Made by a program: the position numbers and the translations under genes
Shown: in pieces, positions 1 to 58,647 of the stretch
Layout of the letters: every line of letters begins with the position of its first letter
How positions within the stretch are numbered: position 1 is the first letter of the stretch
The notes under the pieces: model-generated
The model's database searches: none
The model's input: the letters and a program-made list of their open reading frames with translations, nothing else
What the model was told of the DNA's origin: nothing
DNA from: a virus
IMG/VR virus record: IMGVR_UViG_3300034012_002112
Span: 1-58,647 of that record
Direction: 5' to 3' (one strand)
Length of the DNA stretch: 58,647 nt

Positions 1-1
1 T

Positions 2-160
2 GGTTCAGGTGGTGACCGGGTTTTTGTTGAAACCAGTCAGACCGTCACTACGTCCTACACGCTCACCAGTGGCTACAACGCCATTACTGCCACCCCACTC
101 ACGGTGGCCTCAGGTGTCACAGTAACCGTGCCATCTGGTGCTGCATGGGTTCTTGTTTGA
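2..160 (+). CDS. Tail structural protein, C-terminal fragment
   Basis: This is the last 52 codons of a gene that enters from the left edge and ends in TGA. The residues read GDRVFVETSQTVTTSYTLTSG followed by NAITATPLTVASGVTVTVPSG, a small beta-rich ending that is common at the C-terminus of marine phage tail-fiber and appendage proteins. It lies 11 bases before the next tail-fiber gene on the same strand, so it is probably part of the same late operon. The start and most of the protein are outside the window. Confidence 0.7.
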   Translation, partial: GSGGDRVFVETSQTVTTSYTLTSGYNAITATPLTVASGVTVTVPSGAAWVLV

Positions 161-171
161 GGAATTGAAAA

Positions 172-1212
172 ATGCCAGTCATTATTAACGGAAGTACAGG
201 TATCTCGGGCGTTGATGGTTCCGCTGGTACTCCTGCATTCCAAGGGTCTGATGCCAATACCGGTATCCGTTTTGGTACTGATATTGTTTCGTTGGTGACT
301 GGTGGTAGTGATCGTTTATATATCGATAGTTCTGGGAGGTTGGGTGTAGGGACCACCTCTTCTCCTGTTGGCGCCTCCATTCGTTTAACGCTTGATAACT
401 CAAACGGTGGTGGAATTGAGTTAGTTGCAGCTAATAATGGTGGCGCCGCACTTGTTCCATCTGCTGGTGGCGGTCTTCAATTTTATACACACACTGGCGC
501 AATTGGTTCTGAATCTTACTCCGAACGTGTTCGCATTGATAGCTCTGGCAGGCTAGGTATTGGCACCGGTTCTCCTGGCGCTGCAACGCATATTGTTCAA
601 GGAAGTGCGGGAGTTGATACTTTTTATGCACAAAATAGCGCAAGTAATAATGTTATTAGGCTTCAATCAGCAACTTCTACGGATAATTATGTTGATTTTT
701 ATGCAGGAGCAAGCAGTGGTAATCTAATCATCCGTGGAGCTGGAACTGAACGCGTTCGGATTGACAGCTCCGGCAGGTTGTTAATTGGCACGTCTTCGAC
801 TTCCACATCACATCTTCTTCAAGTAGCAGGACCAACTCTTACTAGCTGGTTTGCCTGTGATACCAAGGCTGACAACAATATACCAGCTTCAACAACAAAT
901 GTTTTAACAATTAGCGGCTCTAGCAGCGTAATGATAAAAGTCTATATTCAGGTTTATTTTTCCGCAAACGCTGCTTTGAACGCATTCTTTGATTACGATA
1001 TTCTCACCGCAGACACAGGTGGAGCTGGTGGAGGAGCAACAATTCGTCAAACCCTCAATGAATCAGTCGGTAGTTTCCAAGTTTCAACTGGAGACTTTGC
1101 TGTTACACGGTCAGCTAATACTGTGACAATTACATATACAAATCAAGCATCTGGCGAGAACGGTATCATTTGGCGAGTTGCCGGACTTTTCAACTCATTA
1201 TCTATTACCTAA
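172..1212 (+). CDS. Tail-fiber-like protein with IDSSGR repeats
   Basis: A 346-residue protein built from repeats of the form (S/T)ER(V/L)RIDSSGRL-(G/L)-IGT, seen near residues 45-60, 117-132 and 196-210, separated by Ser/Thr/Gly-rich beta segments. This architecture is typical of phage distal tail fibers and suggests a beta-rich fibrous fold. The last third, from about residue 215, is different and may be a receptor-binding head (inference). It has no S74 chaperone, unlike the next gene. The start is preceded by GAGGAA. It is the first of three consecutive fiber-type genes. Confidence 0.8.
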   Translation: MPVIINGSTGISGVDGSAGTPAFQGSDANTGIRFGTDIVSLVTGGSDRLYIDSSGRLGVGTTSSPVGASIRLTLDNSNGGGIELVAANNGGAALVPSAGGGLQFYTHTGAIGSESYSERVRIDSSGRLGIGTGSPGAATHIVQGSAGVDTFYAQNSASNNVIRLQSATSTDNYVDFYAGASSGNLIIRGAGTERVRIDSSGRLLIGTSSTSTSHLLQVAGPTLTSWFACDTKADNNIPASTTNVLTISGSSSVMIKVYIQVYFSANAALNAFFDYDILTADTGGAGGGATIRQTLNESVGSFQVSTGDFAVTRSANTVTITYTNQASGENGIIWRVAGLFNSLSIT

Positions 1213-1282
1213 GCCTCGTAGGTTTACTCACTTCCATGGCAAACACAAGCATTTTATACTGGCAATATAAAGGTAGGAACTA

Positions 1283-2623
1283 ATGGCTAAAGTTCGGATT
1301 AATGGGGATACCTCTGGTTACATTGAATTAGCTTCCCCTGCTGCTGCTGGATCTAACACCATTACCCTTCCGTCAAGTAACGGTAGTGCTAACCAGCTGC
1401 TTAAAAACAGTGGTACAGCTGGGACCCTAGCCTGGTCTACACTCACTGAAGATTCCAGTGGGAACTTAAGCGTTGACAGTGGGACGTTATATGTAGATGC
1501 AAGTAATAACAGGGTGGGTATCGGGACTACGAGTCCACGTAATGTTTTAGATGTAAACGGAACGATCTATGTTGCTGGTGGTAATCAAATTCAAATTACA
1601 GGTAGTGGTGGAACAACTGGTCTTCAATTAATTGGCCAAGATGCAGCTGAATCTGTAATTGGCACAATGAGTGCGCAAGCACTTGCCATAAGAACTAATT
1701 CTACGGAACGTCTTCGTATTGATAGTTCCGGCAGACTTTTAATAGGTACATCCAATAGTCCTACGCAACCTCAAGGTCAATATGGCCTTTTAGTTGTTCA
1801 AGGGTACGCAGGAAGTTCCACTGGAGAAGGTATTGTTTCTATTCAACGTGGATTAGGCGCCGCATCAATTGCTTCTGGTGGCGATATAGGCAGGCTTGTT
1901 TTTGGTGATAGTGCAGGTAATACCTTTGCAGGTATTTTTGTACTAGCTGATGCGACACCTGGTGCAGGTGATTATCCCGGACGGTTGATGTTTGCGACAA
2001 CTGGGGATGGAGCATCTACTCCGACAGAGCGGTTTAGGATTAATAATGGCGGCACGCTATACAGCGCAAATAACAGCGTTAGCCTTGGGACCGAAACAGC
2101 CGTAATGTCTGGTGGTGGACGCTTTACTGTCCACGGAGATTTCTTTAACTCCACTGCGGGCGCGGCTTTTAGCACCACTAATGACAGCACTGGTGCTATC
2201 TATATGCAATTTGGTAATTCGGCAGGAACCAGAATTGGAAGTATTACACGAGCGTCTTCAACATCTATTTCGTTTAGCTCAACCTCTGATTATCGTTTAA
2301 AAGAAAATGTCAAAGATGTAAAAAATGCGCTTGAAATAGTAAAGCAAATTCGTCCGGTAACTTTTAATTTTATTGGACACAAAGATGAACACAGTACAGG
2401 TTTTATTGCACATGAGTTACAGCAAATCATACCTGAAGCCGTAAGTGGTACAAAAGACGGTATCTATCCAGACGGAACTCCAAATTATCAAGGAATTGAC
2501 CAATCTAAATTGGTTCCTTTTCTCACTGCCGCATTGCAAGAATCAATCCAACGTATTGAACAATTAGAAACCTTGAACGCTTCGTTTGAAGCACGTCTTG
2601 CTGCCCTGGAGGTGAAGCCATGA
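1283..2623 (+). CDS. Tail fiber with C-terminal S74 intramolecular chaperone
   Basis: A 446-residue fiber protein. The first 330 residues carry the same RIDSSGRLLIGT-type repeats as its neighbours. The C-terminus matches the peptidase S74 chaperone pattern: DYRLKENV, then a VKQIRPVTFNF segment, then TGFIAHELQQIIPEAV, and a terminal helix with coiled-coil character (QESIQRIEQLETLNASFEARLAAL). In this family the domain trimerises the fiber and then cuts itself off before the Ser/DYRLKENV junction. The start overlaps an upstream TAA (TAATG), and the stop overlaps the next gene in ATGA. Confidence 0.88.
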   Translation: MAKVRINGDTSGYIELASPAAAGSNTITLPSSNGSANQLLKNSGTAGTLAWSTLTEDSSGNLSVDSGTLYVDASNNRVGIGTTSPRNVLDVNGTIYVAGGNQIQITGSGGTTGLQLIGQDAAESVIGTMSAQALAIRTNSTERLRIDSSGRLLIGTSNSPTQPQGQYGLLVVQGYAGSSTGEGIVSIQRGLGAASIASGGDIGRLVFGDSAGNTFAGIFVLADATPGAGDYPGRLMFATTGDGASTPTERFRINNGGTLYSANNSVSLGTETAVMSGGGRFTVHGDFFNSTAGAAFSTTNDSTGAIYMQFGNSAGTRIGSITRASSTSISFSSTSDYRLKENVKDVKNALEIVKQIRPVTFNFIGHKDEHSTGFIAHELQQIIPEAVSGTKDGIYPDGTPNYQGIDQSKLVPFLTAALQESIQRIEQLETLNASFEARLAALEVKP

Positions 2624-3843
2624 GTACCCTTAAAGTCATCCAAATTCAGCACCCAAGTGCTGCCTCTGCTGCTCTCACCCTAGATGCCAGCGGTAACCTT
2701 AGTACCAGTGGTACCCTCACCTTCCCTGCAGGTTCAGCTTCCTCTCCCTCTATTCAAGCCACTGGTGACCCAAACACCGGACTCTTTTTTCCAGCAGCTG
2801 ATACCATCGCATTTGCAGAAGGTGGTACCGAAGTATTAAGGATTGACAGCTCTGGTCGGGTTGGTATTGGTACCAGCGCCCCATCAAACACTCTTCATGT
2901 ATCAGGCACAGCAGGAACTCCTGTTGTGTTTGAACGCACTAATACAACTGGAACTTTCCTTGCATTAAAAGACAGTACAAGCCAAACATTCATTGGTAAT
3001 ACCAATGGTGTGTTTTCTATTCAAACCCCAGGAAGTTCTTATTCAGATAAATTTGTTGTCACTTCTGGTGGTTTAGTTGGAATCGGGACCAGCAGTCCAA
3101 ATAAACCGTTGCAAATTTACAGCGGCTCTGTAGATTCTGAAATACGGTTACAAACAAACTCTGGAACTGAACAAAATGCATATATTACACTTCGCAATAG
3201 TGGAGGAAAATTAGATATTTATTCTGTTAATAGTGACATTGCTTTAAATCCTGGGAACAGTGTTGCAGCTACATTTAAAGCTGATGGAAAGGTCGGAATT
3301 GGAACTGCTAGTCCTAGTGTAAAACTTGAAATTTCAGGCGCAGCAAATCAAAATGAAATTCGCAGTGTAGATGGAACCATTAATTCTCAGTGGTATCAAG
3401 ACAATAATGGATACGCTATTTTTGGAACATTTAGCAATCACCCTCAAGTATTTAGAACTAATGGTTCAGAAAGATTAAGAATACCTGCGGCAGGAGGATT
3501 TTGTATTGGCAGTAGCACAAGTCCAAATTCGTTAACAGCGACTTCCGGCATCCGTTTAGGAGGAAGTACTATAGCTAGTTATGATTTTATCAATGTAACC
3601 ACAACACCTGTAACCATTGCTAATGGTGTAGGCATTGGCGGTTTTGGTTTTGTGCAAGCTTACAATACAAGCAGTGGAGCTCAATATACAGGAATCATTA
3701 TGTGGAGAGCTGGCGTTGTAGCTGTAATCTCTGAATCTAACGCTCTGGGATTTGGTTTAACTTATTCTGTATCAGGTTCTACTTTACGCCTGCAAACGGC
3801 AAGCGGTACAGTAACAGGTAGCATCATTAGCCTTGCTAGTTAA
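2620..3843 (+). CDS. Tail-fiber-like protein with IDSSGR/GIGT repeats
   Basis: A 407-residue fiber protein starting in an ATGA overlap with the preceding S74 fiber. It begins MSTLKVIQIQHPSAASAALTL and contains PNTGLFFPAADTIAFAEGG followed by LRIDSSGRVGIGT, with degenerate copies (GGLVGIGTSSP, DGKVGIGTASP, SERLRIPAAGGFCIG). There is no S74 domain. The C-terminal 110 residues are beta-rich and may form a tip domain. Together with the two preceding genes it forms a set of related fibers that probably arose by duplication. Confidence 0.8.
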   Translation: MSTLKVIQIQHPSAASAALTLDASGNLSTSGTLTFPAGSASSPSIQATGDPNTGLFFPAADTIAFAEGGTEVLRIDSSGRVGIGTSAPSNTLHVSGTAGTPVVFERTNTTGTFLALKDSTSQTFIGNTNGVFSIQTPGSSYSDKFVVTSGGLVGIGTSSPNKPLQIYSGSVDSEIRLQTNSGTEQNAYITLRNSGGKLDIYSVNSDIALNPGNSVAATFKADGKVGIGTASPSVKLEISGAANQNEIRSVDGTINSQWYQDNNGYAIFGTFSNHPQVFRTNGSERLRIPAAGGFCIGSSTSPNSLTATSGIRLGGSTIASYDFINVTTTPVTIANGVGIGGFGFVQAYNTSSGAQYTGIIMWRAGVVAVISESNALGFGLTYSVSGSTLRLQTASGTVTGSIISLAS

Positions 3844-3853
3844 TACATAAACA

Positions 3854-4966
3854 ATGACAATAAAACTTGCGGATGCTGCTGAGTTTTATAAGGGACTGCA
3901 ACATCAGGTAGATGCCTGGAACTGGTTGCAATCTCAGTTGACTCCTGAACAGCTCAGTGAGTTTGCAACTAAGTACCGTAATGCTCCAGATGATTTCCCT
4001 AATACCTGGGATGGGGTGATTGCTGCTGCTAAAAAAGCTGGTGCTAAATTCCCAGAATGCGTGGCAGCTCAGTGGTACGTTGAAAGTGCCCAAGGAAAAC
4101 ATGTATCGTGCACCCATAATTACTTCGGCATCAAATCAAAAGATGGCGAGGGGTGTTATGTCACCACCAAGGAATTTGTCGGTGGTAAAGAGATTGAGAT
4201 CAAGGATTGGTTCAAGCGTTTCGATAACTTGTATGCCTGCGTGGACTACCTGGTCAGCAGGTGGTACAAAGATTTCAACGGGTATCAAGGCGTTAACCGT
4301 GCCAAAACACGCAATGAGTGCGCCCAACTTCTGAAAGAAGAGGGTTACGCGACAGATCCTGTATATGTAACCAAACTAATCCAGGTAATGGATCGTCAGA
4401 CCCAGGTGCCGGATGCCAATGAACCTGATGTCATCAATCAAAAGATCCTGCCTGTTCCTTATGAGTACCAGCTGGATAACCAATCGGGTAAAGGGTATCG
4501 CGAATGCTTCTCGTCAACCTGTGCCATGATCGCACGTTATTACGGGAAGGTTAAAAACGATGATGAGTACAACAAGATCCGAGCTAAGTACGGTGACACC
4601 ACCAACAAGGATGCTCAGCTCGGAGCCCTGAGGGAGCTGGGACTCAACGCCAAGTTCATCACCAATGGGAATGCCGCCTTACTGGAAAATGAGATCCGCA
4701 ATGGCAGGCCTGTTGCCGTTGGTTGGCTGCATAAAGGAACCGTCTCCTACCCAACAGGTGGGGGTCACTGGACCTGCTGTATTGGGTTCACACCCGATGC
4801 GTTTGTCTTCCATGACCCCAACGGAGAAGCAGACATGGTGAATGGCGGTTACGTTAGCAATGACCGCAAAGCAGGAACTGCAGTTAAATACAGCAAGAAA
4901 AATTGGTTACGGCGATGGGAATGCGACGGAAAAAACACAGGTTGGGCCATCCTGGTAAGCAAGTGA
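3854..4966 (+). CDS. Bifunctional lysin: glucosaminidase plus C39-like peptidase
   Basis: A 370-residue enzyme with two domains. Residues 45-180 look like an endo-beta-N-acetylglucosaminidase domain, with the likely catalytic Glu77 in QWYVESAQG and the later HNYFGIKS segment. Residues 195-370 look like a papain-like C39-type peptidase, with Gln206, Cys219 (GYRECFSS), His305 (GGGHWTCC) and Asp321 (FHDPNG) in the expected order. It could be a tail-tip enzyme opening the wall on entry or the endolysin. No signal peptide is visible. It follows the fibers directly, which favours a role in the virion (inference). Confidence 0.82.
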   Translation: MTIKLADAAEFYKGLQHQVDAWNWLQSQLTPEQLSEFATKYRNAPDDFPNTWDGVIAAAKKAGAKFPECVAAQWYVESAQGKHVSCTHNYFGIKSKDGEGCYVTTKEFVGGKEIEIKDWFKRFDNLYACVDYLVSRWYKDFNGYQGVNRAKTRNECAQLLKEEGYATDPVYVTKLIQVMDRQTQVPDANEPDVINQKILPVPYEYQLDNQSGKGYRECFSSTCAMIARYYGKVKNDDEYNKIRAKYGDTTNKDAQLGALRELGLNAKFITNGNAALLENEIRNGRPVAVGWLHKGTVSYPTGGGHWTCCIGFTPDAFVFHDPNGEADMVNGGYVSNDRKAGTAVKYSKKNWLRRWECDGKNTGWAILVSK

Positions 4967-5124
4967 AGAACTACAAGGAACCACACATCCGCGTCAACAT
5001 CTGCTGGGAGTTAGGAGAAGAAAGAAAATGCGTCACCCTCGACAAGAGCGACGCATATAAAACCCGTGAGTGGGTTGAAAATAATGATGGTGTGGTCTAT
5101 TGGTTTCAGGCGCTACCTAATTAG
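4963..5124 (+). CDS. Small conserved phage protein (53 aa)
   Basis: The start is a GTG in a GTGA overlap with the stop of the lysin gene, which sets translational coupling. The product has 53 residues, acidic and basic mixed, with a C-terminal REWVENNDGVVYWFQALPN. The family is not recognised. Position after a lysin suggests a lysis or virion accessory role, but nothing in the sequence proves it. Its stop overlaps the stop of the convergent gene at 5121. Confidence 0.55.
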   Translation: MKNYKEPHIRVNICWELGEERKCVTLDKSDAYKTREWVENNDGVVYWFQALPN

Positions 5125-5285
5125 CGTTGCTTAGCGCGGCCAATCACCAGGGCACCGATCTCGATCAGACGGTACAGCTTGCGAGCAAGCTGATCATCCT
5201 TGGGGGTCGGAGTCAGGGCGCAGATAGCAGAGCACGCCGCATGAACGGCTAGTGCTACTTCAAGATACTCATTAAGTTTGTGCAT
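5121..5285 (-). CDS. Small conserved helical protein (54 aa)
   Basis: A 54-residue ORF beginning MHKLNEYLEVALAVHAACSA and ending with a helix of LARKLYRLIEIGALVIGRAK type. The start has an excellent Shine-Dalgarno GGGAG five to six bases upstream. The TPTPKDD linker followed by this amphipathic helix resembles small conserved proteins of many marine phages, with no known function. It is the last gene of the leftmost minus-strand group and meets the plus-strand tail operon tail to tail. Confidence 0.72.
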   Translation of the reverse strand: MHKLNEYLEVALAVHAACSAICALTPTPKDDQLARKLYRLIEIGALVIGRAKQR

Positions 5286-5303
5286 GGGAATCTCCCGTTT
5301 CTT

Positions 5304-5804
5304 TTATTCTATGATCCTTGGTTTATAGATATAGAAAGATTTCGTACTTGTATCAATATCAGATAACAGGTTTGGATCATGGCGATCAATCCACTTCTGC
5401 CATATCCTCATCTGCTTTTCTGCTTTAGCTGATTCACAACGGAAGCAAAGCATGTCACCAGCTGGTATCTGCTCCAGCCATACGTACAACTGACGCATTG
5501 CAATAGCATTGGCCCTGGTACCACCAAACCCACTCAGGTATTGATCAAATTGCTGAACACGTTTACGCCTGGTGCGCCGTGACAACCAATCGTTAATCTG
5601 TCGCCGGCTTTTGCCAGCGGCCAAACTGGCCATCCATACGTAATTTTTCCCAGTACACAGCCATGGAATCAGCCTCGTCACTATTAGATGACCTTGATCC
5701 GTCTTGGTTGTCGTTACGATTTTGTGACGAGTAATTCGCTTGCATTTTTTCTTTTTCTTTTTAAGTAAGGAAGAGAACGTGTTTAGATGTCGTAGATCCG
5801 ACAC
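5304..5804 (-). CDS. Conserved hypothetical protein
   Basis: An ORF of 166 codons. The well-formed part starts near residue 43 (RLIPWLCTGKNYVWMASLAAG) and includes KSRRQINDWLSRR and RCESAKAEKQMRIWQKW. The N-terminal stretch is a lysine run and low in complexity, so the true start may be a GTG at the VTRLIPW position rather than the ATG at 5804. The first 20 bases overlap the end of the next upstream gene. The protein is basic and Trp-rich. Function is unknown. Confidence 0.6.
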   Translation of the reverse strand: MSDLRHLNTFSSLLKKKKKKCKRITRHKIVTTTKTDQGHLIVTRLIPWLCTGKNYVWMASLAAGKSRRQINDWLSRRTRRKRVQQFDQYLSGFGGTRANAIAMRQLYVWLEQIPAGDMLCFRCESAKAEKQMRIWQKWIDRHDPNLLSDIDTSTKSFYIYKPRIIE

Positions 5805-5914
5805 TGGCTGGCACCAGGATTTTCTTCACAATAGCGACGGAAATTTTCAGTCGGTGACATATAGATACACCGTTTGAAAAACTTGCAAACAAACCAGTTG
5901 TAGAAACGCATCAT
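5783..5914 (-). CDS. Small Cys-containing conserved protein (43 aa)
   Basis: A 43-residue ORF reading MMRFYNWFVCKFFKRCIYM then SPTENFRRYCEENPGASQC. The start overlaps the stop of the upstream gene (ATGA, with a second ATG next to it). Four cysteines and the NFRRYCEENP segment suggest a conserved, folded mini-protein, possibly metal-binding or disulfide-bonded. I recall this type from cyanobacterial viruses but cannot give it a function. Confidence 0.65.
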   Translation of the reverse strand: MMRFYNWFVCKFFKRCIYMSPTENFRRYCEENPGASQCRIYDI

Positions 5915-6636
5915 GGTCGTGTTGCCAATGGGATAAATACATCTGGAAACTTGTCATCCGGTGGATGCTCACGGTTCCAGGCTGCCTCCCATTCCGAGAG
6001 GGAGTGCTCGTGTTCTTCAAAGCCAGTGAAAGTATCCGACAGGTCACACAAGATCAGGTCAGTGCCATCCTCCAGGAGAAAGAACGAGAAGTCCTCCAGG
6101 ATCAGGAACGGACTGATGTCAGCAACTTCAATCACAATGCCCAGGGAATAATCCAAGGGCTCGTTGCGCGTGGAGGATACACACAGGAGGTAACTACCGA
6201 TTTCCAGTGGGAAGTACAGGTCGTTACCAAGATCAACACGGTTGGGGTTGAAGTTGTTGTAGAAGTATGAGCCAGCATCCATCACGTGACCAACGTATGG
6301 GTAATACGTTTGACCATTGGTATTGACAGCTGAGATACTGTCTTGATCGAAAATCATCCTCCCCTGGATCGGGTTGAGGTTGAGATCGTACGCAGAAACC
6401 TGGATGTAGTTAGGGCGCGGACCACCTTTACGAGTAATAATCCACGCCGGGGTTGTTAAGTTGATCTGAAACCAATGGTTCATGGTGCCGCCACCATAAC
6501 CATTCAGACCAACAGTGTATTCTGGGCCTAATTTACCTGTCAGATAGCGCAACGAAGTTTGGTTGAAAGAACCAAGAACAAGCGGATTAGTTTTTGTTCT
6601 CTGTCGTTGACTAGCTTGATTCGAAAATCTAGCCAC
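5911..6636 (-). CDS. Putative structural or appendage protein
   Basis: A 241-residue protein with a beta-rich middle: TGKLGPEYTVGLNGYGGGTMN, ITRKGGPRPNYIQVSAYDLN, and PLEIGSYLLCVSSTRNEPLDY. The C-terminal 70 residues are acidic and probably helical or disordered (FEEHEHSLSEWEAAWNREHPPDD). The sandwich-like pattern resembles carbohydrate-binding or virion decoration proteins, but no family is certain. It is transcribed away from the tail operon, followed immediately by two tiny genes. Confidence 0.55.
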   Translation of the reverse strand: MARFSNQASQRQRTKTNPLVLGSFNQTSLRYLTGKLGPEYTVGLNGYGGGTMNHWFQINLTTPAWIITRKGGPRPNYIQVSAYDLNLNPIQGRMIFDQDSISAVNTNGQTYYPYVGHVMDAGSYFYNNFNPNRVDLGNDLYFPLEIGSYLLCVSSTRNEPLDYSLGIVIEVADISPFLILEDFSFFLLEDGTDLILCDLSDTFTGFEEHEHSLSEWEAAWNREHPPDDKFPDVFIPLATRP

Positions 6637-6656
6637 TTCTACACAACAATCTTTAT

Positions 6657-7325
6657 TTATTCATTGTACTCTGGTCGATCTTTTACGTATTGAGAATTGG
6701 TAATAGCATTCTTGAACTCACGTTCTATTACCGGTCTAATACCAGACTCACGTTGAGACTGCCGGTTGTAGAGCATCAGTTTCTCTGCCTTGAATTCTAC
6801 CTCTAGGGGATTGATCGTCTGTGGTGGATACGTACGGTTAAAGCTGGACACCATATGTAGTGGGTTGCCGCACCTTGGGTTGTTACACAGACGGGTCACC
6901 ACCAACGCACCAACATCACCCCAAGCGCACTGGTAAAGCGCCTTGTGGACATTGACGTTTTCAGACTTCTGCTTGCTGTAGTGCGAGCGGTAGGAAGGTA
7001 GGCACACTCTCTTGGGGGTAGCACCACCAGGGGATTCGATCTCCCAGCAGTCTTCCGGGAAACCAATCGCCACCTTTTTCCAGAGCTTGGCGTATTTGGT
7101 CTTGTATTCACCTGTGACGTAGTTGATGTCGAACCCACAGACGTTGCTCAGGATCTTCTTGGCGCACTCATAGCACCAGTGGTGGGTGGAGTCCCGGATC
7201 ACATGGCCGTGTAGGCATGGGTGCCCCCGGTAGTACCCAAGGAGATTCAACTGAGACTCAGTGAGATTCTCAATGCACTGGACGTGACGGAACTGAGGGT
7301 TCCCGCTTTCAATCAAATTTGCCAT
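6657..7325 (-). CDS. HNH-type endonuclease with N-terminal zinc ribbon
   Basis: A 222-residue protein. An N-terminal GHPCLHGHVIRDSTHHWCYEC segment looks like a zinc-binding knuckle. The middle carries a variant HNH nuclease pattern: NVHKALYQCAWGDVG, then VTRLCNNPRCGNPLHMV, where the CNNPRCGNPLH motif is typical of a phage HNH subgroup. It may be a free-standing homing nuclease or a packaging or replication nuclease. It starts one base after the end of a second HNH-like gene. Confidence 0.7.
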   Translation of the reverse strand: MANLIESGNPQFRHVQCIENLTESQLNLLGYYRGHPCLHGHVIRDSTHHWCYECAKKILSNVCGFDINYVTGEYKTKYAKLWKKVAIGFPEDCWEIESPGGATPKRVCLPSYRSHYSKQKSENVNVHKALYQCAWGDVGALVVTRLCNNPRCGNPLHMVSSFNRTYPPQTINPLEVEFKAEKLMLYNRQSQRESGIRPVIEREFKNAITNSQYVKDRPEYNE

Positions 7326-7326
7326 C

Positions 7327-7686
7327 TCAATACCAGTCCGATTTACGACGATTGCGACGAGTTGGTGGTTTTACGGTTTTGCGCTGCTCAAGCCACATGT
7401 CAGCAGGCAGCGAATCCCTGGGACGGTCATCGGGACGTAGTACGTCCGCATTACCTGGGTCCTGGCCGGTACGCAGGTAGTACACAACGCGGTGAGCGTG
7501 GAACTTCTGCCCCCACAGCGATACCACGTAGTACCTCTTGTGGTGTTCCAGGTACCCAGCCATCTGCCCAGCTGCATGGCGGCCTGTGGTGTTAACCCAC
7601 TCCAGACCACTGGGGTAGTCATCGGTGAGCTTGACCTTTTGCCTGAGTTCCTCCAGGGGAGGAAGGGGTCTGTACTGCCTGGCCAT
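7327..7686 (-). CDS. Degenerate HNH-like protein
   Basis: A 119-residue protein with the front half of an HNH_3-type fold: a YPSGLEWVN segment, then YYVVSLWGQKFHAHRVVYYL and RTGQDPGNADVLRPD. The family normally continues with a VDH-type motif and an asparagine-containing loop. Here the sequence reads NADVLRPDDRPRDS, so a key His and the Asn are missing. It may keep DNA binding without cutting, or be decayed. It is the first gene downstream of the noncoding gap at 7687-7959. Confidence 0.55.
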   Translation of the reverse strand: MARQYRPLPPLEELRQKVKLTDDYPSGLEWVNTTGRHAAGQMAGYLEHHKRYYVVSLWGQKFHAHRVVYYLRTGQDPGNADVLRPDDRPRDSLPADMWLEQRKTVKPPTRRNRRKSDWY

Positions 7687-7862
7687 GGCGGGAATGTGTG
7701 CAGAGTTAGGGACTTTACCATATGTTTTATCTTTCTATAGAGTAAATAACAGTGTGATCAGAGTGTAATTTACTCTATGTAAGGGTGGGAAGGGGCCTAA
7801 AGTCCGAATCACTGCACATACACCTGAGTCTCACCCTGAGACCTTGATACACCTGTACTTTC

Positions 7863-7891
7863 ATGCCTTCATGCCTTCGTGCCTTCGTGCC
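7863..7891. repeat. Tandem octamer repeat
   Basis: Three and a half copies of RTGCCTTC in direct tandem (two ATGCCTTC, then GTGCCTTC and GTGCC). It lies inside the 273-base gap 7687-7959, which otherwise holds AT-rich sequence and the terminator at 7904. Such repeats arise by slippage, so copy number may vary between isolates. No coding potential is seen here on the minus strand. Confidence 0.75.
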
Positions 7892-7903
7892 GCACCAACG
7901 CAC

Positions 7904-7930
7904 AAAAAAGCCCCTGCCGAAGCAGAGGCC
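7904..7930 (-). terminator. Rho-independent terminator after glycosyltransferase
   Basis: Read on the minus strand: GCCTCTGC, loop TTCG, GCAGGGGC, followed by six T. The stem has eight pairs with one G-T wobble and the very stable UUCG tetraloop. It lies 30 bases after the stop of the glycosyltransferase gene and should end the transcript from the primase-speD-glycosyltransferase group. Confidence 0.92.
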
Positions 7931-7959
7931 ATTCCCCACAGGTTTCGTCCCCATGCACC

Positions 7960-9213
7960 TTAGGCCGGAACCAGCTCCTTCTCCTTCTTCTTCGCTTTCT
8001 TTTTAGGAGTCACCAACGCCTCAGGCTCCAGCACAGGGTTCATCACCTCCTGGAACACCCCACTGAATTGAGCAGCGATGGTCTCCCAGTTGAACTGTTC
8101 GTCAGTGGCCCGCAGGTAACAGAGTTCGGCAACGGCATCGAGTTTCTCGCGGTCCTCGTACAGCTCGTTAAGGATCTCTGCAAGGTGTTCGGCGGAGGGG
8201 CAGGGCATCTCGCGAGCGAAGTTGGTGTCTACATCCACGTGGTCACAGCGGATGAGCTTTCCATATCCTTCGAAGATCTCCTTGCAGGACGTGTGGTTCG
8301 GCACCACCTGCGCCACACGGCAGGCCGCGTGCTCGAAGTTCACCAGACCCCAGCCTTCCCCTTTACAGGTATTGACACCCACATCGGCACACTGATAGAT
8401 GGTCTCAAGCATCTCAACTGGGACCGAAGGTGGGTTCTGGGTATTACCGGTCATGATGATGCGGCCATTGGGATCCAGACCTTGCTTGTGCATCTCACGC
8501 CCAAAAACCTGCATCACATCCCAACCCTGGTCCTTCAAGCCCATATGCAGGTAGAGCATGGCATCGGGCTTATCGACTGCAAAGCGAGCGAATGCGTCGA
8601 TGGTGATGTCGATCCGTTTGCGGAACTGGTTCCGGTTGGCGTTCATCACGATGAAGGCATCTTCCTTCAGACCCAGGTTCTTGCGTGCCTCAACCTTATC
8701 CCCAGGCTTGAACTGACCAGCCGTCACCCCATGGGGAATAACAGTGATGGGCTTCTGGATCCCACCTTTAATAAATTCGTGAGCCCCAAATTCCGTATAG
8801 GAAACGATGGCGTCCCAGTTGTTGGCGGTCTCATTGAGGCAACCAACCCAGTTATAGGAGTCCATGGGCATGTACCCCACGAACTTGAAGCCCATCTTCT
8901 GGTGCAAATCAGCAATACGTTTGTACTGCTCATTAATAATCCAGCAGTCGTTAATCGTAAATACGATGTCTGGCTTCTCAATCTCAACCACTTCCCGAAT
9001 CCGATCCTCACCAAAAGGAGCCTGCTGGAAGCGATTGGATGCTGGATAGATTTTAAATTCTTCCTGCATTGGGTCTGGATCACCGTGCCAGTTGCAGCCC
9101 AGTACAACGATTTCGTACTCGTCTTTCAGACGTTCAAGAACGTTGTGGGTGACACGTGCGAAACCAGTGGTGGCAATAATGTCACCTACCCAAAGCAGTT
9201 TAGATTTCGACAT
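7960..9213 (-). CDS. Glycosyltransferase, GT4-like (GT-B fold)
   Basis: A 417-residue protein. The N-terminus has the GT-B pattern KLLWVGDIIATTGFARVTHNV. The C-terminal donor-binding half has PITVIPHGVTAGQFKPGD, NRNQFRKRIDITIDAFARF, a YQCADVGVNTCKGEGWGLVNFEHAAC region with the E-x7-E arrangement, and a final K-rich tail. It probably moves a nucleotide-activated sugar onto a glycan, a virion protein or modified DNA. It shares the window with a second glycosyltransferase and a sugar nucleotidyltransferase at 14-17 kb. A terminator follows. Confidence 0.85.
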   Translation of the reverse strand: MSKSKLLWVGDIIATTGFARVTHNVLERLKDEYEIVVLGCNWHGDPDPMQEEFKIYPASNRFQQAPFGEDRIREVVEIEKPDIVFTINDCWIINEQYKRIADLHQKMGFKFVGYMPMDSYNWVGCLNETANNWDAIVSYTEFGAHEFIKGGIQKPITVIPHGVTAGQFKPGDKVEARKNLGLKEDAFIVMNANRNQFRKRIDITIDAFARFAVDKPDAMLYLHMGLKDQGWDVMQVFGREMHKQGLDPNGRIIMTGNTQNPPSVPVEMLETIYQCADVGVNTCKGEGWGLVNFEHAACRVAQVVPNHTSCKEIFEGYGKLIRCDHVDVDTNFAREMPCPSAEHLAEILNELYEDREKLDAVAELCYLRATDEQFNWETIAAQFSGVFQEVMNPVLEPEALVTPKKKAKKKEKELVPA

Positions 9214-9236
9214 TCAATCGAGTTATTCTCGATTAA

Positions 9237-9677
9237 CTATACAGAGTTTTTTACTTCTTCGAGCACATCGTCAATGTTACGGATTTCTCCAGCGCACATC
9301 TCCATTAGCGATTTCTGGAAGTTTGCAGCAACTGGAGTGATGGAACGTGTTAATTCCCGCTCCTCTGCAACTTGCGCCTTGAGTTTATATTTCAAAAACT
9401 CAGCTGCCTTATGGGTGTTGGTTGTATCCCCGCAGGTGTACAAATCAATGGCGGCATACCGCATCTCAGGCCAGGTATGAATCGATGCGTGGGATTCAGC
9501 CAGGAGTGCCAGTAGCGTCACACCTTGCGGCTCAAACTTCTCACCAAAGATCCGCAGAATCGTGGCCTTGGACATGAGGAGGGCAGCTTCCAGCCACTCC
9601 TCCAGCAGGTCGTAATTATCCAGGGCCTCTGCATCGCAGTCATACAGGTCCAGGATTAGGTGACGCCCATTAGACAT
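9237..9677 (-). CDS. speD: S-adenosylmethionine decarboxylase
   Basis: A 146-residue SpeD-type enzyme that makes decarboxylated SAM for spermidine synthesis. The hallmark LAESHASIHTWPE is intact: the Ser of ESH is the residue that becomes the pyruvoyl group after self-cleavage. A later Cys in DLYTCGD matches the conserved catalytic Cys. Cyanophages often carry speD as an auxiliary metabolic gene. The start was taken as MSNGRH; an ATG two codons earlier is possible. It overlaps the end of the primase-helicase gene by a few bases. Confidence 0.93.
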   Translation of the reverse strand: MSNGRHLILDLYDCDAEALDNYDLLEEWLEAALLMSKATILRIFGEKFEPQGVTLLALLAESHASIHTWPEMRYAAIDLYTCGDTTNTHKAAEFLKYKLKAQVAEERELTRSITPVAANFQKSLMEMCAGEIRNIDDVLEEVKNSV

Positions 9678-12309
9678 CTGCATTTTCTAGTTCATCTTCC
9701 ATTGTCGCATCAGCATTCACTTCTAGCGACATCCCATAGAACTCCTTGTACTTCTGTTTATCGGATGACACCTCCACAACGGACGGCCAATCCTCATATT
9801 TCGGGCTGGACTCCCGTACGGCAACGTTCACCATCCGCATGCCCCTGGTATTCCGCATGGGGAATGCGTTGATCTTGAGCTGATGCTTACAGACATCAAC
9901 AAACAGAGGTTCAAAGCGGTTCCGTGACATCACACCAACGTTGCACTGGCGGCAGAACTCGGCATAACTTGCGTACAACCACTTGTCCTGATTGGCATAG
10001 ATATGGGATGAACCCATCGGTGCATTCTTTGTGAAGCCCACAGCTGAACTCACACCTGGGTCATACACCACCTTGTGTTCCATCCAGTCCAACAGTGGGT
10101 TGGACCTGAGGTTCTGCATCTTCTCGTACTTCTGGAAGAACTTCACCCGCTTGGCGGTCTCCATCAGGTAGTTCCGCATCTCCTCCTCGCTCATGTCCAG
10201 GAGCCAGTTCACCAGCCCTGGCAGCAGAGGCGAGAACACACCCTGTGGTTCACCCTTGGAATTGAACTTAATCAGTTCCTTTTGTTCATTCGGGCCGCCC
10301 GTGAACGGACGGTCGAAAGGAATGGTGAGGCGACGACGGGCCAAACCAGAGGTGTAGTCGGTGGACTGAATAGCTTCGTTGGCCGTAATCATCACCATCC
10401 CGTGGTATTGGAATGGATCTAATGCTTCGCCCTGATACTTGCGTTCACTACGGATCCAGTCATTACCGGTGATGGCCTTCAGGCGAGAGACCGAACCACC
10501 CCAGCGGTCAGCATCCTGGAACAGCAACAGCTTCTTACCCATGTAAGCAGCTGCCTCAAAACGGTTCTTCTCCATGTTCTCGAAGTCCGTTGAGTAGGTA
10601 TTACTCTTACCCACCAGTGCGACAGCCAAGTTGGCGTAGGTGGATTTACCCGACTTACCCGGACCCACAATCTCAATGAACTTCTGGATCTCATAGCGAC
10701 CCAAGAGTGTGGCCCTAAGCCATGCCCGCAGAACTTGAGTGCGCTCCCAGCTGTCGTGCTGCGTATGCTTCAGCCACTTAACAATTTCTTCACATGTAGC
10801 AGATGGATCGTAGGGGTACGGCATCTGCTGGATCATGTGCTGCTCCTTAGTAAATGGAAGCAGCTCCCTGGTCTCGACATTCAGAACACCGTTGGTGAAC
10901 AGCAGGAATTCCGAGCCGTCATACCAGTCCTCAAAGGACAGGATCGACTGCAGCTGGCTGAACACATCGTTCATCAGGTTGGAGCTGAAGCCATTGGGGA
11001 GGAAGTCACCCAGCAGTTGCAGTTTGTGGCGGATGTCGCCCAAGATCTCAATCTTGGTCAGGGGTGACCAGAGACCACGGGCCTCCTTCTGGTACTGAAA
11101 AAACTGACCGTGGGGTTGACTGAAGAGCAGATCCCCCTTATACAGATCCAGAACAACGTCGGTAACTACGTTCGATGAAGGGTTTCGCGTCCGCTGGTCT
11201 TTGCCTGTTTTGTCTGCAGGCACCTGCTTTTGCCGTGAACTCCACAACGGTTGAGCAGCAGTGGGAGCCGTGGTTTGCTCCAGTACTTCAGGTGCCATCT
11301 GTAGATCCTCTTCTAGTTCAGCCAATAAATTTGAAACGTGTTCTAATGTCGCATCATCAACATTCATCGCACGGTGTTCCTGGGAAGGCTTCCAGCCATG
11401 CTCCTGGGCGATGTGAATAAGGGAGCCGACGCCACGGCCACCACCTTTCGAGAAGGAACGCCAACGCCTGTGGCACTCACCGTCCCTGTACTTTTCCGAC
11501 TGCTTGGACCATTCGTCCCATTGCTCCAGCAGTGATTCATCCAACGAGTGCAGCGACTGACCAATCGTGATCCAAATGTCGTAGTCATCCGTTGCTTCCG
11601 GCGGCAGTGCCCACATGGCTTCTGTCGCCAGCTTCATGTCCCGTTCAAGGGAAACCTCAGCGTTGATGGCAAAGCTGGGGCCAACGATCCGAGTACGTTC
11701 GCGAGCCGGTGTGCCTTGGCGAACATTCTTGTTGATGATGGCGTTCAGCAGCCAGTCCGGGAACTCAGGCAGCTCTGGCACCCACTCAAAACCTTGGCCT
11801 TCTGCCGTGTAGTAACCATCAGTCTCAGGGTGTAGACCCATGAGAACGCCCTGGTGCCGCTGCCACAGGATCTCCAGTTTTTCTTTATCTTCTTCTGCGT
11901 GCCAGGTGTATTTGTTCCGGACGAAGTGCTTGTGCTTCTCCCGGTCCAGGCGATACAGCTTCCGCTCACGACCGATCTTCCCGCTGAGGATGGTCAGGGT
12001 CGGAGGCAGTGCTTCCTGGAGGGGCAGGTCAGAGATGCCTTCGATGAGCGGATAAACGCTGGGGCCATCGACATCAACCCATACCAAGCCATAGGGATGG
12101 TTGTAGACCGGACCACCAAGCAGACCGATAGCCCTGCAGTTGCCAGCGACAATTTCTTCTTCGACTTCCCGTACGCTGAACGGTTTGTTCTGCCACCCGT
12201 TGACGTAGGGATCCTTCTTGGCACCCAAGGGCGTGAGGGGCCAGTCCAGAGGGATGTAGCTGAGATTGATCTCGCCTGGTCTGAGGGCTTGCTGGCTGCG
12301 GCTGGTCAT
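9670..12309 (-). CDS. Prim-Pol / SF3 primase-helicase
   Basis: An 879-residue replication protein. Residues 1-190 look like a Prim-Pol domain: VWVDVDG (77-82), SGKIGR (109-114) and an LEILWQRHQGVLMG element (146-158). Residues 240-305 fit a PriCT-type linker domain (DIWITIGQSLHSL, WRSFSKGG). Residues 390-700 are a D5/SF3 helicase: Walker A GPGKSGKST (549-557), Walker B LLLFQDAD, sensor MVMITANE, arginine finger SGLARRRLTIPF. It should prime and unwind DNA at the phage fork. The start overlaps the upstream stop (ATGA). Confidence 0.9.
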   Translation of the reverse strand: MTSRSQQALRPGEINLSYIPLDWPLTPLGAKKDPYVNGWQNKPFSVREVEEEIVAGNCRAIGLLGGPVYNHPYGLVWVDVDGPSVYPLIEGISDLPLQEALPPTLTILSGKIGRERKLYRLDREKHKHFVRNKYTWHAEEDKEKLEILWQRHQGVLMGLHPETDGYYTAEGQGFEWVPELPEFPDWLLNAIINKNVRQGTPARERTRIVGPSFAINAEVSLERDMKLATEAMWALPPEATDDYDIWITIGQSLHSLDESLLEQWDEWSKQSEKYRDGECHRRWRSFSKGGGRGVGSLIHIAQEHGWKPSQEHRAMNVDDATLEHVSNLLAELEEDLQMAPEVLEQTTAPTAAQPLWSSRQKQVPADKTGKDQRTRNPSSNVVTDVVLDLYKGDLLFSQPHGQFFQYQKEARGLWSPLTKIEILGDIRHKLQLLGDFLPNGFSSNLMNDVFSQLQSILSFEDWYDGSEFLLFTNGVLNVETRELLPFTKEQHMIQQMPYPYDPSATCEEIVKWLKHTQHDSWERTQVLRAWLRATLLGRYEIQKFIEIVGPGKSGKSTYANLAVALVGKSNTYSTDFENMEKNRFEAAAYMGKKLLLFQDADRWGGSVSRLKAITGNDWIRSERKYQGEALDPFQYHGMVMITANEAIQSTDYTSGLARRRLTIPFDRPFTGGPNEQKELIKFNSKGEPQGVFSPLLPGLVNWLLDMSEEEMRNYLMETAKRVKFFQKYEKMQNLRSNPLLDWMEHKVVYDPGVSSAVGFTKNAPMGSSHIYANQDKWLYASYAEFCRQCNVGVMSRNRFEPLFVDVCKHQLKINAFPMRNTRGMRMVNVAVRESSPKYEDWPSVVEVSSDKQKYKEFYGMSLEVNADATMEDELENADV

Positions 12310-12491
12310 GCTCGGCTATCTTCCTTAAGTTCTACTTTAAAGTTCCGATCAGGGAACGAAGCATCTTTCACCAGATAAAACGCATGAAGATGCATGAGGG
12401 AGGGCAGATAAAAACAATCCCCATCCACCGCATTGCTCATGCGGCACTGAAGAGTATTTATCCACTCTCCCAGGGAAATATAAATTTCCAT
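12306..12491 (-). CDS. Small hypothetical protein (61 aa)
   Basis: Starts MEIYISLGEWINTLQCRMSN and ends in an ATGA overlap with the primase-helicase start, which supports it as a real coupled gene. It includes YLPSLMHLHAFYLVKDASF, mixed hydrophobic and aromatic, with no clear membrane segment. There is no strong Shine-Dalgarno site. Family unknown. It sits between the nuclease group and the helicase, so a replication accessory role is possible. Confidence 0.55.
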   Translation of the reverse strand: MEIYISLGEWINTLQCRMSNAVDGDCFYLPSLMHLHAFYLVKDASFPDRNFKVELKEDSRA

Positions 12492-12561
12492 CTGGGGTGG
12501 AGCTGAGTGTTTTCTTATCCTACGGCGACCAATCCGTGGGAACCCTTACAGCTTTCTGAAA

Positions 12562-12723
12562 TCACTTAGACTCATTGGACTCATCCATAGCCTTGAATTC
12601 ATCCAGTATCCGGCTGTAGATATCAACTGGATTCTCACCTGTCTTAACTGCGCATGAAGTTGCGACAGACCATGCTGTCCTCTTGCGCCGTTCCTCAGGG
12701 CTGTCTGGATTCCACTCAGGCAT
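12562..12723 (-). CDS. Small hypothetical protein (53 aa)
   Basis: A 53-residue ORF beginning MPEWNPDSPEERRKRTAWSV. The ATG overlaps the TGA of the exonuclease gene (TGATG), so it is translated by termination-reinitiation. The protein is charged and probably helical, with a CAVKTGENPVDIYSRILDEF segment. Similar short proteins follow nucleases in other phages, but I cannot name a family. Confidence 0.65.
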   Translation of the reverse strand: MPEWNPDSPEERRKRTAWSVATSCAVKTGENPVDIYSRILDEFKAMDESNESK

Positions 12724-13598
12724 CAGATCAAGTCCGGATCGTAGACACCGCAGTTCTCAACCTGGGCGTAATACTCTGCAACAATCTTGTACCAGTCCTC
12801 ATGCAGAATATCGAGATACCGCCTGGAGATCTTGAACACCTGAGTGCGGACAGGAGTTGAAACCAAGATTGCCGCCTGCTGCACCTTGATACCTAAGGTC
12901 TGCTGGATGGCGATGTCATAGGCCGCCAGCTGCTTACAGGTCTTCTTGAACTTCATGTGACCGCCCAAGAGATCCCGCCATTCCGGCGACCCCTTATCCA
13001 GGTCCTTAGGCCACTTGCGACTATAAGGTTTGACGCTGGTTTTCAAGTCAGCCAGAGTGAGCTTGTTATTAGCCACAGCAATAATGTCGGGAGCACCAGC
13101 CCAACTTCGCCCGTCGTTATCGCAACCCCACACGCGAGCAACGTCATCAGCACCGATAGTAAAGTTAAACTTTTCAAGAACAGGAGATTCCGCCCACAGG
13201 ACCTCTTGAAATTGATCAAGGATCGAAGGCATGCCCGCCCAAAAGTCCTTGTAGTCATCAGCGATCTCCGGAGTTTTGTTTCCTTTTAGGTACTGCTCCA
13301 TCCCGTAGTGTATGGCAGTCCCCCGTTCAGCAGCTGCTTCTTTCACGCCAGGGTTAGCTTTCGACCACATCTCCAGCTTCCGCTTGTTTGCTTCGGAAGC
13401 AGTTTCGCTGATGATTGTAGTTACGGACGGCGCAGGTCCAGTGGGTAACGGAGTTGTATAGTGACGTTTTCCGTTAAGCGTAATTCTGGCTGCGGTCCTG
13501 TTTAGGTCCCGCATCTTCTCTGGTTGCTCATCCTTGGCCCGGATCCAAGGATCAGATGAATTAATTTTAGCAACCATCGACGGTTTTGTATATTGCAA
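12723..13598 (-). CDS. RecB-like PD-(D/E)XK exonuclease
   Basis: A 291-residue nuclease. Motifs in order: ERGTAIHYGMEQYL (the His/Glu motif of RecB-type nucleases), WAGAPDIIAVANN, LTLADLKTS (the D and E/D-x-K core as APD...DLKTS) and QLAAYDIAI (the Q-x-x-x-Y helix). It probably degrades or resects DNA for recombination-dependent replication or host DNA breakdown. A second Met at residue 8 is an alternative start. It is the first gene of the leftward group and lies back to back with the plus-strand Hli group. Confidence 0.85.
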   Translation of the reverse strand: MQYTKPSMVAKINSSDPWIRAKDEQPEKMRDLNRTAARITLNGKRHYTTPLPTGPAPSVTTIISETASEANKRKLEMWSKANPGVKEAAAERGTAIHYGMEQYLKGNKTPEIADDYKDFWAGMPSILDQFQEVLWAESPVLEKFNFTIGADDVARVWGCDNDGRSWAGAPDIIAVANNKLTLADLKTSVKPYSRKWPKDLDKGSPEWRDLLGGHMKFKKTCKQLAAYDIAIQQTLGIKVQQAAILVSTPVRTQVFKISRRYLDILHEDWYKIVAEYYAQVENCGVYDPDLI

Positions 13599-13629
13599 CT
13601 AAGCTATCGCATATAGCAACGGACTGCAC

Positions 13630-13734
13630 ATGAAGGACTTTACGTATGCAATCCTGACGATTTTGGGCGCTATTCTAGTAGTCGTAGGTATTGATGCCTA
13701 CGTCTTCTTCCATGAAGTAGCCTCCCGTCAATGA
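13630..13734 (+). CDS. Single-pass membrane mini-protein (34 aa)
   Basis: The ORF reads MKDFTYAILTILGAILVVVG followed by IDAYVFFHEVASRQ. Residues 5-27 form one strong transmembrane helix. Its TGA overlaps the ATG of the hli gene (ATGA), so both are translated together. The size and topology match the small photosystem subunits (Psb/Psa class), although the sequence matches none that I recognise. It may be a partner of the neighbouring Hli protein in thylakoids (inference). Confidence 0.65.
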   Translation: MKDFTYAILTILGAILVVVGIDAYVFFHEVASRQ

Positions 13735-14000
13735 ACAAGTTCATCCTCGGCGTTCAGGGATACATCTCCTGCTTCGGCTGGATCCTCCAAGCCATCTGCC
13801 AATACATCCTGGAAGAATGCCCTGACTTAAAATTCTGGAAGGGCCATACAAACTTTGACGATCACATCTGGTACGCCGAGCGGGTGAACGGACGTATTGC
13901 GATGGTGGTCCTAACGGTTGTATTGCTGTATGAATTCACAACGCATACCAGTATTTGGAGTCTGATCGATGGCATCCAACATCACACGGTTCTACCTTGA
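13731..14000 (+). CDS. hli: High-light-inducible chlorophyll-binding protein
   Basis: An 89-residue protein with the Hli/CAB motif at residues 49-62: AERVNGRIAMVVLTVV. Glu50, Asn53 and Arg55 fit the chlorophyll-binding ExxNGRxAM pattern. The usual Gly after AM is replaced by Val. The protein has a 48-residue N-terminal extension with a hydrophobic, Cys-containing segment (residues 10-30), unlike short phage Hli proteins. Hli proteins protect photosystem assembly during infection in high light. It is translationally coupled to the upstream membrane peptide and overlaps the next gene. Confidence 0.85.
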   Translation: MNKFILGVQGYISCFGWILQAICQYILEECPDLKFWKGHTNFDDHIWYAERVNGRIAMVVLTVVLLYEFTTHTSIWSLIDGIQHHTVLP

Positions 14001-14130
14001 CTTTGATGAGGAGTGCAGGACCGGTTGCCTGAATGGCAAAGTGTTTGAAGATGTTGAAACAATAGAAGCCGACGAGTTTGAGAAGCGTTTACAAGCAGAA
14101 GAAATCTCTTATATTCGGGTAGATCTGTAA
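13969..14130 (+). CDS. Small acidic hypothetical protein (53 aa)
   Basis: Starts MASNITRFYLDFDEECRTGC and overlaps the end of the hli gene by 32 bases in another frame. It is acidic, with two Cys near the N-terminus and an EDVETIEADEFEKRLQ helix. Function unknown. It ends eight bases before the next glycosyltransferase gene, so it is part of the same transcript. Confidence 0.6.
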   Translation: MASNITRFYLDFDEECRTGCLNGKVFEDVETIEADEFEKRLQAEEISYIRVDL

Positions 14131-14137
14131 ACCATTC

Positions 14138-15694
14138 ATGACTGGCAAGCGCATCGCAGTGCTCACACTGTGGCGAGATAACAGTGACAACATTGGTCAC
14201 GCGCTTGCCCAGTACGAATGGATGGAAGACGAGCTGATCCCCAGGGGATACCGTTTCATCTACGCCTTCCTGGAGAACGATTCCAAAGATATGACGGCAG
14301 GAATCCTGCTGCGTTGGATGGAAGATCGCAAGGGATTTTTGACTTCCGAGAAGACTGGATCCCGTAAGTGGGGCAGTGTTCAGTCGACCGAACGTACCAA
14401 GTGGCTGGCCCGATACCGCAATATTTGCCTGAGTTCCCTTGACTTCTGGGCTTTTGATTACCTACTGGTTGTCGATAGTGACGTTCATTACCGTCCTGAT
14501 CTCGTTGAGACGATGGTCATGGAGATGGAGAACGATCCAGGCCTGGGGATGATCACACCTAATACGGTACAGGACGTTACGGATGCGATTGGTGACACCG
14601 GACTTCCCTCTTATTACGACAGCTGGGCACTGATCGACCTGGAAGGAAACCAGGGGATGACGTTTGCCGCCAACCCATTCCTCGATCCAGATGATCGGCG
14701 CAACTGGGAAGATAACTTTCCCATCGAAGTCAAGAGCGCCTTTGGTTCGATTGCCATGATCCGTGGCTCCATTCTGGAGGAGCATGACATTGCATGGGAT
14801 GGTGAAAAGGGTTGTGAGCACTGGGGCTTATGCCAAGGAATCCGTGATGCCGGTTACGCCATCATCGTGGAACCTGAGCTTCACGCTGAGATCAAACACA
14901 AGGAGGAAGTGGTCCCCCACCCAGATGTGGTTGCATTCCACAAGGATCGGCTCCGGCAATACACGGTTAACATCATCCGTGGCCCTGAAGTGCCTAAGGA
15001 TTTCACCATTACTTTTGGTATCTGCACCGGCTATACCAATGCCGAGCACCTGATCAAGTGCGTTGAATCCATCCGCAACCAAGCCAAGGATCTCGACGAC
15101 TACCAGATCTTGGTCATTGGCCCAGAAGCACCCGACGCCATTGTTGAGGAGCTGGACCACCCCGACATCGAGTTCATCACTTTCGATGAATCGGTGCGTC
15201 CAATGTGGATCACCAAGAAGAAAAACATCCTGGCGCAGAAGGCAGACTTTGATCGCCTGTGCCTGATGCATGATTACATGTGGCTGACCCCCAACTGGGC
15301 CAAGAAATTGTCGGAGTTTGAATACCACAACTACTGGAATGTACTTGCGTTCCCGCAACAACGGGCAGACGGCGGTAGGTTCTGGTACGACTGGAGTGGA
15401 TTCCGTGGTCCCCGTGAGTTGGATGATCGCCAGTTCTATGACTACAAAGATTGGGATCACAATGATGAGGTGTATATCTCAGGCAACATCCTTTGCGTGC
15501 ACCGTGGCCTGTTGATTGAGCACCCCTTCGACGAAAGCCTGGGGCACATGGATGAAGAAGATCTGGAATGGAGTCGTCGCGTTGCTCCTTACGCTCACTT
15601 CAAGTGTGTATATAACTCACTCGTGTGTCACCAAAAAGAACACCGCGATCAAGCATTCTTTGATACCGTGGATTCAACTAAGGGTGCGTCATGA
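14138..15694 (+). CDS. Two-domain glycosyltransferase (GT-A type)
   Basis: A 518-residue protein with two GT-A-like halves. The first (1-280) has KRIAVLTLWRDNSDNI and FDYLLVVDSDVHYRPDLVE, where DSD is the metal- and nucleotide-binding motif. The second (285-510) begins FTITFGICTGYTNAEHLIKC and carries RLCLMHDYMWLTP (D-x-D-like HDY) and a Glu/Asp-rich MDEEDLEWSRRV end as in family-2 enzymes. It could build two linkages of one glycan. It is coupled to the next gene by an ATGA overlap. Confidence 0.78.
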   Translation: MTGKRIAVLTLWRDNSDNIGHALAQYEWMEDELIPRGYRFIYAFLENDSKDMTAGILLRWMEDRKGFLTSEKTGSRKWGSVQSTERTKWLARYRNICLSSLDFWAFDYLLVVDSDVHYRPDLVETMVMEMENDPGLGMITPNTVQDVTDAIGDTGLPSYYDSWALIDLEGNQGMTFAANPFLDPDDRRNWEDNFPIEVKSAFGSIAMIRGSILEEHDIAWDGEKGCEHWGLCQGIRDAGYAIIVEPELHAEIKHKEEVVPHPDVVAFHKDRLRQYTVNIIRGPEVPKDFTITFGICTGYTNAEHLIKCVESIRNQAKDLDDYQILVIGPEAPDAIVEELDHPDIEFITFDESVRPMWITKKKNILAQKADFDRLCLMHDYMWLTPNWAKKLSEFEYHNYWNVLAFPQQRADGGRFWYDWSGFRGPRELDDRQFYDYKDWDHNDEVYISGNILCVHRGLLIEHPFDESLGHMDEEDLEWSRRVAPYAHFKCVYNSLVCHQKEHRDQAFFDTVDSTKGAS

Positions 15695-17061
15695 ATAAAC
15701 TCATCTGCTTTGATCTTGATGGAGTCCTGGTCGACAGTAAGGACATCCACTTTCAGGCATTGAATGAAGCCCTGGCTGAGATTGACCCGAAGTATGTGAT
15801 CACCCGTGAGGAACACCTCAAGACATACGACGGCCTATCTACCAGTGTGAAGCTGGACCTACTGACCAAGAACAAGGGACTGCCAACCCAGTACCACCAA
15901 AAGGTCTGGGACATCAAACAACGATTGACAACGGACTATTTCAACGAGTTTGAAATGGATCCGCAGTTGATTGAGCTGTTGGTTCACATCAAGTGCCAAG
16001 GCATCAAGGTGGCGGTGGCATCCAACTGCATTCGTAAATCTGTACAGAATGCGTTGTACTCCCTACACCTCTTCCCGTTCATCGATTATTTCGTCAGTGC
16101 AGATGAGGTGACACGCAAGAAGCCATCACCTGATTTGTATTGGGAGTGCATGATCCATTGCAATGCAACTCCTTCTAACACGGTGGTGTTTGAAGATTCA
16201 CATGTCGGCCAGCAAGCTGCCCTGGACTCTGGCGCCCATGTGATCTGCGTTAAGAACCGCCTGGATCTAACTGCCGAAAAGATTCAGAAAGGTATTAACA
16301 TTCTCACAGAAGAAGTCATCGTTAAACCTAAACCGCACATGGAAGATCTCAACGTACTGATCCCAATGGCAGGCCGTGGGTCTCGGTTTGCTGCAGCCGG
16401 TTATACGTTCCCCAAACCGTTGATTGATGTGCGTGGCAAACCCATGATCCAGTGGGTGGTTGAAAACGTAGGGATCAAAGCGAACTATACGTTCATTGCA
16501 CAGCAGGAACACATTGATCAATACAGTCTGCCCAGCCTTCTCAATCTGATCTCCCCTGGTTCTAATGTGGTTTCAGTCGATGGTGTTACCGAAGGTGCGG
16601 CGTGCACTGCACTACTGGCCCGCGATCTGATTGACAATGACAAGCCCCTGCTAATCCTTAACAGCGACCAATACCTGGAGTGGGATCCAATCCACAGCCT
16701 GTACCAGCTGGAAAACAGCAAGGCCGATGGTGCGATCTTCACTTTCTATAGCACCCACCCGAAGTGGAGCTACGTCAAGCGTGAGCCTGGTACAACCAAC
16801 ATCGTTGAGGTAGCGGAGAAGAAGCCAATCAGTCACGATGCCACCTGCGGTGTGTATTGGTGGCGCAAGGGATCTGACTTTGTCAAGTACGTAGATCAGA
16901 TGATTGCAGCTGACGATAGAACCCTTGGTGAGTTTTATATTTGCCCTGCTTACAACTATGCCATCAACGATGGTAAAAAAATTTCTGCAGTCCCAGTTCG
17001 GGCCATGCACGGGCTTGGTACCCCAGAAGATCTTGACATTTTTTTGAAGGAGTTTGCCTGA
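15691..17061 (+). CDS. HAD phosphatase fused to sugar nucleotidyltransferase
   Basis: A 456-residue fusion. Residues 1-205 are a HAD hydrolase: FDLDGVLVDS (Asp8, Asp10), VAVASNC, RKKPSPDLYW (Lys144 region) and VVFEDSHVG (Glu168-Asp169). Residues 218-456 are an NTP-transferase: NVLIPMAGRGSRFAAAGYTF, PKPLIDVRGKPMI and LILNSDQYLEW (the SDQ metal site). It may dephosphorylate one sugar phosphate and activate another as a nucleotide sugar for the adjacent glycosyltransferase. The substrate cannot be read from sequence. Both ends overlap neighbouring genes. Confidence 0.85.
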   Translation: MNKLICFDLDGVLVDSKDIHFQALNEALAEIDPKYVITREEHLKTYDGLSTSVKLDLLTKNKGLPTQYHQKVWDIKQRLTTDYFNEFEMDPQLIELLVHIKCQGIKVAVASNCIRKSVQNALYSLHLFPFIDYFVSADEVTRKKPSPDLYWECMIHCNATPSNTVVFEDSHVGQQAALDSGAHVICVKNRLDLTAEKIQKGINILTEEVIVKPKPHMEDLNVLIPMAGRGSRFAAAGYTFPKPLIDVRGKPMIQWVVENVGIKANYTFIAQQEHIDQYSLPSLLNLISPGSNVVSVDGVTEGAACTALLARDLIDNDKPLLILNSDQYLEWDPIHSLYQLENSKADGAIFTFYSTHPKWSYVKREPGTTNIVEVAEKKPISHDATCGVYWWRKGSDFVKYVDQMIAADDRTLGEFYICPAYNYAINDGKKISAVPVRAMHGLGTPEDLDIFLKEFA

Positions 17062-17546
17062 TGGTATTTATTAGCCCGATATCCCATCGCGGTAATTTAC
17101 GCGGCCCAGAGCCAGACAAAGAGAATAACCCGGACTACATCGATGCAGCTATCAATGAGCTGTATGAAGTAGAGGTTGACATTCGTTACATTGAAGGTAA
17201 CTTCTACCTCGGTCACGATAGTCCGGAGCACTTTGTTGATCTGCACTGGTTAAAGGAGCGGACTGAATACCTGATCCTCCACTGCAAGAACTTGCCGGCC
17301 CTTTACTTACTCAAGGACCAGCACCATTGCTTCTGGCACGAGAGCGATTGTTACACACTGACAAGCCGCAACAAGATCTGGACTTATCCCAATCAGAACG
17401 TCGGGCCTGACTGCATCATTGTCGACCTGGAACCTCCGACCAGAGAGAAGGTGGAAGGCTGGAAGGCTAAGGGATGCTATGCAGTTTGTAGTGATTACGC
17501 TGATATTATTAGCTATGGGTCGGAATCCATCCCTAAGATGGTTTAG
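17061..17546 (+). CDS. Glycerophosphodiester phosphodiesterase-like protein
   Basis: A 161-residue protein starting with ISHRGNLRGPEPDKENNPDY, then YEVEVDIRYIEGNFYLGHDS. HRG, E-x-D and GHD fit the core active site of PI-PLC-like/GDPD enzymes, although the protein is much shorter than usual GDPD enzymes. It starts in a TGATG overlap with the HAD-nucleotidyltransferase gene. The context points to glycan or glycerophosphate chemistry at the cell or virion surface. Confidence 0.72.
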   Translation: MVFISPISHRGNLRGPEPDKENNPDYIDAAINELYEVEVDIRYIEGNFYLGHDSPEHFVDLHWLKERTEYLILHCKNLPALYLLKDQHHCFWHESDCYTLTSRNKIWTYPNQNVGPDCIIVDLEPPTREKVEGWKAKGCYAVCSDYADIISYGSESIPKMV

Positions 17547-17568
17547 TAAACCGAATACCTAATTCAAA

Positions 17569-17769
17569 ATGGCACTGCAAGAATACGAAGATGCACTGGT
17601 GCAGGGTTATCAATTCTTAGATAATCACAACCAGTTACTCCACAGTCTCAAACTCTCGCGTCTCAATGCTGATCATAACTCCTATACTGAGAACACCCAA
17701 GGAATCGGAAATGGCTCTGTCCAACCAGGTGAAGGAATCGGTGAAGCAGGCGACGGAAGCGTTGCGTGA
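17569..17769 (+). CDS. Possible small protein (66 codons)
   Basis: An ORF starting MALQEYEDALVQGYQFLDNH. The first 45 residues look natural. The last 20 are Gly/Glu-rich and lie over the start of the better-supported gene at 17711, so they may be a shadow. It fills an otherwise empty 165-base gap, which is why it is listed. Low certainty. Confidence 0.35.
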   Translation: MALQEYEDALVQGYQFLDNHNQLLHSLKLSRLNADHNSYTENTQGIGNGSVQPGEGIGEAGDGSVA

Positions 17770-17905
17770 TGCACTGGCTTTTGCTGCACGAGCAGAGCAT
17801 CCCATCACGATTAACATGATTGCCGACATGCTGAGCAGGCTTGAATCCCTGGAGCATGTGGATGAAATCATGGAGCGTTTTGGTGGACAGCCCATCCAAA
17901 AGTAA
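17711..17905 (+). CDS. Small helical hypothetical protein (64 aa)
   Basis: Begins MALSNQVKESVKQATEALRD and continues with AFAARAEHPITINMIADMLS and a Leu/Glu-rich end. It is probably a helical hairpin or dimer. An in-frame ATG 15 codons upstream exists, but its extra residues look non-coding. The stop overlaps the next ORF by 23 bases. Function unknown. Confidence 0.6.
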   Translation: MALSNQVKESVKQATEALRDALAFAARAEHPITINMIADMLSRLESLEHVDEIMERFGGQPIQK

Positions 17906-18086
17906 ATTCAGACAGCCAACTGAACAAGAACGGCTAGAAGATTACTTCTGGAAGCTGGAAAGCCTGATCCCTAATCCTCCAAGGGATTGGGCAAAGTCTG
18001 CTCGTCCGTGTAAGTGGGCTAAAATATTAGAAGAAAAGAAAAACAATCCTGATGCCCCAGGACGACAGCAAATATTCCAAGCCTGA
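17883..18086 (+). CDS. Small hypothetical protein (67 aa)
   Basis: Probably starts at a GTG, giving VDSPSKSKFRQPTEQERLED, then YFWKLESLIPNPPRDWAKSA. The end overlaps the start of the DUF5872-like gene by 35 bases. Trp- and Lys-rich, no known domain. The start choice is uncertain; an ATG at 17841 adds residues that look like frame-shadow sequence. Confidence 0.5.
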   Translation: MDSPSKSKFRQPTEQERLEDYFWKLESLIPNPPRDWAKSARPCKWAKILEEKKNNPDAPGRQQIFQA

Positions 18087-18336
18087 ATTACGCGAGAACA
18101 TCAAAGATCGTGTGATGTCTGGCTCTAAGGGCGGTAAGCCAGGGCAGTGGAGCGCACGCAAGGCACAACTTGTTGCTCAGGAATATGAGAAAGCAGGTGG
18201 TGGTTATAAGGGAGGCAAGGGAGAAAAACAGAAGTCTTTGGAGAAGTGGGGTAAAGAGAAGTGGATGACAAAGGATGAATATGAAAAGCGTAGTAAAGCT
18301 AAAGCTGCTGCTAAGAAATATAAGGATAACAAGTAA
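18052..18336 (+). CDS. Basic DUF5872-like protein
   Basis: A 94-residue, lysine-rich protein containing GGKPGQWSARKAQLVAQEYE and KAGGGYKGGKGEKQKSLEKW, a pattern I associate with the DUF5872 family, found in algal and cyanobacterial viruses. It probably binds nucleic acid because of its charge. The next gene carries the second half-like variant of the same family, suggesting a split or duplicated pair. Confidence 0.7.
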   Translation: MPQDDSKYSKPELRENIKDRVMSGSKGGKPGQWSARKAQLVAQEYEKAGGGYKGGKGEKQKSLEKWGKEKWMTKDEYEKRSKAKAAAKKYKDNK

Positions 18337-18360
18337 ACGGTAATTATTAGGAATCCTGTT

Positions 18361-18567
18361 ATGGCAGACAAAGCAATACAGAAGGGATACACCAAGCGGT
18401 ACCTACCGGAATCCGCCTGGGCGTCACTGTCCAAAGAAGAACGACAGGAGACAGACCAGAAGAAACGTGCTGCTAGCAGAGAAGGAAAACAATTTGTGAA
18501 GAATACGGAAGCAGCAGAGAAAGCAGGCCGTGCCGCTCGTGCAGCCAAGCGTTATAAGAATAAGTAA
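18361..18567 (+). CDS. Basic DUF5872-like protein, second copy
   Basis: A 68-residue, lysine-rich protein with TKRYLPESAWASLSKEERQE and TDQKKRAASREGKQFVKNT, which also fits DUF5872-like sequences (the part usually written as T-(D/K)-x-K..G.QFV.NT). It follows the first copy after 24 bases. Very basic, with an Arg/Ala-rich C-terminus. Confidence 0.65.
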   Translation: MADKAIQKGYTKRYLPESAWASLSKEERQETDQKKRAASREGKQFVKNTEAAEKAGRAARAAKRYKNK

Positions 18568-18574
18568 TTTCTCG

Positions 18575-18580
18575 TATAAT
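18575..18580 (+). promoter_or_regulatory. TATAAT box upstream of basic protein gene
   Basis: TATAAT lies 28 bases before the ATG at 18603, the same spacing as at five other plus-strand genes. No convincing -35 hexamer precedes it. It is a candidate promoter of a class described in the findings. Confidence 0.5.
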
Positions 18581-18602
18581 TAGTAAAGAAATATTTCTAA
18601 TC

Positions 18603-18770
18603 ATGGCTGAAGGCAAGAAGTTTGTCCCTGGCAAGGGCATGGTCCCCGCTGGCAAGGCAGCCCCCGCCAAGGGCGCCAAGAAGGAAGCCGTTCCCCCCAA
18701 GAAAGGTGCGGCTCCTGCCAAGAAAGGTGCGGCTCCTGCCAAGAAGGCTATGCCCCCTAAGAAAAAGTGA
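18603..18770 (+). CDS. Histone-H1-like Lys/Ala/Pro-rich protein (55 aa)
   Basis: A 55-residue ORF composed almost only of Lys, Ala, Pro and Gly. It includes the direct repeat KKGAAPA-KKGAAPA, resembling H1 C-terminal tails and bacterial nucleoid tails. It probably binds DNA or RNA through charge, and could help condense phage DNA (inference). It has a candidate promoter of its own 28 bases upstream. Low complexity means homology searches will be uninformative. Confidence 0.65.
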   Translation: MAEGKKFVPGKGMVPAGKAAPAKGAKKEAVPPKKGAAPAKKGAAPAKKAMPPKKK

Positions 18771-18832
18771 TCTATCGTAACTTCTAATTTGTTCCTAATT
18801 TGAAATAGATTAGGAGTTCATTAGGAGTTTAG

Positions 18833-19498
18833 ATGACCACTCTTGTTGCGAACGTACCTCCCGTCAAGGTCTGGGTGCGGCGCGAGTATTTGCGTGACCT
18901 GCGCGATGGCCATGGGGAATACACCCCCGGCTATTGGGTTACATGTAAATCGCTCACTGGCCGCGCCCTGTACTTTGAGACGTACCTGATGGAGTACGGA
19001 GCGCTGTATGACAAGCTGCCCATCAGTGCATTCTTGTCCTGGGACCCTGACCATCCGGACAAACCCGTAGCGCCAACCCCAGATCTAGAGTTGACAGACC
19101 TTCAGTTCTGGAATGGGTTTGATCACGGGTTAGTTGTTGTTGAAAAGAATTTAATCTTCAATATGAGTTTTGAAGTCCTGACACGAAGTGCAGGTGTAAT
19201 GAAGGGCACATATCTATTTACGGTTGACAATTACCATCCTCATAGAAACGAACCCGACTTCTATTTTGCGGAGTTTCCAGATGAGCACAAATCCCATAAC
19301 ATCGTGGCTCTGGACAACGGTCAAATTGGTGCTTATCCCAATAACCGTTGTCGCATGTGCGATCCATCACTGACCAACCACGACCTCAAGACGCCTGACT
19401 TCAAGGTATCCACCCGTTACTTTGATGTAGAGCAGGCACCTAAGTGGGGCCGCCTTGGTGAACAAGATGATTACTTCTGGAAAACACCTAACGAATAA
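18833..19498 (+). CDS. Conserved cyanophage protein of unknown function
   Basis: A 221-residue protein with VKVWVRREYLRDLRDGHGEY, then TGRALYFETYLMEYGALYDK and LPISAFLSWD, a set of motifs conserved in many marine phages without known function. The C-terminal half has DVNYHPH-like and CRMCDPSL segments. The start has a good Shine-Dalgarno AGGAG. It closes the basic-protein group and is followed by a structured noncoding stretch. Confidence 0.75.
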   Translation: MTTLVANVPPVKVWVRREYLRDLRDGHGEYTPGYWVTCKSLTGRALYFETYLMEYGALYDKLPISAFLSWDPDHPDKPVAPTPDLELTDLQFWNGFDHGLVVVEKNLIFNMSFEVLTRSAGVMKGTYLFTVDNYHPHRNEPDFYFAEFPDEHKSHNIVALDNGQIGAYPNNRCRMCDPSLTNHDLKTPDFKVSTRYFDVEQAPKWGRLGEQDDYFWKTPNE

Positions 19499-19509
19499 TT
19501 TGGTATAGT

Positions 19510-19560
19510 ATCTTTGATAGAGGTCAGGTCCCTGCTTGCACACCTGATCCATTATCGAAG
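19510..19560 (+). ncRNA. Long stem-loop after 18833-19498 gene
   Basis: CTTTGATA at 19511 pairs with TATCGAAG ending at 19560, and inside it GGTCAGGT pairs with ACCTGATC, leaving a 12-base loop. That is two eight-pair helices (each with one G-T wobble) and a small internal loop. No T run follows, so it is not a simple terminator. A CCTGG-GCAA-CCAGG hairpin with a GNRA-type loop comes just after (19562-19575). The stretch 19499-19928 holds no gene. Confidence 0.5.
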
Positions 19561-19632
19561 TCCTGGGCAACCAGGCCAGGGGGATGGCCTCCCCTGCCAA
19601 TAACACCCCCTATGCTTAGCTCCTATACATAG

Positions 19633-19664
19633 ACCATTTTGTTGATATCACCAAAATGGTTTTT
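19633..19664 (+). terminator. Rho-independent terminator
   Basis: ACCATTTTG pairs perfectly with CAAAATGGT (nine pairs, ten-base loop) and is followed by TTTT. It should end transcripts from the basic-protein genes and separate them from the tRNA-like elements that follow. Confidence 0.75.
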
Positions 19665-19692
19665 AGGATGATGCACAAACCTGGGGGTCACT

Positions 19693-19769
19693 GGGTCGGT
19701 AGTCCATTGGCAAGGACAGGGCGACAAGCCACACTGCACTGACAGTCGGTTCGATTCCGGCACGACCCT
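19693..19769 (+). tRNA. tRNA-like element with lost anticodon arm
   Basis: GGGTCGG at 19693 pairs with CGACCC ending at 19768 (six pairs, one mismatch). It is followed by TA and a perfect D arm GTCC-ATTGGCAA-GGAC, and it ends with a canonical T arm GTCGG-TTCGATT-CCGGC. The expected anticodon arm (GGGCGACAAGCCACACTGC region) does not form a five-pair stem with a seven-base loop. This is either a decayed tRNA gene or a tRNA-mimic RNA. Amino acid identity cannot be given. Confidence 0.55.
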
Positions 19770-19812
19770 TGGGGTACTCGCCAGGCAGATAGCCTGGAAG
19801 GAGGCCCCGTTT

Positions 19813-19883
19813 CGGGATGTAGTAGAAAAGTATCACACTGCTTTTGGGAAGCAGAGGAGAAGGGGCGGTACCTTCCATCCCGA
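19813..19883 (+). tRNA. tRNA-Pro(UGG)-like element with atypical T loop
   Basis: The acceptor stem CGGGATG pairs perfectly with CATCCCG, followed by A73. The anticodon arm CTGCT-TTTGGGA-AGCAG has five perfect pairs, giving anticodon UGG with G37 as in tRNA-Pro. The T stem GAAGG/CCTTC is perfect, but its loop is GGCGGTA instead of the TTC-containing loop. The D arm is weak (GTAG...TCAC) and lacks GG. So it is an altered tRNA-Pro or a mimic. It lies 44 bases after the other tRNA-like element; a CCAGGC-AGATA-GCCTGG hairpin sits between them. Confidence 0.55.
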
Positions 19884-19928
19884 TTCCTAATAAATTACTT
19901 ATATTAAGCAGACAACTAAAAGTTATTT

Positions 19929-20189
19929 ATGCCCTGGGCCAAGGGTAAAGAACGCATCCACCAAAATAGACAGAAGCTCTTGGAGTACAAGAAAACTTTG
20001 AAATGCAAAGAGTGTGGGATAGATGATCATCGTGTCCTGGAGTTCCACCACGTTGGGGATAAGGACAAGAATGTTTCAGACATGGTAAATCATGGTTACG
20101 GCTGGAGCCGCATCCAAGAAGAGATTGATAAGTGTATTCCGTTATGCTGCAACTGCCACAGGCTCATCCATTGCGAAGCGTCGCCTTGA
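19929..20189 (+). CDS. Small HNH-type nuclease-like protein
   Basis: An 86-residue protein with a CKECG zinc knuckle, then RVLEFHHVGDKDKNVSDMV, then KCIPLCCNCHRLIH. The pattern C-x2-C...FHH...C-x2-C-HRLIH matches short HNH proteins common in phages and cyanobacteria. It may be a homing-type nuclease next to the tRNA-like elements. It converges with the Dps-like gene and overlaps it by 26 bases. Confidence 0.75.
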   Translation: MPWAKGKERIHQNRQKLLEYKKTLKCKECGIDDHRVLEFHHVGDKDKNVSDMVNHGYGWSRIQEEIDKCIPLCCNCHRLIHCEASP

Positions 20190-20715
20190 TTTGCCAAGCA
20201 GCCTTGAATGCTTCACCGGTTAGTTCTGCCATGTAGTTCTGAATATCAATGGCACCAACCTTGGCGGCAATGGGTTCCAGCTTCTTGCACTTCATGCCCA
20301 GTTCTTCCAGGTTCTTGTAGTACACAGCAAGCATATCGTTACCCTTGTAGCTGGTAACGTTCTGGATACCAGGGCCTGCGTCTGCCAGCCCACGGGCACA
20401 CATTGGCAGAAGGTAGTCCATGGACCTGATGAACTCACTTAACGTATCGAACTGTTCAAGATGAGCCTCGTACTGGTCTTTAAGGAACCCATGCACACCG
20501 AGGAAGTTCGACCCCTCGTAGTTCAGGTGAATGAGATGGGACTGTGTTTGAAGTTCCTTGAGATAGGAACAGAGGGAGATGCACTGCTGAATGAAGGCCC
20601 CGACATCACCATTCTTTGATTTACCAGGAGCCTTGGGTTTGTCCTGGGGCTGGGGAGTGGCTTGAGTTGGGGCAGTTTGCGGAGCAGGAGCCGCTTGAGG
20701 ACCAGGGGTATACAT
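20164..20715 (-). CDS. Dps-like ferritin family protein
   Basis: A 183-residue protein with a Pro/Ala-rich 35-residue N-terminal tail, then a four-helix Dps-type core. HLNYEGSNFLGVHGFL matches the Dps helix (H-x-N-x2-G-x-NF-x2-VH), and the later FDTLSEFIRSMD supplies Asp90 and Glu94 of the ferroxidase set; His63 and His75 are spaced exactly as His51 and His63 of E. coli Dps. The position equal to Asp67 is Lys79 (Asp80 is next to it), and the conserved Trp is Leu. It may protect DNA from iron-driven oxidation or store iron. Confidence 0.75.
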   Translation of the reverse strand: MYTPGPQAAPAPQTAPTQATPQPQDKPKAPGKSKNGDVGAFIQQCISLCSYLKELQTQSHLIHLNYEGSNFLGVHGFLKDQYEAHLEQFDTLSEFIRSMDYLLPMCARGLADAGPGIQNVTSYKGNDMLAVYYKNLEELGMKCKKLEPIAAKVGAIDIQNYMAELTGEAFKAAWQIKATLRNG

Positions 20716-20785
20716 AATTCTTAAGCTGTATTTACAGTTTAAACTAAACTAACAATGGGTTTAGAATAAAAAAAACAGAAAAACA

Positions 20786-21124
20786 ATGCACAATACACAA
20801 GGGTTTTTTACTACTTACGAATCTCTTGCCGCCCCTGCATCTGGACAAAGCACACTGGTCCAGCTGGGTGGAGATATTGTGACACAAAATTACACTTTAT
20901 TTACAACTGTCAGCAATATTAATACTAACGTTGTTATTGCTTTAAACGGTTCAATTGATGGTGAAAATTGGTCTAAAATTATTGGAAATACTACTATCTC
21001 AACAAACGGAACCTCCCATATAAACGTTGCAAACCACCCAGTTAAATACGTTCAGCCAATTTTTGTTTCTGAGTCAGGCGGAACAGCTGCAACAGTTTTA
21101 TTTTCTCTTGGAGCAAGTGCTTGA
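20786..21124 (+). CDS. Small beta-rich virion-type protein
   Basis: A 112-residue protein with no charge-rich segments: MHNTQGFFTTYESLAAPASG, then LFTTVSNINTNVVIALNGSI, DGENWSKIIG and VFVSESGG-like beta strands. Small beta-sandwich proteins of this kind are usually virion decoration or tail-attachment proteins. It is an isolated plus-strand gene pair between minus-strand genes, coupled to the next gene by a TTGA overlap. Confidence 0.55.
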   Translation: MHNTQGFFTTYESLAAPASGQSTLVQLGGDIVTQNYTLFTTVSNINTNVVIALNGSIDGENWSKIIGNTTISTNGTSHINVANHPVKYVQPIFVSESGGTAATVLFSLGASA

Positions 21125-21279
21125 TTTATAATGTGACCAGCGGAACCTTTACTGCTTCTGGTGCAACCTTTATTACTACGTTAATCAATGCAGCTGATGA
21201 CACTGCAGCTCAGGCAAGTGGTGTAGCCGTTGGTCAGCTTTATCGCACTAGCTCTGCTATTAAAGTCCGGGTCTCCTGA
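21121..21279 (+). CDS. Small beta-rich protein with SGVAVGQLYR motif
   Basis: A 52-codon ORF that starts with TTG in a TTGA overlap (GTG at 21133 is an alternative) and ends RTSSAIKVRVS. The AAQASGVAVGQLYRTSSAIK ending is a motif I associate with small conserved phage structural proteins. It converges with and overlaps the minus-strand gene at 21240 by 40 bases. Confidence 0.6.
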   Translation: MIYNVTSGTFTASGATFITTLINAADDTAAQASGVAVGQLYRTSSAIKVRVS

Positions 21280-21482
21280 TCCCAACCGTCAATCAAATGA
21301 CCATAGTCCCGTGGCTCAGTCACAGGAATATGTGTTGATTTGCAGACATCACAATTCCCGTAATGATAGGTGGCATAGTGTTGCTTAGGTGCTTCTACAT
21401 CGCACTGATACCACCTGCCGTACTTGGTACCGCAGCTGTCGCAGATCCAGACGGGATAGTCAGGCTTCTTCTTTCTTGCCAC
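21240..21482 (-). CDS. Zinc-ribbon protein
   Basis: An 80-residue protein with WICDSCGTKYG and GNCDVCKSTHIPVTEPRDYG, four cysteines in two C-x2-C knuckles that should bind one zinc. The VTEPRDYG end is conserved in cyanophage proteins of unknown function. It overlaps the upstream gene by 23 bases. Confidence 0.75.
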   Translation of the reverse strand: MARKKKPDYPVWICDSCGTKYGRWYQCDVEAPKQHYATYHYGNCDVCKSTHIPVTEPRDYGHLIDGWDQETRTLIAELVR

Positions 21483-21816
21483 TGATCAAGTCCAAAAATA
21501 CCTTGGCCTTATCGTACTCATGTTTTGTGTAGTTGTAGTTGTCAGTTGCAGCCGTTAACAATGCACTGAACAACTGTTCACCAGAGAGATCACAACTGAA
21601 CTCAGCCAATGTATCAGCAAAATACTCAGTTGCTTTCTTTAAGGACAACTGCTCAGCATCACTGACAAGTTGAGCAACAGCATTGGTGGTGTCGTGCAGG
21701 TTCTCACGACTGTCCTTGGTTTCCATGGGGGTATCAATCTCAGCTATTAGCCTATGGTTTCGATACCACTTTTGCCATTCCTTAATGGAATCAATAGGTT
21801 CGTTGGTGGTGTCCAT
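21460..21816 (-). CDS. Hypothetical helical protein (118 aa)
   Basis: Starts MDTTNEPIDSIKEWQKWYRN and is largely helical and acidic, with SLKKATEYFADTLAEFSCDL. No family recognised. It overlaps the zinc-ribbon gene downstream and is likely co-translated with it. The 64 bases before it, up to the next gene, hold nothing clear. Confidence 0.65.
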   Translation of the reverse strand: MDTTNEPIDSIKEWQKWYRNHRLIAEIDTPMETKDSRENLHDTTNAVAQLVSDAEQLSLKKATEYFADTLAEFSCDLSGEQLFSALLTAATDNYNYTKHEYDKAKVFLDLISGKKEEA

Positions 21817-21880
21817 AAGTAAAAGGGACGCACCACTAGCGTGGCACGTCCTTAAGTAATGTTCAGTTCAGTGTAGACAT

Positions 21881-22174
21881 TTATGCAGGTTGAAGTTGTC
21901 CTTCTTCATAAAGACGGACAGCTTCCATCATTTCGAAGTAACGGTTACGCATAACAGGGCCTGCTTCCCGAATACAGAAGTCAGCCCAGAGTCCGGTATA
22001 CAAACCATGCATTGGATGGCTGGGATCCTGGCGACCAGAACACTGATACATGTGTTCCATAAAGTCGGACTTCCGTTGTTCTGCCGGAACACTCCAGTTG
22101 CGGAGTTGTTCCTTTAACCAAGGGGTATCAAAAGCACCAGCAGTGTTGAGTTTTTTAGCCAGATCTTCAGTCAT
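21881..22174 (-). CDS. Hypothetical protein (97 aa)
   Basis: Start taken as MTEDLAKKLNTAGAFDTPWL, eight bases inside the end of the upstream gene; an ATG 19 codons earlier reads implausible residues. The body has YQCSGRQDPSHPMHGLYTGL and IREAGPVMRNRYFEMMEAVR. It looks like a conserved phage protein, function unknown. Confidence 0.65.
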   Translation of the reverse strand: MTEDLAKKLNTAGAFDTPWLKEQLRNWSVPAEQRKSDFMEHMYQCSGRQDPSHPMHGLYTGLWADFCIREAGPVMRNRYFEMMEAVRLYEEGQLQPA

Positions 22175-22364
22175 TGTTAACAATTGCTGTGATGGAAGTG
22201 TAGACGCCGACCACGTCAGGGCTGGATTCAAACAGGAGATTGTCTAGCTCATCCTGGAGAGCAGCAGCCACTTGATCAGGTGTTCGCCCAGTGAACGGGT
22301 CGTAGTCTACCTCAAGATCAACCGCAAATGATACGGTTAACTTTGGCACAGTAATTGGTTCCAT
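22167..22364 (-). CDS. Hypothetical protein (65 aa)
   Basis: Begins MEPITVPKLTVSFAVDLEVD and contains DQVAAALQDELDNLLFES. Beta strand followed by an acidic helix. No family recognised. It is coupled by overlap with the next gene. Confidence 0.6.
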   Translation of the reverse strand: MEPITVPKLTVSFAVDLEVDYDPFTGRTPDQVAAALQDELDNLLFESSPDVVGVYTSITAIVNND

Positions 22365-22423
22365 TCCTTGATGAAAGGTTCCAATTACTGTAGCAGTAAA
22401 TTAAAAACAATTAGTGAGTAGGA

Positions 22424-24121
22424 CTACGCGCCCTTGAGAGCTGCTACTTCAGCTTCCAAGGTTTCGATGCGCAGTTGTGCCTCCTGCAGTGCTTTGATGG
22501 CCATCCACATCATCTGTTGGTCCTTGACGCCGAGGCGTTCTTCTTGGGCAGGCTCGGTCTCGGTGGCTTCTTTAGCTTCCTGGAAGACCGTGATCACTTC
22601 CGGGCAGCTTTCAGCCACCTGCTGGGCAATGACGCCCATGTTCAGGTCAGCGTCGTCAGGCTGGTCCTTGTAGCGGAAGTTAACGATCTCCCATTCCTTC
22701 AGGCAGTCCCAAGTGTCATTGGCTGGGGTGATGTCCTTCTTGGTATTTATGTCAGATAGGTTGACATTGTTAGCACTATAATTAGCAACGCCACCGTTTG
22801 AACGGACCGCAAATCTGGTAGTCGATGTATCCCCGCAAGCAATAAAAGCATTTGAAGTATCGTTTGGCGCTTGCCCAGTGTAATTAATAGATATGCCGCC
22901 AAGACCACCCGAAGTAGCTGTGTGGTCTATCCATAAAGCATTGTCTCCCCCAGTACTTTGTCTAAACTCGTGATACAAACCAGTTGCGTTTCTGTAACCA
23001 CCAGTATTCGATGCCTTAAGGAAGCCGCTTGATGTAATCCTCATCCGCTCCGTAGGACTAGACGCGCCGTCTGCGGTAGTGGAGAACACTAAACGCGACG
23101 GGTAGTCATTCGTAGTGTTCCAGTTGGCATCGGCTACAGCTTCAATAACTGCAGAAACCGTTGACTCGGAGTTGCTGAACTGGATGCTGCCTAGGGATTC
23201 TCCGCTAAGGATGCTGGCGTTATTTTCGCCACGACGCAGTTGAATAATCGCATCTCCAGCAGAGCTGCTTGAATTACCTTGGACTTGAAGTAGTGCAGTG
23301 CTAGAAGTCGAAGACGTGCCAACTAACAGGCGTTTTGAACTATCAATGCGAAGCGCCTCGTCTCCACCAATTTGAAACTGGTAGTTATTAAGGTCTGAGC
23401 CGACATTAAATCGAACACCTACAGAAGCAACGTTCCTTTTAATTGTGAAGTCAGCACCATCACCCAACTGGATACCAGATTCCGCGCTTGTATCGCCAAG
23501 ATTGAGAGCTGTGGCAGGTGCAGTAGTGCCAATCCCTACACGGTTATTAACAGCATCAACATATAAAGTTGTTAAGTCAATTGCAACATTACCATTTTCG
23601 TCAACAGTAAGTTTGTCATCGTTACCAGCTTTGCTGATTGTAAATGTATTATTGTTAATGCCACTAATACCTACACGCCATCTTACTGTTTGACTTGAAG
23701 CAATATTAAAACAGACAGATGGTGCAGCATTTCCATTAATAAAAATACCTTCATAATTAGTTGAGTTACTTACGTGTAAAGATTGTTGAGGATCTGCCAT
23801 GTTAATACCAACACGACCAGTTGCGCCAATATACAAGCGTTGAGTACCACCTGTTGCAAGAGCTAGTTGATCTGCCCCTGGTGAGTACATCCCAGTGTCT
23901 GGGTCTGTGGTCCAGCTATAAGTTGGAGCGGAAGCACTACCTAATGAAACAGCTTCTAATTGACCTGCGGAATCAATCCGTAAGCGTTCAGTTGTATTGG
24001 TTGCAAACGACAGTTGATTTGTCGCAGACAGGTACACACCATTTGCAGGTGCACTACTTGTTCCAGTAAAAGAAAGTGCCTGAACTAAATTATCAATTAG
24101 CTGGGCTTTTGTCTGCGACAT
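22424..24121 (-). CDS. Tail fiber with S74 chaperone, minus strand
   Basis: A 565-residue fiber. The N-terminal part repeats TERLRIDSAGQL-, TQRLYIGATGRVGI- and RVGIGTTAP-like units, as in the fibers at 172-3843. The C-terminus has the S74 pattern: NVNLSDINTKKDITPANDTW, then IVNFRYKDQPDDADLNMGVI, AQQVAESCPEVITV and a heptad end. The catalytic Ser is in LSDINTKKD. It lies 18 kb from the other fibers, on the opposite strand inside mainly early-type genes, which is unusual for a structural gene. Confidence 0.85.
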   Translation of the reverse strand: MSQTKAQLIDNLVQALSFTGTSSAPANGVYLSATNQLSFATNTTERLRIDSAGQLEAVSLGSASAPTYSWTTDPDTGMYSPGADQLALATGGTQRLYIGATGRVGINMADPQQSLHVSNSTNYEGIFINGNAAPSVCFNIASSQTVRWRVGISGINNNTFTISKAGNDDKLTVDENGNVAIDLTTLYVDAVNNRVGIGTTAPATALNLGDTSAESGIQLGDGADFTIKRNVASVGVRFNVGSDLNNYQFQIGGDEALRIDSSKRLLVGTSSTSSTALLQVQGNSSSSAGDAIIQLRRGENNASILSGESLGSIQFSNSESTVSAVIEAVADANWNTTNDYPSRLVFSTTADGASSPTERMRITSSGFLKASNTGGYRNATGLYHEFRQSTGGDNALWIDHTATSGGLGGISINYTGQAPNDTSNAFIACGDTSTTRFAVRSNGGVANYSANNVNLSDINTKKDITPANDTWDCLKEWEIVNFRYKDQPDDADLNMGVIAQQVAESCPEVITVFQEAKEATETEPAQEERLGVKDQQMMWMAIKALQEAQLRIETLEAEVAALKGA

Positions 24122-24156
24122 CTTAAAGAACGGTTTCCAGTTCCTTCATTTTAATG

Positions 24157-24417
24157 TCAGTTGCCCAATAACTTTTCAAGGGAATGTGCTTGGTGTTGTT
24201 GGTAAAAACCAAGCCGTTCTTGAATTACATTGTAATAGTTGATAGCACCATCAACCATTTCTTCTGCTGTCATCTGAGAAGCCAGTGCTTCATTCGATAA
24301 CATGGCTGCCACCAACATGGTAACACCCCACTCTTGCTTACTGCCAACCAGTGCAGAAAGGGGAGTCCCATCTTGCGTGAACCCAGCCAGTAGTTTGGAA
24401 ACGTTCCCGTCAATCAT
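24157..24417 (-). CDS. Hypothetical helical protein (86 aa)
   Basis: Starts MIDGNVSKLLAGFTQDGTPL, followed by VTMLVAAMLSNEALASQMTA and a Gln/His-rich C-terminus. Amphipathic helices only. It lies just upstream of the separate tail fiber and might be its assembly partner (inference). Confidence 0.6.
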   Translation of the reverse strand: MIDGNVSKLLAGFTQDGTPLSALVGSKQEWGVTMLVAAMLSNEALASQMTAEEMVDGAINYYNVIQERLGFYQQHQAHSLEKLLGN

Positions 24418-24452
24418 GGGACCCCTTGCATATTTATTTATTGTATTGCCAT

Positions 24453-24746
24453 TTATTTCTCAGCCCGTGCCAGGTAATACCAATAAGCACGTGCTGCATT
24501 CTGATTGAACCGTTTGCCTTGTAGAAGCTTGAGCTTTTTGTGTTCAAGATCTTCTACATGGTTGCTCTGGTAAGGAGGCACATCATCACCGTCATAGAGC
24601 ATGGATGTCTCCAGTTCATTCATTTGCAACTGCAGATTGAAATCATCAACAGCATGGTTGTGGCAGCTCATACGGATATGAGCATCCTCCAGATCAGTCG
24701 GAGGTTCCAGCTTCAGATAGAAGCTCTCCGAAATGTTGGGATGCAT
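24453..24746 (-). CDS. Hypothetical protein (97 aa)
   Basis: Start taken as MHPNISESFYLKLEPPTDLE; longer starts at 24818 or 24860 would overlap the upstream gene by 125 bases or more and read less natural residues. The body has HNHAVDDFNLQLQMNELETS and a basic helix ending AARAYWYYLARAEK. Family unknown. Confidence 0.6.
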   Translation of the reverse strand: MHPNISESFYLKLEPPTDLEDAHIRMSCHNHAVDDFNLQLQMNELETSMLYDGDDVPPYQSNHVEDLEHKKLKLLQGKRFNQNAARAYWYYLARAEK

Positions 24747-25407
24747 CCAAATCCAAGTCTGATCCTGTGACGATTCGTTTGGTGCGGACACTGTATTCTT
24801 GGACGACTTTGACTCCATGGGGCAGGGGTTGACCGGTTTTGTAGGCGTTGCGGAGGGCATCTGAATTAGGAAGGATTTCAGTTTTTGTTTTAGGTTCGAT
24901 CTTCTCTTCGAGGATCGAACCGTCCATAGAACGTACCACGGTTTGCTTGGTTGTGGTGACTTCTTGTTCTATACAGAATTGCTGGCGCTCCTCTGCAGTC
25001 CAATACTCATGGTCAGATGAGATCTCAACAGTCAGATCTTTCTTCTTGACCAGGACAAACTGGTAGTTCCGTCCTGTGATCTTGTTTTCATCCTTAGGCA
25101 GCGACCGACGCAGCCAGCTCAGTAAACTCTTGAGCCCCCGCAGCTGGGATTCGTGGTGACGTTTGGCTTGACCCAGAAGCTCTGATTCTTTCTTGATGCG
25201 CTCCAGTGCTTCCTCATGGGACGCCAACGCGTAATGAATACGATCCACCTTTTCAGACCGTAGCTTGGCGCAAGCTTCCAGCTCAGCTCGTGCCATGTCC
25301 TGGGATTCAGGAGTGAGGAGAGGAAGAGAGCGTTCCAGGGCACCATAGTGCTCGTACAGCTGGAGGACATTGAGTTCTTTTAGTTTAGTTTGAGTGACTT
25401 GCGTCAT
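24694..25407 (-). CDS. Siphovirus Gp157-like protein
   Basis: A 237-residue protein starting MTQVTQTKLKELNVLQLYEH. It has the long helical segment EEALERIKKESELLGQAKRH and a later beta part KITGRNYQFVLVKKKDLTVE, which together follow the Siphovirus Gp157 pattern (coiled coil, then KI-x-L/F-V-K). Gp157-like proteins are replication-region proteins of tailed phages, with a proposed role in host interference. It is the most upstream gene of a small sub-operon that ends in the tail fiber. Confidence 0.72.
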   Translation of the reverse strand: MTQVTQTKLKELNVLQLYEHYGALERSLPLLTPESQDMARAELEACAKLRSEKVDRIHYALASHEEALERIKKESELLGQAKRHHESQLRGLKSLLSWLRRSLPKDENKITGRNYQFVLVKKKDLTVEISSDHEYWTAEERQQFCIEQEVTTTKQTVVRSMDGSILEEKIEPKTKTEILPNSDALRNAYKTGQPLPHGVKVVQEYSVRTKRIVTGSDLDLDASQHFGELLSEAGTSD

Positions 25408-25409
25408 GA

Positions 25410-25529
25410 TCAGATGGTGTTGAAGTGGGATTGAATTTTGTTGAGTGTGTAGGCCAGCAGCGCTGCGGCTGCTGTCCAAAGAAGATCTTTTAATACAGGA
25501 AGTAAAGTTCCAATCAAAGATTCAAACAT
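25410..25529 (-). CDS. Small membrane protein (39 aa)
   Basis: Reads MFESLIGTLLPVLKDLLWTA followed by AAALLAYTLNKIQSHFNTI. A single hydrophobic helix of about 24 residues. It could be a holin-type or antiholin-type peptide, but no lysin is near. The leader resembles the CTCAA-type leader of other minus-strand genes, and the repeated 22-base element lies 30 bases upstream. Confidence 0.6.
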   Translation of the reverse strand: MFESLIGTLLPVLKDLLWTAAAALLAYTLNKIQSHFNTI

Positions 25530-25560
25530 GAGATTGAACTGTGTTGTGTTGGTGGGTAGT

Positions 25561-25582
25561 TTTACGTCGTGCCCAGGACGGC
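25561..25582 (-). promoter_or_regulatory. Repeated AACGTC...CAGGACG element, copy 1
   Basis: On the plus strand TTTTACGTCGTGCCCAGGAC, a variant of the element found at four other sites (28713, 29852, 38849, 41028). It lies between a stop and the start of the small membrane protein gene. A CTCCGC-TTGCA-GTGGAG hairpin is adjacent. Function unknown. Confidence 0.55.
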
Positions 25583-25598
25583 TCCACTGCAAGCGGAG

Positions 25599-25841
25599 TT
25601 AGTCTACCAGCTCTGTCAAGTCCTGATACCAGTCGGGAATTTCTTCCCCCAAGACTTCAGCACAGGCAGCATGGAGGGCAGACATAACAAAAGCCTTCTG
25701 CCCTTCTTCACCCCAGCTGGTCCAGAGTGCTAGATCAGGATCAGTATCATCCCATTCGATATGAATGGTGCAGCTACCGTCTTCCTCATCAATCACCTCG
25801 ATCTTTAGCTTTTCTGTCCAGTTCGTGTTCGACATGGCCAA
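25599..25841 (-). CDS. Hypothetical acidic protein (80 aa)
   Basis: Begins MAMSNTNWTEKLKIEVIDEE and has TIHIEWDDTDPDLALWTSWG. Acidic, with a beta strand then helices. A second Met (MSNTNW) is an alternative start. It overlaps the upstream gene by 53 bases. Family unknown. Confidence 0.65.
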   Translation of the reverse strand: MAMSNTNWTEKLKIEVIDEEDGSCTIHIEWDDTDPDLALWTSWGEEGQKAFVMSALHAACAEVLGEEIPDWYQDLTELVD

Positions 25842-26100
25842 TTAGTACGTTTTGTGCGTAATCCTCATGATGCATCTTAAGGTCAGCTGCTAACTTAACC
25901 AGCTCCCAGTGAGTATCCTCTGGGACTTCAAGGTCATAACGTGTGTTGGGTTTCATGCGAGGTTGAGTTGCAAGTTGACGGGCGTAATCAAAAATGTCAT
26001 CGTCATCGGTTGGCGTGACATGCAGTTGTGTTGATGGGCACGTTGTACCCAAACGAAACTTCTCAATTCTTGCTGTGGAAAAGATTAAATCATTTGTCAT
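25789..26100 (-). CDS. Hypothetical protein (103 aa)
   Basis: Starts MTNDLIFSTARIEKFRLGTT and ends with a helical VKLAADLKMHHEDYAQNVLI region. It is coupled to the SWIM-like gene by a four-base overlap. No domain recognised. Confidence 0.62.
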   Translation of the reverse strand: MTNDLIFSTARIEKFRLGTTCPSTQLHVTPTDDDDIFDYARQLATQPRMKPNTRYDLEVPEDTHWELVKLAADLKMHHEDYAQNVLIGHVEHELDRKAKDRGD

Positions 26101-27041
26101 TTCTTAATAACAGATTGGAGTTGAGGTAGTGCAATGCCAGGGAATGGAACGTAGCCAGCCTCCAGCATATTGAAGAACAAATCCCAGGCATCGTTCTGTG
26201 TGAACACTTCTTTGGGTTTGTAGGTACGCCAGTGGGTCAGTGGAGCCTGTGCTCCTGACTTGGTGTGCAGCAGAACAAAACGTCCATCACTGTGGGCATC
26301 AGAAGGTGGCGCATACCACCAGGCCACACACTTATCAGGCACACCACTGGGGCTAGCATTCCGTGCTTCTGTGCGTTTGCACAGCAACTCACGGTATTTG
26401 TGGAACCAGGTCAGATGGATACACCAGGGTCGGAAGCCTTGGATCTCCTTCTGGAATTCCGAAACATTAAGAAGCTGACGCTGAAAGGACCCACATGAGC
26501 AATAAGGTTCAAGAGCGACGGGCGGTACACCTGCGACTTCCTCCTCCATGTTAGACTCCAAGTCCACGGGCCGATTCGGAAGCCGCATCCCATCCGGCGC
26601 CACCAGATGTCCAAGGTCCGCCTGGTCCGACTGCAGGAGGGCAGTGAGTTTGGCAGGATCTGATAGGTGTATAAATTTGTCTGCCCAATGCGCCTGTAAT
26701 TGGGCGTTGGCTGTGATGTGTCCGAGTGCATGGGAATAGTGCCAGCCTTTAAACATAATGTAGGCATTGTGATGCCAGATGCTTGGACCCCTGTAGTTCG
26801 GTCCTAAGTAAGCAAAGAAATCCTTCAGCCGATTGCTGTAATCCATGAAGGCATGTTGGATCAGCGGCCTGTTGTAAGTCTGCTCACTACCATCCCTACG
26901 CACCACAAGGCAAGAATCATCTCGCAGATAAATGCCGGAGATGTCGCTGTCATCAAAATCCTTGAACGCACGCCGGAGGTTCGTCCGCGTGTAGATGCAC
27001 GCCTGCGCTGCGTTGAGTTCCTGGAGCGTTTCCGTTGACAT
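26097..27041 (-). CDS. SWIM-like zinc-binding protein
   Basis: A 314-residue protein. A segment CSCGSFQRQ followed 20 residues later by FRPWCIHLTW gives a C-x-C...C-x-H pattern, the signature of SWIM zinc fingers, which bind DNA or protein. Other parts (TYNRPLIQHAFMDYSNRLKD, WWYAPPSDAHSDGRFVLLHT) match nothing I know. A DNA or host-protein binding role is possible. It is the first gene of a five-gene block with overlapping ends. Confidence 0.65.
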   Translation of the reverse strand: MSTETLQELNAAQACIYTRTNLRRAFKDFDDSDISGIYLRDDSCLVVRRDGSEQTYNRPLIQHAFMDYSNRLKDFFAYLGPNYRGPSIWHHNAYIMFKGWHYSHALGHITANAQLQAHWADKFIHLSDPAKLTALLQSDQADLGHLVAPDGMRLPNRPVDLESNMEEEVAGVPPVALEPYCSCGSFQRQLLNVSEFQKEIQGFRPWCIHLTWFHKYRELLCKRTEARNASPSGVPDKCVAWWYAPPSDAHSDGRFVLLHTKSGAQAPLTHWRTYKPKEVFTQNDAWDLFFNMLEAGYVPFPGIALPQLQSVIKK

Positions 27042-27044
27042 GAT

Positions 27045-27058
27045 TTGAATTGAGTTGA
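27045..27058 (-). promoter_or_regulatory. CTCAACTCAATTCAA-type leader
   Basis: TTGAATTGAGTTGA on the plus strand reads TCAACTCAATTCAA in the transcript, ending four bases before the ATG at 27041. There is no Shine-Dalgarno site. The same leader recurs before at least eight other minus-strand genes (see findings). Confidence 0.55.
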
Positions 27059-27065
27059 GGTTGAA

Positions 27066-27272
27066 TCAGATGAAGAGGTCCGTGTCCTGGTCCTCTTGCC
27101 CTTTGAGTTTAGACGACGGTTGGGCGTTTGCATAAGCGCTTTTAGCAATCCGATAGGTTGCGTAGGCCAGTGCACCCCAGGCAACGGGGTTACCAACGAC
27201 TGCAAGAATACCGGCACCTACAACACCAAAGGTACCGGCTGTAACAATTGCAGCTTTTTCTTTAGGTTTCAT
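27066..27272 (-). CDS. Small membrane protein with Gly/Ala-rich helix
   Basis: A 68-residue protein from MKPKEKAAIVTAGTFGVVGA, containing GILAVVGNPVAWGALAYATY as one or two membrane helices and a polar, acidic tail ending DTDLFI. Could be a host-membrane protein. An upstream ATG at 27314 adds residues that do not look natural and would overlap the divergent gene. Confidence 0.65.
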   Translation of the reverse strand: MKPKEKAAIVTAGTFGVVGAGILAVVGNPVAWGALAYATYRIAKSAYANAQPSSKLKGQEDQDTDLFI

Positions 27273-27314
27273 GTGTTTGAGTAGAATTAAAATGAAGTGT
27301 TCGGTGGTGTACAC

Positions 27315-27581
27315 ATGGAAATCAAGTACGTCCCGCTTAATAAATTCCAGATTGAACCTTCAATGGAAGATAAGTTCTGGGAAGAAAAGATCAAACGTTC
27401 CATAGAAGAATGTAATTCGGTAAGTACCTTGAAAGAAATGGCGACCCTCTTGGCGAGGATCGCCACTCAACGTCAAGGTGTAATCCGTGGATTAGTTCAA
27501 GACATGTTCATCTTCAACAATGTTGCAGTTGAACAGGATGACCTGACTAATCCAGATATCCCGAACGGGAATAAACCTTAG
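27315..27581 (+). CDS. Small hypothetical protein (88 aa), plus strand
   Basis: Starts MEIKYVPLNKFQIEPSMEDK and includes SVSTLKEMATLLARIATQRQ and GVIRGLVQDMFIF. The middle helix LKEM..LL.RI..QRQG..RGLV is well formed, so I take it as real even though all neighbours are on the other strand. It overlaps the end of the next minus-strand gene by four bases. Confidence 0.68.
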   Translation: MEIKYVPLNKFQIEPSMEDKFWEEKIKRSIEECNSVSTLKEMATLLARIATQRQGVIRGLVQDMFIFNNVAVEQDDLTNPDIPNGNKP

Positions 27582-28684
27582 AGAGAAGCATCCTCTCCGG
27601 TCATTTCATCCCGAGCGGGAAGAGCTTTGACATCTACAGGATCTGTGGTGCGAGAGACAGGAAGAATCTCGACGCCGTCCTTGATGCCATAAGCACCACC
27701 CAGTTTGTCAGCATCCTGCTTGGCATGGATGTTGATGTAATCATTGAACAGTTCCTGGAACTTCCAGGTTGATTCCCGATCTTCATCAGGAATTGACATG
27801 CGGCTCAACGATTCGATGGCATCTTCCTGAGTGCTGTAATCAGGGATGTCAAAAGATTCGATTGCGCAGATCTCAACGTTGTTGGCTCCACGCATCTCAT
27901 TGGCAAGTACCGGAGCAAATACGGTAGTGGCGTAGAACTTTTCATTGAAGCTCAGGGGGACTTCAGCATCCAGTGCTTTGCTCAGGCACTTGGACATTTC
28001 CTTTTCATACAGACGCACCTTCTCAGATACATCAGTACCATTCAATCCCTTCAGGGTTAACACCATCGGGATCTTGTGGGCACGCTTGTTGTCCTGAGTC
28101 AGGATGTACACAAGGTATTTGGTACGCACGCTATAGCGGCGCTTGTACATTTCACCTTTGCTGTTGGCAAGGTCAGATGCAACCTTGTCATCATCAAACA
28201 GTGCTTTGACCTCAGGGTTCTCAAAGGTACCAATGGTCTGGCGCATACCACTGGTCTCTTCCACCATCAGGGGAGAACGCAGCAGGATCTGGAGGCGAGG
28301 CTCAGTAAAGTTCAGGCCTTCCTCAACGGAGGTGTTAGGCGCCATGCCAAAGGTCTGCTTGTAGTTCCAGATCACAGAACCCTTGGCAAAGTCAGATTCC
28401 TCTGCAGTCCAGCCGCAGGTGTCCAAATCGGACTTACGGACAAACCAACCACGAACCTTGGACTTGTTCAAAGGTTGGATGGTTACCAGGTTCTGGTAGC
28501 CAGAGACAAACTCTTTGGACTGGAACATCTTGAAAGATTCCAGACCACGGGTAGCGAGTGCCGAGGTTTTCTTCACGGTCATTTTGTTGGAGGTTTTCAA
28601 AGAAGGGGCAGAGTTAGGGGCAGAGTCAAGGGAAGACTCGAGTTCATCCATCCAGGATTCACTCATCATGTCAGTTGGAGTCAT
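27578..28684 (-). CDS. Conserved protein, possibly DUF5895-like
   Basis: A 368-residue protein with VRGWFVRKSDLDTCGWT, TEPRLQILLRSPLMVEET, YSVRTKYLVYILTQDNKR and KIPMVLTLKGLNGTDVSEKV. I recall a cyanobacterial domain of unknown function with this layout, but am not certain. It lies next to SSB in the replication block, so a role in DNA metabolism is plausible. An N-terminal Ser-rich 40 residues is probably disordered. Confidence 0.6.
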   Translation of the reverse strand: MTPTDMMSESWMDELESSLDSAPNSAPSLKTSNKMTVKKTSALATRGLESFKMFQSKEFVSGYQNLVTIQPLNKSKVRGWFVRKSDLDTCGWTAEESDFAKGSVIWNYKQTFGMAPNTSVEEGLNFTEPRLQILLRSPLMVEETSGMRQTIGTFENPEVKALFDDDKVASDLANSKGEMYKRRYSVRTKYLVYILTQDNKRAHKIPMVLTLKGLNGTDVSEKVRLYEKEMSKCLSKALDAEVPLSFNEKFYATTVFAPVLANEMRGANNVEICAIESFDIPDYSTQEDAIESLSRMSIPDEDRESTWKFQELFNDYINIHAKQDADKLGGAYGIKDGVEILPVSRTTDPVDVKALPARDEMTGEDASL

Positions 28685-28712
28685 GGTCAGGTCTGAGTTT
28701 GGGTAGTGGTGC

Positions 28713-28734
28713 TTTTAACGTCATCCCAGGACGG
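28713..28734 (-). promoter_or_regulatory. Repeated AACGTCAT...CAGGACG element, copy 2
   Basis: On the plus strand TTTTAACGTCATCCCAGGAC then GG, lying 30 bases before the start of the gene at 27578-28684. The TGA stop of the upstream gene (28721) lies inside the element, so it has constrained the end of that coding sequence or arrived after it. Confidence 0.6.
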
Positions 28735-29023
28735 GGTCAGAGTCTACCTCCTCTGGATCAGGGTTCTGTTCCATTTGCTTCTTTTCTTCATATTGGAAGT
28801 ATTCGTCAGCAATCTCTCGCATGCAGCTGTAGATCACTGAATCGTAGTGACCGCAACCACGCAAGAAATCAACAACATGACGAACAATGTTGTCACAAAA
28901 TACTTCCTGAAATGTTGTCAGGTTCTGGCTATTGCCATCCTGATGCAACAGATAGAAGGTGTCATGAGGAAGCTCCTCATTAACTGGAAGAATAAAATCA
29001 AATCCAACCTTTTCTTTTTCCAT
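28721..29023 (-). CDS. Hypothetical protein (100 aa)
   Basis: Starts MEKEKVGFDFILPVNEELPH and contains VFCDNIVRHVVDFLRGCGHY and a Gln/Glu-rich acidic end. It abuts the SSB gene (stop and start overlap by one base, TAATG type). Function unknown; probable replication accessory protein. Confidence 0.65.
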   Translation of the reverse strand: MEKEKVGFDFILPVNEELPHDTFYLLHQDGNSQNLTTFQEVFCDNIVRHVVDFLRGCGHYDSVIYSCMREIADEYFQYEEKKQMEQNPDPEEVDSDPVLG

Positions 29024-29826
29024 TAGAAAGGCGCCTCCTCCAGCTCAGGTGCTGCACCATATTGACCAGGCAAATCAGGCAGACCAGTGTTGACAGACCA
29101 TGGATCAGTCTCTTCCTCTGCTTGACGCCCGCCCCACAGAGGAGTGACGTTATCCGATGCAACCGTGGTAGATGGCTGAATGGTTTGCGTTGATGGGGTT
29201 GTGCTTCCTTTGGGTGCAAGAGTCATGGAAACCAATTGAATCTTGGTTTGCGACTTCTTATCTCCATTAGCATCCTTCCATGCATCAGTCACCAGCCTGC
29301 CCTGGATAGTTAACCCAGTTCCTTTCTTGGTAAAGTTCACCAGAAGTTCAGCGTTATTAAGCTTATCTTCTGCTGTATTGATGGCATAGAAATTGAAAAG
29401 ATCTGCCTGATTCCTACCTGTATTTACAGACAGGGTTTGATTGCAAATCATCAACCCACTTTCCGTAGTTTTAAACGCCCTGGCATCGTCAGTAGCAATG
29501 TCTTTAACGCAACGGCCGCCGAGGATGACGGTGTTAAGCATCGGAAACTGATCATTGACCTGTACAACAGTGCCGCCATGGAGCGAGTGCGTTCTGCTTT
29601 CAAGGTCGAAGCGTAGCTTTGCGCCGTGAACGTAGATGTAGTTTCCCTTCTTGAGTCTTGAGAAACGCTCAGAGTTCTTTCCATAGATGTTGAGATCGAG
29701 TTGGGTTTGAGCTTTGTTACCAACAGGCGGCAGGATGACCGTGCAACGCATGGCGGTAGATGATGCTGAAGTAAAAACCTCACGCGGATCCTCGGACAGA
29801 TACGCGTAGACGCAAGCAAAGTTCAT
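29023..29826 (-). CDS. ssb: Single-stranded DNA-binding protein, two OB folds
   Basis: A 267-residue protein. Residues 1-90 form one beta-barrel-like unit (FACVYAYLSEDPREVFT, TQLDLNIYGKNSERFSRLKK). Residues 95-205 form a second (NTVILGGRCVKDI, SGLMICNQTLSVNTG, GLTIQGRLVTDAWKD). The C-terminus is acidic and ends PELEEAPF, as in SSB tails that recruit partners. It should cover single-stranded DNA at the phage fork. Two OB units in one chain with weak sequence identity suggest divergence from standard SSB. Confidence 0.75.
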   Translation of the reverse strand: MNFACVYAYLSEDPREVFTSASSTAMRCTVILPPVGNKAQTQLDLNIYGKNSERFSRLKKGNYIYVHGAKLRFDLESRTHSLHGGTVVQVNDQFPMLNTVILGGRCVKDIATDDARAFKTTESGLMICNQTLSVNTGRNQADLFNFYAINTAEDKLNNAELLVNFTKKGTGLTIQGRLVTDAWKDANGDKKSQTKIQLVSMTLAPKGSTTPSTQTIQPSTTVASDNVTPLWGGRQAEEETDPWSVNTGLPDLPGQYGAAPELEEAPF

Positions 29827-29851
29827 GAGTTCAGAAGGTAGGGGTAAGGCA

Positions 29852-29873
29852 GTTTAACGTCATACCTGGGACG
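29852..29873 (-). promoter_or_regulatory. Repeated AACGTCAT...GGGACG element, copy 3
   Basis: On the plus strand GTTTAACGTCATACCTGGGA then CG, 26 bases upstream of the SSB start. Same orientation and spacing to the start codon as the copies at 28713 and 38849. Confidence 0.6.
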
Positions 29874-29879
29874 AAACGC

Positions 29880-30131
29880 CTATTTAATTGTTTCTATTTC
29901 TTCGGTTTTAGCAACATGTTCCACTTCATAATTAATACGTCCGGCAAAAGTGTTTCGTGTTGTAATTCGATAAACAGTACCGTCGTGAACAATTAATTCA
30001 GTGCCAGGCTCTGTTTTATTAGCAAGATTATCAAGATTCCATTTCAATCTCAATACCTCATTGTTTTTCTCTCGATGTTTAAGCCATGCTTTGAATAACT
30101 GTTTAAGAGTTGGTTTGCGTTTGGTTGTCAT
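29880..30131 (-). CDS. Small basic hypothetical protein (83 aa)
   Basis: Start taken as MTTKRKPTLKQLFKAWLKHR, four bases after the polymerase stop. N-terminal half is a basic helix, C-terminal half a beta-strand unit (LIVHDGTVYRITTRNTFAGR). It could be a DNA-binding accessory of the polymerase. An earlier ATG at 30227 reads into polymerase sequence. Confidence 0.6.
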   Translation of the reverse strand: MTTKRKPTLKQLFKAWLKHREKNNEVLRLKWNLDNLANKTEPGTELIVHDGTVYRITTRNTFAGRINYEVEHVAKTEEIETIK

Positions 30132-30135
30132 GGCT

Positions 30136-31956
30136 TTAGTGCGTTTGAGCCCAGGTGCTGCCGACCCGTGAGTCGCCATCAATCTTACAGCGAAATCCAA
30201 AGAATTCCTGCGCTTGTGGGAATGCACGCATGGCTTGTTCTCTGATGGTCTCAGTCAGGTCCTTAGGGCAAGACACCTGGATCTCATCGTGAATCATGGC
30301 GTGTTGAATCCAATGGCGCTCGTGTACTAAACCAAGCTCTGACAAATTGTCATGTAAATTAATAACAACTTGTTTCATGATGAGTGCGCCTGCTGCTTGC
30401 AATAGAAGATTCAATCCTTTGAATTCAGATCGACAAAACAATGCACGTTGATCTAATCCACGTAGATAACCACGGGATTGGATTGTAGATGCAATGTTTT
30501 CTTTCAATGATTTAAGAGCTGGCACACCTTTCATGAATGAATTAATTGCAGAACTTCCTAGTTGACGCAGAACTTCTGGATCTTTTTCATTCGGATTAAT
30601 GATAGTACCTGCCTTCATAGCGCCACATCCATAGAGCATTCCATACAAGAGACGTTTGCTTACGTCCCTGTTATCCACACCAAACTGTTGTTGGTTGTAG
30701 GTATGGATGTCAATGGATTCATCTGTTACCAGACGGGCGTATTCTCCGTCATCCCAGATGGCTAAGTATCCGGCCAAGCAACGTAACTCAAGAGCCTTAG
30801 CATCGACCCCAATAAGGTCCCAACTATGAGGAGCGTGGAAAAGGTTTCGGCATTCTTTTCCATAGGGGGAGTAAGCTGCTGGGACCTGACCCATGTTTGG
30901 ATTGCGGTGTGCGCAGCGCCCGCTAATGCAACCGTTAGTAACCAAATCCCCATGCATACATAGGTCATCGTTGTTAACGAGCTTGAGCCAAGCATTGTTT
31001 CCATCTGCGATTTGTCCCAGACGTTTTTTAACAAGCATGTATTCAGCTAAGGGCTGTGCTTCGGGGTAGGGCAAAGCCGCGAGTATATCGTCGTCAAGTA
31101 TTGGATTTCCTTTTTCCGTTGTTTTTTCAGGCGTCCATCCGTACTTCTGTCGTAGTCGGTCTGCAATTTGAGTACGAGATCCCGGATTGAATTCCTCAAA
31201 GCGAACCTTCGTGAAGGGCTGACCTTTGACATAGCCACGGCTTTTGTTATTCACCTTAGGGATGAACGTTTCCTCATGCCGTATCGGCGGAAACAATTCC
31301 TTTAGGTGGACCTCAAGTTCCGCTTGCTTTGCTCTAAGGACATCCACAAGATCAAGGCATGCATCAATATCAAAAGGAAAGCCTGCTCGAATTTGTCGGT
31401 TAATTGCCAGAGCAAAGTCATGTTCGAGCTTGAGTGCCGGACCTGGGTATTGCTGGGACGCAATGAAGCGCCAGAGTTTGAGGGTGACTTGAACATCCTG
31501 GACGCAGTAGTCCAGCATCTCTTGAGAATATTTGGAGAAGTCTTTGAACTCGATCTTATGATCGGCCAAGCGCCATCCCCATGCCTTAAGAGAAGCGGTT
31601 CCTCGGTTCTTCTTTGGAACCTGCGGATATTGTTCATTGTCCAGTTCCTCCAGAACTTCCTTTGGCCAGATCAATCTGGTGCAAATAAGCGTGTCGATGA
31701 TGCGGCATTTGAGGTTAAATGAATGCAGCTTTTGTAGAACCGGTACGTCATAGAAGATCACATTGTGACCAATGAGTACATCAGCGGTTGCCAGATGAGC
31801 AAGAGCATCATCAATGCGATCAGGCCCATAAGTAAAAGTTTCTGCTCTCGTAATGTCATAGATGACAATGCAGAAAATTTGCGTGACCTTGTCATACAAA
31901 CCATCAGATTCCAGGTCAAAGATCAGCCATGTTTCACTTTCTGAAACGGGCTTCAT
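30136..31956 (-). CDS. Family-A DNA polymerase with 3'-5' exonuclease
   Basis: A 606-residue T7-like enzyme. Exonuclease motifs: WLIFDLESDG (I), VLIGHNVIFYDVP (II), YCVQDVQVTLKLW (III). Polymerase motifs: LIGVDAKALELRCLAGYL (A), RDVSKRLLYGMLYGCGAMKA (B, with the Lys and Tyr) and MIHDEIQVSCP (C, HDE). The start at MKPVSESETW gives 23 bases of overlap with the upstream gene; a start at 31995 is possible. It is the replicative polymerase of this phage. Confidence 0.92.
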   Translation of the reverse strand: MKPVSESETWLIFDLESDGLYDKVTQIFCIVIYDITRAETFTYGPDRIDDALAHLATADVLIGHNVIFYDVPVLQKLHSFNLKCRIIDTLICTRLIWPKEVLEELDNEQYPQVPKKNRGTASLKAWGWRLADHKIEFKDFSKYSQEMLDYCVQDVQVTLKLWRFIASQQYPGPALKLEHDFALAINRQIRAGFPFDIDACLDLVDVLRAKQAELEVHLKELFPPIRHEETFIPKVNNKSRGYVKGQPFTKVRFEEFNPGSRTQIADRLRQKYGWTPEKTTEKGNPILDDDILAALPYPEAQPLAEYMLVKKRLGQIADGNNAWLKLVNNDDLCMHGDLVTNGCISGRCAHRNPNMGQVPAAYSPYGKECRNLFHAPHSWDLIGVDAKALELRCLAGYLAIWDDGEYARLVTDESIDIHTYNQQQFGVDNRDVSKRLLYGMLYGCGAMKAGTIINPNEKDPEVLRQLGSSAINSFMKGVPALKSLKENIASTIQSRGYLRGLDQRALFCRSEFKGLNLLLQAAGALIMKQVVINLHDNLSELGLVHERHWIQHAMIHDEIQVSCPKDLTETIREQAMRAFPQAQEFFGFRCKIDGDSRVGSTWAQTH

Positions 31957-32167
31957 CTTGAATTGAGAAGTTTTCACTGGGGAGAGTTTGGTCATTTTCG
32001 TTAATCCACGCCAAGATTTGCTGTGCACCAGCCCTATATGGGTGGGAGTAAATCTTGTTCAGAGCTACTTCTGAATCTAACGGAATTAACTGAAATGCAT
32101 TGGTTTGAGAGCAGGCTGTAATGGCGTACGGCCTGCCCTCCTTCCAAGTAGCGATAACGTAAGACAT
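31934..32167 (-). CDS. Hypothetical protein (77 aa)
   Basis: Begins MSYVIATWKEGRPYAITACS, then FQLIPLDSEVALNKIYSHPY. Mixed beta and helix. The end overlaps the polymerase start. A GACGGA...TCCGTC hairpin sits directly upstream of the start. Function unknown. Confidence 0.6.
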   Translation of the reverse strand: MSYVIATWKEGRPYAITACSQTNAFQLIPLDSEVALNKIYSHPYRAGAQQILAWINENDQTLPSENFSIQDEARFRK

Positions 32168-32180
32168 GCAAAAGAAGTAA

Positions 32181-32206
32181 GACGGACAGATGATATCTGA
32201 TCCGTC
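32181..32206 (-). promoter_or_regulatory. Hairpin upstream of 31934-32167 gene
   Basis: On the transcript strand GACGGA, a bulged T, CAGAT, loop ATC, ATCTG and TCCGTC: six pairs then five, with one bulged base. No T run follows. It is 14 bases from the ATG and could control ribosome access, or mark transcript processing between genes. Confidence 0.45.
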
Positions 32207-32223
32207 AACCCTTGCAAGTGTCT

Positions 32224-32994
32224 TCAGGATTTATGTGGATTTAATTTGCCGTATCCCACAAATCCCCCTTCCTTCTTACGTTGAGTCAGGGCTTTCATCG
32301 CATCAGACCCAGCCCTCTGGCTGCCATGCACCAGGAGTGCAAACGGTTTGTCACCCAGGCAGTGGCTGTCGTCATGATCGATCTCCAGTCCTTGCTCAGC
32401 TGCGTCTGCCTCGGTGTAGACCACATGTGCTACACGGGTAAAGACCTTGGGATACTTGGGGATTAGGTAATCGAGAGTACCGCCAAAGGATGCAGTGAGA
32501 TAGAAGTTGGATGGTATGGAATCTTGAAGAGCCAGCCACATGCCTAGTGATTTGGTGTAGGCATAGAACTTCTGTTGTGGCCGCTCTTGTGCCACCATCA
32601 TCCAAGCCTTCATGTAGTTCTCAGTCCAGAAGTCACCTGACTCATGGATACGAACCAGTTGCTTTGGTGGGTGCATCAATAGCGAAAGATCAATTAGATC
32701 ACGCAACAGCTTGGCCTGGTTCCCATTCATGTGAATGGTTTCACGTAGCAGATCCCAGTTGTGCCAACGGGCATCACGTACGTTTGGCCTGACTTCTGCC
32801 ATGGCAGCAAAGCAACGGTAGTCATCAGTTGCTTCGACGCCTGTGTACTGAGGCAGATCAGTGATGGCACCAGTGGTGCGGTCTGCAAATGTCTTGCACA
32901 CACCAGCATGCGGACATGAGTAACCAGCTGGCAGCGAGAAGATCAAACGGTTCTTAAGCTTGCCGTTACCAGTGGAGAACTTAAGGAGTTTCAT
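32224..32994 (-). CDS. GP88-like conserved phage protein
   Basis: A 256-residue protein with FSLPAGYSCPHAGVCKTFAD, HESGDFWTENYMKAWMMVAQ and FYAYTKSLGMWL, features of the 'gene product 88' family of phage proteins of unknown function. Conserved cysteines near the N-terminus may bind metal. It is immediately followed (upstream in transcription) by a small gene and a structured noncoding stretch. Confidence 0.75.
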   Translation of the reverse strand: MKLLKFSTGNGKLKNRLIFSLPAGYSCPHAGVCKTFADRTTGAITDLPQYTGVEATDDYRCFAAMAEVRPNVRDARWHNWDLLRETIHMNGNQAKLLRDLIDLSLLMHPPKQLVRIHESGDFWTENYMKAWMMVAQERPQQKFYAYTKSLGMWLALQDSIPSNFYLTASFGGTLDYLIPKYPKVFTRVAHVVYTEADAAEQGLEIDHDDSHCLGDKPFALLVHGSQRAGSDAMKALTQRKKEGGFVGYGKLNPHKS

Positions 32995-32996
32995 GA

Positions 32997-33221
32997 TCAG
33001 TAGATTTCAGTTGTGTTGAATTGAATTGACCAGTTACTGGCAGCAGTAAACGGAATAGTTCCGTAATACATGCCATCAGAATCCACAAGATCAATCATGA
33101 CCTCATGGGTATCCAGGGAGAATCCAATCCCTGAACACATGTACTGAGCATCGTTCTCATTGATAAGCATTGCCCCCTTAAGGCAATTGATATCAATGGT
33201 ACTAAGACCAAGGATTTCCAT
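32997..33221 (-). CDS. Hypothetical protein (74 aa)
   Basis: Begins MEILGLSTIDINCLKGAMLI and ends YYGTIPFTAASNWSIQFNTT. Beta-rich. The start is preceded by a long CTCAACTCAATTCAATT-type leader and, further up, the structured RNA of 33242-33470. Family unknown. Confidence 0.62.
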   Translation of the reverse strand: MEILGLSTIDINCLKGAMLINENDAQYMCSGIGFSLDTHEVMIDLVDSDGMYYGTIPFTAASNWSIQFNTTEIY

Positions 33222-33224
33222 TGA

Positions 33225-33240
33225 ATTGAATTGAGTTGAG
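33225..33240 (-). promoter_or_regulatory. CTCAACTCAATTCAATT-type leader
   Basis: Plus-strand ATTGAATTGAGTTGAG lies immediately before the ATG at 33221. Read in transcript direction it is CTCAACTCAATTCAAT. No Shine-Dalgarno site. Confidence 0.55.
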
Positions 33241-33241
33241 T

Positions 33242-33470
33242 TAATAAGCTGAGCTTATGAATGAGTTTAGGGACATCTCAGGTCCATCAATAATTTAAAG
33301 CAGACCAGGGATTCTGTACACAGATTTTAAGTAAGGGTCGGCCCTTACTCCCCGGCTTGCTTCATCGTTGGTTCAAAGCACAGCTTCCACCCTGTGCATT
33401 GACGGAATCCGCAACTGAGCCTGAAATCAGTTGCTTAACAAACTCGTGGCCACGAGTGGTCTGCAGAACC
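33242..33470 (-). ncRNA. Structured noncoding stretch with serial hairpins
   Basis: The gap 33222-33488 has no gene on either strand but holds consecutive perfect hairpins: ACTCGTGG/CCACGAGT (33442-33457), GCAACTGA/TCAGTTGC with an eight-base loop (33411-33434), GCACAG/CTGTGC (33378-33397), AGTAAGGG-TCGG-CCCTTACT (33330-33349) and ATAAGC-TGA-GCTTAT (33244-33258). A TATAAT lies just upstream on the minus strand (33477). This suggests a leader RNA or small RNA read leftwards into the gene at 33221. No known RNA family recognised. Confidence 0.5.
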
Positions 33471-33476
33471 AAAAGA

Positions 33477-33482
33477 ATTATA
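33477..33482 (-). promoter_or_regulatory. TATAAT box before structured RNA
   Basis: TATAAT on the minus strand, about 20 bases before the first hairpin of the noncoding stretch. The sequence 17 bases upstream (CCACGA) is not a good -35. A candidate start for the structured RNA. Confidence 0.35.
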
Positions 33483-33488
33483 AGGGTA

Positions 33489-33833
33489 TCAAGACAGTGT
33501 CGTGGATCCACGGAATTTTTCTCGGCTCATCCGTAATGTGATCTGATCCCCATGGTCTGGAACCTCGTTAGGTCCCTGGTGGACCAGCAGCTCCCAGATT
33601 GTTCTGTTGGTTTTCATAAGGTCTTGACAATACTTGACAATCAATTTGTCCTTATCTTGACCGGGTTTATACTTCAGGATTTTCTTGGAAATCCCAAACG
33701 GAACGTCTTCATTGTCCTGTGTGTAGCAAGCAATCCAGTAATGGGCTGTGCGTTGAGGTTGCGTTGAGTTAATAAAACCTTTCATTGTGTTAAGGTCTTT
33801 GAGTCCTATGTAATCATGGGGCGTTACCCGCAT
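33489..33833 (-). CDS. Hypothetical protein (114 aa)
   Basis: Starts MRVTPHDYIGLKDLNTMKGF and contains YWIACYTQDNEDVPFGISKK and a basic helix. Not recognised. It is the outermost minus-strand gene of its group. The 165 bases between it and the divergent plus-strand gene at 33999 hold a CTTGGT...ACCAAG hairpin and AT-rich sequence, probably promoters for both. Confidence 0.6.
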   Translation of the reverse strand: MRVTPHDYIGLKDLNTMKGFINSTQPQRTAHYWIACYTQDNEDVPFGISKKILKYKPGQDKDKLIVKYCQDLMKTNRTIWELLVHQGPNEVPDHGDQITLRMSREKFRGSTTLS

Positions 33834-33998
33834 AGAAGATTGCGATTAGAGCTTGGTTGCGTGAGACCAAGTTTGAATCTTCCTAATCTCCAGTGCATCA
33901 CTCCACCTGGTGCATTGAAGATTTGTTTTGTGTAACGGAGTGAACGACATCATATACATCAATCGTCATATACTTTCCGTATTAATAGATACAGAACA

Positions 33999-34151
33999 AT
34001 GACCCTGACGTATCGGGGTTGCAAGTACGAACAAGCAACCCAAGCTCAAACGGATCGTGAGTGGTGGAACTTAGCACACCGCCCCTGGCTGGTGCTGGTG
34101 TACCGTAGCATCTGCTACTTCCCCTTTGTCACTGGAGGTCAGATCAAATGA
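33999..34151 (+). CDS. DUF4278-like small protein (50 aa)
   Basis: Reads MTLTYRGCKYEQATQAQTDR and so on. The opening MTLTYRG-x-x-Y matches the cyanobacterial DUF4278 family, which supports a cyanobacterial host. The rest contains AHRPWLVLVYRSICYFPFVT, hydrophobic and Arg-containing. It ends in an ATGA overlap with the next tiny gene. Function unknown. Confidence 0.75.
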   Translation: MTLTYRGCKYEQATQAQTDREWWNLAHRPWLVLVYRSICYFPFVTGGQIK

Positions 34152-34264
34152 AACCAGCACTGATTGTTTACTTGGTTAATACCAAAAAGAAGTTGGCACG
34201 CAAAGATGTGGAGTCCAAGCATGCCATCAGGGAATTAAAAAAACAATACGCCGCGACCTTCTGA
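34148..34264 (+). CDS. Tiny basic protein (38 aa)
   Basis: Starts MKPALIVYLVNTKKKLARKD in an ATGA overlap with the DUF4278-like gene. Hydrophobic start then a basic helix. The end overlaps the convergent minus-strand gene by 30 bases. Coupling supports it as real, but homology is unknown. Confidence 0.5.
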   Translation: MKPALIVYLVNTKKKLARKDVESKHAIRELKKQYAATF

Positions 34265-34513
34265 TCTCCACTCAGCCAATGGACCCTCAGATTCCTCTGG
34301 GGGTTTTTGGTATGGAGGCATCAGGTCTCCGTTCTCATCAATGATTCCAGCATTGATTAAGAACTGACGGGCTTGTTCTGGTTCCTTGTACTTCTCAATC
34401 AAGTCATTGATCTGCTGTGAACACAGCTTCTCCAATGATTGGGAATTCTCTGCAGAAGAGTCCTTTGATTCCTTCTGCGATTTCTCGATGTTCGAGTTGG
34501 GTTCCTGGGTCAC
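34235..34513 (-). CDS. Hypothetical acidic protein (92 aa)
   Basis: Starts MTQEPNSNIEKSQKESKDSS with a Ser/Glu-rich 30-residue tail, then KLCSQQINDLIEKYKEPEQA and RQFLINAGIIDENGDLMPPY, a helical segment. Its first 110 bases lie in another frame inside the end of thyX, a long overlap. The tail and this overlap make the start uncertain; a shorter form starting further in is possible. Confidence 0.55.
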   Translation of the reverse strand: MTQEPNSNIEKSQKESKDSSAENSQSLEKLCSQQINDLIEKYKEPEQARQFLINAGIIDENGDLMPPYQKPPEESEGPLAEWRSEGRGVLFF

Positions 34514-35063
34514 AGCGAAGTTGGAGGTAGTGGATCCATGAACGCAGTGTACCGTTCATGTACAAACGAGTTGGTGTCGCAAGAGGCAGAATGAATCGAG
34601 CTGATTCCTTTGCTACGCCTTCACTGATCATCTCCTGGTAGAGATGCTTGGAATCCTCCAGGATGTTGGACATACGCCGGTAGTAGTGAGCAAGCTTGTC
34701 ACCACCAAGGCGTTCCTTTAGATCATCGTTGGAGTTCTGCCTGTTCTTGTAGTCCTGGCTACGCAGGTGCGGCATGGTAATGCTGCCTACATCAGTGATG
34801 TCTGCGTAACGCTGACTGAATTCCTGGAAGCTGAATGAACGATGCCTCAGGATCTGTGGTGAGATAGCACGTGTTGTGTTGATTTCAACACACATGTTTC
34901 CCATTTCGAATGGGGACCAGTGCTTGTGTTTGATGAGGTATTGCAACAGCCGTGGGGCTGTATCCATATTGTCTTGATTCTTCGGGGCTGATACCCGAGC
35001 CATCTTGACAATCATTTCTTCTGCATTGGGTGTTGACCAGATTAAGTTGACGTTCATTGTCAT
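34404..35063 (-). CDS. thyX: Flavin-dependent thymidylate synthase ThyX
   Basis: A 219-residue ThyX that makes dTMP from dUMP with FAD, folate and NADPH. The ThyX motif is at residues 74-87: RHRSFSFQEFSQRY, where the usual Asn-like position is Gln. Other conserved parts are HKHWSPFEMGNMCVEI and YMNGTLRSWIHYLQLRCDPG. Start taken as MTMNVNL, which overlaps the upstream stop (ATGA). It supplies thymidine for replication and sits beside the NrdR-like gene. Confidence 0.92.
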   Translation of the reverse strand: MTMNVNLIWSTPNAEEMIVKMARVSAPKNQDNMDTAPRLLQYLIKHKHWSPFEMGNMCVEINTTRAISPQILRHRSFSFQEFSQRYADITDVGSITMPHLRSQDYKNRQNSNDDLKERLGGDKLAHYYRRMSNILEDSKHLYQEMISEGVAKESARFILPLATPTRLYMNGTLRSWIHYLQLRCDPGTQLEHREIAEGIKGLFCREFPIIGEAVFTADQ

Positions 35064-35269
35064 TTGCAATGCAGTAGGTAATGGTACTTGGCACCCCAAG
35101 GGTCTGTATATCTAACAACATCACATCCTTGATACTGATCAATGACCTTGAACTTCTCCTCCTGCGTATCAGGAGATTGAAAGATCATGGCAATGATGAC
35201 AAGGATGAAAGCACTGATAGTAAGTCCCCAAAGGGTTCCTTGCAGGATCATGCGTGCACGTGTATCCAT
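35060..35269 (-). CDS. Small membrane protein (69 aa)
   Basis: Begins MDTRARMILQGTLWGLTISA, with residues 10-30 as one membrane helix, then a soluble tail with IDQYQGCDVVRYTDPWGAKY. The tail pattern GCDVVRYTDP is shared by phage membrane proteins of unknown role. It is coupled by overlaps to thyX and to the gene before it. Confidence 0.68.
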   Translation of the reverse strand: MDTRARMILQGTLWGLTISAFILVIIAMIFQSPDTQEEKFKVIDQYQGCDVVRYTDPWGAKYHYLLHCK

Positions 35270-35562
35270 TACTCCCCTGGTACTAGTGTGTTCTTCATCA
35301 TGAATAGTAGATCACGCTCATGACAGATGCGCATCTGTGCGTGCTCTGTTGGAGTTTGCAGGTGGTCCCACAAGATGCGTAACATCTTCTGTTTGGAACC
35401 ACGTGCAGTGATCTTCTCACTAAAGCCAACGACCGTACCGTAGCGTTGGCTGCGGTACTGAGCAATGCGTTCTTTGACCTCTGCTCGTACGGTGAATAGG
35501 GCGTGCGTCTTGGGACGCTCTGCCACACGATCACCAACTTGGTAGGTTGATTTGGTTTTCAT
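35269..35562 (-). CDS. Hypothetical beta-barrel-like protein (97 aa)
   Basis: Start MKTKSTYQVGDRVAERPKTH overlaps the stop of the NrdR-like gene (ATGA). Contains YGTVVGFSEKITARGSKQKM and LRILWDHLQTPTEHAQMRIC. The VGDRV...GTVVGF...ILWD pattern resembles small SH3-like barrels. Function unknown. Confidence 0.65.
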   Translation of the reverse strand: MKTKSTYQVGDRVAERPKTHALFTVRAEVKERIAQYRSQRYGTVVGFSEKITARGSKQKMLRILWDHLQTPTEHAQMRICHERDLLFMMKNTLVPGE

Positions 35563-35909
35563 GATTCGTACCAGGTGCAATCAGAAGATTCAGGAGTGTC
35601 GTATTCAGGGAAGTCATAGGTGCATTGCTTGCCATTGTTATGGATGCAATCAGTACACAATGATTCTTCTGTTTTGATTTCAGTTGGTTGTGTGTTAAGC
35701 AGTTTATAAAACTGGCTAACCAAAAGCAGATTCTGTTTTGCTTCCTCAAAGAAATCAGCGGTGACTTCATGAGTAGTAAAACGTGCTTCGCAATAATCAC
35801 ATTGTTTACGCCGACGCGTAGACAAATGTGTTTGTCTGCTTTCGATAACACGCAAACCAGGTTGTTTGCAGTTGGGACATTCAGGAAGAAGCGTCTTCTG
35901 AAAGGCCAT
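35559..35909 (-). CDS. NrdR-like zinc ribbon without ATP cone
   Basis: A 116-residue protein. Residues 11-50 read CPNCKQPGLRVIESRQTH and RRRKQCDYCEARFTTHEV, very close to the NrdR zinc ribbon (CP-x-C ... VI-(D/E)-SR ... RRR ... C-x2-C-x-RFTT). The ATP cone of true NrdR is absent. The C-terminus has a second Cys set (SLCTDCIHNNGKQCTYD). It may act at host or phage ribonucleotide-reductase promoters or be an unrelated ribbon. It is in the thyX group. Confidence 0.75.
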   Translation of the reverse strand: MAFQKTLLPECPNCKQPGLRVIESRQTHLSTRRRKQCDYCEARFTTHEVTADFFEEAKQNLLLVSQFYKLLNTQPTEIKTEESLCTDCIHNNGKQCTYDFPEYDTPESSDCTWYES

Positions 35910-36331
35910 TACTCCGGATCAATGGATGAAGGTGCACTATTGGTACGTGCTTGTTCTTCTGCTTCTCGTTTAGCTTTTGGTACAGGCAACTTGTCCAGCT
36001 GCAATGAATCCAGGATGTACAAGGTTGCTTCTTCTCCCTTGATACGGAACATATCAGGGATGATCTCCATAGGATTCTGGAGATAGTAATCAGTTAAATA
36101 CATCTCACACATACGAAACATTGTTTCGACAGGGAGTTCATCAACGATATTGGAAACTGCTGCATCAAGGACAGCAGGCCACGTATGACGAGGGACTAAC
36201 TCAATTACTTTGAGTACCAGATCCATATCCACTTCTGCAGGAGTAGGGATATCTTTCTGTAACTCTTCTTGATATGGTTCAGGTAGTTGATCTTGTTCTT
36301 GAGCTAGTGATGGGTCAGGGTTGAGTTTCAT
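35909..36331 (-). CDS. Hypothetical acidic protein (140 aa)
   Basis: Start taken as MKLNPDPSLAQEQDQLPEPY, just below the terminator of the preceding gene. The middle (VIELVPRHTWPAVLDAAVSN, FRMCEMYLTDYY) is helical. The C-terminal part is basic then acidic. Function unknown. A start further up at 36367 would place the terminator stem inside the gene. Confidence 0.62.
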   Translation of the reverse strand: MKLNPDPSLAQEQDQLPEPYQEELQKDIPTPAEVDMDLVLKVIELVPRHTWPAVLDAAVSNIVDELPVETMFRMCEMYLTDYYLQNPMEIIPDMFRIKGEEATLYILDSLQLDKLPVPKAKREAEEQARTNSAPSSIDPE

Positions 36332-36360
36332 AAGAAAGAGCCCCCGCTTGCGCAGGGGCC
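36332..36360 (-). terminator. Terminator-like hairpin
   Basis: On the minus strand GCCCCTGC-GCAA-GCGGGGGC, with one mismatch, followed by TCTTTCTT. It lies between the gene at 36380 and the next one and should cut or attenuate the transcript coming from the tRNA side. Confidence 0.75.
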
Positions 36361-36379
36361 TGAACATTCCGGACTGATA

Positions 36380-36742
36380 TTAGGCAGGTTGGGCACTGGT
36401 GTCCACTACCTGGTCCATCAAACCTGCGTCTTTGAGGCGATCCAGCATGCCGCACATGATGGTGGCATGGGCATGGGTTTGTTCCATGAACATCTGTGCT
36501 CGCTCTGCGGACATGGTGTGGACACGACCGCAGGGCTCCACATATTTCCAGCTGCCATCAGGCTGGGGATCACCTTGGAGGGCAAGACGCTCTGAGTTTC
36601 GAACGTACCGTAGTTCGAGGTTGTGATAATCCTTAAGGCCGTCAGCGGCTGTCCAGGTTGCACCAATGTTGTACCTCTGATCTTCGTCAGAGTAAGCATG
36701 GAACTCAGGGATGAGGTTGCGAAAAGCGGAAAGGAATTGCAT
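36380..36742 (-). CDS. Hypothetical protein (120 aa)
   Basis: Begins MQFLSAFRNLIPEFHAYSDE and contains YHNLELRYVRNSERLALQGD and a final helix with SAERAQMFMEQTHAHATIMC. No family recognised. It follows tRNA-Leu by 22 bases and has a CAACTCAATTCA leader. Confidence 0.62.
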   Translation of the reverse strand: MQFLSAFRNLIPEFHAYSDEDQRYNIGATWTAADGLKDYHNLELRYVRNSERLALQGDPQPDGSWKYVEPCGRVHTMSAERAQMFMEQTHAHATIMCGMLDRLKDAGLMDQVVDTSAQPA

Positions 36743-36763
36743 TGTTGTAATGAATTGAGTTGG

Positions 36764-36836
36764 TACCCGAGGTGGGATTCGAACCCACGCTGGAACGATT
36801 TTAAGTCGTTTGCCTCTTCCGCTGGGCTACTCGGGC
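36764..36836 (-). tRNA. tRNA-Leu(UAA), class I shape
   Basis: A clean 73-base cloverleaf. Acceptor GCCCGAG/CTCGGGT (G1-U72 wobble), D arm with GCC/GGC and GG in the loop, anticodon arm AACGA-CTTAAAA-TCGTT, a five-base variable loop CCAGC, T arm GTGGG-TTCGAAT-CCCAC, A73, then an encoded CCA (36763-36761). The anticodon UAA reads Leu codons UUA and UUG. Normal bacterial tRNA-Leu has a long variable arm, which is missing here. It overlaps the stop of the upstream gene by ten bases. Confidence 0.9.
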
Positions 36837-37045
36837 GCACCTGGGCTTACCTCTACATCAATCGATGTTGAGTGCCAGGTGTGGTCTTGGGGTAATGGCT
36901 CAGTGCCATACTCCCATGTATCGTAATCTTCCTCATTGCGTGGGTCTTCTTCGACCAGAACGTAATGAGGTGAGTTGTCATGGATGAATTCTCCGATGTT
37001 GGCCATGGCCATAGCTAGGAGTTGATCATCGGTGTAGTCAGTCAT
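36827..37045 (-). CDS. Hypothetical acidic protein (72 aa)
   Basis: Start MTDYTDDQLLAMAMANIGEF, acidic throughout, with HYVLVEEDPRNEEDYDTWEY. The stop lies inside the first bases of the tRNA-Leu sequence on the same strand, an unusual overlap of a coding end and a mature tRNA. A hairpin at 37054-37085 precedes the start. Function unknown. Confidence 0.62.
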   Translation of the reverse strand: MTDYTDDQLLAMAMANIGEFIHDNSPHYVLVEEDPRNEEDYDTWEYGTEPLPQDHTWHSTSIDVEVSPGAPE

Positions 37046-37053
37046 GAGGTAAG

Positions 37054-37085
37054 GACCAGCCCTAGTATCGAGGCTAAGGCTGGTC
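37054..37085 (-). promoter_or_regulatory. Strong hairpin upstream of 36827-37045 gene
   Basis: GACCAGCC pairs with GGCTGGTC with inner TAG/CTA pairs. No T run follows on either strand. It is nine bases upstream of the start at 37045, so it could affect initiation or mark the end of the PcfJ-like message. Confidence 0.45.
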
Positions 37086-37101
37086 AACTTGGGCTCGGCC
37101 G

Positions 37102-38814
37102 TCAGGACTGTAGCGCAGATTCACGCTCTTGCAATGCAAGCCGGAATGCTGCGGTGTACTGATCCTTCTGGTCGTCTGTCAACCGTTGGTTGGCGATACC
37201 AGCGATCTGTTTGACTGACATCATGCCCATATCAACAGTAAGTTGAATGGTGAATTGAGGTTTGCCATCAAGCATACAAAGCACAATGAAGTGCTTCTTC
37301 TTCTTGCAATCCTCAGCGTAGTGGGAAGCAGAGCCAACGCAATTGCGTACGGCCTGACCCCACATAGCTAGTTGATGAGTGTCAACAGGCTGGAAGAATG
37401 ACCATGATTGATCATCAAGAGTGACACGAACGGGCTGAGGGAATAAATCCTGGGGCAACCCTTCGTTTGGATTCTTGATCTTCCAAGCTTCTGCCTGGAT
37501 GTGATCATGGAATTCTTCAATGCGCCAACGTTTGGGTGGTTCGACAGTGACGCCAGCATCTAAGATGCGAGAAAGCATGGACAAAGTATCTGTCCAATCA
37601 CTGAATGTGAACTGATAACACTTAAGGTCACTGTCAAAGATATAACCATACTTACGTTCTTCTGCTTCTTTTAGTGCAGCTCGATAGTATTTATCAAGCA
37701 TATTGAAGTAAGAAGCTACATGCATGTGTTGCTTTAGCCATGCGACTGCCAATTCGTTAGCACCCTGGCGCAAACGAATGTTAAGCATGGCATCTAAGTT
37801 GGTTTGATAGTAGTCAAGAGGTGCGTCAGGCCACAGTGCATTCACAGAGTTAATGCTGTAGCACAGGTGTGCAATCTGTTTCCATGGCGCACGAATGTTA
37901 CTGGCATGCGTATTGTCTGGATCGTTGTATTGTTTAATGGCTTCATCGCAACGCTCTTGAATCCACCGACGGAAAAACGGTTTGTCAATAATGTGACGGA
38001 TGCGTTGTACATCTTTGTACTCACATCCTTCATAACCAGATTGGTTAAAGTAATAATCAACGATACGGAAGAAGTTATCTGCAGAAGGCAGCCACTCTTC
38101 CTTGTTAACAGCGCCGCTGTTGAAGTAAGCAGGCAAGCGTAGTTCCAATGCATCTACAATGCATGTGGTACGAATACGATCAAACATATTCCTGGTATCT
38201 TGCCAGGTTGGAATTGTGACACGCAATTGATCTTCGAATTGACCAATTGCTTCAGAGATACTACGTGCTTTCTGGTAATAGCTAGCCACACCAGGTGCAC
38301 GCCAGTGGCGTTCTTCATTGCCATTGCGAACGTCATACTTATTGATGAGGCGTGAATGATAATAGATCTGACTGCGACCTACGGTGCGGCAATCAAATTC
38401 ATGGCGTTGATTCCAGAAACGATTAGGAACAACTTTGGCTGAGGCCTCAGTATCTTTAAATGCAACGGCATAGCCATAAAGATAATTATCTTCTTGTCCT
38501 TTGGGAGGCAACCAAGCTGCATACCAGCACTGTTCAAAGTGATACAGAATGGCGTAGGGTACTAGTGTCTGATCCTTGAAACGAGTGAACAGTTGGTAGC
38601 GATCTGCTACACCAACGGAGTTGATGTGGTTGGTTGCATCCTGATGAATAGATTCAGGCATTATCTCCCTGGGAATCAAGTCATTGATATTGCCCAGGGG
38701 ATACTTAGCCTTCTTGGTTTGTGTCTTGGGTTTGTTCTGCTGTGCCAGCTTTTTCAGCGTGGGATCATAGGCCAGCAGTTCGGTCTGAAGGTTGGAGGGG
38801 AGTTGGAAATGCAT
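37102..38814 (-). CDS. PcfJ-like protein
   Basis: A 570-residue protein. The C-terminal 130 residues match the PcfJ-like domain: THQLAMWGQAVRNCVGSASH, then YAEDCKKKKHFIVLCMLDGK, then FTIQLTVDMGMMSVKQIAGI and NQ. PcfJ-like proteins are found in conjugative elements and phages, with no clear biochemical role. The N-terminal 430 residues are unrelated to anything I recognise. It is a long single gene with its own copy of the repeated 22-base element upstream. Confidence 0.75.
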   Translation of the reverse strand: MHFQLPSNLQTELLAYDPTLKKLAQQNKPKTQTKKAKYPLGNINDLIPREIMPESIHQDATNHINSVGVADRYQLFTRFKDQTLVPYAILYHFEQCWYAAWLPPKGQEDNYLYGYAVAFKDTEASAKVVPNRFWNQRHEFDCRTVGRSQIYYHSRLINKYDVRNGNEERHWRAPGVASYYQKARSISEAIGQFEDQLRVTIPTWQDTRNMFDRIRTTCIVDALELRLPAYFNSGAVNKEEWLPSADNFFRIVDYYFNQSGYEGCEYKDVQRIRHIIDKPFFRRWIQERCDEAIKQYNDPDNTHASNIRAPWKQIAHLCYSINSVNALWPDAPLDYYQTNLDAMLNIRLRQGANELAVAWLKQHMHVASYFNMLDKYYRAALKEAEERKYGYIFDSDLKCYQFTFSDWTDTLSMLSRILDAGVTVEPPKRWRIEEFHDHIQAEAWKIKNPNEGLPQDLFPQPVRVTLDDQSWSFFQPVDTHQLAMWGQAVRNCVGSASHYAEDCKKKKHFIVLCMLDGKPQFTIQLTVDMGMMSVKQIAGIANQRLTDDQKDQYTAAFRLALQERESALQS

Positions 38815-38848
38815 GGTGAGTTCGGAGTGAGTTCGTAGTTGGTGAGCA

Positions 38849-38870
38849 GTTTAATGTCATGCTCAGGACA
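38849..38870 (-). promoter_or_regulatory. Repeated AATGTCAT...CAGGACA element, copy 4
   Basis: On the plus strand GTTTAATGTCATGCTCAGGA then CA, 35 bases upstream of the PcfJ-like start and directly before the stop of the next gene. Confidence 0.6.
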
Positions 38871-38879
38871 ATTGGTTAA

Positions 38880-39059
38880 TCAGTCATCTTCACGCCACTC
38901 ATCCGCAAGTATTGCAGAGTAAGTGTCGTCGATGTTGTATGTATCAACGGGTGTCATAACTGGCATCCGTTTTGCAAATCCAGTGGCAAGATAAACTCTG
39001 CCCCTGGGGCCACGCAGTACAAAGTACCAGCGTTTAAATTCAATTGAGAAACCAATCAT
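38880..39059 (-). CDS. Hypothetical protein (59 aa)
   Basis: Start MIGFSIEFKRWYFVLRGPRG in an ATGA overlap with the upstream gene. A beta-hairpin-like first half (WYFVLRGPRGRVYLATGF) and an acidic second half. Function unknown. Confidence 0.6.
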   Translation of the reverse strand: MIGFSIEFKRWYFVLRGPRGRVYLATGFAKRMPVMTPVDTYNIDDTYSAILADEWREDD

Positions 39060-39316
39060 GAATCTAAATCCCAATCGGAGGTGTCGATGAGTTGCCAGTT
39101 AAGATCGAGTGAATCAAGATAGCTACAGAAGCCATCTTCGTCAGTAGGGATCTGTTCTCCTTCATCCAGCTCGAAAGAAGCTGTGCATAATGCAGGAGCC
39201 CATTCCTCAGGGTCGAGATGAGTTGCTTTGTAGAGCAGACGCATGTCGTCCACAACTGCTGTAACTGTGACATCAGATCCATTGATTGTTGTGTCCTCGA
39301 TTGCAAGTACAGTCAT
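39056..39316 (-). CDS. Hypothetical acidic protein (86 aa)
   Basis: Begins MTVLAIEDTTINGSDVTVTA and has an acidic middle with ELDEGEQIPTDEDGFCSYLD. Both ends overlap neighbouring genes (TAATG at the start, ATGA at the end). Beta-rich. Function unknown. Confidence 0.62.
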   Translation of the reverse strand: MTVLAIEDTTINGSDVTVTAVVDDMRLLYKATHLDPEEWAPALCTASFELDEGEQIPTDEDGFCSYLDSLDLNWQLIDTSDWDLDS

Positions 39317-39501
39317 TAGTTTGGTTCAATGAATTGACATGCAGGTGTGATGTAACACCGATACTTAGACCAGGTGCGTACTGTGGTGTACTCACCGTGA
39401 AATCGATCAGTGTCACATACGTACATCTCCGCCCTGCGCACAGCGCAGTTGGCGATGTGAATACGATCAAACAATGTGAGGCAATCGGTTGCAGTTGACA
39501 T
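39316..39501 (-). CDS. Hypothetical Cys-containing protein (61 aa)
   Basis: Starts MSTATDCLTLFDRIHIANCA and contains AEMYVCDTDRFHGEYTTVRT and CYITPACQ. Five cysteines. It has a CTAATTCAACTC-type leader and overlaps the next start. Function unknown. Confidence 0.6.
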   Translation of the reverse strand: MSTATDCLTLFDRIHIANCAVRRAEMYVCDTDRFHGEYTTVRTWSKYRCYITPACQFIEPN

Positions 39502-39509
39502 GAGTTGAA

Positions 39510-39716
39510 TTAGAAATCAAAGAGTTTGATGTTGCGCTTGGACAAGCCGGTGCCTGGAATCGAAATCGATCCCAATACACCAGACTTACGGGCGTTCAGC
39601 GTTAGCTGAAACGGTCCAAGCTGAATGGATTTAGTGTAACTTTTGACGCCATGTTCGGTGATGTTGACACCGTGTATTGTGCGATCAAAGTTAAATCCAG
39701 ACTTGGGTTCTGACAT
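39510..39716 (-). CDS. DUF4236-like small protein (68 aa)
   Basis: The part LGPFQLTLNARKSGVLGSIS and IPGTGLSKRN resembles the core of the DUF4236 fold (GPF...LN.SK.G......IPGTGLS). The family has no known function but is common in phages and mobile DNA. The leader before the ATG is CTCAACTCAGCTCAAC. Two overlapping hairpins lie further up. Confidence 0.6.
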   Translation of the reverse strand: MSEPKSGFNFDRTIHGVNITEHGVKSYTKSIQLGPFQLTLNARKSGVLGSISIPGTGLSKRNIKLFDF

Positions 39717-39738
39717 AGTGTTGAGCTGAGTTGAGTGA

Positions 39739-39776
39739 GGACTTGAAGTCTACCAGCGATGTCAAGTCCCTGGTAG
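39739..39776 (-). promoter_or_regulatory. Two mutually exclusive perfect hairpins
   Basis: In transcript order the segments are CTACCAG, GGACTTGA, CATCG, CTGGTAG, ACT, TCAAGTCC. The first pairs with the fourth (seven pairs) and the second with the sixth (eight pairs), so the two helices interleave. With no bases between the first two segments both cannot easily form at once, so this looks like an attenuator or switch ahead of the DUF4236-like gene. A related GGACTTGACA-x-GCTGGTAGACT sequence is found at the end of the gene at 25599. Confidence 0.5.
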
Positions 39777-39805
39777 GTTTAAAGATTCTCTTAATGTTTC
39801 GTAAA

Positions 39806-40042
39806 TCAAATTCCAGCAAGGCTGGGTTCGTACTCAGGGCTGGGATCGTAATCAATCCGTTCTTCTAACATTGCAATCGCTTCTTCTATTACTTCGTCAT
39901 CACCTGGGACCAGATGCTGACAAGTACATGAGCGCTTGCTTTCACGTTCGAGAACAGCTTTGAGTAGATCCACTGCTTCTTTCAGTTTGACATACTCATT
40001 TGATTTCCAGTCAATGGTTGGGTATGTAGTTGGGGTAGTCAT
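39806..40042 (-). CDS. Hypothetical helical protein (78 aa)
   Basis: Starts MTTPTTYPTIDWKSNEYVKL and contains KEAVDLLKAVLERESKRSCT and an acidic end. Probably one long helix pair with two Cys and a His (CTCQH), perhaps a zinc site. Function unknown. Confidence 0.6.
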   Translation of the reverse strand: MTTPTTYPTIDWKSNEYVKLKEAVDLLKAVLERESKRSCTCQHLVPGDDEVIEEAIAMLEERIDYDPSPEYEPSLAGI

Positions 40043-40188
40043 GGTGATGTGATGGGAATGAGAGGGTAGGTAGATGGGAGGTTATCTACTAATAAAAGGA
40101 TTATTCCTGGTACTCCCCTTCGGGGGTCTGGGGGGGGGAATGCTTGGTAGCTATCCAAGAGATTCCTCCTTCGGGATATAAGTAAAAC
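40043..40188. other. Noncoding gap with nine-G tract and C/G hairpin
   Basis: No gene on either strand. CCCC-TTCG-GGGG at 40115-40126 could fold with a UUCG loop. A run of nine G (40130-40138) follows, a site for slippage. AT-rich sequence lies on both sides. Possible terminator or transcript-processing region, unproven. Confidence 0.4.
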
Positions 40189-40440
40189 TTATGTGTTGGT
40201 TGGTTCTTTGATGATCCAACCTGTGTAGTGATTAGTGGTTCGATCAACGGATATCAACTTGTATTGTTCAAGCTTCTCCAATGCCTTGAGGTATTGTTCA
40301 AGCCTGGTAGCTTGCATGTTTATCCTTGGTACGAAACATGGATTGAGACCATGCTTCTTCTTGTGTACCAAGTAGTAATTGTACAAATTGCGTTGATTGA
40401 TAGTCAGTGCTGGCATCTGATTCTGTAGTTGCGTTGACAT
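40189..40440 (-). CDS. Possible winged-helix-like small protein (83 aa)
   Basis: Begins MSTQLQNQMPALTINQRNLY and contains RLEQYLKALEKLEQYKLISV then a short beta end (TTNHYTGWII). The helix-helix-strand order with a LEKLEQYKLI turn is like a winged helix, so DNA binding is possible. Weak evidence only. Confidence 0.55.
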   Translation of the reverse strand: MSTQLQNQMPALTINQRNLYNYYLVHKKKHGLNPCFVPRINMQATRLEQYLKALEKLEQYKLISVDRTTNHYTGWIIKEPTNT

Positions 40441-40779
40441 TTAGATCAAGCCGAGAATCCTAAGCCAGCTGTCGGGATGGTCCGGTTCGACTTCGTCTTC
40501 ACCTGGCGTGAAGCAGACGCTGTCGAACGCCCACTCCTCAATCTCTTCGTTGGTTGGGATGTCGTACCAACCTTCGAGTTCTTTGTCTCCATAGACGGGG
40601 ATCCAGTAACATCTGAGGATTCCCTGCTTGTTTCTGTAGACGTTGCCAGTGCAGGCGATGGCGCCTTTCGGTGCGTTCTGGAAGTCGCACTCTGCCTGGT
40701 ACTGTTGCTGCCCTTCTTCTTGGTCGAAGGGTTCGTACCCGAAGGTGGCAGCGATTTCTTCAGTGATGGGGTGAAGCAT
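40441..40779 (-). CDS. Hypothetical protein (112 aa)
   Basis: Starts MLHPITEEIAATFGYEPFDQ and has IACTGNVYRNKQGILRCYWI and PVYGDKELEGWYDIPTNEEI. Beta-rich and acidic. It directly abuts the next gene. Function unknown. Confidence 0.62.
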   Translation of the reverse strand: MLHPITEEIAATFGYEPFDQEEGQQQYQAECDFQNAPKGAIACTGNVYRNKQGILRCYWIPVYGDKELEGWYDIPTNEEIEEWAFDSVCFTPGEDEVEPDHPDSWLRILGLI

Positions 40780-40851
40780 GAGATGAATTCTGTAATGAAA
40801 ATTGAAATGAGTGTGATGATGACAATGATGATGTCATCCTGTGGGCGTTGA

Positions 40852-40995
40852 TCAGCCGTCTTCGTCGTCATGAATAACGCCCTCCCATTCGTATTGGTTT
40901 GATTCCATCATTGCTTGATATTGTTCTGCTGCCATGTCAGCCATGGCATCAAGAGCATCAGATGGAATATCATTCTCAAATTGATTGTTGTCCAT
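40852..40995 (-). CDS. Tiny acidic protein (47 aa)
   Basis: Reads MDNNQFENDIPSDALDAMAD, then MAAEQYQAMMESNQYEWEGV. An acidic amphipathic helix. The leader is CAACTCAATTCAAACC and a copy of the repeated 22-base element lies 35 bases upstream, which together support it as an expressed gene. Confidence 0.6.
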   Translation of the reverse strand: MDNNQFENDIPSDALDAMADMAAEQYQAMMESNQYEWEGVIHDDEDG

Positions 40996-40998
40996 GGT

Positions 40999-41012
40999 TT
41001 GAATTGAGTTGA
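40999..41012 (-). promoter_or_regulatory. CAACTCAATTCAA-type leader
   Basis: Transcript-strand TCAACTCAATTCAA lies four bases before the ATG at 40995. It is one of the clearest copies of the leader and lies right after the repeated 22-base element at 41028-41049. Confidence 0.55.
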
Positions 41013-41027
41013 TAAAAGGATTGAGAA

Positions 41028-41049
41028 GTTTAACGTCATACTCAGGACG
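41028..41049 (-). promoter_or_regulatory. Repeated AACGTCAT...CAGGACG element, copy 5
   Basis: On the plus strand GTTTAACGTCATACTCAGGA then CG, upstream of the tiny gene at 40852-40995. Best match to the group consensus. Confidence 0.6.
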
Positions 41050-41087
41050 GGGGTGATACCACCCCAGATTTGAGTGAATTCAATAAA

Positions 41088-41540
41088 TTAATTCACATCT
41101 CTCCATGCAATGCCACGGGCAATGTTGGAGATACTGCAGCCTGTAACACCAAACTTCTTACCGATAACGTTGTAGAAGTTGGTGACAGTACCGCAGGATC
41201 GACGTAGGTTCTGATCTTTGAGAAGCAGTTTGATCTCACGGACTGAATCAGGGTTGAGCTTAGAAGGTCCATCCCAAGCCCTAAAGTTACGCTTGGGATA
41301 ACGCTTAGTAGCGTCCTGGACTTCTATAGATTCAGTCCTGGTCCCTATAACAGCCATCATCTGTGGTGCCGGCTGTTGGAGCGGGGGCCTGGGGGTTGTA
41401 TCGAATACTGCATTCTTAATAGGGAAACCAAGGGTTACGCTTGTACCGTCTTTGATGACTGATACGGTAACCTTGCCATCCCTGGTGATCACAGAGACGT
41501 GATCCGGGTTCTGAACATCGAGTTGGCTGAGAGCTTCCAT
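41088..41540 (-). CDS. Helix-turn-helix DNA-binding protein
   Basis: A 150-residue protein. The C-terminal 60 residues (LNPDSVREIKLLLKDQN, then IGKKFGVTGCSISNIARGIA, then WRDVN) match the HTH pattern often found in phage proteins and HNH-nuclease tails (I..KFGV....I..I..G..W). The N-terminal part is beta-rich. Probably a transcription regulator or site-binding protein. Confidence 0.7.
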   Translation of the reverse strand: MEALSQLDVQNPDHVSVITRDGKVTVSVIKDGTSVTLGFPIKNAVFDTTPRPPLQQPAPQMMAVIGTRTESIEVQDATKRYPKRNFRAWDGPSKLNPDSVREIKLLLKDQNLRRSCGTVTNFYNVIGKKFGVTGCSISNIARGIAWRDVN

Positions 41541-41570
41541 GAGTTACGCAGTGGTGTGATTCAGTTAAAC

Positions 41571-41590
41571 ACCAATGGGATTCCATTGGT
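41571..41590 (-). promoter_or_regulatory. Perfect 8-bp hairpin upstream of HTH gene
   Basis: ACCAATGG-GATT-CCATTGGT, eight pairs and a four-base loop, 31 bases before the HTH start. The surrounding 41541-41690 gap may also code a weak ORF from a GTG at 41691 (see rejected). Confidence 0.45.
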
Positions 41591-41690
41591 TGAGCTTTGG
41601 TTTGCCCCTGCTGCGCAGGATGCAGGTAAAGGATAGCTGGTACATAGCAGAGTGCAAGTGCCAGCTGTAGCGGTGAAACGTTAGTAGACA

Positions 41691-42038
41691 CTACATGTAG
41701 AGGTAGCCGCCTGCCCAGTCAGCTCGCTTGAGGCAAGACTCAAACGAGACATCGTCAAGCAAGTTGTACCTGACGTGTTTGGCAGGGGCTTTCCAGCTGG
41801 CTGGTTTGTAGACAGCACCTGATTGCTTGTTGATAAATGCATGGACAGAAGTACCGCTATCTTTGAGGATGAGCTTGTAGTACTTCACGCCTGGCACGAT
41901 GTCAAAAGCAATCTTTCGTATATCAGTAGTGCCGAAATTACGTTTGTGGTAGTTGAAGTGATTGTCAATGAGTGTATCAATGAGACGGTGAATGCGTGCA
42001 AGCAGCATCTCATCGTGTTCACGAAGTTCGGTGCTCAT
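41691..42038 (-). CDS. Conserved phage protein (115 aa)
   Basis: The C-terminal half HAFINKQSGAVYKPASWKAP, AKHVRYNLLDD and SFESCLKRADWAGGYLYM is a conserved phage pattern (F-I-(D/N)-K-x-x-G-x-VYKPASWKAPAK). Function unknown; often seen near replication or DNA-metabolism genes. It overlaps the next gene by four bases. Confidence 0.72.
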   Translation of the reverse strand: MSTELREHDEMLLARIHRLIDTLIDNHFNYHKRNFGTTDIRKIAFDIVPGVKYYKLILKDSGTSVHAFINKQSGAVYKPASWKAPAKHVRYNLLDDVSFESCLKRADWAGGYLYM

Positions 42039-42238
42039 TTGGATTGCTGAGTTGAAGTGGGTTGGATGTTGGTGATATCAACGCCTACCAGTGCACCTGC
42101 GGTAAAGGTAGCAATGGCAATTACGATGGCTGCCATGATGGCGTTAGCAATGATATCACCAGGGCGAGTCTCATGATTCTCAGGGTAAGAATCCATTTGG
42201 ACGTAGCCCTTGTCTCCGAATCTGTAGATGTGTTTCAT
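42035..42238 (-). CDS. Small membrane protein (67 aa)
   Basis: Starts MKHIYRFGDKGYVQMDSYPE, then DIIANAIMAAIVIAIATFTA as one membrane helix and a Thr/Gln-rich tail. Topology N-in with a short outer tail. An earlier start is impossible because of noncoding, hairpin-rich sequence upstream. Function unknown. Confidence 0.65.
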   Translation of the reverse strand: MKHIYRFGDKGYVQMDSYPENHETRPGDIIANAIMAAIVIAIATFTAGALVGVDITNIQPTSTQQSK

Positions 42239-42257
42239 GTGAGTTGAGATGTTGGGT

Positions 42258-42277
42258 AGCAGGATGATGAGTCCTGC
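42258..42277 (-). promoter_or_regulatory. GCAGGA/TCCTGC hairpin
   Basis: GCAGGA-TGATGAG-TCCTGC lies 21 bases upstream of the start at 42238. A near-copy, GCAGGAT-GTTGA-ATCCTGC, lies upstream of the OB-fold gene at 42795. A repeated local element, role unknown. Confidence 0.5.
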
Positions 42278-42292
42278 AGAAAACCTACTGCC

Positions 42293-42308
42293 GATACGAA
42301 TTCGTATC
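42293..42308. promoter_or_regulatory. Perfect 16-base palindrome, operator-like
   Basis: GATACGAATTCGTATC is a perfect inverted repeat in the gap between the OB-fold gene and the membrane-protein gene. A 14-of-16 match (GATATGGATTCGTATC) lies in the large noncoding gap at 43909-43924. Two related palindromes in noncoding DNA suggest an operator for a dimeric repressor. Confidence 0.5.
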
Positions 42309-42341
42309 AACAGAAGGGTTAAGTGCAGGAGTCGGATGAAC

Positions 42342-42770
42342 TCAGAATGCAACCTCTTCCAGCGTGGGCTGGGCACCTGCGGTCTGAGTTTCCTGCTTGG
42401 GTGCAGGCTTACGACCAAACTCGTAATCCTTCACGATCAGCTGGATCTCAGGCCGCTTAAGTACCTGGAGATTGTTCTGGTCATCCATATAGGTAGTACG
42501 AATACCATTGATCCGTCCGTAGACACGAAGCTCTTGACCAACAACAAGATTGCCGTTGCCAAAAGCTGTGTTGAGGCCGTTGTTATTCGTGAATGTGAGT
42601 GTGACGCTGACCATGGAGTTCAGGTTGTGAATCATCTTCACAGCAATGAACTCACTGTTGTCTTCCTCGTTGACGAACTGCTTGATGAAAGCAACTCGTC
42701 CTTGGAATTGAACGTGAGATGAGTCAGCGTATTGCTTGAGACCAGTGGTGTCAGCGATAGAAGTAGTCAT
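42342..42770 (-). CDS. Second SSB-like OB-fold protein
   Basis: A 142-residue protein: VQFQGRVAFIKQFVNEEDNS, then FIAVKMIHNLNSMVSVTLTF, then LVVGQELRVYGRINGIRT, an OB-type beta order, and an acidic end with TLEEVAF. The tip EVAF resembles SSB tails. It differs from the two-OB protein at 29023, so the phage encodes two OB-fold proteins. It may bind single-stranded DNA or act in recombination. Confidence 0.65.
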   Translation of the reverse strand: MTTSIADTTGLKQYADSSHVQFQGRVAFIKQFVNEEDNSEFIAVKMIHNLNSMVSVTLTFTNNNGLNTAFGNGNLVVGQELRVYGRINGIRTTYMDDQNNLQVLKRPEIQLIVKDYEFGRKPAPKQETQTAGAQPTLEEVAF

Positions 42771-42794
42771 TGAATTGAACTGAGTTGAATGTGA

Positions 42795-42844
42795 GCAGGA
42801 TGTTGAATCCTGCAGTAACCCATCACTGATGATCTAATGATGGG
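42795..42844 (-). promoter_or_regulatory. Two perfect hairpins upstream of OB-fold gene
   Basis: GCAGGAT-GTTGA-ATCCTGC (seven pairs) at 42795-42813 and CCCATCA...TGATGGG (seven pairs, 12-base loop) at 42819-42844. They stand between the stop of the gene at 42857 and the OB-fold start, before a long CTCAGTTCAATTCAAT leader. No T runs, so processing or attenuation is more likely than simple termination. Confidence 0.5.
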
Positions 42845-42856
42845 AAAGTGCAGAAA

Positions 42857-43063
42857 TCAAATCTTCACAAGGTCTGGTTTGATGCAGTAATACGCATCTC
42901 CGAGGAAACCTCTCACCAGGATCAAATTATGTCCTGGTTGCGATGGGCATGTTGCTTTGTAGTGCTGGTTGAGAAGCTTCTGCCCGAATACGGACAGAAT
43001 CATACCGATACCGGTACCCAGCACAATTGCAACTGTTGCATCAACCATGTAGTGTTTAGTCAT
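42857..43063 (-). CDS. Small membrane protein (68 aa)
   Basis: Start MTKHYMVDATVAIVLGTGIG, with a membrane helix in residues 8-28, then QHYKATCPSQPGHNLILVRG and a Cys-containing end. Overlaps the upstream gene by eight bases. Function unknown. Confidence 0.62.
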   Translation of the reverse strand: MTKHYMVDATVAIVLGTGIGMILSVFGQKLLNQHYKATCPSQPGHNLILVRGFLGDAYYCIKPDLVKI

Positions 43064-43292
43064 CGTAGTTGGGAATGTCAATGTGGTTACAGCCGTAGCA
43101 GTATGAATAGAACTCCTGCATTTCTGCATACAGTTCTTTCACACCGCTGGGGATACCGTGGCCGAGAGTACGTGTCTCGATATCGATCCACTTCTCTGTA
43201 ATGCCACGGTGTTGGAAGTGGAGTTGATCTGATGTGCCGCCGTACCACACGATGCGGGTACGGTCGTCGCACTCAGGTTGGTAAGTAAGCAT
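43056..43292 (-). CDS. Hypothetical protein (78 aa)
   Basis: Begins MLTYQPECDDRTRIVWYGGT and contains HFQHRGITEKWIDIETRTLG. Beta-rich with a final FYSYCYGCNHID cysteine cluster. Family unknown. Confidence 0.6.
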   Translation of the reverse strand: MLTYQPECDDRTRIVWYGGTSDQLHFQHRGITEKWIDIETRTLGHGIPSGVKELYAEMQEFYSYCYGCNHIDIPNYDD

Positions 43293-43372
43293 AGGCTGAA
43301 CTGATGTAAGCCACCCTCAATGGGTGGCAATTGCTGGAGGGAGGTTTGCACTCCCTCTCCCGCTTTAACGGA

Positions 43373-43525
43373 TCAGCTGTGAACCTGTTCCTCACTAATG
43401 AGGAGACGTTCACCTTCCTCTAGTTCCTGGGCTTGAACGTATTTGTCAGCCGCTTCACGGCTACCAAACACACCCATGAAGTGATCCTGGTACAGATCAC
43501 AGAGGATAACGACGTAAACCGACAT
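43373..43525 (-). CDS. Small hypothetical protein (50 aa)
   Basis: Reads MSVYVVILCDLYQDHFMGVF, then GSREAADKYVQAQELEEGER. A beta strand then a helix (ADKYVQAQELEEGERLLI) as in small ferredoxin-like or host-takeover proteins. Function unknown. Confidence 0.62.
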   Translation of the reverse strand: MSVYVVILCDLYQDHFMGVFGSREAADKYVQAQELEEGERLLISEEQVHS

Positions 43526-43605
43526 GGTCTACTCCAATAGTGCGGTGCCCATCTCCGCTGGGGGCTAGGAGTTGTTTGGCAGGCCTAAAGCCTGTTGGAG
43601 GATCA

Positions 43606-43761
43606 TCACTGTTTGACGGGATGAATCTTAGGCATGATTACGTTGGCCAGCTTGATGCGACCAACTGTGATCATTGCTCCAATCTTCTCCTTGCTCTTGT
43701 CATTGTCCAACGCCTTGGCGGCGTTGTTGAGTTGTTTGGAAAGTTGCTTACGAATTCCCAT
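43606..43761 (-). CDS. Small basic protein (51 aa)
   Basis: Reads MGIRKQLSKQLNNAAKALDN, then DKSKEKIGAMITVGRIKLAN. Basic helices. It is the first gene of the long leftward series, directly next to the large noncoding gap, so its promoter probably lies there. GAGTTACTCATG precedes the start. Function unknown. Confidence 0.62.
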   Translation of the reverse strand: MGIRKQLSKQLNNAAKALDNDKSKEKIGAMITVGRIKLANVIMPKIHPVKQ

Positions 43762-44159
43762 GAGTAACTCCAAGAAAAAGAATCAATGATTGATTCGTGA
43801 GAATCAAGGCTGTTCAGTGTAACTCCTGTTAACTTCCAAGAAGTAACTGTGAGCCACTGTTCTATACCGCGTACTCGCCGCGGGGGAGCGAAACCTAATT
43901 TCAGGCGCGATATGGATTCGTATCACGGCTAAAATCAGGGGAAAATGTCGGGATTCGCTAACATTTATGTGGAAATAAAATGTACACGACCCCGCAGTTC
44001 TTTTTTTTCTCCCCGTATAACGCGTCGCGTAGCGGGTGGGAGAAGAGTCAGGTAATTTTGCACCCTATTGGGGCTCTATAGGAGGCCCCCTTTGCACAAA
44101 AATAAGTTTTTATGCGTAATTTTGTAATTATTTTCCCCAATTAGCCCAAAAATTTGCAC
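43762..44159. other. Large noncoding region, possible control region
   Basis: About 400 bases with no gene on either strand. Contents: GATTC-GTGA-GAATC near 43793; the operator-like GATATGGATTCGTATC (43909-43924); an eight-T run near 44003 next to CCCGTATAACGCG; three copies of TTTGCAC (44057, 44091, 44153); and GGGGC...GCCCC around 44070-44090. It lies between opposed transcription units and is the best candidate in the window for an origin or a master promoter (inference). Confidence 0.5.
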
Positions 44160-44186
44160 AAAAAAGCCGAGGGGTTTAGCCTCGGC
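44160..44186 (-). terminator. Rho-independent terminator
   Basis: On the minus strand GCCGAGG-CTAAACC-CCTCGGC (seven perfect pairs, seven-base loop), then six T. It ends the gene at 44211-44435 and isolates it from the large noncoding region. Confidence 0.93.
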
Positions 44187-44210
44187 GTGTGCGTTGGATC
44201 AGGTTAAGTT

Positions 44211-44435
44211 CTATTCCTGGGTCGGTTCACCTTTTTTGCGTTTATAAGCCAACGTTGCACGCGCTGCTTTGGTAAATGCTTCCTCATCTGGAAGCTCATA
44301 GGCCAGATTTATCTTTGCATCAGATACAAAACTGCGTACGTCATCCGAACTGGCGCCGTCTGCAGCCATCTTCATCGCCTTATTCTTGATCGCCTCTAAC
44401 GCTTCGACCCGTTTTTGGCGCGTGCCAGCGTCCAT
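44211..44435 (-). CDS. Hypothetical helical protein (74 aa)
   Basis: Begins MDAGTRQKRVEALEAIKNKA and contains DGASSDDVRSFVSDAKINLA and a basic C-terminus. A helical bundle. It is a single gene with its own terminator, divergent from the virion genes; a TATATT on the minus strand lies about 32 bases before its start. Function unknown. Confidence 0.68.
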   Translation of the reverse strand: MDAGTRQKRVEALEAIKNKAMKMAADGASSDDVRSFVSDAKINLAYELPDEEAFTKAARATLAYKRKKGEPTQE

Positions 44436-44535
44436 ATGGAACTAAAACCTGATCAATTACAAATATACAACCAGTAGTCCTTGAGTTACACGCAATAGAA
44501 TATGAAGAGGTAAAAAATACGGGCAATAAACGTAA

Positions 44536-46641
44536 ATGGCGATCTCTCAAGCCGATTTTTACGCCTTCAGCCAAGCCACTGGTTCCCCAGTACCTGAAGA
44601 TCCGGAATCCAGGGCCAGGATTGCGCCTCAAGTCATGGAGTGGCGGCGGAATCAGCTAAAGCAAACCCAAAATCAGAGCGAAGGCCCCAATCTTCTGCAG
44701 ACCGCTGGTGGTTTGTTGACCGCAGCCGGCGTTGGAACCCTGGCATTCCTGGGAGCCCGTGCATTAGCTCGTGGTCGTGGCGTGCAGCCCGTCAATGTGG
44801 CGGTCCAGGAGGAGGCAGTGAGGCGTGCAGCCCAGCCGGTGCCGCAGCTCAGGGGGGTCACCAAGCAGTCCGGAGCCCCTATCGCGCGGCCGCCCATTCC
44901 CCGGCCTCCCACCCAACCTCAACCTGCAGCAGCACCGCCTCTTGGTGAACGTAATCTGACCGGTGGGAGTGTATTTGGTTACTTGCCGTCTGTAGAAGAG
45001 GAATTTTCGGCGTATCGCCCGGATCCTAAGGAAATGTTAACGCGTCAAGTGGCAGATGCCCGGCGTCAGGCGGCAACTGAAGGTTTATTGCGTGCAGCAG
45101 AGGTTCGTCGCGGCACATTCCAGCCTGAACTCCCTGGTGTCAAGGCAACTTTGATGGAATTGCGTGCACCTGCCGCAGTTTCAGCAGAAGAAGCTGGTGA
45201 ATTGGTGGCACAGGCGGAATCTCGGCCTTTATCTGCGGCACCTGCACAAACAAACCTGTTTAAGTACGTCAAACAGGCAGCAGAACCAGAAGGTGACGCC
45301 GTTGATCGGTTACTGACTGAATACAACCAACTTGTGGAGCGGCAAACACGAGCAGATCAGCGTGTTCGCTCGTCAGTGCGTGAATATCAAATGGAATTGC
45401 AGGGCAAAGCTTTGCGCATCATGGATGAACTCCGTGGTGACTCCCTTGTTGAAGCACAGCAGGTCAAACGTCCGTTCAACGTTGATCAAGCAATCAATGC
45501 TTTGGATTCAGGCGAAGATCAAGCCACTGGCCGCGTACGGCAACAGCTTCAGCGCAACGAAGACATCAACCTTGGCGCCATTGATCAATTAGAAGATCAA
45601 ACCAACAATATTGATGTTGCAGCATCATTAACACCCGACGGCATTCCCGTTGATCAGGCTGAATCTGGCGGGCGCATCAACCAACTTGTCGAGCAAGGCA
45701 AACGCTATTTGCGTGCACAGGAAGTTGATCTTGGTTACGACTACGGCCCTGAGAACCGCGCCCAGGCTGCTCAAGTTAATCAACGTATTGCCCGCGCACT
45801 TGAGCTTAAGAACACGGCAGAGGAGATCATCCGTCAAGAACGTGGTGAACTCAACCCAATTGATGTAGCACGTACCCGCAGTTCCGATGAACGCCGCCGT
45901 CTTGCCGCCCAAGGATTTGCTGGTGAGAAGCTAGAGCAGCAACTGCTGGAGAACATGCGGGCAAACTTCCCAGAAGGCAGGGAAGTGATGGCACCTCTGC
46001 AGGAAGAAACTCGTCGCATTGAGCGAGTGGGCATGCCCAGTGCTCTTTCAGTTGTGGAAAATGTTGGTTCTGTAGCACCCCTCAAACAGGGCGAAGAACG
46101 CATTGGAAAGCCTGCTTCTCAACAAGCTGGGTATGAAGGTGGCATTCGTGGCATGGGCCGCGTTACCCGTGAAGATCTAGAAGAAAGTTCAAAAACAATT
46201 TTTCCTGAACCCGTTATCCCACTAAGGCAAACACAACAATATGTACGCACCCCTCGTGCAGGTGGCATGGGCGTCTATGGTTTTGAGTCTGCATTCGCTC
46301 CTGGTGCTATCCGCAAGCTAGGTCAGTTTGGCGAATCTGAATATGGGGAAGTTGGCTACGAATATTCTCCAGCTGCACAACGTCGCCCAACGCAAACAGC
46401 AGCTGAAGCAGAAGGTAAAATTGCTTTAGAAGATCTGCCTAATCCTTATTCCAAACTTTCGGATGAGCAACTGGGCGAGTTGACCATGTACGGCAGCGAA
46501 GAAGATAAGTACAATGCCCAACAACAACTTCAACGACGTGCGTCGGCAGATGTGTCAACTAGATTGCGGACGCTACAATTATCAAATGAGCCTGGTGCCG
46601 CAGAAAATTTCCTCACTCGTTTTAAACAAGGTTTGATCTGA
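44536..46641 (+). CDS. Large putative internal or structural virion protein
   Basis: A 701-residue protein at the head of the virion operon. Residues 50-75 include a hydrophobic LLTAAGVGTLAFLGARALA segment, followed by a Pro-rich linker (residues 110-140). The rest is rich in Gln, Arg and Glu with long helices (QERGELNPIDVARTRS, QEETRRIERVGMP). This resembles internal or ejection proteins of short-tailed and related phages, but no family is certain. It is translated with the next gene (TGATG). Confidence 0.65.
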   Translation: MAISQADFYAFSQATGSPVPEDPESRARIAPQVMEWRRNQLKQTQNQSEGPNLLQTAGGLLTAAGVGTLAFLGARALARGRGVQPVNVAVQEEAVRRAAQPVPQLRGVTKQSGAPIARPPIPRPPTQPQPAAAPPLGERNLTGGSVFGYLPSVEEEFSAYRPDPKEMLTRQVADARRQAATEGLLRAAEVRRGTFQPELPGVKATLMELRAPAAVSAEEAGELVAQAESRPLSAAPAQTNLFKYVKQAAEPEGDAVDRLLTEYNQLVERQTRADQRVRSSVREYQMELQGKALRIMDELRGDSLVEAQQVKRPFNVDQAINALDSGEDQATGRVRQQLQRNEDINLGAIDQLEDQTNNIDVAASLTPDGIPVDQAESGGRINQLVEQGKRYLRAQEVDLGYDYGPENRAQAAQVNQRIARALELKNTAEEIIRQERGELNPIDVARTRSSDERRRLAAQGFAGEKLEQQLLENMRANFPEGREVMAPLQEETRRIERVGMPSALSVVENVGSVAPLKQGEERIGKPASQQAGYEGGIRGMGRVTREDLEESSKTIFPEPVIPLRQTQQYVRTPRAGGMGVYGFESAFAPGAIRKLGQFGESEYGEVGYEYSPAAQRRPTQTAAEAEGKIALEDLPNPYSKLSDEQLGELTMYGSEEDKYNAQQQLQRRASADVSTRLRTLQLSNEPGAAENFLTRFKQGLI

Positions 46642-46871
46642 TGGCTGAAGAAAAAAAGAAAAAAGAAAAGAAGTGGATTCAAGGCATGGAGATGAAGGAA
46701 GGCGCCTTCACTGCCAAAGCCAAACGCAAAGGGATTAGCTCTGCTCAACTTCAAGAGAACGTACTTTCTAACCCAGAAAAGTACGATGAGAAAACGGTGA
46801 AGCAGGCAAACCTCCGCAAGACGCTGGTAGGATTACACAAGAAGAAAAAAGAAAGTAAGGCTGAGGGTTAA
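46641..46871 (+). CDS. Lysine-rich conserved cyanophage protein (76 aa)
   Basis: Begins MAEEKKKKEKKWIQGMEMKE, then GAFTAKAKRKGISSAQLQEN. The WIQ...KEGAFTAKAKRKGIS...NPEKYD pattern is one I associate with small conserved phage proteins. Both ends overlap neighbours (TGATG and TAATG). Function unknown. Confidence 0.68.
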   Translation: MAEEKKKKEKKWIQGMEMKEGAFTAKAKRKGISSAQLQENVLSNPEKYDEKTVKQANLRKTLVGLHKKKKESKAEG

Positions 46872-47515
46872 TGGCTAAAGACCACCGGCTTGATCTTGGT
46901 CGTTACGTTACGAACCCGTTTAACAATCAAGGTCAAATTCGCAAGAATTTAGATTTTGATACACTGTTTCGGGCCAAACCTGATACAGGTGAATACCCCT
47001 GGAACCCTTCACGCTTTACTGAAGGCGACCTCCTAAAGCGCATGATGACGCGCAAAAGGAATCTGAACCCTAGCCTCAACTTTGTTTCAAACTCACCTTT
47101 CTTTGACGACAACGCCGAAGTCAATCCTCAGTATGAGTTGTTTGAAGGCCTGGGACGCTTTAACCGTCCGGTTGATTATGACTTTAACGAAGGGAGGGCG
47201 GTAACACCTCAGCGCCCTCAAGATCAACCCGACTTTAATCCAGTGTGGGTTGAGGCATATCGTTTGAGCCCAACGGTAAAACCGGATAAGGCGGCAAAGA
47301 ATCCAATGCCACGCATGAAGAACCCAGATCCCAATGGTTATCTGATGGCGGTGGCGGAGAATCGTGTGGACAATGAAATGGAAGGGAAGATGTCAATCGC
47401 GCAGCTTCTTGATCGGAAGGGGGTAATGAAACCGATGGAGGTCAAGAAGGAAGAAAAAGTGGGAGAAGAAGAAGCGGCAACAGAAGCACAGCAACCTCCA
47501 AGCCCACAAAAATAA
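46871..47515 (+). CDS. Hypothetical virion-region protein (214 aa)
   Basis: Starts MAKDHRLDLGRYVTNPFNNQ and contains FVSNSPFFDDNAEVNPQYEL and a Lys/Glu-rich tail ending PPSPQK. Low in hydrophobics, probably extended. It starts inside the stop of the upstream gene. Function unknown; virion or assembly role inferred from place. Confidence 0.62.
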   Translation: MAKDHRLDLGRYVTNPFNNQGQIRKNLDFDTLFRAKPDTGEYPWNPSRFTEGDLLKRMMTRKRNLNPSLNFVSNSPFFDDNAEVNPQYELFEGLGRFNRPVDYDFNEGRAVTPQRPQDQPDFNPVWVEAYRLSPTVKPDKAAKNPMPRMKNPDPNGYLMAVAENRVDNEMEGKMSIAQLLDRKGVMKPMEVKKEEKVGEEEAATEAQQPPSPQK

Positions 47516-47521
47516 CCGCAA

Positions 47522-47527
47522 TATAAT
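47522..47527 (+). promoter_or_regulatory. TATAAT box, 27 bases before ATG
   Basis: TATAAT, then AATTAAAAGG, before the ATG at 47549. No -35 hexamer is seen. Same spacing class as 18575, 50516, 52498, 53636 and 56432. Confidence 0.55.
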
Positions 47528-47548
47528 AATTAAAAGGGCGCCAATACA

Positions 47549-48172
47549 ATGGTTAAACTTGCGGGCCAAGCACTTCAACGAATCCTTGGTTCTCGCATGG
47601 GCCAGGCCATGATGGCTCCTGCAACCAAAGAAGTTGCAAAAGCTTCTGTACCAGGGGCCGTCCTTGGCGGGGGCTTCACACTGATGGCTGGTGGCGGGAT
47701 GCCAGCAGCATTGGCAACCGGTGCTTTGGATATGGGCCTTTCAACTGCCGCTGGTCGATTGGCAGGCAAAGTAACACCTCAAGCTTTATCTAAAGTTACG
47801 GGCCAACGTGCCGCTAATTTTCTTGCTGGCTCTAAACCAGGTGAGCTTTCAACCTTGCAGCATATTGCCATGGGCGGCGGCAGCGTTGGGGCTGCAATAT
47901 TAACTCACCCTCTGTATGCGGGTGCACAGATTGCAAACCTATCTCAACAAGAACTTCAACAGTTGATGGCAGAGCCTGTTGTCATGGATCAAACGGCTAC
48001 TGCTGAGCAACAACTATTACAACGTGATTTGATCAATAAACTTCAAGGCGAGGCACTATCCCCTGGAACCATGTTCCAGATGCAGGGGATTGAATCAACG
48101 CTTGGTCGCAGTACCATGGGCGATCAAAGCTTGGATCCCTACGGCATTATGCGTGGGGGTGCGCTGCGATGA
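47549..48172 (+). CDS. Gly/Ala-rich membrane-associated virion protein
   Basis: A 207-residue protein with VPGAVLGGGFTLMAGGGMPA, then GGGSVGAAILTHPLYAG, two hydrophobic glycine-rich segments, and a polar Gln-rich end. Such proteins in this region often act in ejection across the host envelope (inference). Overlaps the next gene by four bases (ATGA). Confidence 0.62.
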   Translation: MVKLAGQALQRILGSRMGQAMMAPATKEVAKASVPGAVLGGGFTLMAGGGMPAALATGALDMGLSTAAGRLAGKVTPQALSKVTGQRAANFLAGSKPGELSTLQHIAMGGGSVGAAILTHPLYAGAQIANLSQQELQQLMAEPVVMDQTATAEQQLLQRDLINKLQGEALSPGTMFQMQGIESTLGRSTMGDQSLDPYGIMRGGALR

Positions 48173-49089
48173 ATTTCCAAATCAAAAATATTTTAGAAGA
48201 TATCAAAACCGGTGCTCGTAAAGCAGATATTGCACAGGCCACCAATCAACTTAACCTTGAGGGTGGTCTTGGTTACGGCCAAAGCATCTTAGATCCGCGC
48301 TTTAAAAAAGCTGTTGCAGGCCAAGGTGTTTCTTTAAAAGAAACTCCGGCTCAGTTTTTGGGTGCTTATGCATCACGTTTGATTGTTGATGCGGCAAACG
48401 ACGGCACCCGTACATATTGGTGGCGTTATAACCATCCGCTTGCTGTAGCTCAGAAGGGTGTGGAGGCAGGAGTTAAGGGAATTGAATCTCCAACGGGACG
48501 AGCTGCTGCTGCATTGGCTGTTGCTGCTCCAGCCATCTCTGCCGCTGGTACTTACAACATTTTGAATCCTGGTCAACTGTTTAGACCGACTGGTTATGCC
48601 CAGACTTATTCAGAGACGGGATCGGAAGATCGCCGTGAAACATCTCAGCCTGCGCAAGAATTAGTTGAACGCTTCTTCATGGGACGCACTGGCGAACCTC
48701 TGAAGTACGAGACAGCAAAACAAGATATTCCTACACTCACGCCACAAAGGTACGCTAACTATCAAAACTTCTTGTACAACGAACGTGGTTTGTTGAATCT
48801 AGGTATTGTTAAAGCAACCTCTGAAAATCTTCAAGGGTATCCAGAAGCAAGGATGTTGGGTTTCCCTGTTACCATTCCAATGGTGGGTGGCTTTGCGGCA
48901 GGTTCGATTGCGGCATCTAAAGCGGTTGCTTCTGCTAGTAACCCACGTCAACGCGCTATTCGTGGCGTACTTGGCGGCCTTGCTGGTTCTACCGCTGGCG
49001 TTACCGCTGGTAACTTAATTAACGAAGTTATCGCAACAGCAAATCGTCCTAAACTCGAAGAGTTAGGGAATTATCAGCAAGGTATGTAG
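48169..49089 (+). CDS. Putative internal virion protein (306 aa)
   Basis: Begins MNFQIKNILEDIKTGARKAD. It has hydrophobic helices near residues 105-125 (AAALAVAAPAISAAGTYNIL) and 245-285 (GGFAAGSIAASKAVASA, GGLAGSTAGVTAGNLINEVI). Together with the previous gene it forms a pair of glycine/alanine helix proteins. No family known; an ejection-channel role is possible. Confidence 0.62.
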   Translation: MNFQIKNILEDIKTGARKADIAQATNQLNLEGGLGYGQSILDPRFKKAVAGQGVSLKETPAQFLGAYASRLIVDAANDGTRTYWWRYNHPLAVAQKGVEAGVKGIESPTGRAAAALAVAAPAISAAGTYNILNPGQLFRPTGYAQTYSETGSEDRRETSQPAQELVERFFMGRTGEPLKYETAKQDIPTLTPQRYANYQNFLYNERGLLNLGIVKATSENLQGYPEARMLGFPVTIPMVGGFAAGSIAASKAVASASNPRQRAIRGVLGGLAGSTAGVTAGNLINEVIATANRPKLEELGNYQQGM

Positions 49090-49133
49090 GCTGATAAAAT
49101 TAAAACATCTAGAAACATAAGCTGCTTTTAAAT

Positions 49134-49976
49134 ATGGCTTACGTCGGTTACCCAGCTGGGTCCAGCCAAGCGCCTCAGTCGGGTATGCCCGGCGGTGCCT
49201 TAGTTCCTTCCAGCACCGGCCCTCTGACCTCTGGTCTTGGTGCCCCAGGTTCTGGTCAAGAAGATCCTCGTTTCTTCCAAGAACTTCTCAACAAACTCAA
49301 AGGTGCTGGTGCGGCTGTAGCCCCGGCACTCGGTGCGGTGGGAAAGTACGGCGCGGCAACTGCACCCGGTGTGCAGAGCATGCTCGGTGGTGATGTTCTT
49401 GGTGGCGCCGCTCAAGTTGCCGCTGGTGCTGGCGTAACCCGTGCCGCTGCTCCTGTTGGTGCTGCAGTCACCCGTGGTGCCGCTGCCGCTCTCCCTGGTC
49501 CTCTTAAGGCCGCTGCTCCTTTCATCGGTGGTGCAACCCAAGCTCTGGCCGGTACGCTCGCTAGCGCTGGTGTTGGTGCTGGTATCGGCGCTGCTAAGGC
49601 TGCTGTCGGTAACATTCCTTCCGCCCAACGTGAAGCTGGTCAAACCCCTGGCGCCATCCCTGGCACTTCCGCTGGTGGCGTGGGCCTCAGCAACCTGACC
49701 GGTGAGCAAAAACAAATTGCTGAGCTGATGCGCCTCTCTGGTGTGGACATTCCTGTTCAGCAGGCTGCTGCTCTGATGCCGTATGCCAACCAGATGAAGA
49801 ACGCTGACATGCAGCGTCAAATGCAGCTGAACCAACAACTCGGTCAACTGACTGGTGCTCTGAACCGTCAGCAGTACGCCTTCCAGCTTGCTGGTGGTTC
49901 CCAAGCCCAGGCTGGTGAGAACCTGCGGACCATGATGACCAGCAACCCCTACGCATCTTCTACCTTCCGGTATTGA
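49134..49976 (+). CDS. Gly/Ala-rich virion protein (280 aa)
   Basis: Contains a long low-complexity middle (about 60-180) of Gly/Ala/Val/Pro stretches such as GAAVAPALGAVGKYGAATAP, then a helical Gln-rich end (QMQLNQQLGQLTGALNRQQY). The high GC bias at this place differs from its neighbours. A structural or ejection role fits. No family known. Confidence 0.6.
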   Translation: MAYVGYPAGSSQAPQSGMPGGALVPSSTGPLTSGLGAPGSGQEDPRFFQELLNKLKGAGAAVAPALGAVGKYGAATAPGVQSMLGGDVLGGAAQVAAGAGVTRAAAPVGAAVTRGAAAALPGPLKAAAPFIGGATQALAGTLASAGVGAGIGAAKAAVGNIPSAQREAGQTPGAIPGTSAGGVGLSNLTGEQKQIAELMRLSGVDIPVQQAAALMPYANQMKNADMQRQMQLNQQLGQLTGALNRQQYAFQLAGGSQAQAGENLRTMMTSNPYASSTFRY

Positions 49977-49979
49977 TTC

Positions 49980-50513
49980 ATGGCATCCACCTTTGATACC
50001 TCCAAACTGCAAGGCCGTTTTCCAGGTATGGCCTTGGCGGGTCAGCAGGGCTTTGGCTCGACTGACGGGGATCTCTTCGGTGGATTCCTGCAGGGCTATC
50101 AGTCATTAAAAGATCAGATCAAAAATTTCACTCCTGACGAACAGAAGGAAATCTTGAAGGGTTACATGACGGGTATGCCGTCAGCATCTGACAAGTTGGT
50201 ACAAGGTATTGTTGAGCAACAACGTTATCAAAGCTCAATTCCTTATCAACAGGAGATGCTTGAATTAGCGGATAAATATCAAACGCGTAAGGGATGGAAG
50301 GGGGCAATGTTTAACACCCTGAGCAGTGGCATTGAGAACCTGACTAAAGGTATCGCAATGTCCATGAATCCTTATGGCACGCCAGAAGCTGCACAGTATG
50401 CAGCTAACATGACGGCAGCAATGCCTGAGTTAGCTGGCCGTGCTTATCAAGCCTTCCGTACTCCTTACGCCATCCCTGCAGTTAATCCTCCGGGCGCAGC
50501 AACATATTTCTGA
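49980..50513 (+). CDS. Hypothetical virion-region protein (177 aa)
   Basis: Starts MASTFDTSKLQGRFPGMALA and includes NFTPDEQKEILKGYMTGMPS, then helices ending in LAGRAYQAFRTPYAIPAV. Starts three bases after the previous stop. Function unknown. Confidence 0.62.
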   Translation: MASTFDTSKLQGRFPGMALAGQQGFGSTDGDLFGGFLQGYQSLKDQIKNFTPDEQKEILKGYMTGMPSASDKLVQGIVEQQRYQSSIPYQQEMLELADKYQTRKGWKGAMFNTLSSGIENLTKGIAMSMNPYGTPEAAQYAANMTAAMPELAGRAYQAFRTPYAIPAVNPPGAATYF

Positions 50514-50515
50514 TC

Positions 50516-50521
50516 TAAAAT
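50516..50521 (+). promoter_or_regulatory. TAAAAT box, 27 bases before ATG
   Basis: TAAAAT followed by AAATGAAAGG before the ATG at 50543. Spacing is identical to the site at 47522. No -35 hexamer. Confidence 0.5.
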
Positions 50522-50542
50522 AAATGAAAGGTCTTCATATCC

Positions 50543-51313
50543 ATGGGTCTATTTGATCAAGTATATGGAGCAGGCGCTCTTGATAAAGTTGCCAACAGTG
50601 GTTTAAACGCAGTTTCTAAAACAGCAGGCGGTGGCGGTATGGCCTTTGATTGGGGTACTTTCGGAGGTTTTGGTTTAGGTGCTATCGGCAATGTGGTCGG
50701 TGGTATCTTCCAAGGGCAGGCCATGCGGGCTGCTGCTCAAACCCAAGCCAATGCCGCTAACAACGCTGCTTTAGCCGGTTTGATGGGCCAGTCGATGGCC
50801 ATGTCACAAAACCGCCTGGATCGCGGTTACCGGCAGATTGCAGACCTGCAAAACATCAAGGCTGCTCAAGACGCACGTACTGATAATTACGTTTACGGCA
50901 TGAATGCTTTCCTGGTCAAGAACCAGGGGGATCTTCAGAATCGTGCCGTACAACAAGCAGGCGAAATGCGCAACATGCTTGCCGGCAAGTCCATGGATGC
51001 GTTGAACTCTGTTATCGATACCAGCAATCAATTCCGCATGGCAGACAATCAATTTGCCTTAGGTAGCCTGGGCCGCACACAAGAGCAACAACTTCAAGAA
51101 CGCGCCGGTAAATTTCGTGCACTCTTTGAGCGCCCCATGGAAACGGCTGAAGAAGGTTATCGTCAACGTCAAGCCCTTGGTATCGCGCTGTCTCCAGAAG
51201 CACGTCAGGTATCGCAACGGGAACGCAAAGGTCGCATCGAAGAAGCTGTCGCAATTCAACGTGGTGTTATGGATAAAATGTTCGGCAACTACACCCCGAC
51301 TTTCTACGGGTAA
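50543..51313 (+). CDS. Putative internal/ejection virion protein (256 aa)
   Basis: An N-terminal glycine-rich hydrophobic segment (GFGLGAIGNVVGGIFQGQAM) is followed by long helices with many Ala and Gln (RAAAQTQANAANNAALAGLM, NRAVQQAGEMRNMLAG). This is the layout of internal proteins such as T7 gp14 (membrane helix then coiled coil), though no sequence match is claimed. The C-terminus has FGNYTPTFYG. Confidence 0.6.
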   Translation: MGLFDQVYGAGALDKVANSGLNAVSKTAGGGGMAFDWGTFGGFGLGAIGNVVGGIFQGQAMRAAAQTQANAANNAALAGLMGQSMAMSQNRLDRGYRQIADLQNIKAAQDARTDNYVYGMNAFLVKNQGDLQNRAVQQAGEMRNMLAGKSMDALNSVIDTSNQFRMADNQFALGSLGRTQEQQLQERAGKFRALFERPMETAEEGYRQRQALGIALSPEARQVSQRERKGRIEEAVAIQRGVMDKMFGNYTPTFYG

Positions 51314-51354
51314 TAAGCAAGTTAGAATGTAACTAATATTGAGGAACAAATCAG

Positions 51355-52485
51355 ATGGGTGGAGGCGCTCCTAGGGATAACTCAGCTGAAGTTGCACGGG
51401 AGCAACGTCGCATCCGTGAAGAAGAACTGAAGTTCGAAGAAAAAGAAGCTCTTCGAAATCAAGATTATCGCAATCAAATGCTGGGTCTTGAAACCACAGC
51501 AAATGATCGCCGGTATCAATTAGATCTCAAAGCAGATGCACGGGCAGATTCTGCCCAGGCATTTAACCAAGATTTCTCAAATCGTCAGATTGCGTATCAA
51601 ACGCAACGTGATGCTCAGCTTTACGGCCTGCAGCAAACTCAGCTGCAACAGGCGGAAGCAGATCGTGTGTTCTACCGTGAGCGTGCAACACGGGAAGAAC
51701 AACGTATTCTTCAAAAAGAAGAAGCAGCTGCTGCTAAAGAAGCCGCACGTTCGGCGTCTGCTCAAGCTGGGTATGAACCCTTCAAACAATCTATTGAATC
51801 TCAGTTGCGCGGCGGTTTAATCAGCTTCCCGCAAGCTCAAGATTATCTTCGTGATTACACCACGAAGTATGAAATGACCGGCAAGGAAGGAGATGTCGGT
51901 CAGTTTGCTCAGCTCTACCAGAGTGAGATTGCGCCCCAGCGTTTTGGTACTGGCCTGGAAGCCGCCTACGAAGAAATTCTGGGACGCAAGGCATCCGAAG
52001 AAGAGAAAACTGCCGGCCTGGAGCGCTTTAAGGGCGGCTACTACCAAACGGTTACCGACCTTAAGGAATCGCTGTACAAGGGCAGGGAATATCAAGATAA
52101 GTTCAATCGCAGCTATCTTGATTCCTATTACGACACCATGTTCGGCAAGGAGAAAACCGATGCCGAAGGCAAGAAGACTGGCAAACGTACCTTCACGTTT
52201 GATAAGAGTTTACTTCCTACCTACGCAGGTGATCTTAAGGGTGGTACCAAGGTTGAGCTTCCTGCGTTTGGCGAGGGCTTCACTGGAACCCCTGCTGAAA
52301 TTGAGCAGCAACTTCAGAACATTCGTGACTCCCGCCAGTTCCTTTACAGCGCTGGTTTAACCAACCTCCAGGGTGAGATTGATAAAGAAACCCAGAAACT
52401 GAAGAACGAGGGTGCCAAGGAAGTTCAGAAGATTGCTGCCCAGGGTGATATTTACAAATCCCTTGTGGGAGCGTTCAGCTTCTAG
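51355..52485 (+). CDS. Coiled-coil virion protein with DUF4214-like unit
   Basis: A 376-residue protein. Residues 1-140 form a long charged coiled coil (REEELKFEEKEALRNQDYRN, EEQRILQKEEAAAAKEAARS). Residues 195-260 read AYEEILGRKASEEEKTAGLE, RFKGGYYQTVTDLKESL, resembling the DUF4214 pattern. The end is Lys/Glu-rich. It may be an internal or tail-connecting protein. Follows a TAGAAT at 51323. Confidence 0.6.
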   Translation: MGGGAPRDNSAEVAREQRRIREEELKFEEKEALRNQDYRNQMLGLETTANDRRYQLDLKADARADSAQAFNQDFSNRQIAYQTQRDAQLYGLQQTQLQQAEADRVFYRERATREEQRILQKEEAAAAKEAARSASAQAGYEPFKQSIESQLRGGLISFPQAQDYLRDYTTKYEMTGKEGDVGQFAQLYQSEIAPQRFGTGLEAAYEEILGRKASEEEKTAGLERFKGGYYQTVTDLKESLYKGREYQDKFNRSYLDSYYDTMFGKEKTDAEGKKTGKRTFTFDKSLLPTYAGDLKGGTKVELPAFGEGFTGTPAEIEQQLQNIRDSRQFLYSAGLTNLQGEIDKETQKLKNEGAKEVQKIAAQGDIYKSLVGAFSF

Positions 52486-52497
52486 AAACACATCCCC

Positions 52498-52503
52498 TAT
52501 AAT
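52498..52503 (+). promoter_or_regulatory. TATAAT box, 30 bases before ATG
   Basis: CCCTATAATTAATTTATTGG lies before the ATG at 52528. Best-formed of the plus-strand boxes. No -35 hexamer. Confidence 0.55.
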
Positions 52504-52527
52504 TAATTTATTGGTTATTGAATAATC

Positions 52528-52695
52528 ATGACTGTTGCAGGCAACACCCAAGACGACTATTTTGATATAACCAAGTTCGAGCAACTACTCAATCGCTTGG
52601 AGTCGTCTAAGCAACGCCAACAACGCCAAAAGAGCGTTGAAGGTCGTCGCGATATCTTTACTACCGGTTTAGCCGGTATGATGAGCAACTTCTGA
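52528..52695 (+). CDS. Tandem-duplicated small protein, copy 1 (55 aa)
   Basis: Reads MTVAGNTQDDYFDITKFEQL, then NRLESSKQRQQRQKSVEGRR and ends MMSNF. It is about 90% identical to the next gene, ten bases further on. A basic amphipathic helix is likely. Its place just before the terminase genes suggests a packaging or head-assembly role (inference). Confidence 0.78.
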   Translation: MTVAGNTQDDYFDITKFEQLLNRLESSKQRQQRQKSVEGRRDIFTTGLAGMMSNF

Positions 52696-52705
52696 TAATA
52701 GAACA

Positions 52706-52873
52706 ATGACTGTCGCAGGAAACACCAACGACGACTATTTTGATATCAGCAAGTTTGAGCAACTGCTTGAGCGTCTGGAATCATCCAAGCAACGCCAGCA
52801 GCGCCAAAAGAGCGTTGAAGGCCGTCGCGACATTTTTGCTACCGGCCTGGCCGGCATGATGAGCAACTTCTGA
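52706..52873 (+). CDS. Tandem-duplicated small protein, copy 2 (55 aa)
   Basis: Reads MTVAGNTNDDYFDISKFEQL, then ERLESSKQRQQRQKSVEGRR and ends MMSNF. Differences from copy 1 are few and conservative (T/S, N/E, T/A). The nucleotide copies differ mostly at third codon positions, so both are under selection as proteins. Confidence 0.78.
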   Translation: MTVAGNTNDDYFDISKFEQLLERLESSKQRQQRQKSVEGRRDIFATGLAGMMSNF

Positions 52874-52887
52874 TCTGAGCTGGTAGT

Positions 52888-53136
52888 ATGGCTACTACGG
52901 ATATCACGGATACTTACAACACAGACGACTGGTTTGATATTGACAAATATCGCCAGGCGGCTGGAGTAGCCTACGAATTCTCAAAGAAGAAGATGGAGGA
53001 AACCGGTGCTCAAGAACGAGAAACCATCGGTAAAGGTGCAACAGAACAGCGAACCTCAGCTGAACAGCAGCAGCAGTTCAAGCAAAAGGACGAAGAGCGA
53101 GACTACGGTCAGGCCCAACGAGCTTATCGATATTGA
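52888..53136 (+). CDS. Third member of the DD-(Y/W)-FDI small protein family
   Basis: An 82-residue protein: MATTDITDTYNTDDWFDIDK, then YRQAAGVAYEFSKKKMEETG, ending in a Gln/Glu-rich tail. Residues 12-25 echo the DDYFDI-(S/T)-KFEQL motif of the two preceding genes, so it is a longer, divergent paralog. Its last 131 bases overlap the next gene in a different frame. Confidence 0.65.
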   Translation: MATTDITDTYNTDDWFDIDKYRQAAGVAYEFSKKKMEETGAQERETIGKGATEQRTSAEQQQQFKQKDEERDYGQAQRAYRY

Positions 53137-53623
53137 GGTTTTCGACCAGTGGGTCGATAATCTTGATTCTTCTGTTCAAGAATCCTTCTGCTCTTTTGCT
53201 AAGGACAATAATTCGGTGATCGAATGTTTCCTGTATGCCCGATTCCTTGGGTATACGGGGAGCATCGTTGCATGTGATCTTTGGGTCAATCAAAACTACA
53301 AGAAGGCGGACCACCGCAAAACACTCTTGTATGAGATTGAAGAAATGCAAGAGGACATCCGCAAGTTGCGTGATGCTGTTGAGATGGAGGTCGTCAAGCG
53401 CGATGCTGGTGTTGCACGTATTGCCAGCATGCAAAAAGAACTCCGTGGCGCTATTGCTCAGATCGAGCAGTTCACTGCGAGCCGTGATCGAAAGGGCTTG
53501 TTAATGGCTGGTGCTGACCGCGCCATTCGTGAGTTGATGTTTATTTTTAAAGATGATCCAATTGAAGGTCCTCTTCAAGAAGCATCCATGAGTGTGTGGG
53601 CTAGAATGCAACTAGAAGAATAG
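53006..53623 (+). CDS. Putative small terminase subunit
   Basis: A 205-residue protein from a GTG start. After a Ser-rich N-terminus comes a helical region, ELIDIEVFDQWVDNLDSSVQ, then SVIECFLYARFLGYTGSIVA and a long coiled coil (LYEIEEMQEDIRKLRDAVEM). Position shortly before terL, a HTH-like or helical N-terminal half and a coiled coil suit a small terminase, but no family match is certain. The first 131 bases overlap the upstream gene, so a start further in is possible. Confidence 0.5.
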   Translation: MLKNEKPSVKVQQNSEPQLNSSSSSSKRTKSETTVRPNELIDIEVFDQWVDNLDSSVQESFCSFAKDNNSVIECFLYARFLGYTGSIVACDLWVNQNYKKADHRKTLLYEIEEMQEDIRKLRDAVEMEVVKRDAGVARIASMQKELRGAIAQIEQFTASRDRKGLLMAGADRAIRELMFIFKDDPIEGPLQEASMSVWARMQLEE

Positions 53624-53635
53624 GGTTACCCCACC

Positions 53636-53641
53636 TAAAAT
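53636..53641 (+). promoter_or_regulatory. TAAAAT box, 28 bases before ATG
   Basis: CCTAAAATATTGATT before the ATG at 53664. Same spacing class as 18575, 47522, 50516, 52498 and 56432. Confidence 0.5.
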
Positions 53642-53663
53642 ATTGATTAACAAGTAGAAAACC

Positions 53664-54203
53664 ATGGGCGCTCAAACACAGAACCAAGCTTTAGCCGGTG
53701 GCGCAGCTGCCCGCATGAAAGCAGCCAGTGCTTCTCGCGAAGGTATTCAGCAACGTCGTGCTGCCCTTCGTGGCGCAGAAGGTGGTGAGGAGTCGGCTCC
53801 GGAAGGTATTGCAGAAGCTCTGCAAGCTCGCCGTTCTGGTGGCCCACAAACTGGTCGCGCTTCGATGTTCCCAGGTGAAGCTCCTGGCGCAGTTCCTCCC
53901 GGCTTTGAAGAAGCAACGTATCGCCGTGGTGAAGTGACCCGTGAGCGTGATCGCACTGGTCGTCGGGAAGAAATGTTCCGTCAGTTCCAGGAAGCTGCTG
54001 CTCAGCGTGGCGAAGGTGCTCCTGTTGCTCCTGGTGGTGCTGTAGAGCGTGGCGCTGGCGTGTTTGGTGCAGCCTTTGGTGGTGCAGGTCAAGGCCCCCG
54101 TTCTGGCATTGCTTTTGGCCCTGGCCGCGCGAACCGGATGCCAGATGCTGGTACCCCTGAATATCAACAGTTAGTTGAGCGTATGCGGAGCTTGGGGCGC
54201 TGA
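53664..54203 (+). CDS. Disordered, Ala/Gly/Arg-rich protein (179 aa)
   Basis: Rich in Ala, Gly, Arg, Pro and Glu, with little hydrophobic content (GAEGGEESAPEGIAEALQAR, RGEVTRERDRTGRREEMFRQ). It looks disordered, as scaffold or head-accessory proteins often are. The codon pattern on the plus strand is good while other frames in the region are GC-driven shadows. Function unknown. Confidence 0.55.
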   Translation: MGAQTQNQALAGGAAARMKAASASREGIQQRRAALRGAEGGEESAPEGIAEALQARRSGGPQTGRASMFPGEAPGAVPPGFEEATYRRGEVTRERDRTGRREEMFRQFQEAAAQRGEGAPVAPGGAVERGAGVFGAAFGGAGQGPRSGIAFGPGRANRMPDAGTPEYQQLVERMRSLGR

Positions 54204-54204
54204 T

Positions 54205-54360
54205 ATGGCTAAAGGGAAAATGCCGCCTCAACTTCTTGAGCACTTCAAGAAGAAAGAAGCAAAAAATGAAGACGGGTCCGAAATGTCGGACAAAGAAAAA
54301 CGTCGTGCTGCTTTAGATAAAGCACGCAAGTATCAAGAGCAGAAACGCAGCAAAAGTTAA
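54205..54360 (+). CDS. Small basic protein (51 aa)
   Basis: Starts MAKGKMPPQLLEHFKKKEAK and continues NEDGSEMSDKEKRRAALDKA. Lys/Glu-rich helix. It begins just after the previous stop and ends before terL. Function unknown. Confidence 0.62.
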   Translation: MAKGKMPPQLLEHFKKKEAKNEDGSEMSDKEKRRAALDKARKYQEQKRSKS

Positions 54361-54394
54361 TCATGTAGGATTCAGATAACTCTGAATTACTACT

Positions 54395-55924
54395 GTGCCT
54401 TCCTACGTACATCTTGCGTATCGCCGCAACGCAAAAGCTGCTGCGCAGAAGTACAACGTTAAGCCACAGAAAAACTTAGAAGCTATTGAGCGTGCTCGCG
54501 AAGACTTTAGTTACTTTTGCGAGTTCATGGATGAAAAGAAAAAACCCGCCAGGCACCACCTGGATTGGCATCGGCATTTTATTACGAACGAAGATAGTAA
54601 TTGCCTGATCAAGATTGCTGGACCCAATATTGATCTTCTTGCTCCCCGTGGTTCTGCTAAAAGTACAGTTCTTGGCTTGTTGACGGCATGGGCTATTGGT
54701 ATTCACGCCCAAGCAAAACTTCCACTGCAGATTCTTTATCTGTCCTACACGGTTGATATTGCTCGCTCCAAGTCGGCAACCATCAAAAGAATTATTGAAA
54801 GTAAACGGTACCAAGAAGTTTTTCCTACCGTCCGCCTTCTGAAGAACGTCACCAGTAACGAGTACTGGTCCATTGATCACAAGTTTGCCGGCATTGACGT
54901 AACCGGTGATGAACAGTTCACGCTCTGTGCTGCTGGTCTAAAGGGTTCGGTGACCTCCAAGCGTTCTCATCTTGTGATGATTGATGACGCTATCAAGTCA
55001 GCCGCTGATATCTCTAACCCTGACATCCGAAAGATGATGCAGGATAACTGGAACGCGGTGATTGCTCCCACCATGTTTGAGGGCGCAAGGGCGATCTGTC
55101 TTGGGACGCGCTTCCGTCATGACGACATTCACTCCACAACTTTTAACGAGCAAAACAACTGGACGCAAATTGTTCTTTCTGCCATCCAGACAGATCCCAA
55201 AACAGGGGATGAAGAATCCTACTGGCCAGAAATGTGGTCCCTGGATTACCTAAAGGAAAAGAAACGGCAGGCACCTATTGCCTTCTCTTTCCAGTACATG
55301 AATCAGGTCGTCAGACAGAACGAACTGTCCCTGGCGCCAGAGCTGATTGTTAAGGCTGAGATTGCAACTGAGTTTGATGCGCTTGGGATTGGTGTTGACC
55401 TTTCAGCGGGTGTGAAGGAAAAGAATGACTACACGGTAATGGTCCTGGGAGGACGCATTGGAGATCGCATCCATATCATCGATTACCGGCGCATTCGCGT
55501 CATGGGCAACCTTGAAAAGCTGGATGCCATGAAAGAATTGCTCAATGACTGGTCAGTACTTGGCCGTGACGACAACGGAAATTACTTCCCAACTTACTCA
55601 ACGTGTGATATCTGGTCAGAAGCTGTCCAGTATCAGGCCTCCCTGGAGGCTGACTTCAAACGGGTTTGCTTGAATAATGAAGGTCTGTACAACCTCATCT
55701 GGCATCCAGTCAAAGGTTTCCGTGCAGACAAGTTGGCACGGTTTAGGGGCATCATCGGTATGTTTGAAGATCGCAAGATCATCTTCAACCGTTTCCGGAA
55801 CTTCACAAATCTCTTCGAGGAACTCACAAATTTCGGCGTCAGTAGTCATGACGACTGTGTTGATGCGCTTGTATGGTTGGTAACTGGTTTGGCCAGGAAG
55901 GGGCAATTGCATCTTGATTTCTAA
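54395..55924 (+). CDS. terL: Terminase large subunit
   Basis: A 509-residue packaging motor. ATPase: Walker A LLAPRGSAKST (residues 81-91), Walker B HLVMIDDAI (193-200), a coupling motif near GARAICLGTRFRHDD. Nuclease: GIGVDLSAGVKEKNDYTV (Asp335) and a final HDDCVDALVWLVTG, with metal-binding acids. It starts at GTG. It translocates DNA into the head and cuts it. The portal gene follows after four small genes. Confidence 0.95.
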   Translation: MPSYVHLAYRRNAKAAAQKYNVKPQKNLEAIERAREDFSYFCEFMDEKKKPARHHLDWHRHFITNEDSNCLIKIAGPNIDLLAPRGSAKSTVLGLLTAWAIGIHAQAKLPLQILYLSYTVDIARSKSATIKRIIESKRYQEVFPTVRLLKNVTSNEYWSIDHKFAGIDVTGDEQFTLCAAGLKGSVTSKRSHLVMIDDAIKSAADISNPDIRKMMQDNWNAVIAPTMFEGARAICLGTRFRHDDIHSTTFNEQNNWTQIVLSAIQTDPKTGDEESYWPEMWSLDYLKEKKRQAPIAFSFQYMNQVVRQNELSLAPELIVKAEIATEFDALGIGVDLSAGVKEKNDYTVMVLGGRIGDRIHIIDYRRIRVMGNLEKLDAMKELLNDWSVLGRDDNGNYFPTYSTCDIWSEAVQYQASLEADFKRVCLNNEGLYNLIWHPVKGFRADKLARFRGIIGMFEDRKIIFNRFRNFTNLFEELTNFGVSSHDDCVDALVWLVTGLARKGQLHLDF

Positions 55925-56252
55925 TTCTAGAATTGAAAGAAAGCAAATCGAAAAAATCGTGGGTCCCGAATACATCGCTCTGGCTTTAACAGCTATTGCT
56001 TCCGCCGTGAGCGGTGGCACCTGGGTAGCCAACAAAATTTTAAACCGTCAAACGCAGGATATCCAGCAGGCCTTTAACTACACCAATTCACAGAAACGAA
56101 GGATTGATCTCTTGGAAGACCAAATCAATCGCATGCCGCTGGACTACGTTCTCAAGGTTGATTTTTTAAGAGAAATCAAAGAAATGCATGATAACTTTCG
56201 CGAAATTAATAATAAGCTTGATAAGCTTATGGAAAAGCTTTTGACAAAATGA
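55914..56252 (+). CDS. Membrane-anchored coiled-coil protein
   Basis: A TTG start in an overlap with terL gives 112 residues; a GTG at 55959 (VGPEYIALALTAIASAV) is an alternative. A membrane helix near residues 18-35 precedes a coiled coil (RRIDLLEDQINRMPLDYVLK, EIKEMHDNFREINNKLDKLM). This type is found after terL in cyanophages, with no known role; it may be a spanin- or holin-type protein. Confidence 0.65.
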   Translation: MISNSRIERKQIEKIVGPEYIALALTAIASAVSGGTWVANKILNRQTQDIQQAFNYTNSQKRRIDLLEDQINRMPLDYVLKVDFLREIKEMHDNFREINNKLDKLMEKLLTK

Positions 56253-56434
56253 CCTACATCCTCGAAGTGGAAGAAGACGAGAACGGCGAACAGTTCCTCA
56301 CCTTCCCTGAAGAATTGATGGAGGAGATGGGCTGGAGAGAAGGCGATATTCTTAATTGGGACATTCAAGGAGATGGCATTCATATCTCCAAGGTTGCGGA
56401 CCCTTCTTTGTATGAACTAGAAGAAGACGAGTAA
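56249..56434 (+). CDS. AbrB/MazE-like small protein (61 aa)
   Basis: Begins MTYILEVEEDENGEQFLTFP, then EELMEEMGWREGDILNWDIQ, then GDGIHISKV. The pattern FPEEL-x-E-x-GW-x-EGD-x-L-x-W...I-x-(I/L) is typical of AbrB/SpoVT DNA-binding barrels. It could be a regulator or antitoxin-like protein in the virion operon. It overlaps the upstream stop by four bases. Confidence 0.7.
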   Translation: MTYILEVEEDENGEQFLTFPEELMEEMGWREGDILNWDIQGDGIHISKVADPSLYELEEDE

Positions 56435-56437
56435 AAT
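56432..56437 (+). promoter_or_regulatory. TAAAAT box, 28 bases before ATG
   Basis: TAAAAT overlaps the stop of the AbrB-like gene and precedes the ATG at 56460 by 28 bases. The leader CGTAAACGTAAATG is also found before the gene at 44536. Confidence 0.5.
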
Positions 56438-56459
56438 AGAAAAATCGACGTAAACGTAA

Positions 56460-56819
56460 ATGTTTTATACAACGCAACCAGGAGGATTCTACGGCGGTGG
56501 CATGGGCAACGAAGGTGCCATGCGCCCAGGTGGACTTCAAAATCTTGCTGGTAACCCATTCGGTGCGGATTTTGTTATCCAAAACCAACAGCGTCGTCCC
56601 GCTGGTGGCCCGCAGCTGAATCCTTTACAGCAACCCCCGGCTCGTATCTTCCCTAAAGATCAGCCTGGCCGCGAAGGCGCCATTGATATTCAGTTTCGTC
56701 AAGCCATGAATATCCCTGGTGCTCCAGGAAATATGGCTGGGATGGCAAACCCACAGTTCTTTTATGGCCCTCAGTACGGACAGGTTCCGGCTGGATTCCA
56801 GAACAAGATGGTGTCCTGA
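56460..56819 (+). CDS. Gly/Pro/Gln-rich protein (119 aa)
   Basis: Begins MFYTTQPGGFYGGGMGNEGA, rich in Gly, Pro, Gln and Asn with QFFYGPQYGQVPAGFQNK at the end. Likely extended and disordered. It may coat or plug the portal region (inference). The stop overlaps the next start (TGATG). Confidence 0.58.
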   Translation: MFYTTQPGGFYGGGMGNEGAMRPGGLQNLAGNPFGADFVIQNQQRRPAGGPQLNPLQQPPARIFPKDQPGREGAIDIQFRQAMNIPGAPGNMAGMANPQFFYGPQYGQVPAGFQNKMVS

Positions 56820-56977
56820 TGAAAACAAAGAAGCTGGTCAAGCGTGCGTTAAAGCATCCAGAGTTATACACTCCGGCTGAAATGACGTTCTTCAGTATCT
56901 GGCTTCGGAAAAAGAAAGAAGAAAAGAAAACTGCTAAGATCAAAAAAGCCAGGGAGCAACAAGTGAATGGCAACTGA
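56819..56977 (+). CDS. Small basic protein (52 aa)
   Basis: Reads MKTKKLVKRALKHPELYTPA, then EMTFFSIWLRKKKEEKKTAK. Very basic helix. It starts inside the previous stop and overlaps the portal start by 11 bases, so it is translated as part of a coupled series. Function unknown. Confidence 0.62.
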   Translation: MKTKKLVKRALKHPELYTPAEMTFFSIWLRKKKEEKKTAKIKKAREQQVNGN

Positions 56978-58647
56978 CGCTAAGGCCAGACTCCAAGAGA
57001 TCATCAACGCCTACATCGAAAAAGAAGGAGGGGCTGTTGTTGATACCAGCGTCGTTGCCTCCCACCTGGCACAGATGAAATTGTTTGGCATCCGTCAGGG
57101 TGTCGAGTTTTTTCCTGGACAAGATAATTTTGGTAATCAACGGAAGGATTTTATCGACCGTGTGATCAAGTACAACCAGCTTGATACACGTCTGGATTCC
57201 ATTTGGGATTACTTCTTGTGTGACGGCAAAGGTATTTTTTACATTCGTCCCACAAAACAAAACTATCGTCTTTACTATTTCCGCGAGCACGAATACCGCA
57301 GCTTCTACAACGTAGACGGTGAGCTGGAAGAAGTCATTATTATCTACAGCTACAAGGTGCGGCGTGGCTTTGGTTTTGGTGACAACATCAATGTCACCAA
57401 TTTAAGCGGCAGTCCGATCACTGCTGACCAGGGCGCCAAGCGATATATCAAACTTTCGATCAAAGCTAAAGAGATTGAGGAGACCCATTCAGAGGGCGAA
57501 ATGTCCTTTGACCTCCCATCCTTTACGACTCCTGGTCGCACCAAGAAATTTAAAAATTCCCTTGGTTTTATTCCTTGCGTTGAGATCTTCAACAACCCCA
57601 AGGGATTTGCAATGGAAGGCTATGGCGAATTTGATGCCCTAGCAAATCACATTGTGACGCACGATGAGTTGGTGCGCACCATGCGGAAGAACGTTCAGTT
57701 CTTTGGTAACCCAACACTTCTGTCGTCTCGTCCTAAGACGGACCTGATGGAATCAGGTACTGATGGTACGGTGCAGCGTCCGTCCATTGCGGCGAACTCT
57801 GGCTTCGGCAGCATGAGTGCCTACAGTCGCTCTACCTTTAAACAAGATCCAATCACTCGCGGGGTTGACGGACAGATCCGCGTCCCACGCGTGATTGCAA
57901 ACCTGGAGCCAAACGACCGAGTTGGTTACATCGTTCCAGATGCTATTACTGGTGACCAAAACGCATTTGCCCGTCAGTACCGAGAAGAAATTCGTACTGC
58001 ACTTGGTGGCGTAGATGAGCTGTCAATTTCAGCAGGCGTTACCGCAACTGAATACAAATCACTGTTTGGTCGCGTTGCTGCAACATCGAAGAAAAAGGCA
58101 AATTCAATCTATACCCATGGATTGTGCCGCTGCTTAGAACTGATTATTTTCCAGGAAGAAAAGCTTTTCCGCGAATCTCTGGCAGCTGCTGCAGGTATTG
58201 AGAAGCCGGTGGAGCCAGCAGAAGGCGCTTCTGCAGATGAGCTGGATTTATATGAAGCTGCTTTAGATGGCTTCAACACTCAGCTGAAACAGCTGATGAT
58301 GGCTTCAGTGCAAACGCAACAGATTCCCCCTGGTGTCACCGGCCTGATTCCAGACGGTGATATCACCATTCTTTGGAGATGGTTAGGCCCCGTCTACGAA
58401 GATTCGACGCAAGATATTCTGAACAACTCCATTGTTGTTCGAAATCTGCAAGAATTAGGTGTTGATAGCATTGAAGCACTGAAATACCTCTTCCCGTCAA
58501 AAACGGATGAGGAACGGGCCGAGATGTTATCTGGGTTCCCGTTCAGGATGGTGAACGAATTACAGGGTGCATACTCTCAATTCGCTCGCTTAGTGGGGGG
58601 CATGATGCAGACCCCTCACCCGCAATCACCGGATTTACCGATGGCTG
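56967..58647 (+). CDS. Portal protein, N-terminal part (open at right edge)
   Basis: An open frame of 560 codons with no stop before the window end. It begins MATDAKARLQEIINAYIEKE and includes DYFLCDGKGIFYIRPTKQNY, then VDELSISAGVTATEYKSLFG, RVAATSKKKANSIYTHGLCR and PPGVTGLIPDGDITILWRWL, in agreement with cyanophage portal proteins. It forms the ring through which DNA enters, next to terL. The C-terminus is missing. Confidence 0.85.
   Translation, partial: MATDAKARLQEIINAYIEKEGGAVVDTSVVASHLAQMKLFGIRQGVEFFPGQDNFGNQRKDFIDRVIKYNQLDTRLDSIWDYFLCDGKGIFYIRPTKQNYRLYYFREHEYRSFYNVDGELEEVIIIYSYKVRRGFGFGDNINVTNLSGSPITADQGAKRYIKLSIKAKEIEETHSEGEMSFDLPSFTTPGRTKKFKNSLGFIPCVEIFNNPKGFAMEGYGEFDALANHIVTHDELVRTMRKNVQFFGNPTLLSSRPKTDLMESGTDGTVQRPSIAANSGFGSMSAYSRSTFKQDPITRGVDGQIRVPRVIANLEPNDRVGYIVPDAITGDQNAFARQYREEIRTALGGVDELSISAGVTATEYKSLFGRVAATSKKKANSIYTHGLCRCLELIIFQEEKLFRESLAAAAGIEKPVEPAEGASADELDLYEAALDGFNTQLKQLMMASVQTQQIPPGVTGLIPDGDITILWRWLGPVYEDSTQDILNNSIVVRNLQELGVDSIEALKYLFPSKTDEERAEMLSGFPFRMVNELQGAYSQFARLVGGMMQTPHPQSPDLPMA

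What the first reader, a model, noticed from the sequence alone, without database searches (positions are those of the whole stretch)
19510..19883. Noncoding cluster with two tRNA-like cloverleafs lacking standard parts
The stretch 19499-19928 contains a 51-base double stem-loop, a GCAA tetraloop hairpin, a terminator, a 76-base element with a tRNA acceptor stem, D arm and T arm but no anticodon arm, and a 71-base element with a tRNA-Pro(UGG) anticodon arm and a perfect T stem but a GGCGGTA T loop. Each lacks a different part of a normal tRNA, which points either to decay of two tRNA genes or to tRNA-mimic RNAs.
Basis: partly seen in the sequence, partly recalled or inferred. Interest (0 to 1): 0.72.

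Follow-up and report, generated by a model that had tools for sequence, protein, structure and literature searches.

The report
Cyanophage tRNA mimics without normal parts
A freshwater cyanobacterial virus carries, among other small RNA genes, a single-copy RNA shaped like a transfer RNA whose decoding arm has been swapped for a short fixed hairpin; the same overlooked RNA occurs in at least seven isolated Synechococcus viruses and in more than 100 viral contigs, so it is a kept RNA family and not a decayed gene.

Summary
Both cloverleafs are real; neither is decaying. Element 1 (19692-19768) belongs to an RNA family apparently not described before: 6-bp acceptor stem, canonical D and T arms and, in place of the anticodon arm, a 4-bp hairpin with a bulged A and a GACAA loop. 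It occurs in >100 viral contigs and 7 Synechococcus phage isolates (S-PM2, S-EIV1, S-RIM8 and others), unannotated. 42 of 42 records searched hold exactly one copy. The stem pairs of the new arm covary; in a search that did not require the loop, 107 of 113 matches have GACAA. It usually lies in tRNA arrays. I think it is a processed, non-decoding tRNA mimic that binds a protein, most likely a counter-defence decoy (mechanism inferred). Element 2 (19813-19883) is a tRNA-Pro(UGG) with an altered elbow (T loop GGCRGUA, D-loop AG for GG), conserved in 19 other contigs, in the slot where relatives carry ordinary tRNA-Pro; a tRNA-Asn variant in other phages has the same change. The 'terminator' is the inner stem of an enlarged abiF-type RNA (19606-19688), a known toxin-neutralising RNA, with no AbiF protein gene present. 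The 'double stem-loop' (19516-19556) is another covarying RNA family without Rfam match.

The parts
19692..19768 (+). Element 1: tRNA-like RNA with replaced anticodon arm. Acceptor 19693-19698/19763-19768; D arm 19702-19717; T arm 19745-19761
   Evidence: Covariance model R1, 76.4 bits; alignment A1 and pair counts
19719..19732 (+). Replacement arm of element 1: GGGC-GACAA-GCC-A-C, 4 pairs, bulged A at 19731, loop 19723-19727
   Evidence: All four pairs change on both sides; outer pair CG12/GC12/AU1; bulged A 25/25; loop 107/113
19813..19883 (+). Element 2: tRNA-Pro(UGG) with altered elbow; anticodon 19845-19847, D region 19819-19836, T loop GGCGGTA 19864-19870
   Evidence: Rfam tRNA 41.5 bits; conserved variant with compensatory stems
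19606..19688 (+).
   Evidence: Graded series of 37, 48-49 and 82-85 nt forms; canonical RF03085 in the same position in L104
19516..19556 (+). E0: small RNA GATAGAGG-stem-CNCTG ... complement-YCCAT (the 'double stem-loop')
   Evidence: 67 of 75 distinct matches carry the exact complement of a varying 6-nt stem; no Rfam match
19562..19575 (+). Hairpin CCTGG-GCAA-CCAGG
   Evidence: Sequence; CCTGG-GNTT-CCAGG type hairpin also follows E0 in L165 and L351
19770..19812 (+). Structured spacer between elements 1 and 2 (GGGG/CCCC, CTC/GAG and CCAGGC-AGATA-GCCTGG stems)
   Evidence: Predicted fold -23.8 kcal/mol; not tested by comparison

Best explanation
Element 1 is a member of a conserved, single-copy family of non-decoding tRNA-like RNAs of Synechococcus phages. 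SHOWN by comparison: a tRNA body (acceptor stem, canonical D and T arms) whose anticodon arm is replaced by a short covarying hairpin with an invariant bulged A and a GAYAA loop; frequent location within tRNA arrays; no tRNA-like match in a pattern scan of about 85,000 prokaryote species. INFERRED: it is cut out of the tRNA transcript by host tRNA-processing enzymes, which read the elbow and acceptor stem; it cannot decode, since there is no 7-nt anticodon loop and no U33; the GACAA hairpin presents a fixed protein-binding surface (the same loop in P22 boxB forms a GNRA-like fold with the pyrimidine turned out towards a protein). The most likely role is a counter-defence decoy that occupies a host protein acting on tRNA, or a toxin, during infection; it lies next to an orphan abiF-type RNA (antitoxin of the AbiF family) and to a third RNA family. 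Element 2 is most likely a working tRNA-Pro(UGG) with an altered elbow (A18.G55 for G18.U55, G19-C56 kept, G54.G58 for U54.A58; inferred), perhaps resistant to an enzyme that reads the normal elbow.
For: Family: >100 contigs, seven isolates with no annotated feature under the match, one copy per record in 42 of 42 at 65-96 bits while all other matches score 44 or less. Structure: covariation score 0.708 against 0.196 shuffled and 0.12 or less slid. tRNA arrays: 63 of 110 loci with a downstream tRNA have it within 30 nt, mostly 4-5 nt. Loop: GACAA in P22 boxB contacts the N peptide (PMC12550061). Neighbours: abiF-type RNA directly 5' in 11 sequences or 9 nt 3' in G002, G019, G023, with no Abi_2 protein in 43 records; AbiF antitoxin role: PMC12373285; E0 directly 5' in four loci. 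Element 2.
Against: No expression, binding or fitness data. The decoy role rests on neighbours and on the loop type. Most element 1 loci show no abiF-type RNA or E0 in the stretch held. Some relatives lack element 1. The tertiary contacts proposed for element 2 are not computed.
Confidence: 0.45

Rival explanations
1. Element 1 is a processing mark: a tRNA-like fold whose job is to be cut by RNase P and 3' nucleases and so separate neighbouring RNAs in the array.
For: Spacing of 4-5 nt to the next tRNA; intact elbow and acceptor stem.
Against: Does not explain the invariant GACAA loop and bulged A, or why each genome keeps exactly one copy.
Confidence: 0.2
2. Element 1 is a protein-binding regulatory RNA for a phage protein, boxB-like, acting on phage transcription or another phage process.
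For: Loop identical to the P22 boxB loop; no tRNA-like match in prokaryote genomes.
Against: No partner gene was looked for or found; boxB acts in cis in a leader transcript, not inside a tRNA array.
Confidence: 0.15
3. Element 1 still works in translation or is aminoacylated, as an unusual tRNA with a short anticodon arm.
For: Canonical D and T arms; some members pass the Rfam tRNA cut-off in focused scans (32-35 bits).
Against: Five-base loop closed by covarying pairs, no U33, no anticodon; the outer acceptor pairs vary freely.
Confidence: 0.06
4. Both elements are tRNA genes in decay, as the first reader proposed as one option.
For: Each departs from the tRNA consensus.
Against: Compensatory changes, constant odd parts and wide occurrence.
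Confidence: 0.02

Closest known systems
Ordinary tRNA (RF00005), and phage tRNAs proposed to evade tRNA nucleases (PMC10264068, PMC11555353)
   Same: tRNA body, array location, single phage-encoded gene; element 2 keeps anticodon arm and discriminator
   Different: Element 1 has no anticodon loop; element 2 changes the elbow, not the anticodon loop
abiF RNA (RF03085), antitoxin of AbiF (PMC12373285)
   Same: 19606-19688 keeps outer stem, inner GC pairs and CAAA strand; sits beside element 1
   Different: Enlarged inner hairpin; no AbiF protein gene in the phage
P22 boxB hairpin (PMC12550061)
   Same: GACAA loop on a short stem, third loop base variable as expected if turned out
   Different: Stem carries a bulged A and is built into a tRNA body
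Non-decoding tRNA-like RNAs: pseudo-tRNA of Bacillus cereus (PMC3399842); tmRNA, YrlA and T4 RNAs C and D (from memory)
   Same: tRNA-like RNA not used as a normal tRNA; T4 C and D come from a phage tRNA cluster
   Different: None has a GACAA hairpin in place of the anticodon arm as far as I know; several are longer

Membership tests
tRNA (element 1) | Acceptor stem, D arm and T arm of tRNA type | tested here: met
   (D- and T-arm letters partly fixed by the search pattern; acceptor and T-stem covariation is not)
tRNA (element 1) | 5-bp anticodon stem with 7-nt loop, U33 and anticodon | tested here: not met
   4 pairs with a bulge and a 5-nt loop in 25 of 25
tRNA-Sec (RF01852) | Score above the family cut-off and UCA anticodon | tested here: not met
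   21.9 bits against 47
tRNA-Pro (element 2) | Overall tRNA fold above the Rfam cut-off | tested here: met
   41.5 bits against 29 in a focused scan; not listed in the whole-window scan
tRNA-Pro (element 2) | UGG anticodon, G37, C1-G72, A73 | tested here: met
   Sequence and alignment A2
tRNA-Pro (element 2) | Canonical elbow: G18G19 and UUCRANY T loop | tested here: not met
   D loop AAAAGTA, T loop GGC[AG]GTA in 10 of 10
tRNA-Pro (element 2) | Charged with proline and used in translation | not testable with these tools
   Needs charging assay
Pseudogene | Loss of constraint on the gene | tested here: not met
   Covariation in both elements
abiF RNA (19606-19688) | Score above the Rfam cut-off | tested here: not met
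   No match in the window; joined to the family by a graded series of forms
abiF RNA (19606-19688) | Outer stem, inner [AU]GC/GC[AU] pairs, CAAA strand | tested here: met
AbiF toxin-antitoxin module | AbiF (Abi_2) protein gene in the same genome | tested here: not met
   0 of 43 records
Intrinsic terminator at ~19630-19660 | G+C-rich hairpin followed by a T run | tested here: not met
   0 found
boxB | GACAA loop on a short stem | tested here: met
boxB | Bound by an N-type peptide, acting on transcription in cis | not testable with these tools
   Partner unknown
Counter-defence RNA | Binds and neutralises a host defence protein | not testable with these tools
   Inferred from structure and neighbours only

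The most novel reading that the evidence does not exclude
Cyanophages carry an RNA-based counter-defence island: at least three small RNA families (element 1, E0, orphan abiF RNAs) that each bind and disarm a host defence protein. Element 1 would found a class of anticodon-less tRNA mimics whose anticodon arm has been exchanged for a boxB-like protein-binding hairpin.
Probability: 0.3. Interest if true: 0.88.

Novelty: new variant of a known kind. Interest (0 to 1): 0.72.

Why it matters
Element 1 lies unannotated in much-studied cyanophages such as S-PM2, so its role can be tested in existing phage-host pairs. If it is a decoy, it would show that phages exploit the whole tRNA body, and not only anticodon-loop changes, against tRNA-directed immunity. 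The altered elbow of element 2, shared with a tRNA-Asn variant in distantly related phages, suggests a natural alternative to the near-universal G18-U55 / U54-A58 elbow, and that some 'pseudo' or missed tRNA genes in phage genomes may be working genes.

Tried and rejected
Decay: rejected by covariation and loop conservation. tRNA-Sec: the weak match reflects only the tRNA body. Intrinsic terminator: not supported. Pairing of the arm without a bulge (A1 columns 29-41): 0 of 25. Host origin: the scan of about 85,000 prokaryote species gave 30 chance matches, none tRNA-like; this scan required GACAA and TAGTC exactly. Element 2 in isolates: no match in 50,697 phage records. D-arm comparison suggests tRNA-Glu as nearest true isotype but the margin is small; not used. 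Pfam gave no hit for the 221-aa neighbour or the 86-aa ORF. Literature: no description of element 1 found among open-access papers.

Full report
WHERE IT IS. The window is a 58.6-kb IMG/VR virus contig related to Synechococcus phage S-EIV1. The finding lies 3' of a 221-aa gene (18833-19498; homologues variously annotated, PurM in S-EIV1; no Pfam hit) and 5' of an 86-aa ORF with an HNH-like cysteine/histidine pattern (19929-20189; my reading, no Pfam hit).

ELEMENT 1, ANATOMY. 19692-19768: acceptor GGGTCG/CGACCC with a G.A mismatch next to it; TA; D arm GTCC-ATTGGCAA-GGAC; then GGGC-GACAA-GCC-A-C; a variable stretch 5 nt longer than in most relatives; T arm GTCGG-TTCGATT-CCGGC. BLAST against loci fetched by flanking proteins gave homologues with the same plan.

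IS THE LOOP REALLY CONSERVED? The first pattern demanded GACAA, so I repeated the scan with D arm and T arm only. The third loop base varies between C and T. In P22 boxB, also GACAA, that base is turned out of a GNRA-like fold and touches the N peptide (PMC12550061).

STRUCTURE. On 25 non-redundant sequences (alignment A1) the acceptor positions, all four arm pairs and three T-stem pairs show changes on both sides. Cells paired 95.4% against 69.6% in shuffles; covariation score 0.708 against 0.196, and 0.12 or less in slid versions. The outermost arm pair is CG 12, GC 12, AU 1, paired in every sequence, and only if the A next to it is bulged; pairing without the bulge gives 0 of 25. That A is invariant. 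Letters required by the search pattern (TAGTC, GRC, GGTTCRA) are conserved by construction and are not counted as evidence. The pair next to the D arm (7-66) is unpaired in most members, mainly G.A. The folding z-score of the window copy is weak (-1.3).

DISTRIBUTION. Covariance model R1 separates the family (65-96 bits) from other matches (44 bits or less), which include ordinary tRNAs. 42 of 42 records carry exactly one high-scoring copy (they were chosen because they have one; the point is that none has two): S-PM2, S-CREM1, DSL-LC03, S-RIM8, S-SZBM1, S-RIM32 (T4-like Kyanoviridae), S-EIV1 and 35 viral contigs. No annotated feature underlies the match in these isolates. 22 of the 42 encode a photosystem II reaction-centre protein (PF00124), a cyanophage marker. 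A pattern scan of about 85,000 prokaryote species found nothing tRNA-like. In 63 of the 110 loci with a same-strand tRNA downstream that tRNA starts within 30 nt, mostly 4-5 nt: element 1 is commonly part of a tRNA array.

NEIGHBOURS. Directly 5' of element 1, 19606-19688 is an abiF-type RNA. The canonical 37-nt abiF RNA (RF03085, 53 bits) sits in the same place in L104. A graded series of 37, 48-49 and 82-85 nt forms links it to the window; the window form gives no Rfam match, which I put down to its inserted hairpin. abiF RNA is the antitoxin of AbiF, a protein with HEPN-like structure related to Cas13 (PMC12373285). Canonical abiF RNA passes its threshold in 17 of 43 records, and none of the 43 has an Abi_2 protein, so these are orphan antitoxin-like RNAs. 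An abiF-type RNA is directly 5' of element 1 in 11 sequences and 9 nt 3' of it in G002, G019 and G023 (coordinates). The 'double stem-loop' (E0) is a further RNA family: 67 of 75 distinct matches carry the exact complement of a varying 6-nt stem, with no Rfam match, directly 5' of element 1 in L163, L170, L201 and L276. In 152 element-1 loci E0 is seen in 40 and abiF-type RNA in 35 of the stretches held; many stretches are short, so these are lower bounds, and no background rate was measured.

ELEMENT 2. 19813-19883 matches the tRNA model at 41.5 bits in a focused scan. Its D region GTAGTAGAAAAGTATCAC recurs in 20 other contigs, of which one (L267) is not tRNA-like. Ten distinct sequences keep the D loop and the T loop GGC[AG]GTA while 7 pairs of the acceptor and anticodon stems change on both sides. 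No ordinary tRNA-Pro was found in the fetched stretches of these loci, whereas relatives carry ordinary tRNA-Pro(UGG) in that slot. The same T loop occurs in a tRNA-Asn(GUU) variant in other contigs and, not annotated, in Microcystis phage Mwe-JY26. In both isotypes the D loop reads AG where an ordinary relative reads GG (GGTA to AGTA in Pro; GCAGGCGAC to GCAAGCGAAC against the tRNA-Asn of phage B23), so G18.U55 would become A18.G55 while G19-C56 is kept. This tertiary reading is inference.

MECHANISM. Shown: a selected RNA structure, one copy per genome, usual place in tRNA arrays, constant hairpin and elbow, variable acceptor end. Inferred: release by tRNA-processing enzymes; inability to decode; the hairpin as a protein-binding site; a counter-defence role, from the company it keeps. 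Rival uses (processing mark, translation or charging, phage regulator) are not excluded and are scored separately.

KNOWN OR NEW. No Rfam family covers element 1 or E0 beyond a borderline tRNA score for some element-1 members. The open-access papers searched hold no description of element 1; subscription journals and preprints could not be searched, so novelty is provisional. I file element 1 as a new variant of a known kind (non-decoding tRNA-like RNA), not as a tRNA, since the anticodon-arm test fails; element 2 as a variant tRNA-Pro whose elbow test fails.

Noticed in passing
L020:5248-5323, L022:5003-5078, L046:4998-5073, L041:4925-5002, L015:3895-3970, L086:3850-3925, L029:3896-3970: A further tRNA-like element not called by ARAGORN, in most cases directly 3' of tRNA-Pro or element 2: acceptor CACCTGG/CCAGGTG, normal T arm, and a conserved arm CGGTTACTGCCGCTGCAGGACGATG. 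Absent from the window.
   Followed up: partly
L029:3732-3808, L094:2850-2926: A diverged tRNA-like RNA (35 bits with model R1) whose arm is CCGA-GACAA-TCGG, again with the GACAA loop, 3' of an abiF-type RNA.
   Followed up: partly
L147, L149, L157, L217, L246, L311; L348:1981-2075 (Microcystis phage Mwe-JY26): tRNA-Asn(GUU) variant with the same GGCAGTA T loop as element 2 and D loop AGCAAGCGAA, not annotated in the isolate.
   Followed up: partly
window 19516-19556; 75 distinct matches in loci: E0, a small RNA family GATAGAGG-stem-CNCTG-hairpin-complement-YCCAT, strongly covarying, frequent in cyanophage tRNA arrays, no Rfam match.
   Followed up: partly
L347 (Synechococcus phage B23) 1793-1863, 2499-2571, 3246-3332, 3425-3516: Four tRNAs annotated as 'Pseudo' (CCA, GTT, GCT, TGA) that look structurally intact apart from unusual D or T loops.
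   Followed up: no
window 19780-19803; E0 of L100, L372, L353: Recurrent hairpin module GGC-A[CG]ATA-GCC followed by AAGG, inside E0 in relatives and free-standing between elements 1 and 2 in the window.
   Followed up: no
L190:5417-5668: A cyanobacterial-type tmRNA (112 bits) within the tRNA array of a phage contig that also carries element 1.
   Followed up: no
window 20164-20715 (-): Ferritin-like protein gene (PF00210); S-EIV1 also encodes a DNA-binding ferritin-like protein.
   Followed up: no

Follow-up and report, generated by a model that had tools for sequence, protein, structure and literature searches.

Which kind of signal is repeated in front of five minus-strand genes of a freshwater cyanophage related to Synechococcus phage S-EIV1? 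The stretch concerned (IMG/VR record IMGVR_UViG_3300034012_002112, taken at its full length of 58,647 nucleotides and called the window below) had been described as carrying a 22-base element in five copies, either a phage promoter or operator or an mRNA signal. The repeat is real, with all copies on the minus strand in a common orientation and at coordinates within 1-2 bases of those first given. With up to 3 mismatches, the proposed pattern matches at four places (25560, 29853, 38850 and 41029) against 0.02 expected by chance, and the copy near 28713, which is one base shorter, was found by a weight matrix alone. This matrix was made from the five copies themselves, and its informative part is the gap to the sixth site: the next-best site in the window reaches 10 bits, compared with 25-35 bits for the copies.

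The 22-mer holds as a repeat but is not the whole element; it forms the 5' part of a 28-nt unit, of which the further 6 nt on the 3' side vary in sequence and pair with the middle of the 22-mer. The repeated unit is a predicted intercistronic H-type RNA pseudoknot of geometry 4-1-6-1-4-6-6, and no DNA signal, composed of a 4-bp stem 1, a one-base loop (C), a 6-bp stem 2, a single base and the loop UUAAAC (Table 1). In a structural scan of the window, 4/5 minus-strand matches were known copies, whereas shuffled sequences gave 0-1 per strand. The U-A outer pair that replaces C-G in copy 2 is compensatory, and leaders homologous to the variant copy 4 in relatives (e.g. loci L012, L031 and L051) can pair GGAU/AUCC. 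The stop of an upstream gene indeed lies inside this variant copy, as first noted (TGA at 28,721-28,723, of a 100-aa ORF, within 28,706-28,733). The location before minus-strand start codons also stands, the ATG being 19-28 nt beyond the last base of the complete 28-nt unit in place of the 25-40 bases given for the shorter repeat, and the downstream genes are those originally guessed: DUF5895, SSB and PcfJ proteins by Pfam, plus a 39-aa hydrophobic and a 47-aa acidic peptide.

Table 1. Putative pseudoknot copies and the genes that follow them in the window
Feature	Coordinates (strand)	Sequence or match	Context	Basis
Pseudoknot copy 1	41022..41049 (-)	CGUC-C-UGAGUA-U-GACG-UUAAAC-UUCUCA	Upstream stop 38 nt away; ATG of 47-aa acidic ORF 26 nt downstream	Pattern, weight-matrix, structural scans
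Pseudoknot copy 2	38843..38870 (-)	UGUC-C-UGAGCA-U-GACA-UUAAAC-UGCUCA	Upstream ORF stop 9 nt before; PcfJ-like ORF 28 nt after	Pattern, weight-matrix, structural scans
Pseudoknot copy 3	29846..29873 (-)	CGUC-C-CAGGUA-U-GACG-UUAAAC-UGCCUU	Upstream ORF stop (29880) 6 nt before; SSB 19 nt after	Pattern, weight-matrix, structural scans
Pseudoknot copy 4 (variant)	28706..28733 (-)	CGUCCUGGGAUGACGUUAAAAGCACCAC; loop shorter by one nt, weak stem 2 UGG/CCA	Overlaps stop of ORF 28721-29023; DUF5895 ORF 21 nt after	Weight matrix
Pseudoknot copy 5	25553..25580 (-)	CGUC-C-UGGGCA-C-GACG-UAAAAC-UACCCA	Upstream ORF stop 18 nt before; 39-aa membrane peptide 23 nt after	Pattern, weight-matrix, structural scans
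47-aa acidic peptide	40852..40995 (-)		After copy 1; behind element in 4 loci	
PcfJ-like protein	37102..38814 (-)	Pfam PF14284 E 5.6e-6	After copy 2	
Single-strand DNA-binding protein (SSB)	29023..29826 (-)	Pfam PF00436 E 5.7e-12; PHROG 44 E 3.3e-28	After copy 3	
DUF5895 protein	27578..28684 (-)	Pfam PF19247 E 2.5e-12	After copy 4	
39-aa hydrophobic peptide	25410..25529 (-)	MFESLIGTLLPVLKDLLWTAAAALLAYTLNKIQSHFNTI	After copy 5; conserved behind element in 70 loci	

Comparative evidence shows that the predicted pseudoknot folds in the mRNA sense and that selection acts on both of its crossed stems. Across 100 distinct relatives, 93.4% of cells are paired (83.2% when shuffled) and 120 are double-compensated (37 in shuffles), and the covariation score of 0.384, against 0.188 in shuffles, is reached by 0/500 of them and collapses to 0.02-0.09 in slid registers. 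The outer pair of stem 1 is found as CG, UA, GC and AU. A scan of IMG/VR detected the matched stem swap CGAC..GTCG in at least 120 stretches, compared with 2 for the mismatched CGAC..GACG, and a whole-collection scan detected the matched UGUC..GACA in at least 119, compared with 27 for the C..A mismatch. Moreover, the free tails, which lie outside the search pattern, still pair in 28 of 36 distinct 28-mers from phages unrelated to S-EIV1 (random tails, ~1.2). Within a single family, tails and loops are alike in composition, which makes a permuted-tail control weak, and random-tail and mismatched-stem controls were used in its place. The scan of bacterial genomes returned 107 stretches, in which 26/93 distinct 28-mers pair well against 7.4 with permuted tails; these matches are mostly chance.

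Megablast with the module as query found nothing among phage records, and relatives were collected via protein comparison; the window DUF5895 protein, for instance, is 79% identical to S-EIV1 AHV82172. The original prediction had named retention of the genes with loss of the element as evidence against it, and in the main the relatives have kept both: the element lies upstream of the orthologues of SSB in 67/81 cases, DUF5895 in 34/37, GP88 in 68/73, the membrane peptide in 28/31 and PcfJ in 23/29. The window's own GP88 has no element.

Comparative evidence further shows that the putative knot is set as near the upstream stop codon as it can be while leaving the codon free. The stop-to-element gap has its mode at 5 nt, in ~70 of 168 related sites; at 99 sites in unrelated phages it is never below 4, with 41% of gaps at 4-15 nt against 2.9% for random positions, and in the CGAC set most gaps are 5-17 and two are below 5. 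Not every copy in the window follows the 5-nt rule: the one at 25580 is 18 nt from the stop, the one at 41049 is 38 nt from it, and the 28733 copy overlaps a stop. Compact phage genomes alone could press intergenic elements toward stops. Within the S-EIV1 family the element also lies ~20 nt before the AUG, the commonest layout being stop-5-knot-20-ATG with spacers conserved in length and variable in sequence; outside this family, placement follows the stop codon and not the start codon. The leaders after the element are A/C-rich and almost G-free (3-6% G), and AGGA/GAGG-like motifs appear in only 8 of 174.

A gap of ~5 nt is about the distance at which a frameshift pseudoknot meets a ribosome with that codon in its A site, and luteovirus-type frameshift pseudoknots (e.g. 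BWYV) have a short loop 1 with C, an A-rich loop 3 and an A-site spacer of ~5-6 nt. The element is like these in size class, loop 1 C, A-rich loop 3 and spacer, and its 5-nt spacing would suit a recoding signal for readthrough or frameshifting at the upstream stop. Unlike the BWYV type, however, it has neither a slippery site nor a conserved frame relation: the downstream ATG stands in no fixed frame with the upstream ORF (47/30/26), readthrough extensions range from 0 to at least 12 codons with all three stops in use, and the spacer holds no conserved or slippery sequence, all of which make recoding very improbable. The sharp ~5-nt minimum from the stop, and the ~20 nt to the AUG in the S-EIV1 family, would also be expected of a knot that stops sliding or reinitiating ribosomes, such that downstream genes need fresh initiation or are uncoupled. 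We regard such ribosome insulation as rather unlikely, given copies beside tRNAs and a hammerhead ribozyme that have no nearby downstream start.

These copies come from unrelated phages of Staphylococcus, Lactobacillus, Streptococcus, Arthrobacter, Mycobacterium, Nostoc and others, which carry the same predicted pseudoknot, in many cases before scaffold genes or tRNAs. The order in Arthrobacter Molivia is SSB, 5 nt, knot, 2 nt, tRNA-Gly; in Nostoc NMeng1 the knot adjoins a tRNA (knot-tRNA), two loci (L155 and L456) have a tRNA-knot-tRNA arrangement, and in a further one (L461) the knot is followed by a type I hammerhead ribozyme (E 2.7e-6). The tRNA and ribozyme link rests on single examples and not on enrichment, with only one ARAGORN tRNA call within 200 nt among 169 unrelated loci.

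A DNA-level promoter or operator, one side of the original alternative, would match the recurrence and conservation of the element upstream of genes, and the record of Staphylococcus phage B236 (KP893290) labels it as a BPROM promoter. Yet the element has no -10/-35 and is common to phages of very different hosts, and this reading is unsupported because a DNA site leaves the crossed compensatory changes in both stems, the fixed register to stop codons and the tRNA-abutting copies unexplained; it appears scarcely tenable. The other side, an mRNA signal, is borne out by two interleaved covarying helices, gene-sense orientation and the stop-codon register.

The T4 gene 32 pseudoknot provides a characterized system for comparison. 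Its sequence fits the same 28-nt geometry, 4-1-6-1-4-6-6 (a drawing with a 7-bp stem 2 is also possible), and it too is a two-stem H-type fold upstream of an SSB gene, followed by an unstructured leader. Its 5' part overlaps the upstream ORF, and translation of gene 32 is repressed via the knot (PMC535899); the mRNA, the most stable of T4, has an RNase E cleavage site 4 nt before the pseudoknot (PMC3014915). The T4 knot differs in loop 1 (A, here C), in loop 3 (AAGUGU, here UUAAAC) and in its leader, where UUAAA repeats and an SD are present and the AUG comes 67 nt after the start of the knot; T4-type UUAAA/UAAA repeats plus an SD between knot and AUG were not found in the related leaders. Furthermore, it is known from one gene per phage, whereas the present element is multi-copy and spread over several genes and many phage families.

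The likeness to T4 underlies the main rival to the boundary model presented below, an SSB-bound translational operator, in which SSB or another phage RNA-binding protein would bind the knot, spread over the leader and repress SSB and a small regulon. Copy 29846-29873 and its counterparts in the 67 relatives occupy the T4-like SSB-leader position, the T4 knot has matching geometry before an SSB gene repressed through it, and nearly G-free leaders are as expected of an unstructured landing strip. We nevertheless consider this operator unlikely: most copies precede other genes, an SSB operator makes little sense at the scaffold genes or tRNAs that follow the knot in many unrelated phages, the Molivia knot comes after SSB, and the stop rather than the start sets placement outside the S-EIV1 family.

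Rfam 15 covariance models gave no match over the element, either in the window at gathering or in named phages at E ≤ 1, and a known riboswitch or ribozyme was discarded on this ground. The preQ1-I riboswitch is a minimal H-type pseudoknot with an A-rich loop 3 that resides in a leader, and a metabolite- or ion-sensing riboswitch of this minimal class would share the small fold, the A-rich third loop and the 5'-leader position of the element. Such a role is highly unlikely, however, as no Rfam model, preQ1-I included, matches with a useful score, a loop 1 of one base could hardly accommodate a pocket, the downstream genes share no pathway and some copies precede tRNAs. STAXI (RF01728) likewise has a pseudoknot fold and lies near DNA-handling genes, SSB among them (PMC2864571), but occurs in Enterobacteriales as 2-3 tandem copies, often with UUCG tetraloops, whereas the new element mostly occurs singly, as it does in the window; the STAXI model had no match at gathering, none at E ≤ 10 around copy 2 and none at E ≤ 1 in named phages. 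A tmRNA pseudoknot was set aside after the bacterial matches were checked with Rfam, none lying inside a tmRNA, as was an intrinsic terminator (stable helix and direct U-run), since no T-run stands behind the window copies; T5 occurs within 14 nt of the element at 4/174 related sites and 14/97 sites in other phages. A literature search, which covered neither the S-EIV1 genome paper nor the 224 candidate RNAs listed in 2017, found no description, and the 28-nt phage pseudoknot is apparently previously undescribed.

We tentatively propose, at close to even confidence, that the element may be a boundary pseudoknot, folded between terminating and initiating ribosomes and protecting processed RNA ends. 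The knot would hold its fold as ribosomes finish translation to one side of it and begin it to the other; RNase E/Y, a ribozyme or, where a tRNA adjoins, RNase P would cut the polycistronic phage RNA beside it; and the knot at the cut would form a nuclease-resistant end, such that the decay and the ribosomes of one cistron are kept out of the next. In the minus-strand replication module of the window, the knots would separate SSB and four further genes from the gene that precedes each. The covariation, the stop-codon spacing, copies adjoining RNA-processing sites, and the RNase E cut and stability of the T4 gene 32 mRNA were counted in favour of this boundary model. Counted against it were the ties in the literature between the T4 analogue and translational repression by gp32, the contribution of translation to gene 32 message stability together with rapid degradation of the RNA upstream of the cut, and the orthologous genes that do not retain the element, as well as the window copies that depart from the 5-nt rule, genome compactness as a cause that might alone produce the stop-codon spacing, and the single-example nature of the tRNA and ribozyme cases. 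A broader proposal, which we hold at somewhat less than even confidence, is that the element may be a widespread RNA end cap or boundary knot of tailed phages, forming exonuclease-resistant ends, with T4 gene 32 as a specialised member. This reading spans phages of Firmicutes, Actinobacteria, Cyanobacteria, Proteobacteria and others, with sites ~5 nt past stops and at tRNA and ribozyme processing sites.

Phage records label the element 'promoter' or leave it blank. The boundary idea is open to direct test with easily handled material such as Staphylococcus phage 80, and a 28-nt module able to withstand ribosomes or nucleases would make a useful tool. If the idea is true, one small RNA fold at cistron boundaries would be a general post-transcriptional phage device overlooked by annotation, the T4 gene 32 pseudoknot would gain a wider setting, and the boundary knot could help explain the unequal protein amounts produced from compact polycistronic phage RNAs.

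The repeat is present where the original prediction had placed it, on the minus strand and before the genes then named (Pfam): four copies match the predicted pattern with at most three mismatches, against 0.02 expected, and the fifth (28,706-28,733) is one base shorter than the others. In a weight matrix scan the five copies scored 25-35 bits and the next-best window site 10 bits, with the matrix derived from these same copies. The mRNA-sense sequence reads CGUC-C-UGAGUA-U-GACG-UUAAAC, and the six variable bases after it are complementary to the central part of the loop, with which they pair. Judged from this sequence, the element is an H-type pseudoknot, composed of a 4-bp stem 1, a single C as loop 1, a 6-bp stem 2, a one-base junction (mostly U, C or A) and a loop 3 of UUAAAC or UAAAAC. 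The fold is already visible among the window copies, since copy 38,870 has UGUC..GACA in place of the CGUC..GACG of the others, together with a perfect stem 2 (UGAGCA/UGCUCA).

Searching with DUF5895 and PcfJ as protein queries identified 89 related viral loci. The only isolate relative found was Synechococcus phage S-EIV1, from a high-arctic lake (70% identity to the window in DNA polymerase, 79% in DUF5895). Six or more copies are present in S-EIV1, and in two of these the outer pair is a new one (AGUC/GACU and GGUC/GACC). The element is kept upstream of orthologues of SSB (67/81), GP88 (68/73), DUF5895 (34/37), the membrane peptide (28/31) and PcfJ (23/29). Across 100 aligned 28-mers, of 102 distinct ones, 93.4% of cells were paired under the pseudoknot structure versus 83.2% when shuffled, compensatory double changes occupied 120 cells versus 37, and all slid pairing registers collapsed.

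A broad pattern, in which nothing but stem 1 and loops 1 and 3 was fixed and the 3' strand of stem 2 was left free, matched in many viral contigs; at 41 of the loci no protein resembled those of S-EIV1 or the window. In such unrelated loci the free strand formed five or six pairs in 28 of 36 distinct 28-mers, whereas with random tails about one 28-mer would do so. Whole-collection scans differing in stem 1 pairing alone recovered at least 119 matched UGUC..GACA sites versus 27 with a C..A mismatch, and at least 120 matched CGAC..GUCG sites versus 2 mismatched CGAC..GACG sites; these scans provide the strongest evidence presented here. Neither CGAC..GACG site had a good stem 2. At most C..A sites a good stem 2 is still present, so the outer stem 1 pair tolerates a mismatch.

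Named phages were collected by blastn with the 28-mers and inspection of annotated regions (see table). In the record of Staphylococcus phage B236 and similar ones the pseudoknot is labelled a BPROM-predicted promoter, probably a misannotation; a promoter is the least likely of five rival readings. Between this pseudoknot and the scaffold gene's Shine-Dalgarno, several Gram-positive phages have another hairpin or pseudoknot of a different kind, e.g. CGTGGCGTTGCACGTAAAACTCG (L498, phage 80; also L499, L502, L506, L214). Degenerate copies form a tandem array in Candidatus Phytoplasma vitis, some with altered yet matching stems (e.g. CATC..GATG), whereas phage copies are single. In anaerobe loci L224, L230, L243, L271 and L219 the match overlaps the 3'-terminal part of a short, conserved ORF (AHC..GC motif) and may reflect conservation of the coding sequence instead of the phage element. 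A near-identical copy, CGTCCTGGCTGTGACGTTAAACCAGCC, lies 3' of a short gene in Anaerolineae contigs L242, L259, L279, L284 and L289, with unrelated downstream sequence.

Features and their coordinates
Genome	Coordinates	Feature
Window	25553..25580	copy; 39-aa hydrophobic peptide
Window	28706..28733	copy; DUF5895
Window	29846..29873	copy; SSB
Window	38843..38870	copy; PcfJ-like
Window	41022..41049	copy; 47-aa acidic peptide
Window	41050-41065 (minus)	hairpin GGGGTG-GTAT-CACCCC directly 5' of copy
Window	~25582-25598 (minus)	hairpin CTCCGC-TTGCA-GTGGAG directly 5' of copy
Window	27027-27053, 33003-33029, 33213-33239, 40987-41012, 42763-42788	SD-less C/A/T leaders, TCAACTCAATTCAA type, before minus-strand starts
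Window	32224-32994	GP88-like gene; it and its leader lack the element, present at GP88 in most relatives and S-EIV1
Staphylococcus phages 80, B236		between head-morphogenesis and GP20 scaffold genes; stem 1 CGAC/GUCG
B236 (L499, KP893290)	1193-1231	promoter label
Phage 80 (L498)	~1250-1275	second hairpin/pseudoknot
Lactobacillus phig1e		before scaffold gene
Lactobacillus phiEF-1.1		before scaffold gene
Streptococcus Javan271		before scaffold gene
Thermophilic phage D6E		before scaffold gene
Ligilactobacillus megaplasmid		amid phage head genes, before scaffold gene
Arthrobacter Molivia		SSB stop, 5 nt, element, 2 nt, tRNA-Gly
Nostoc NMeng1		before a tRNA
Mycobacterium Labelle		loop 3 AAAAAC
Marine T4-like S-H35		element
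Moorella MTATph1		element
Microcystis Mwe-JY13		element
Paracoccus ParMal1		element; outer pair mismatched
E. coli phiEcoM-GJ1		stem 2 intact, stem 1 imperfect
Ca. Phytoplasma vitis (L291)	~3900-4250 (reverse)	tandem array
Phage contig L461	1241-1315 (minus)	type I hammerhead

In the S-EIV1 family the element most often begins exactly 5 nt after the upstream stop codon, a sharp peak with hardly any shorter gaps, and the gap from element to ATG has a mode of 19-22 nt. At 99 sites in unrelated phages the stop gap was never below 4 nt, again with a mode of 5, and fell within 4-15 nt in 41% versus 2.9% at random positions, while the next ORF started anywhere from 4 to >150 nt away. These distributions place the element about as near the upstream stop as a terminating ribosome should allow; a ribosome insulator ranks second among the rivals. 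Neither the sequence of the spacer, nor the stop codon used, nor the reading frame is conserved; a recoding signal ranks fourth, behind a riboswitch.

No Rfam 15 family matches the pseudoknot, and no earlier description was found in the literature searched, key lists lying outside its reach, so that it seems undescribed so far. The T4 gene 32 pseudoknot can be written in the same layout (TGCC-A-GCTATG-A-GGTA-AAGTGT-CATAGC), occupies the same kind of location and may belong with the new element to a general class. The foremost rival is an SSB-bound operator; however, the UUAAA repeats and Shine-Dalgarno of the T4 leader are absent from the new leaders and SSB binding is putative, so we do not file the element as a gp32-type operator.

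Selection on the RNA fold, gene-sense orientation, register with the stop codon and breadth are established by these results. We infer that the pseudoknot would remain folded between two ribosomes and serve as a boundary, in its simplest form by giving polycistronic RNA cut beside it an end impassable to exonucleases. Single copies adjoin tRNAs in L155, L456 and two named phages, and in L461 a hammerhead ribozyme just below the Rfam cut-off (31 versus 34 bits, E 2.7e-6) starts almost directly 3' of a copy with a C-A outer pair; such copies would agree best with the element shielding the 3' end of the message upstream. T4 gene 32, the most stable T4 message, is cut at -71 with the knot from -67 (PMC3014915), which would fit 5'-end protection. 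While its function is put forward here as a proposal, the pseudoknot itself is strongly supported as real and widespread, and its interest lies in being general, seemingly undescribed and easy to test.
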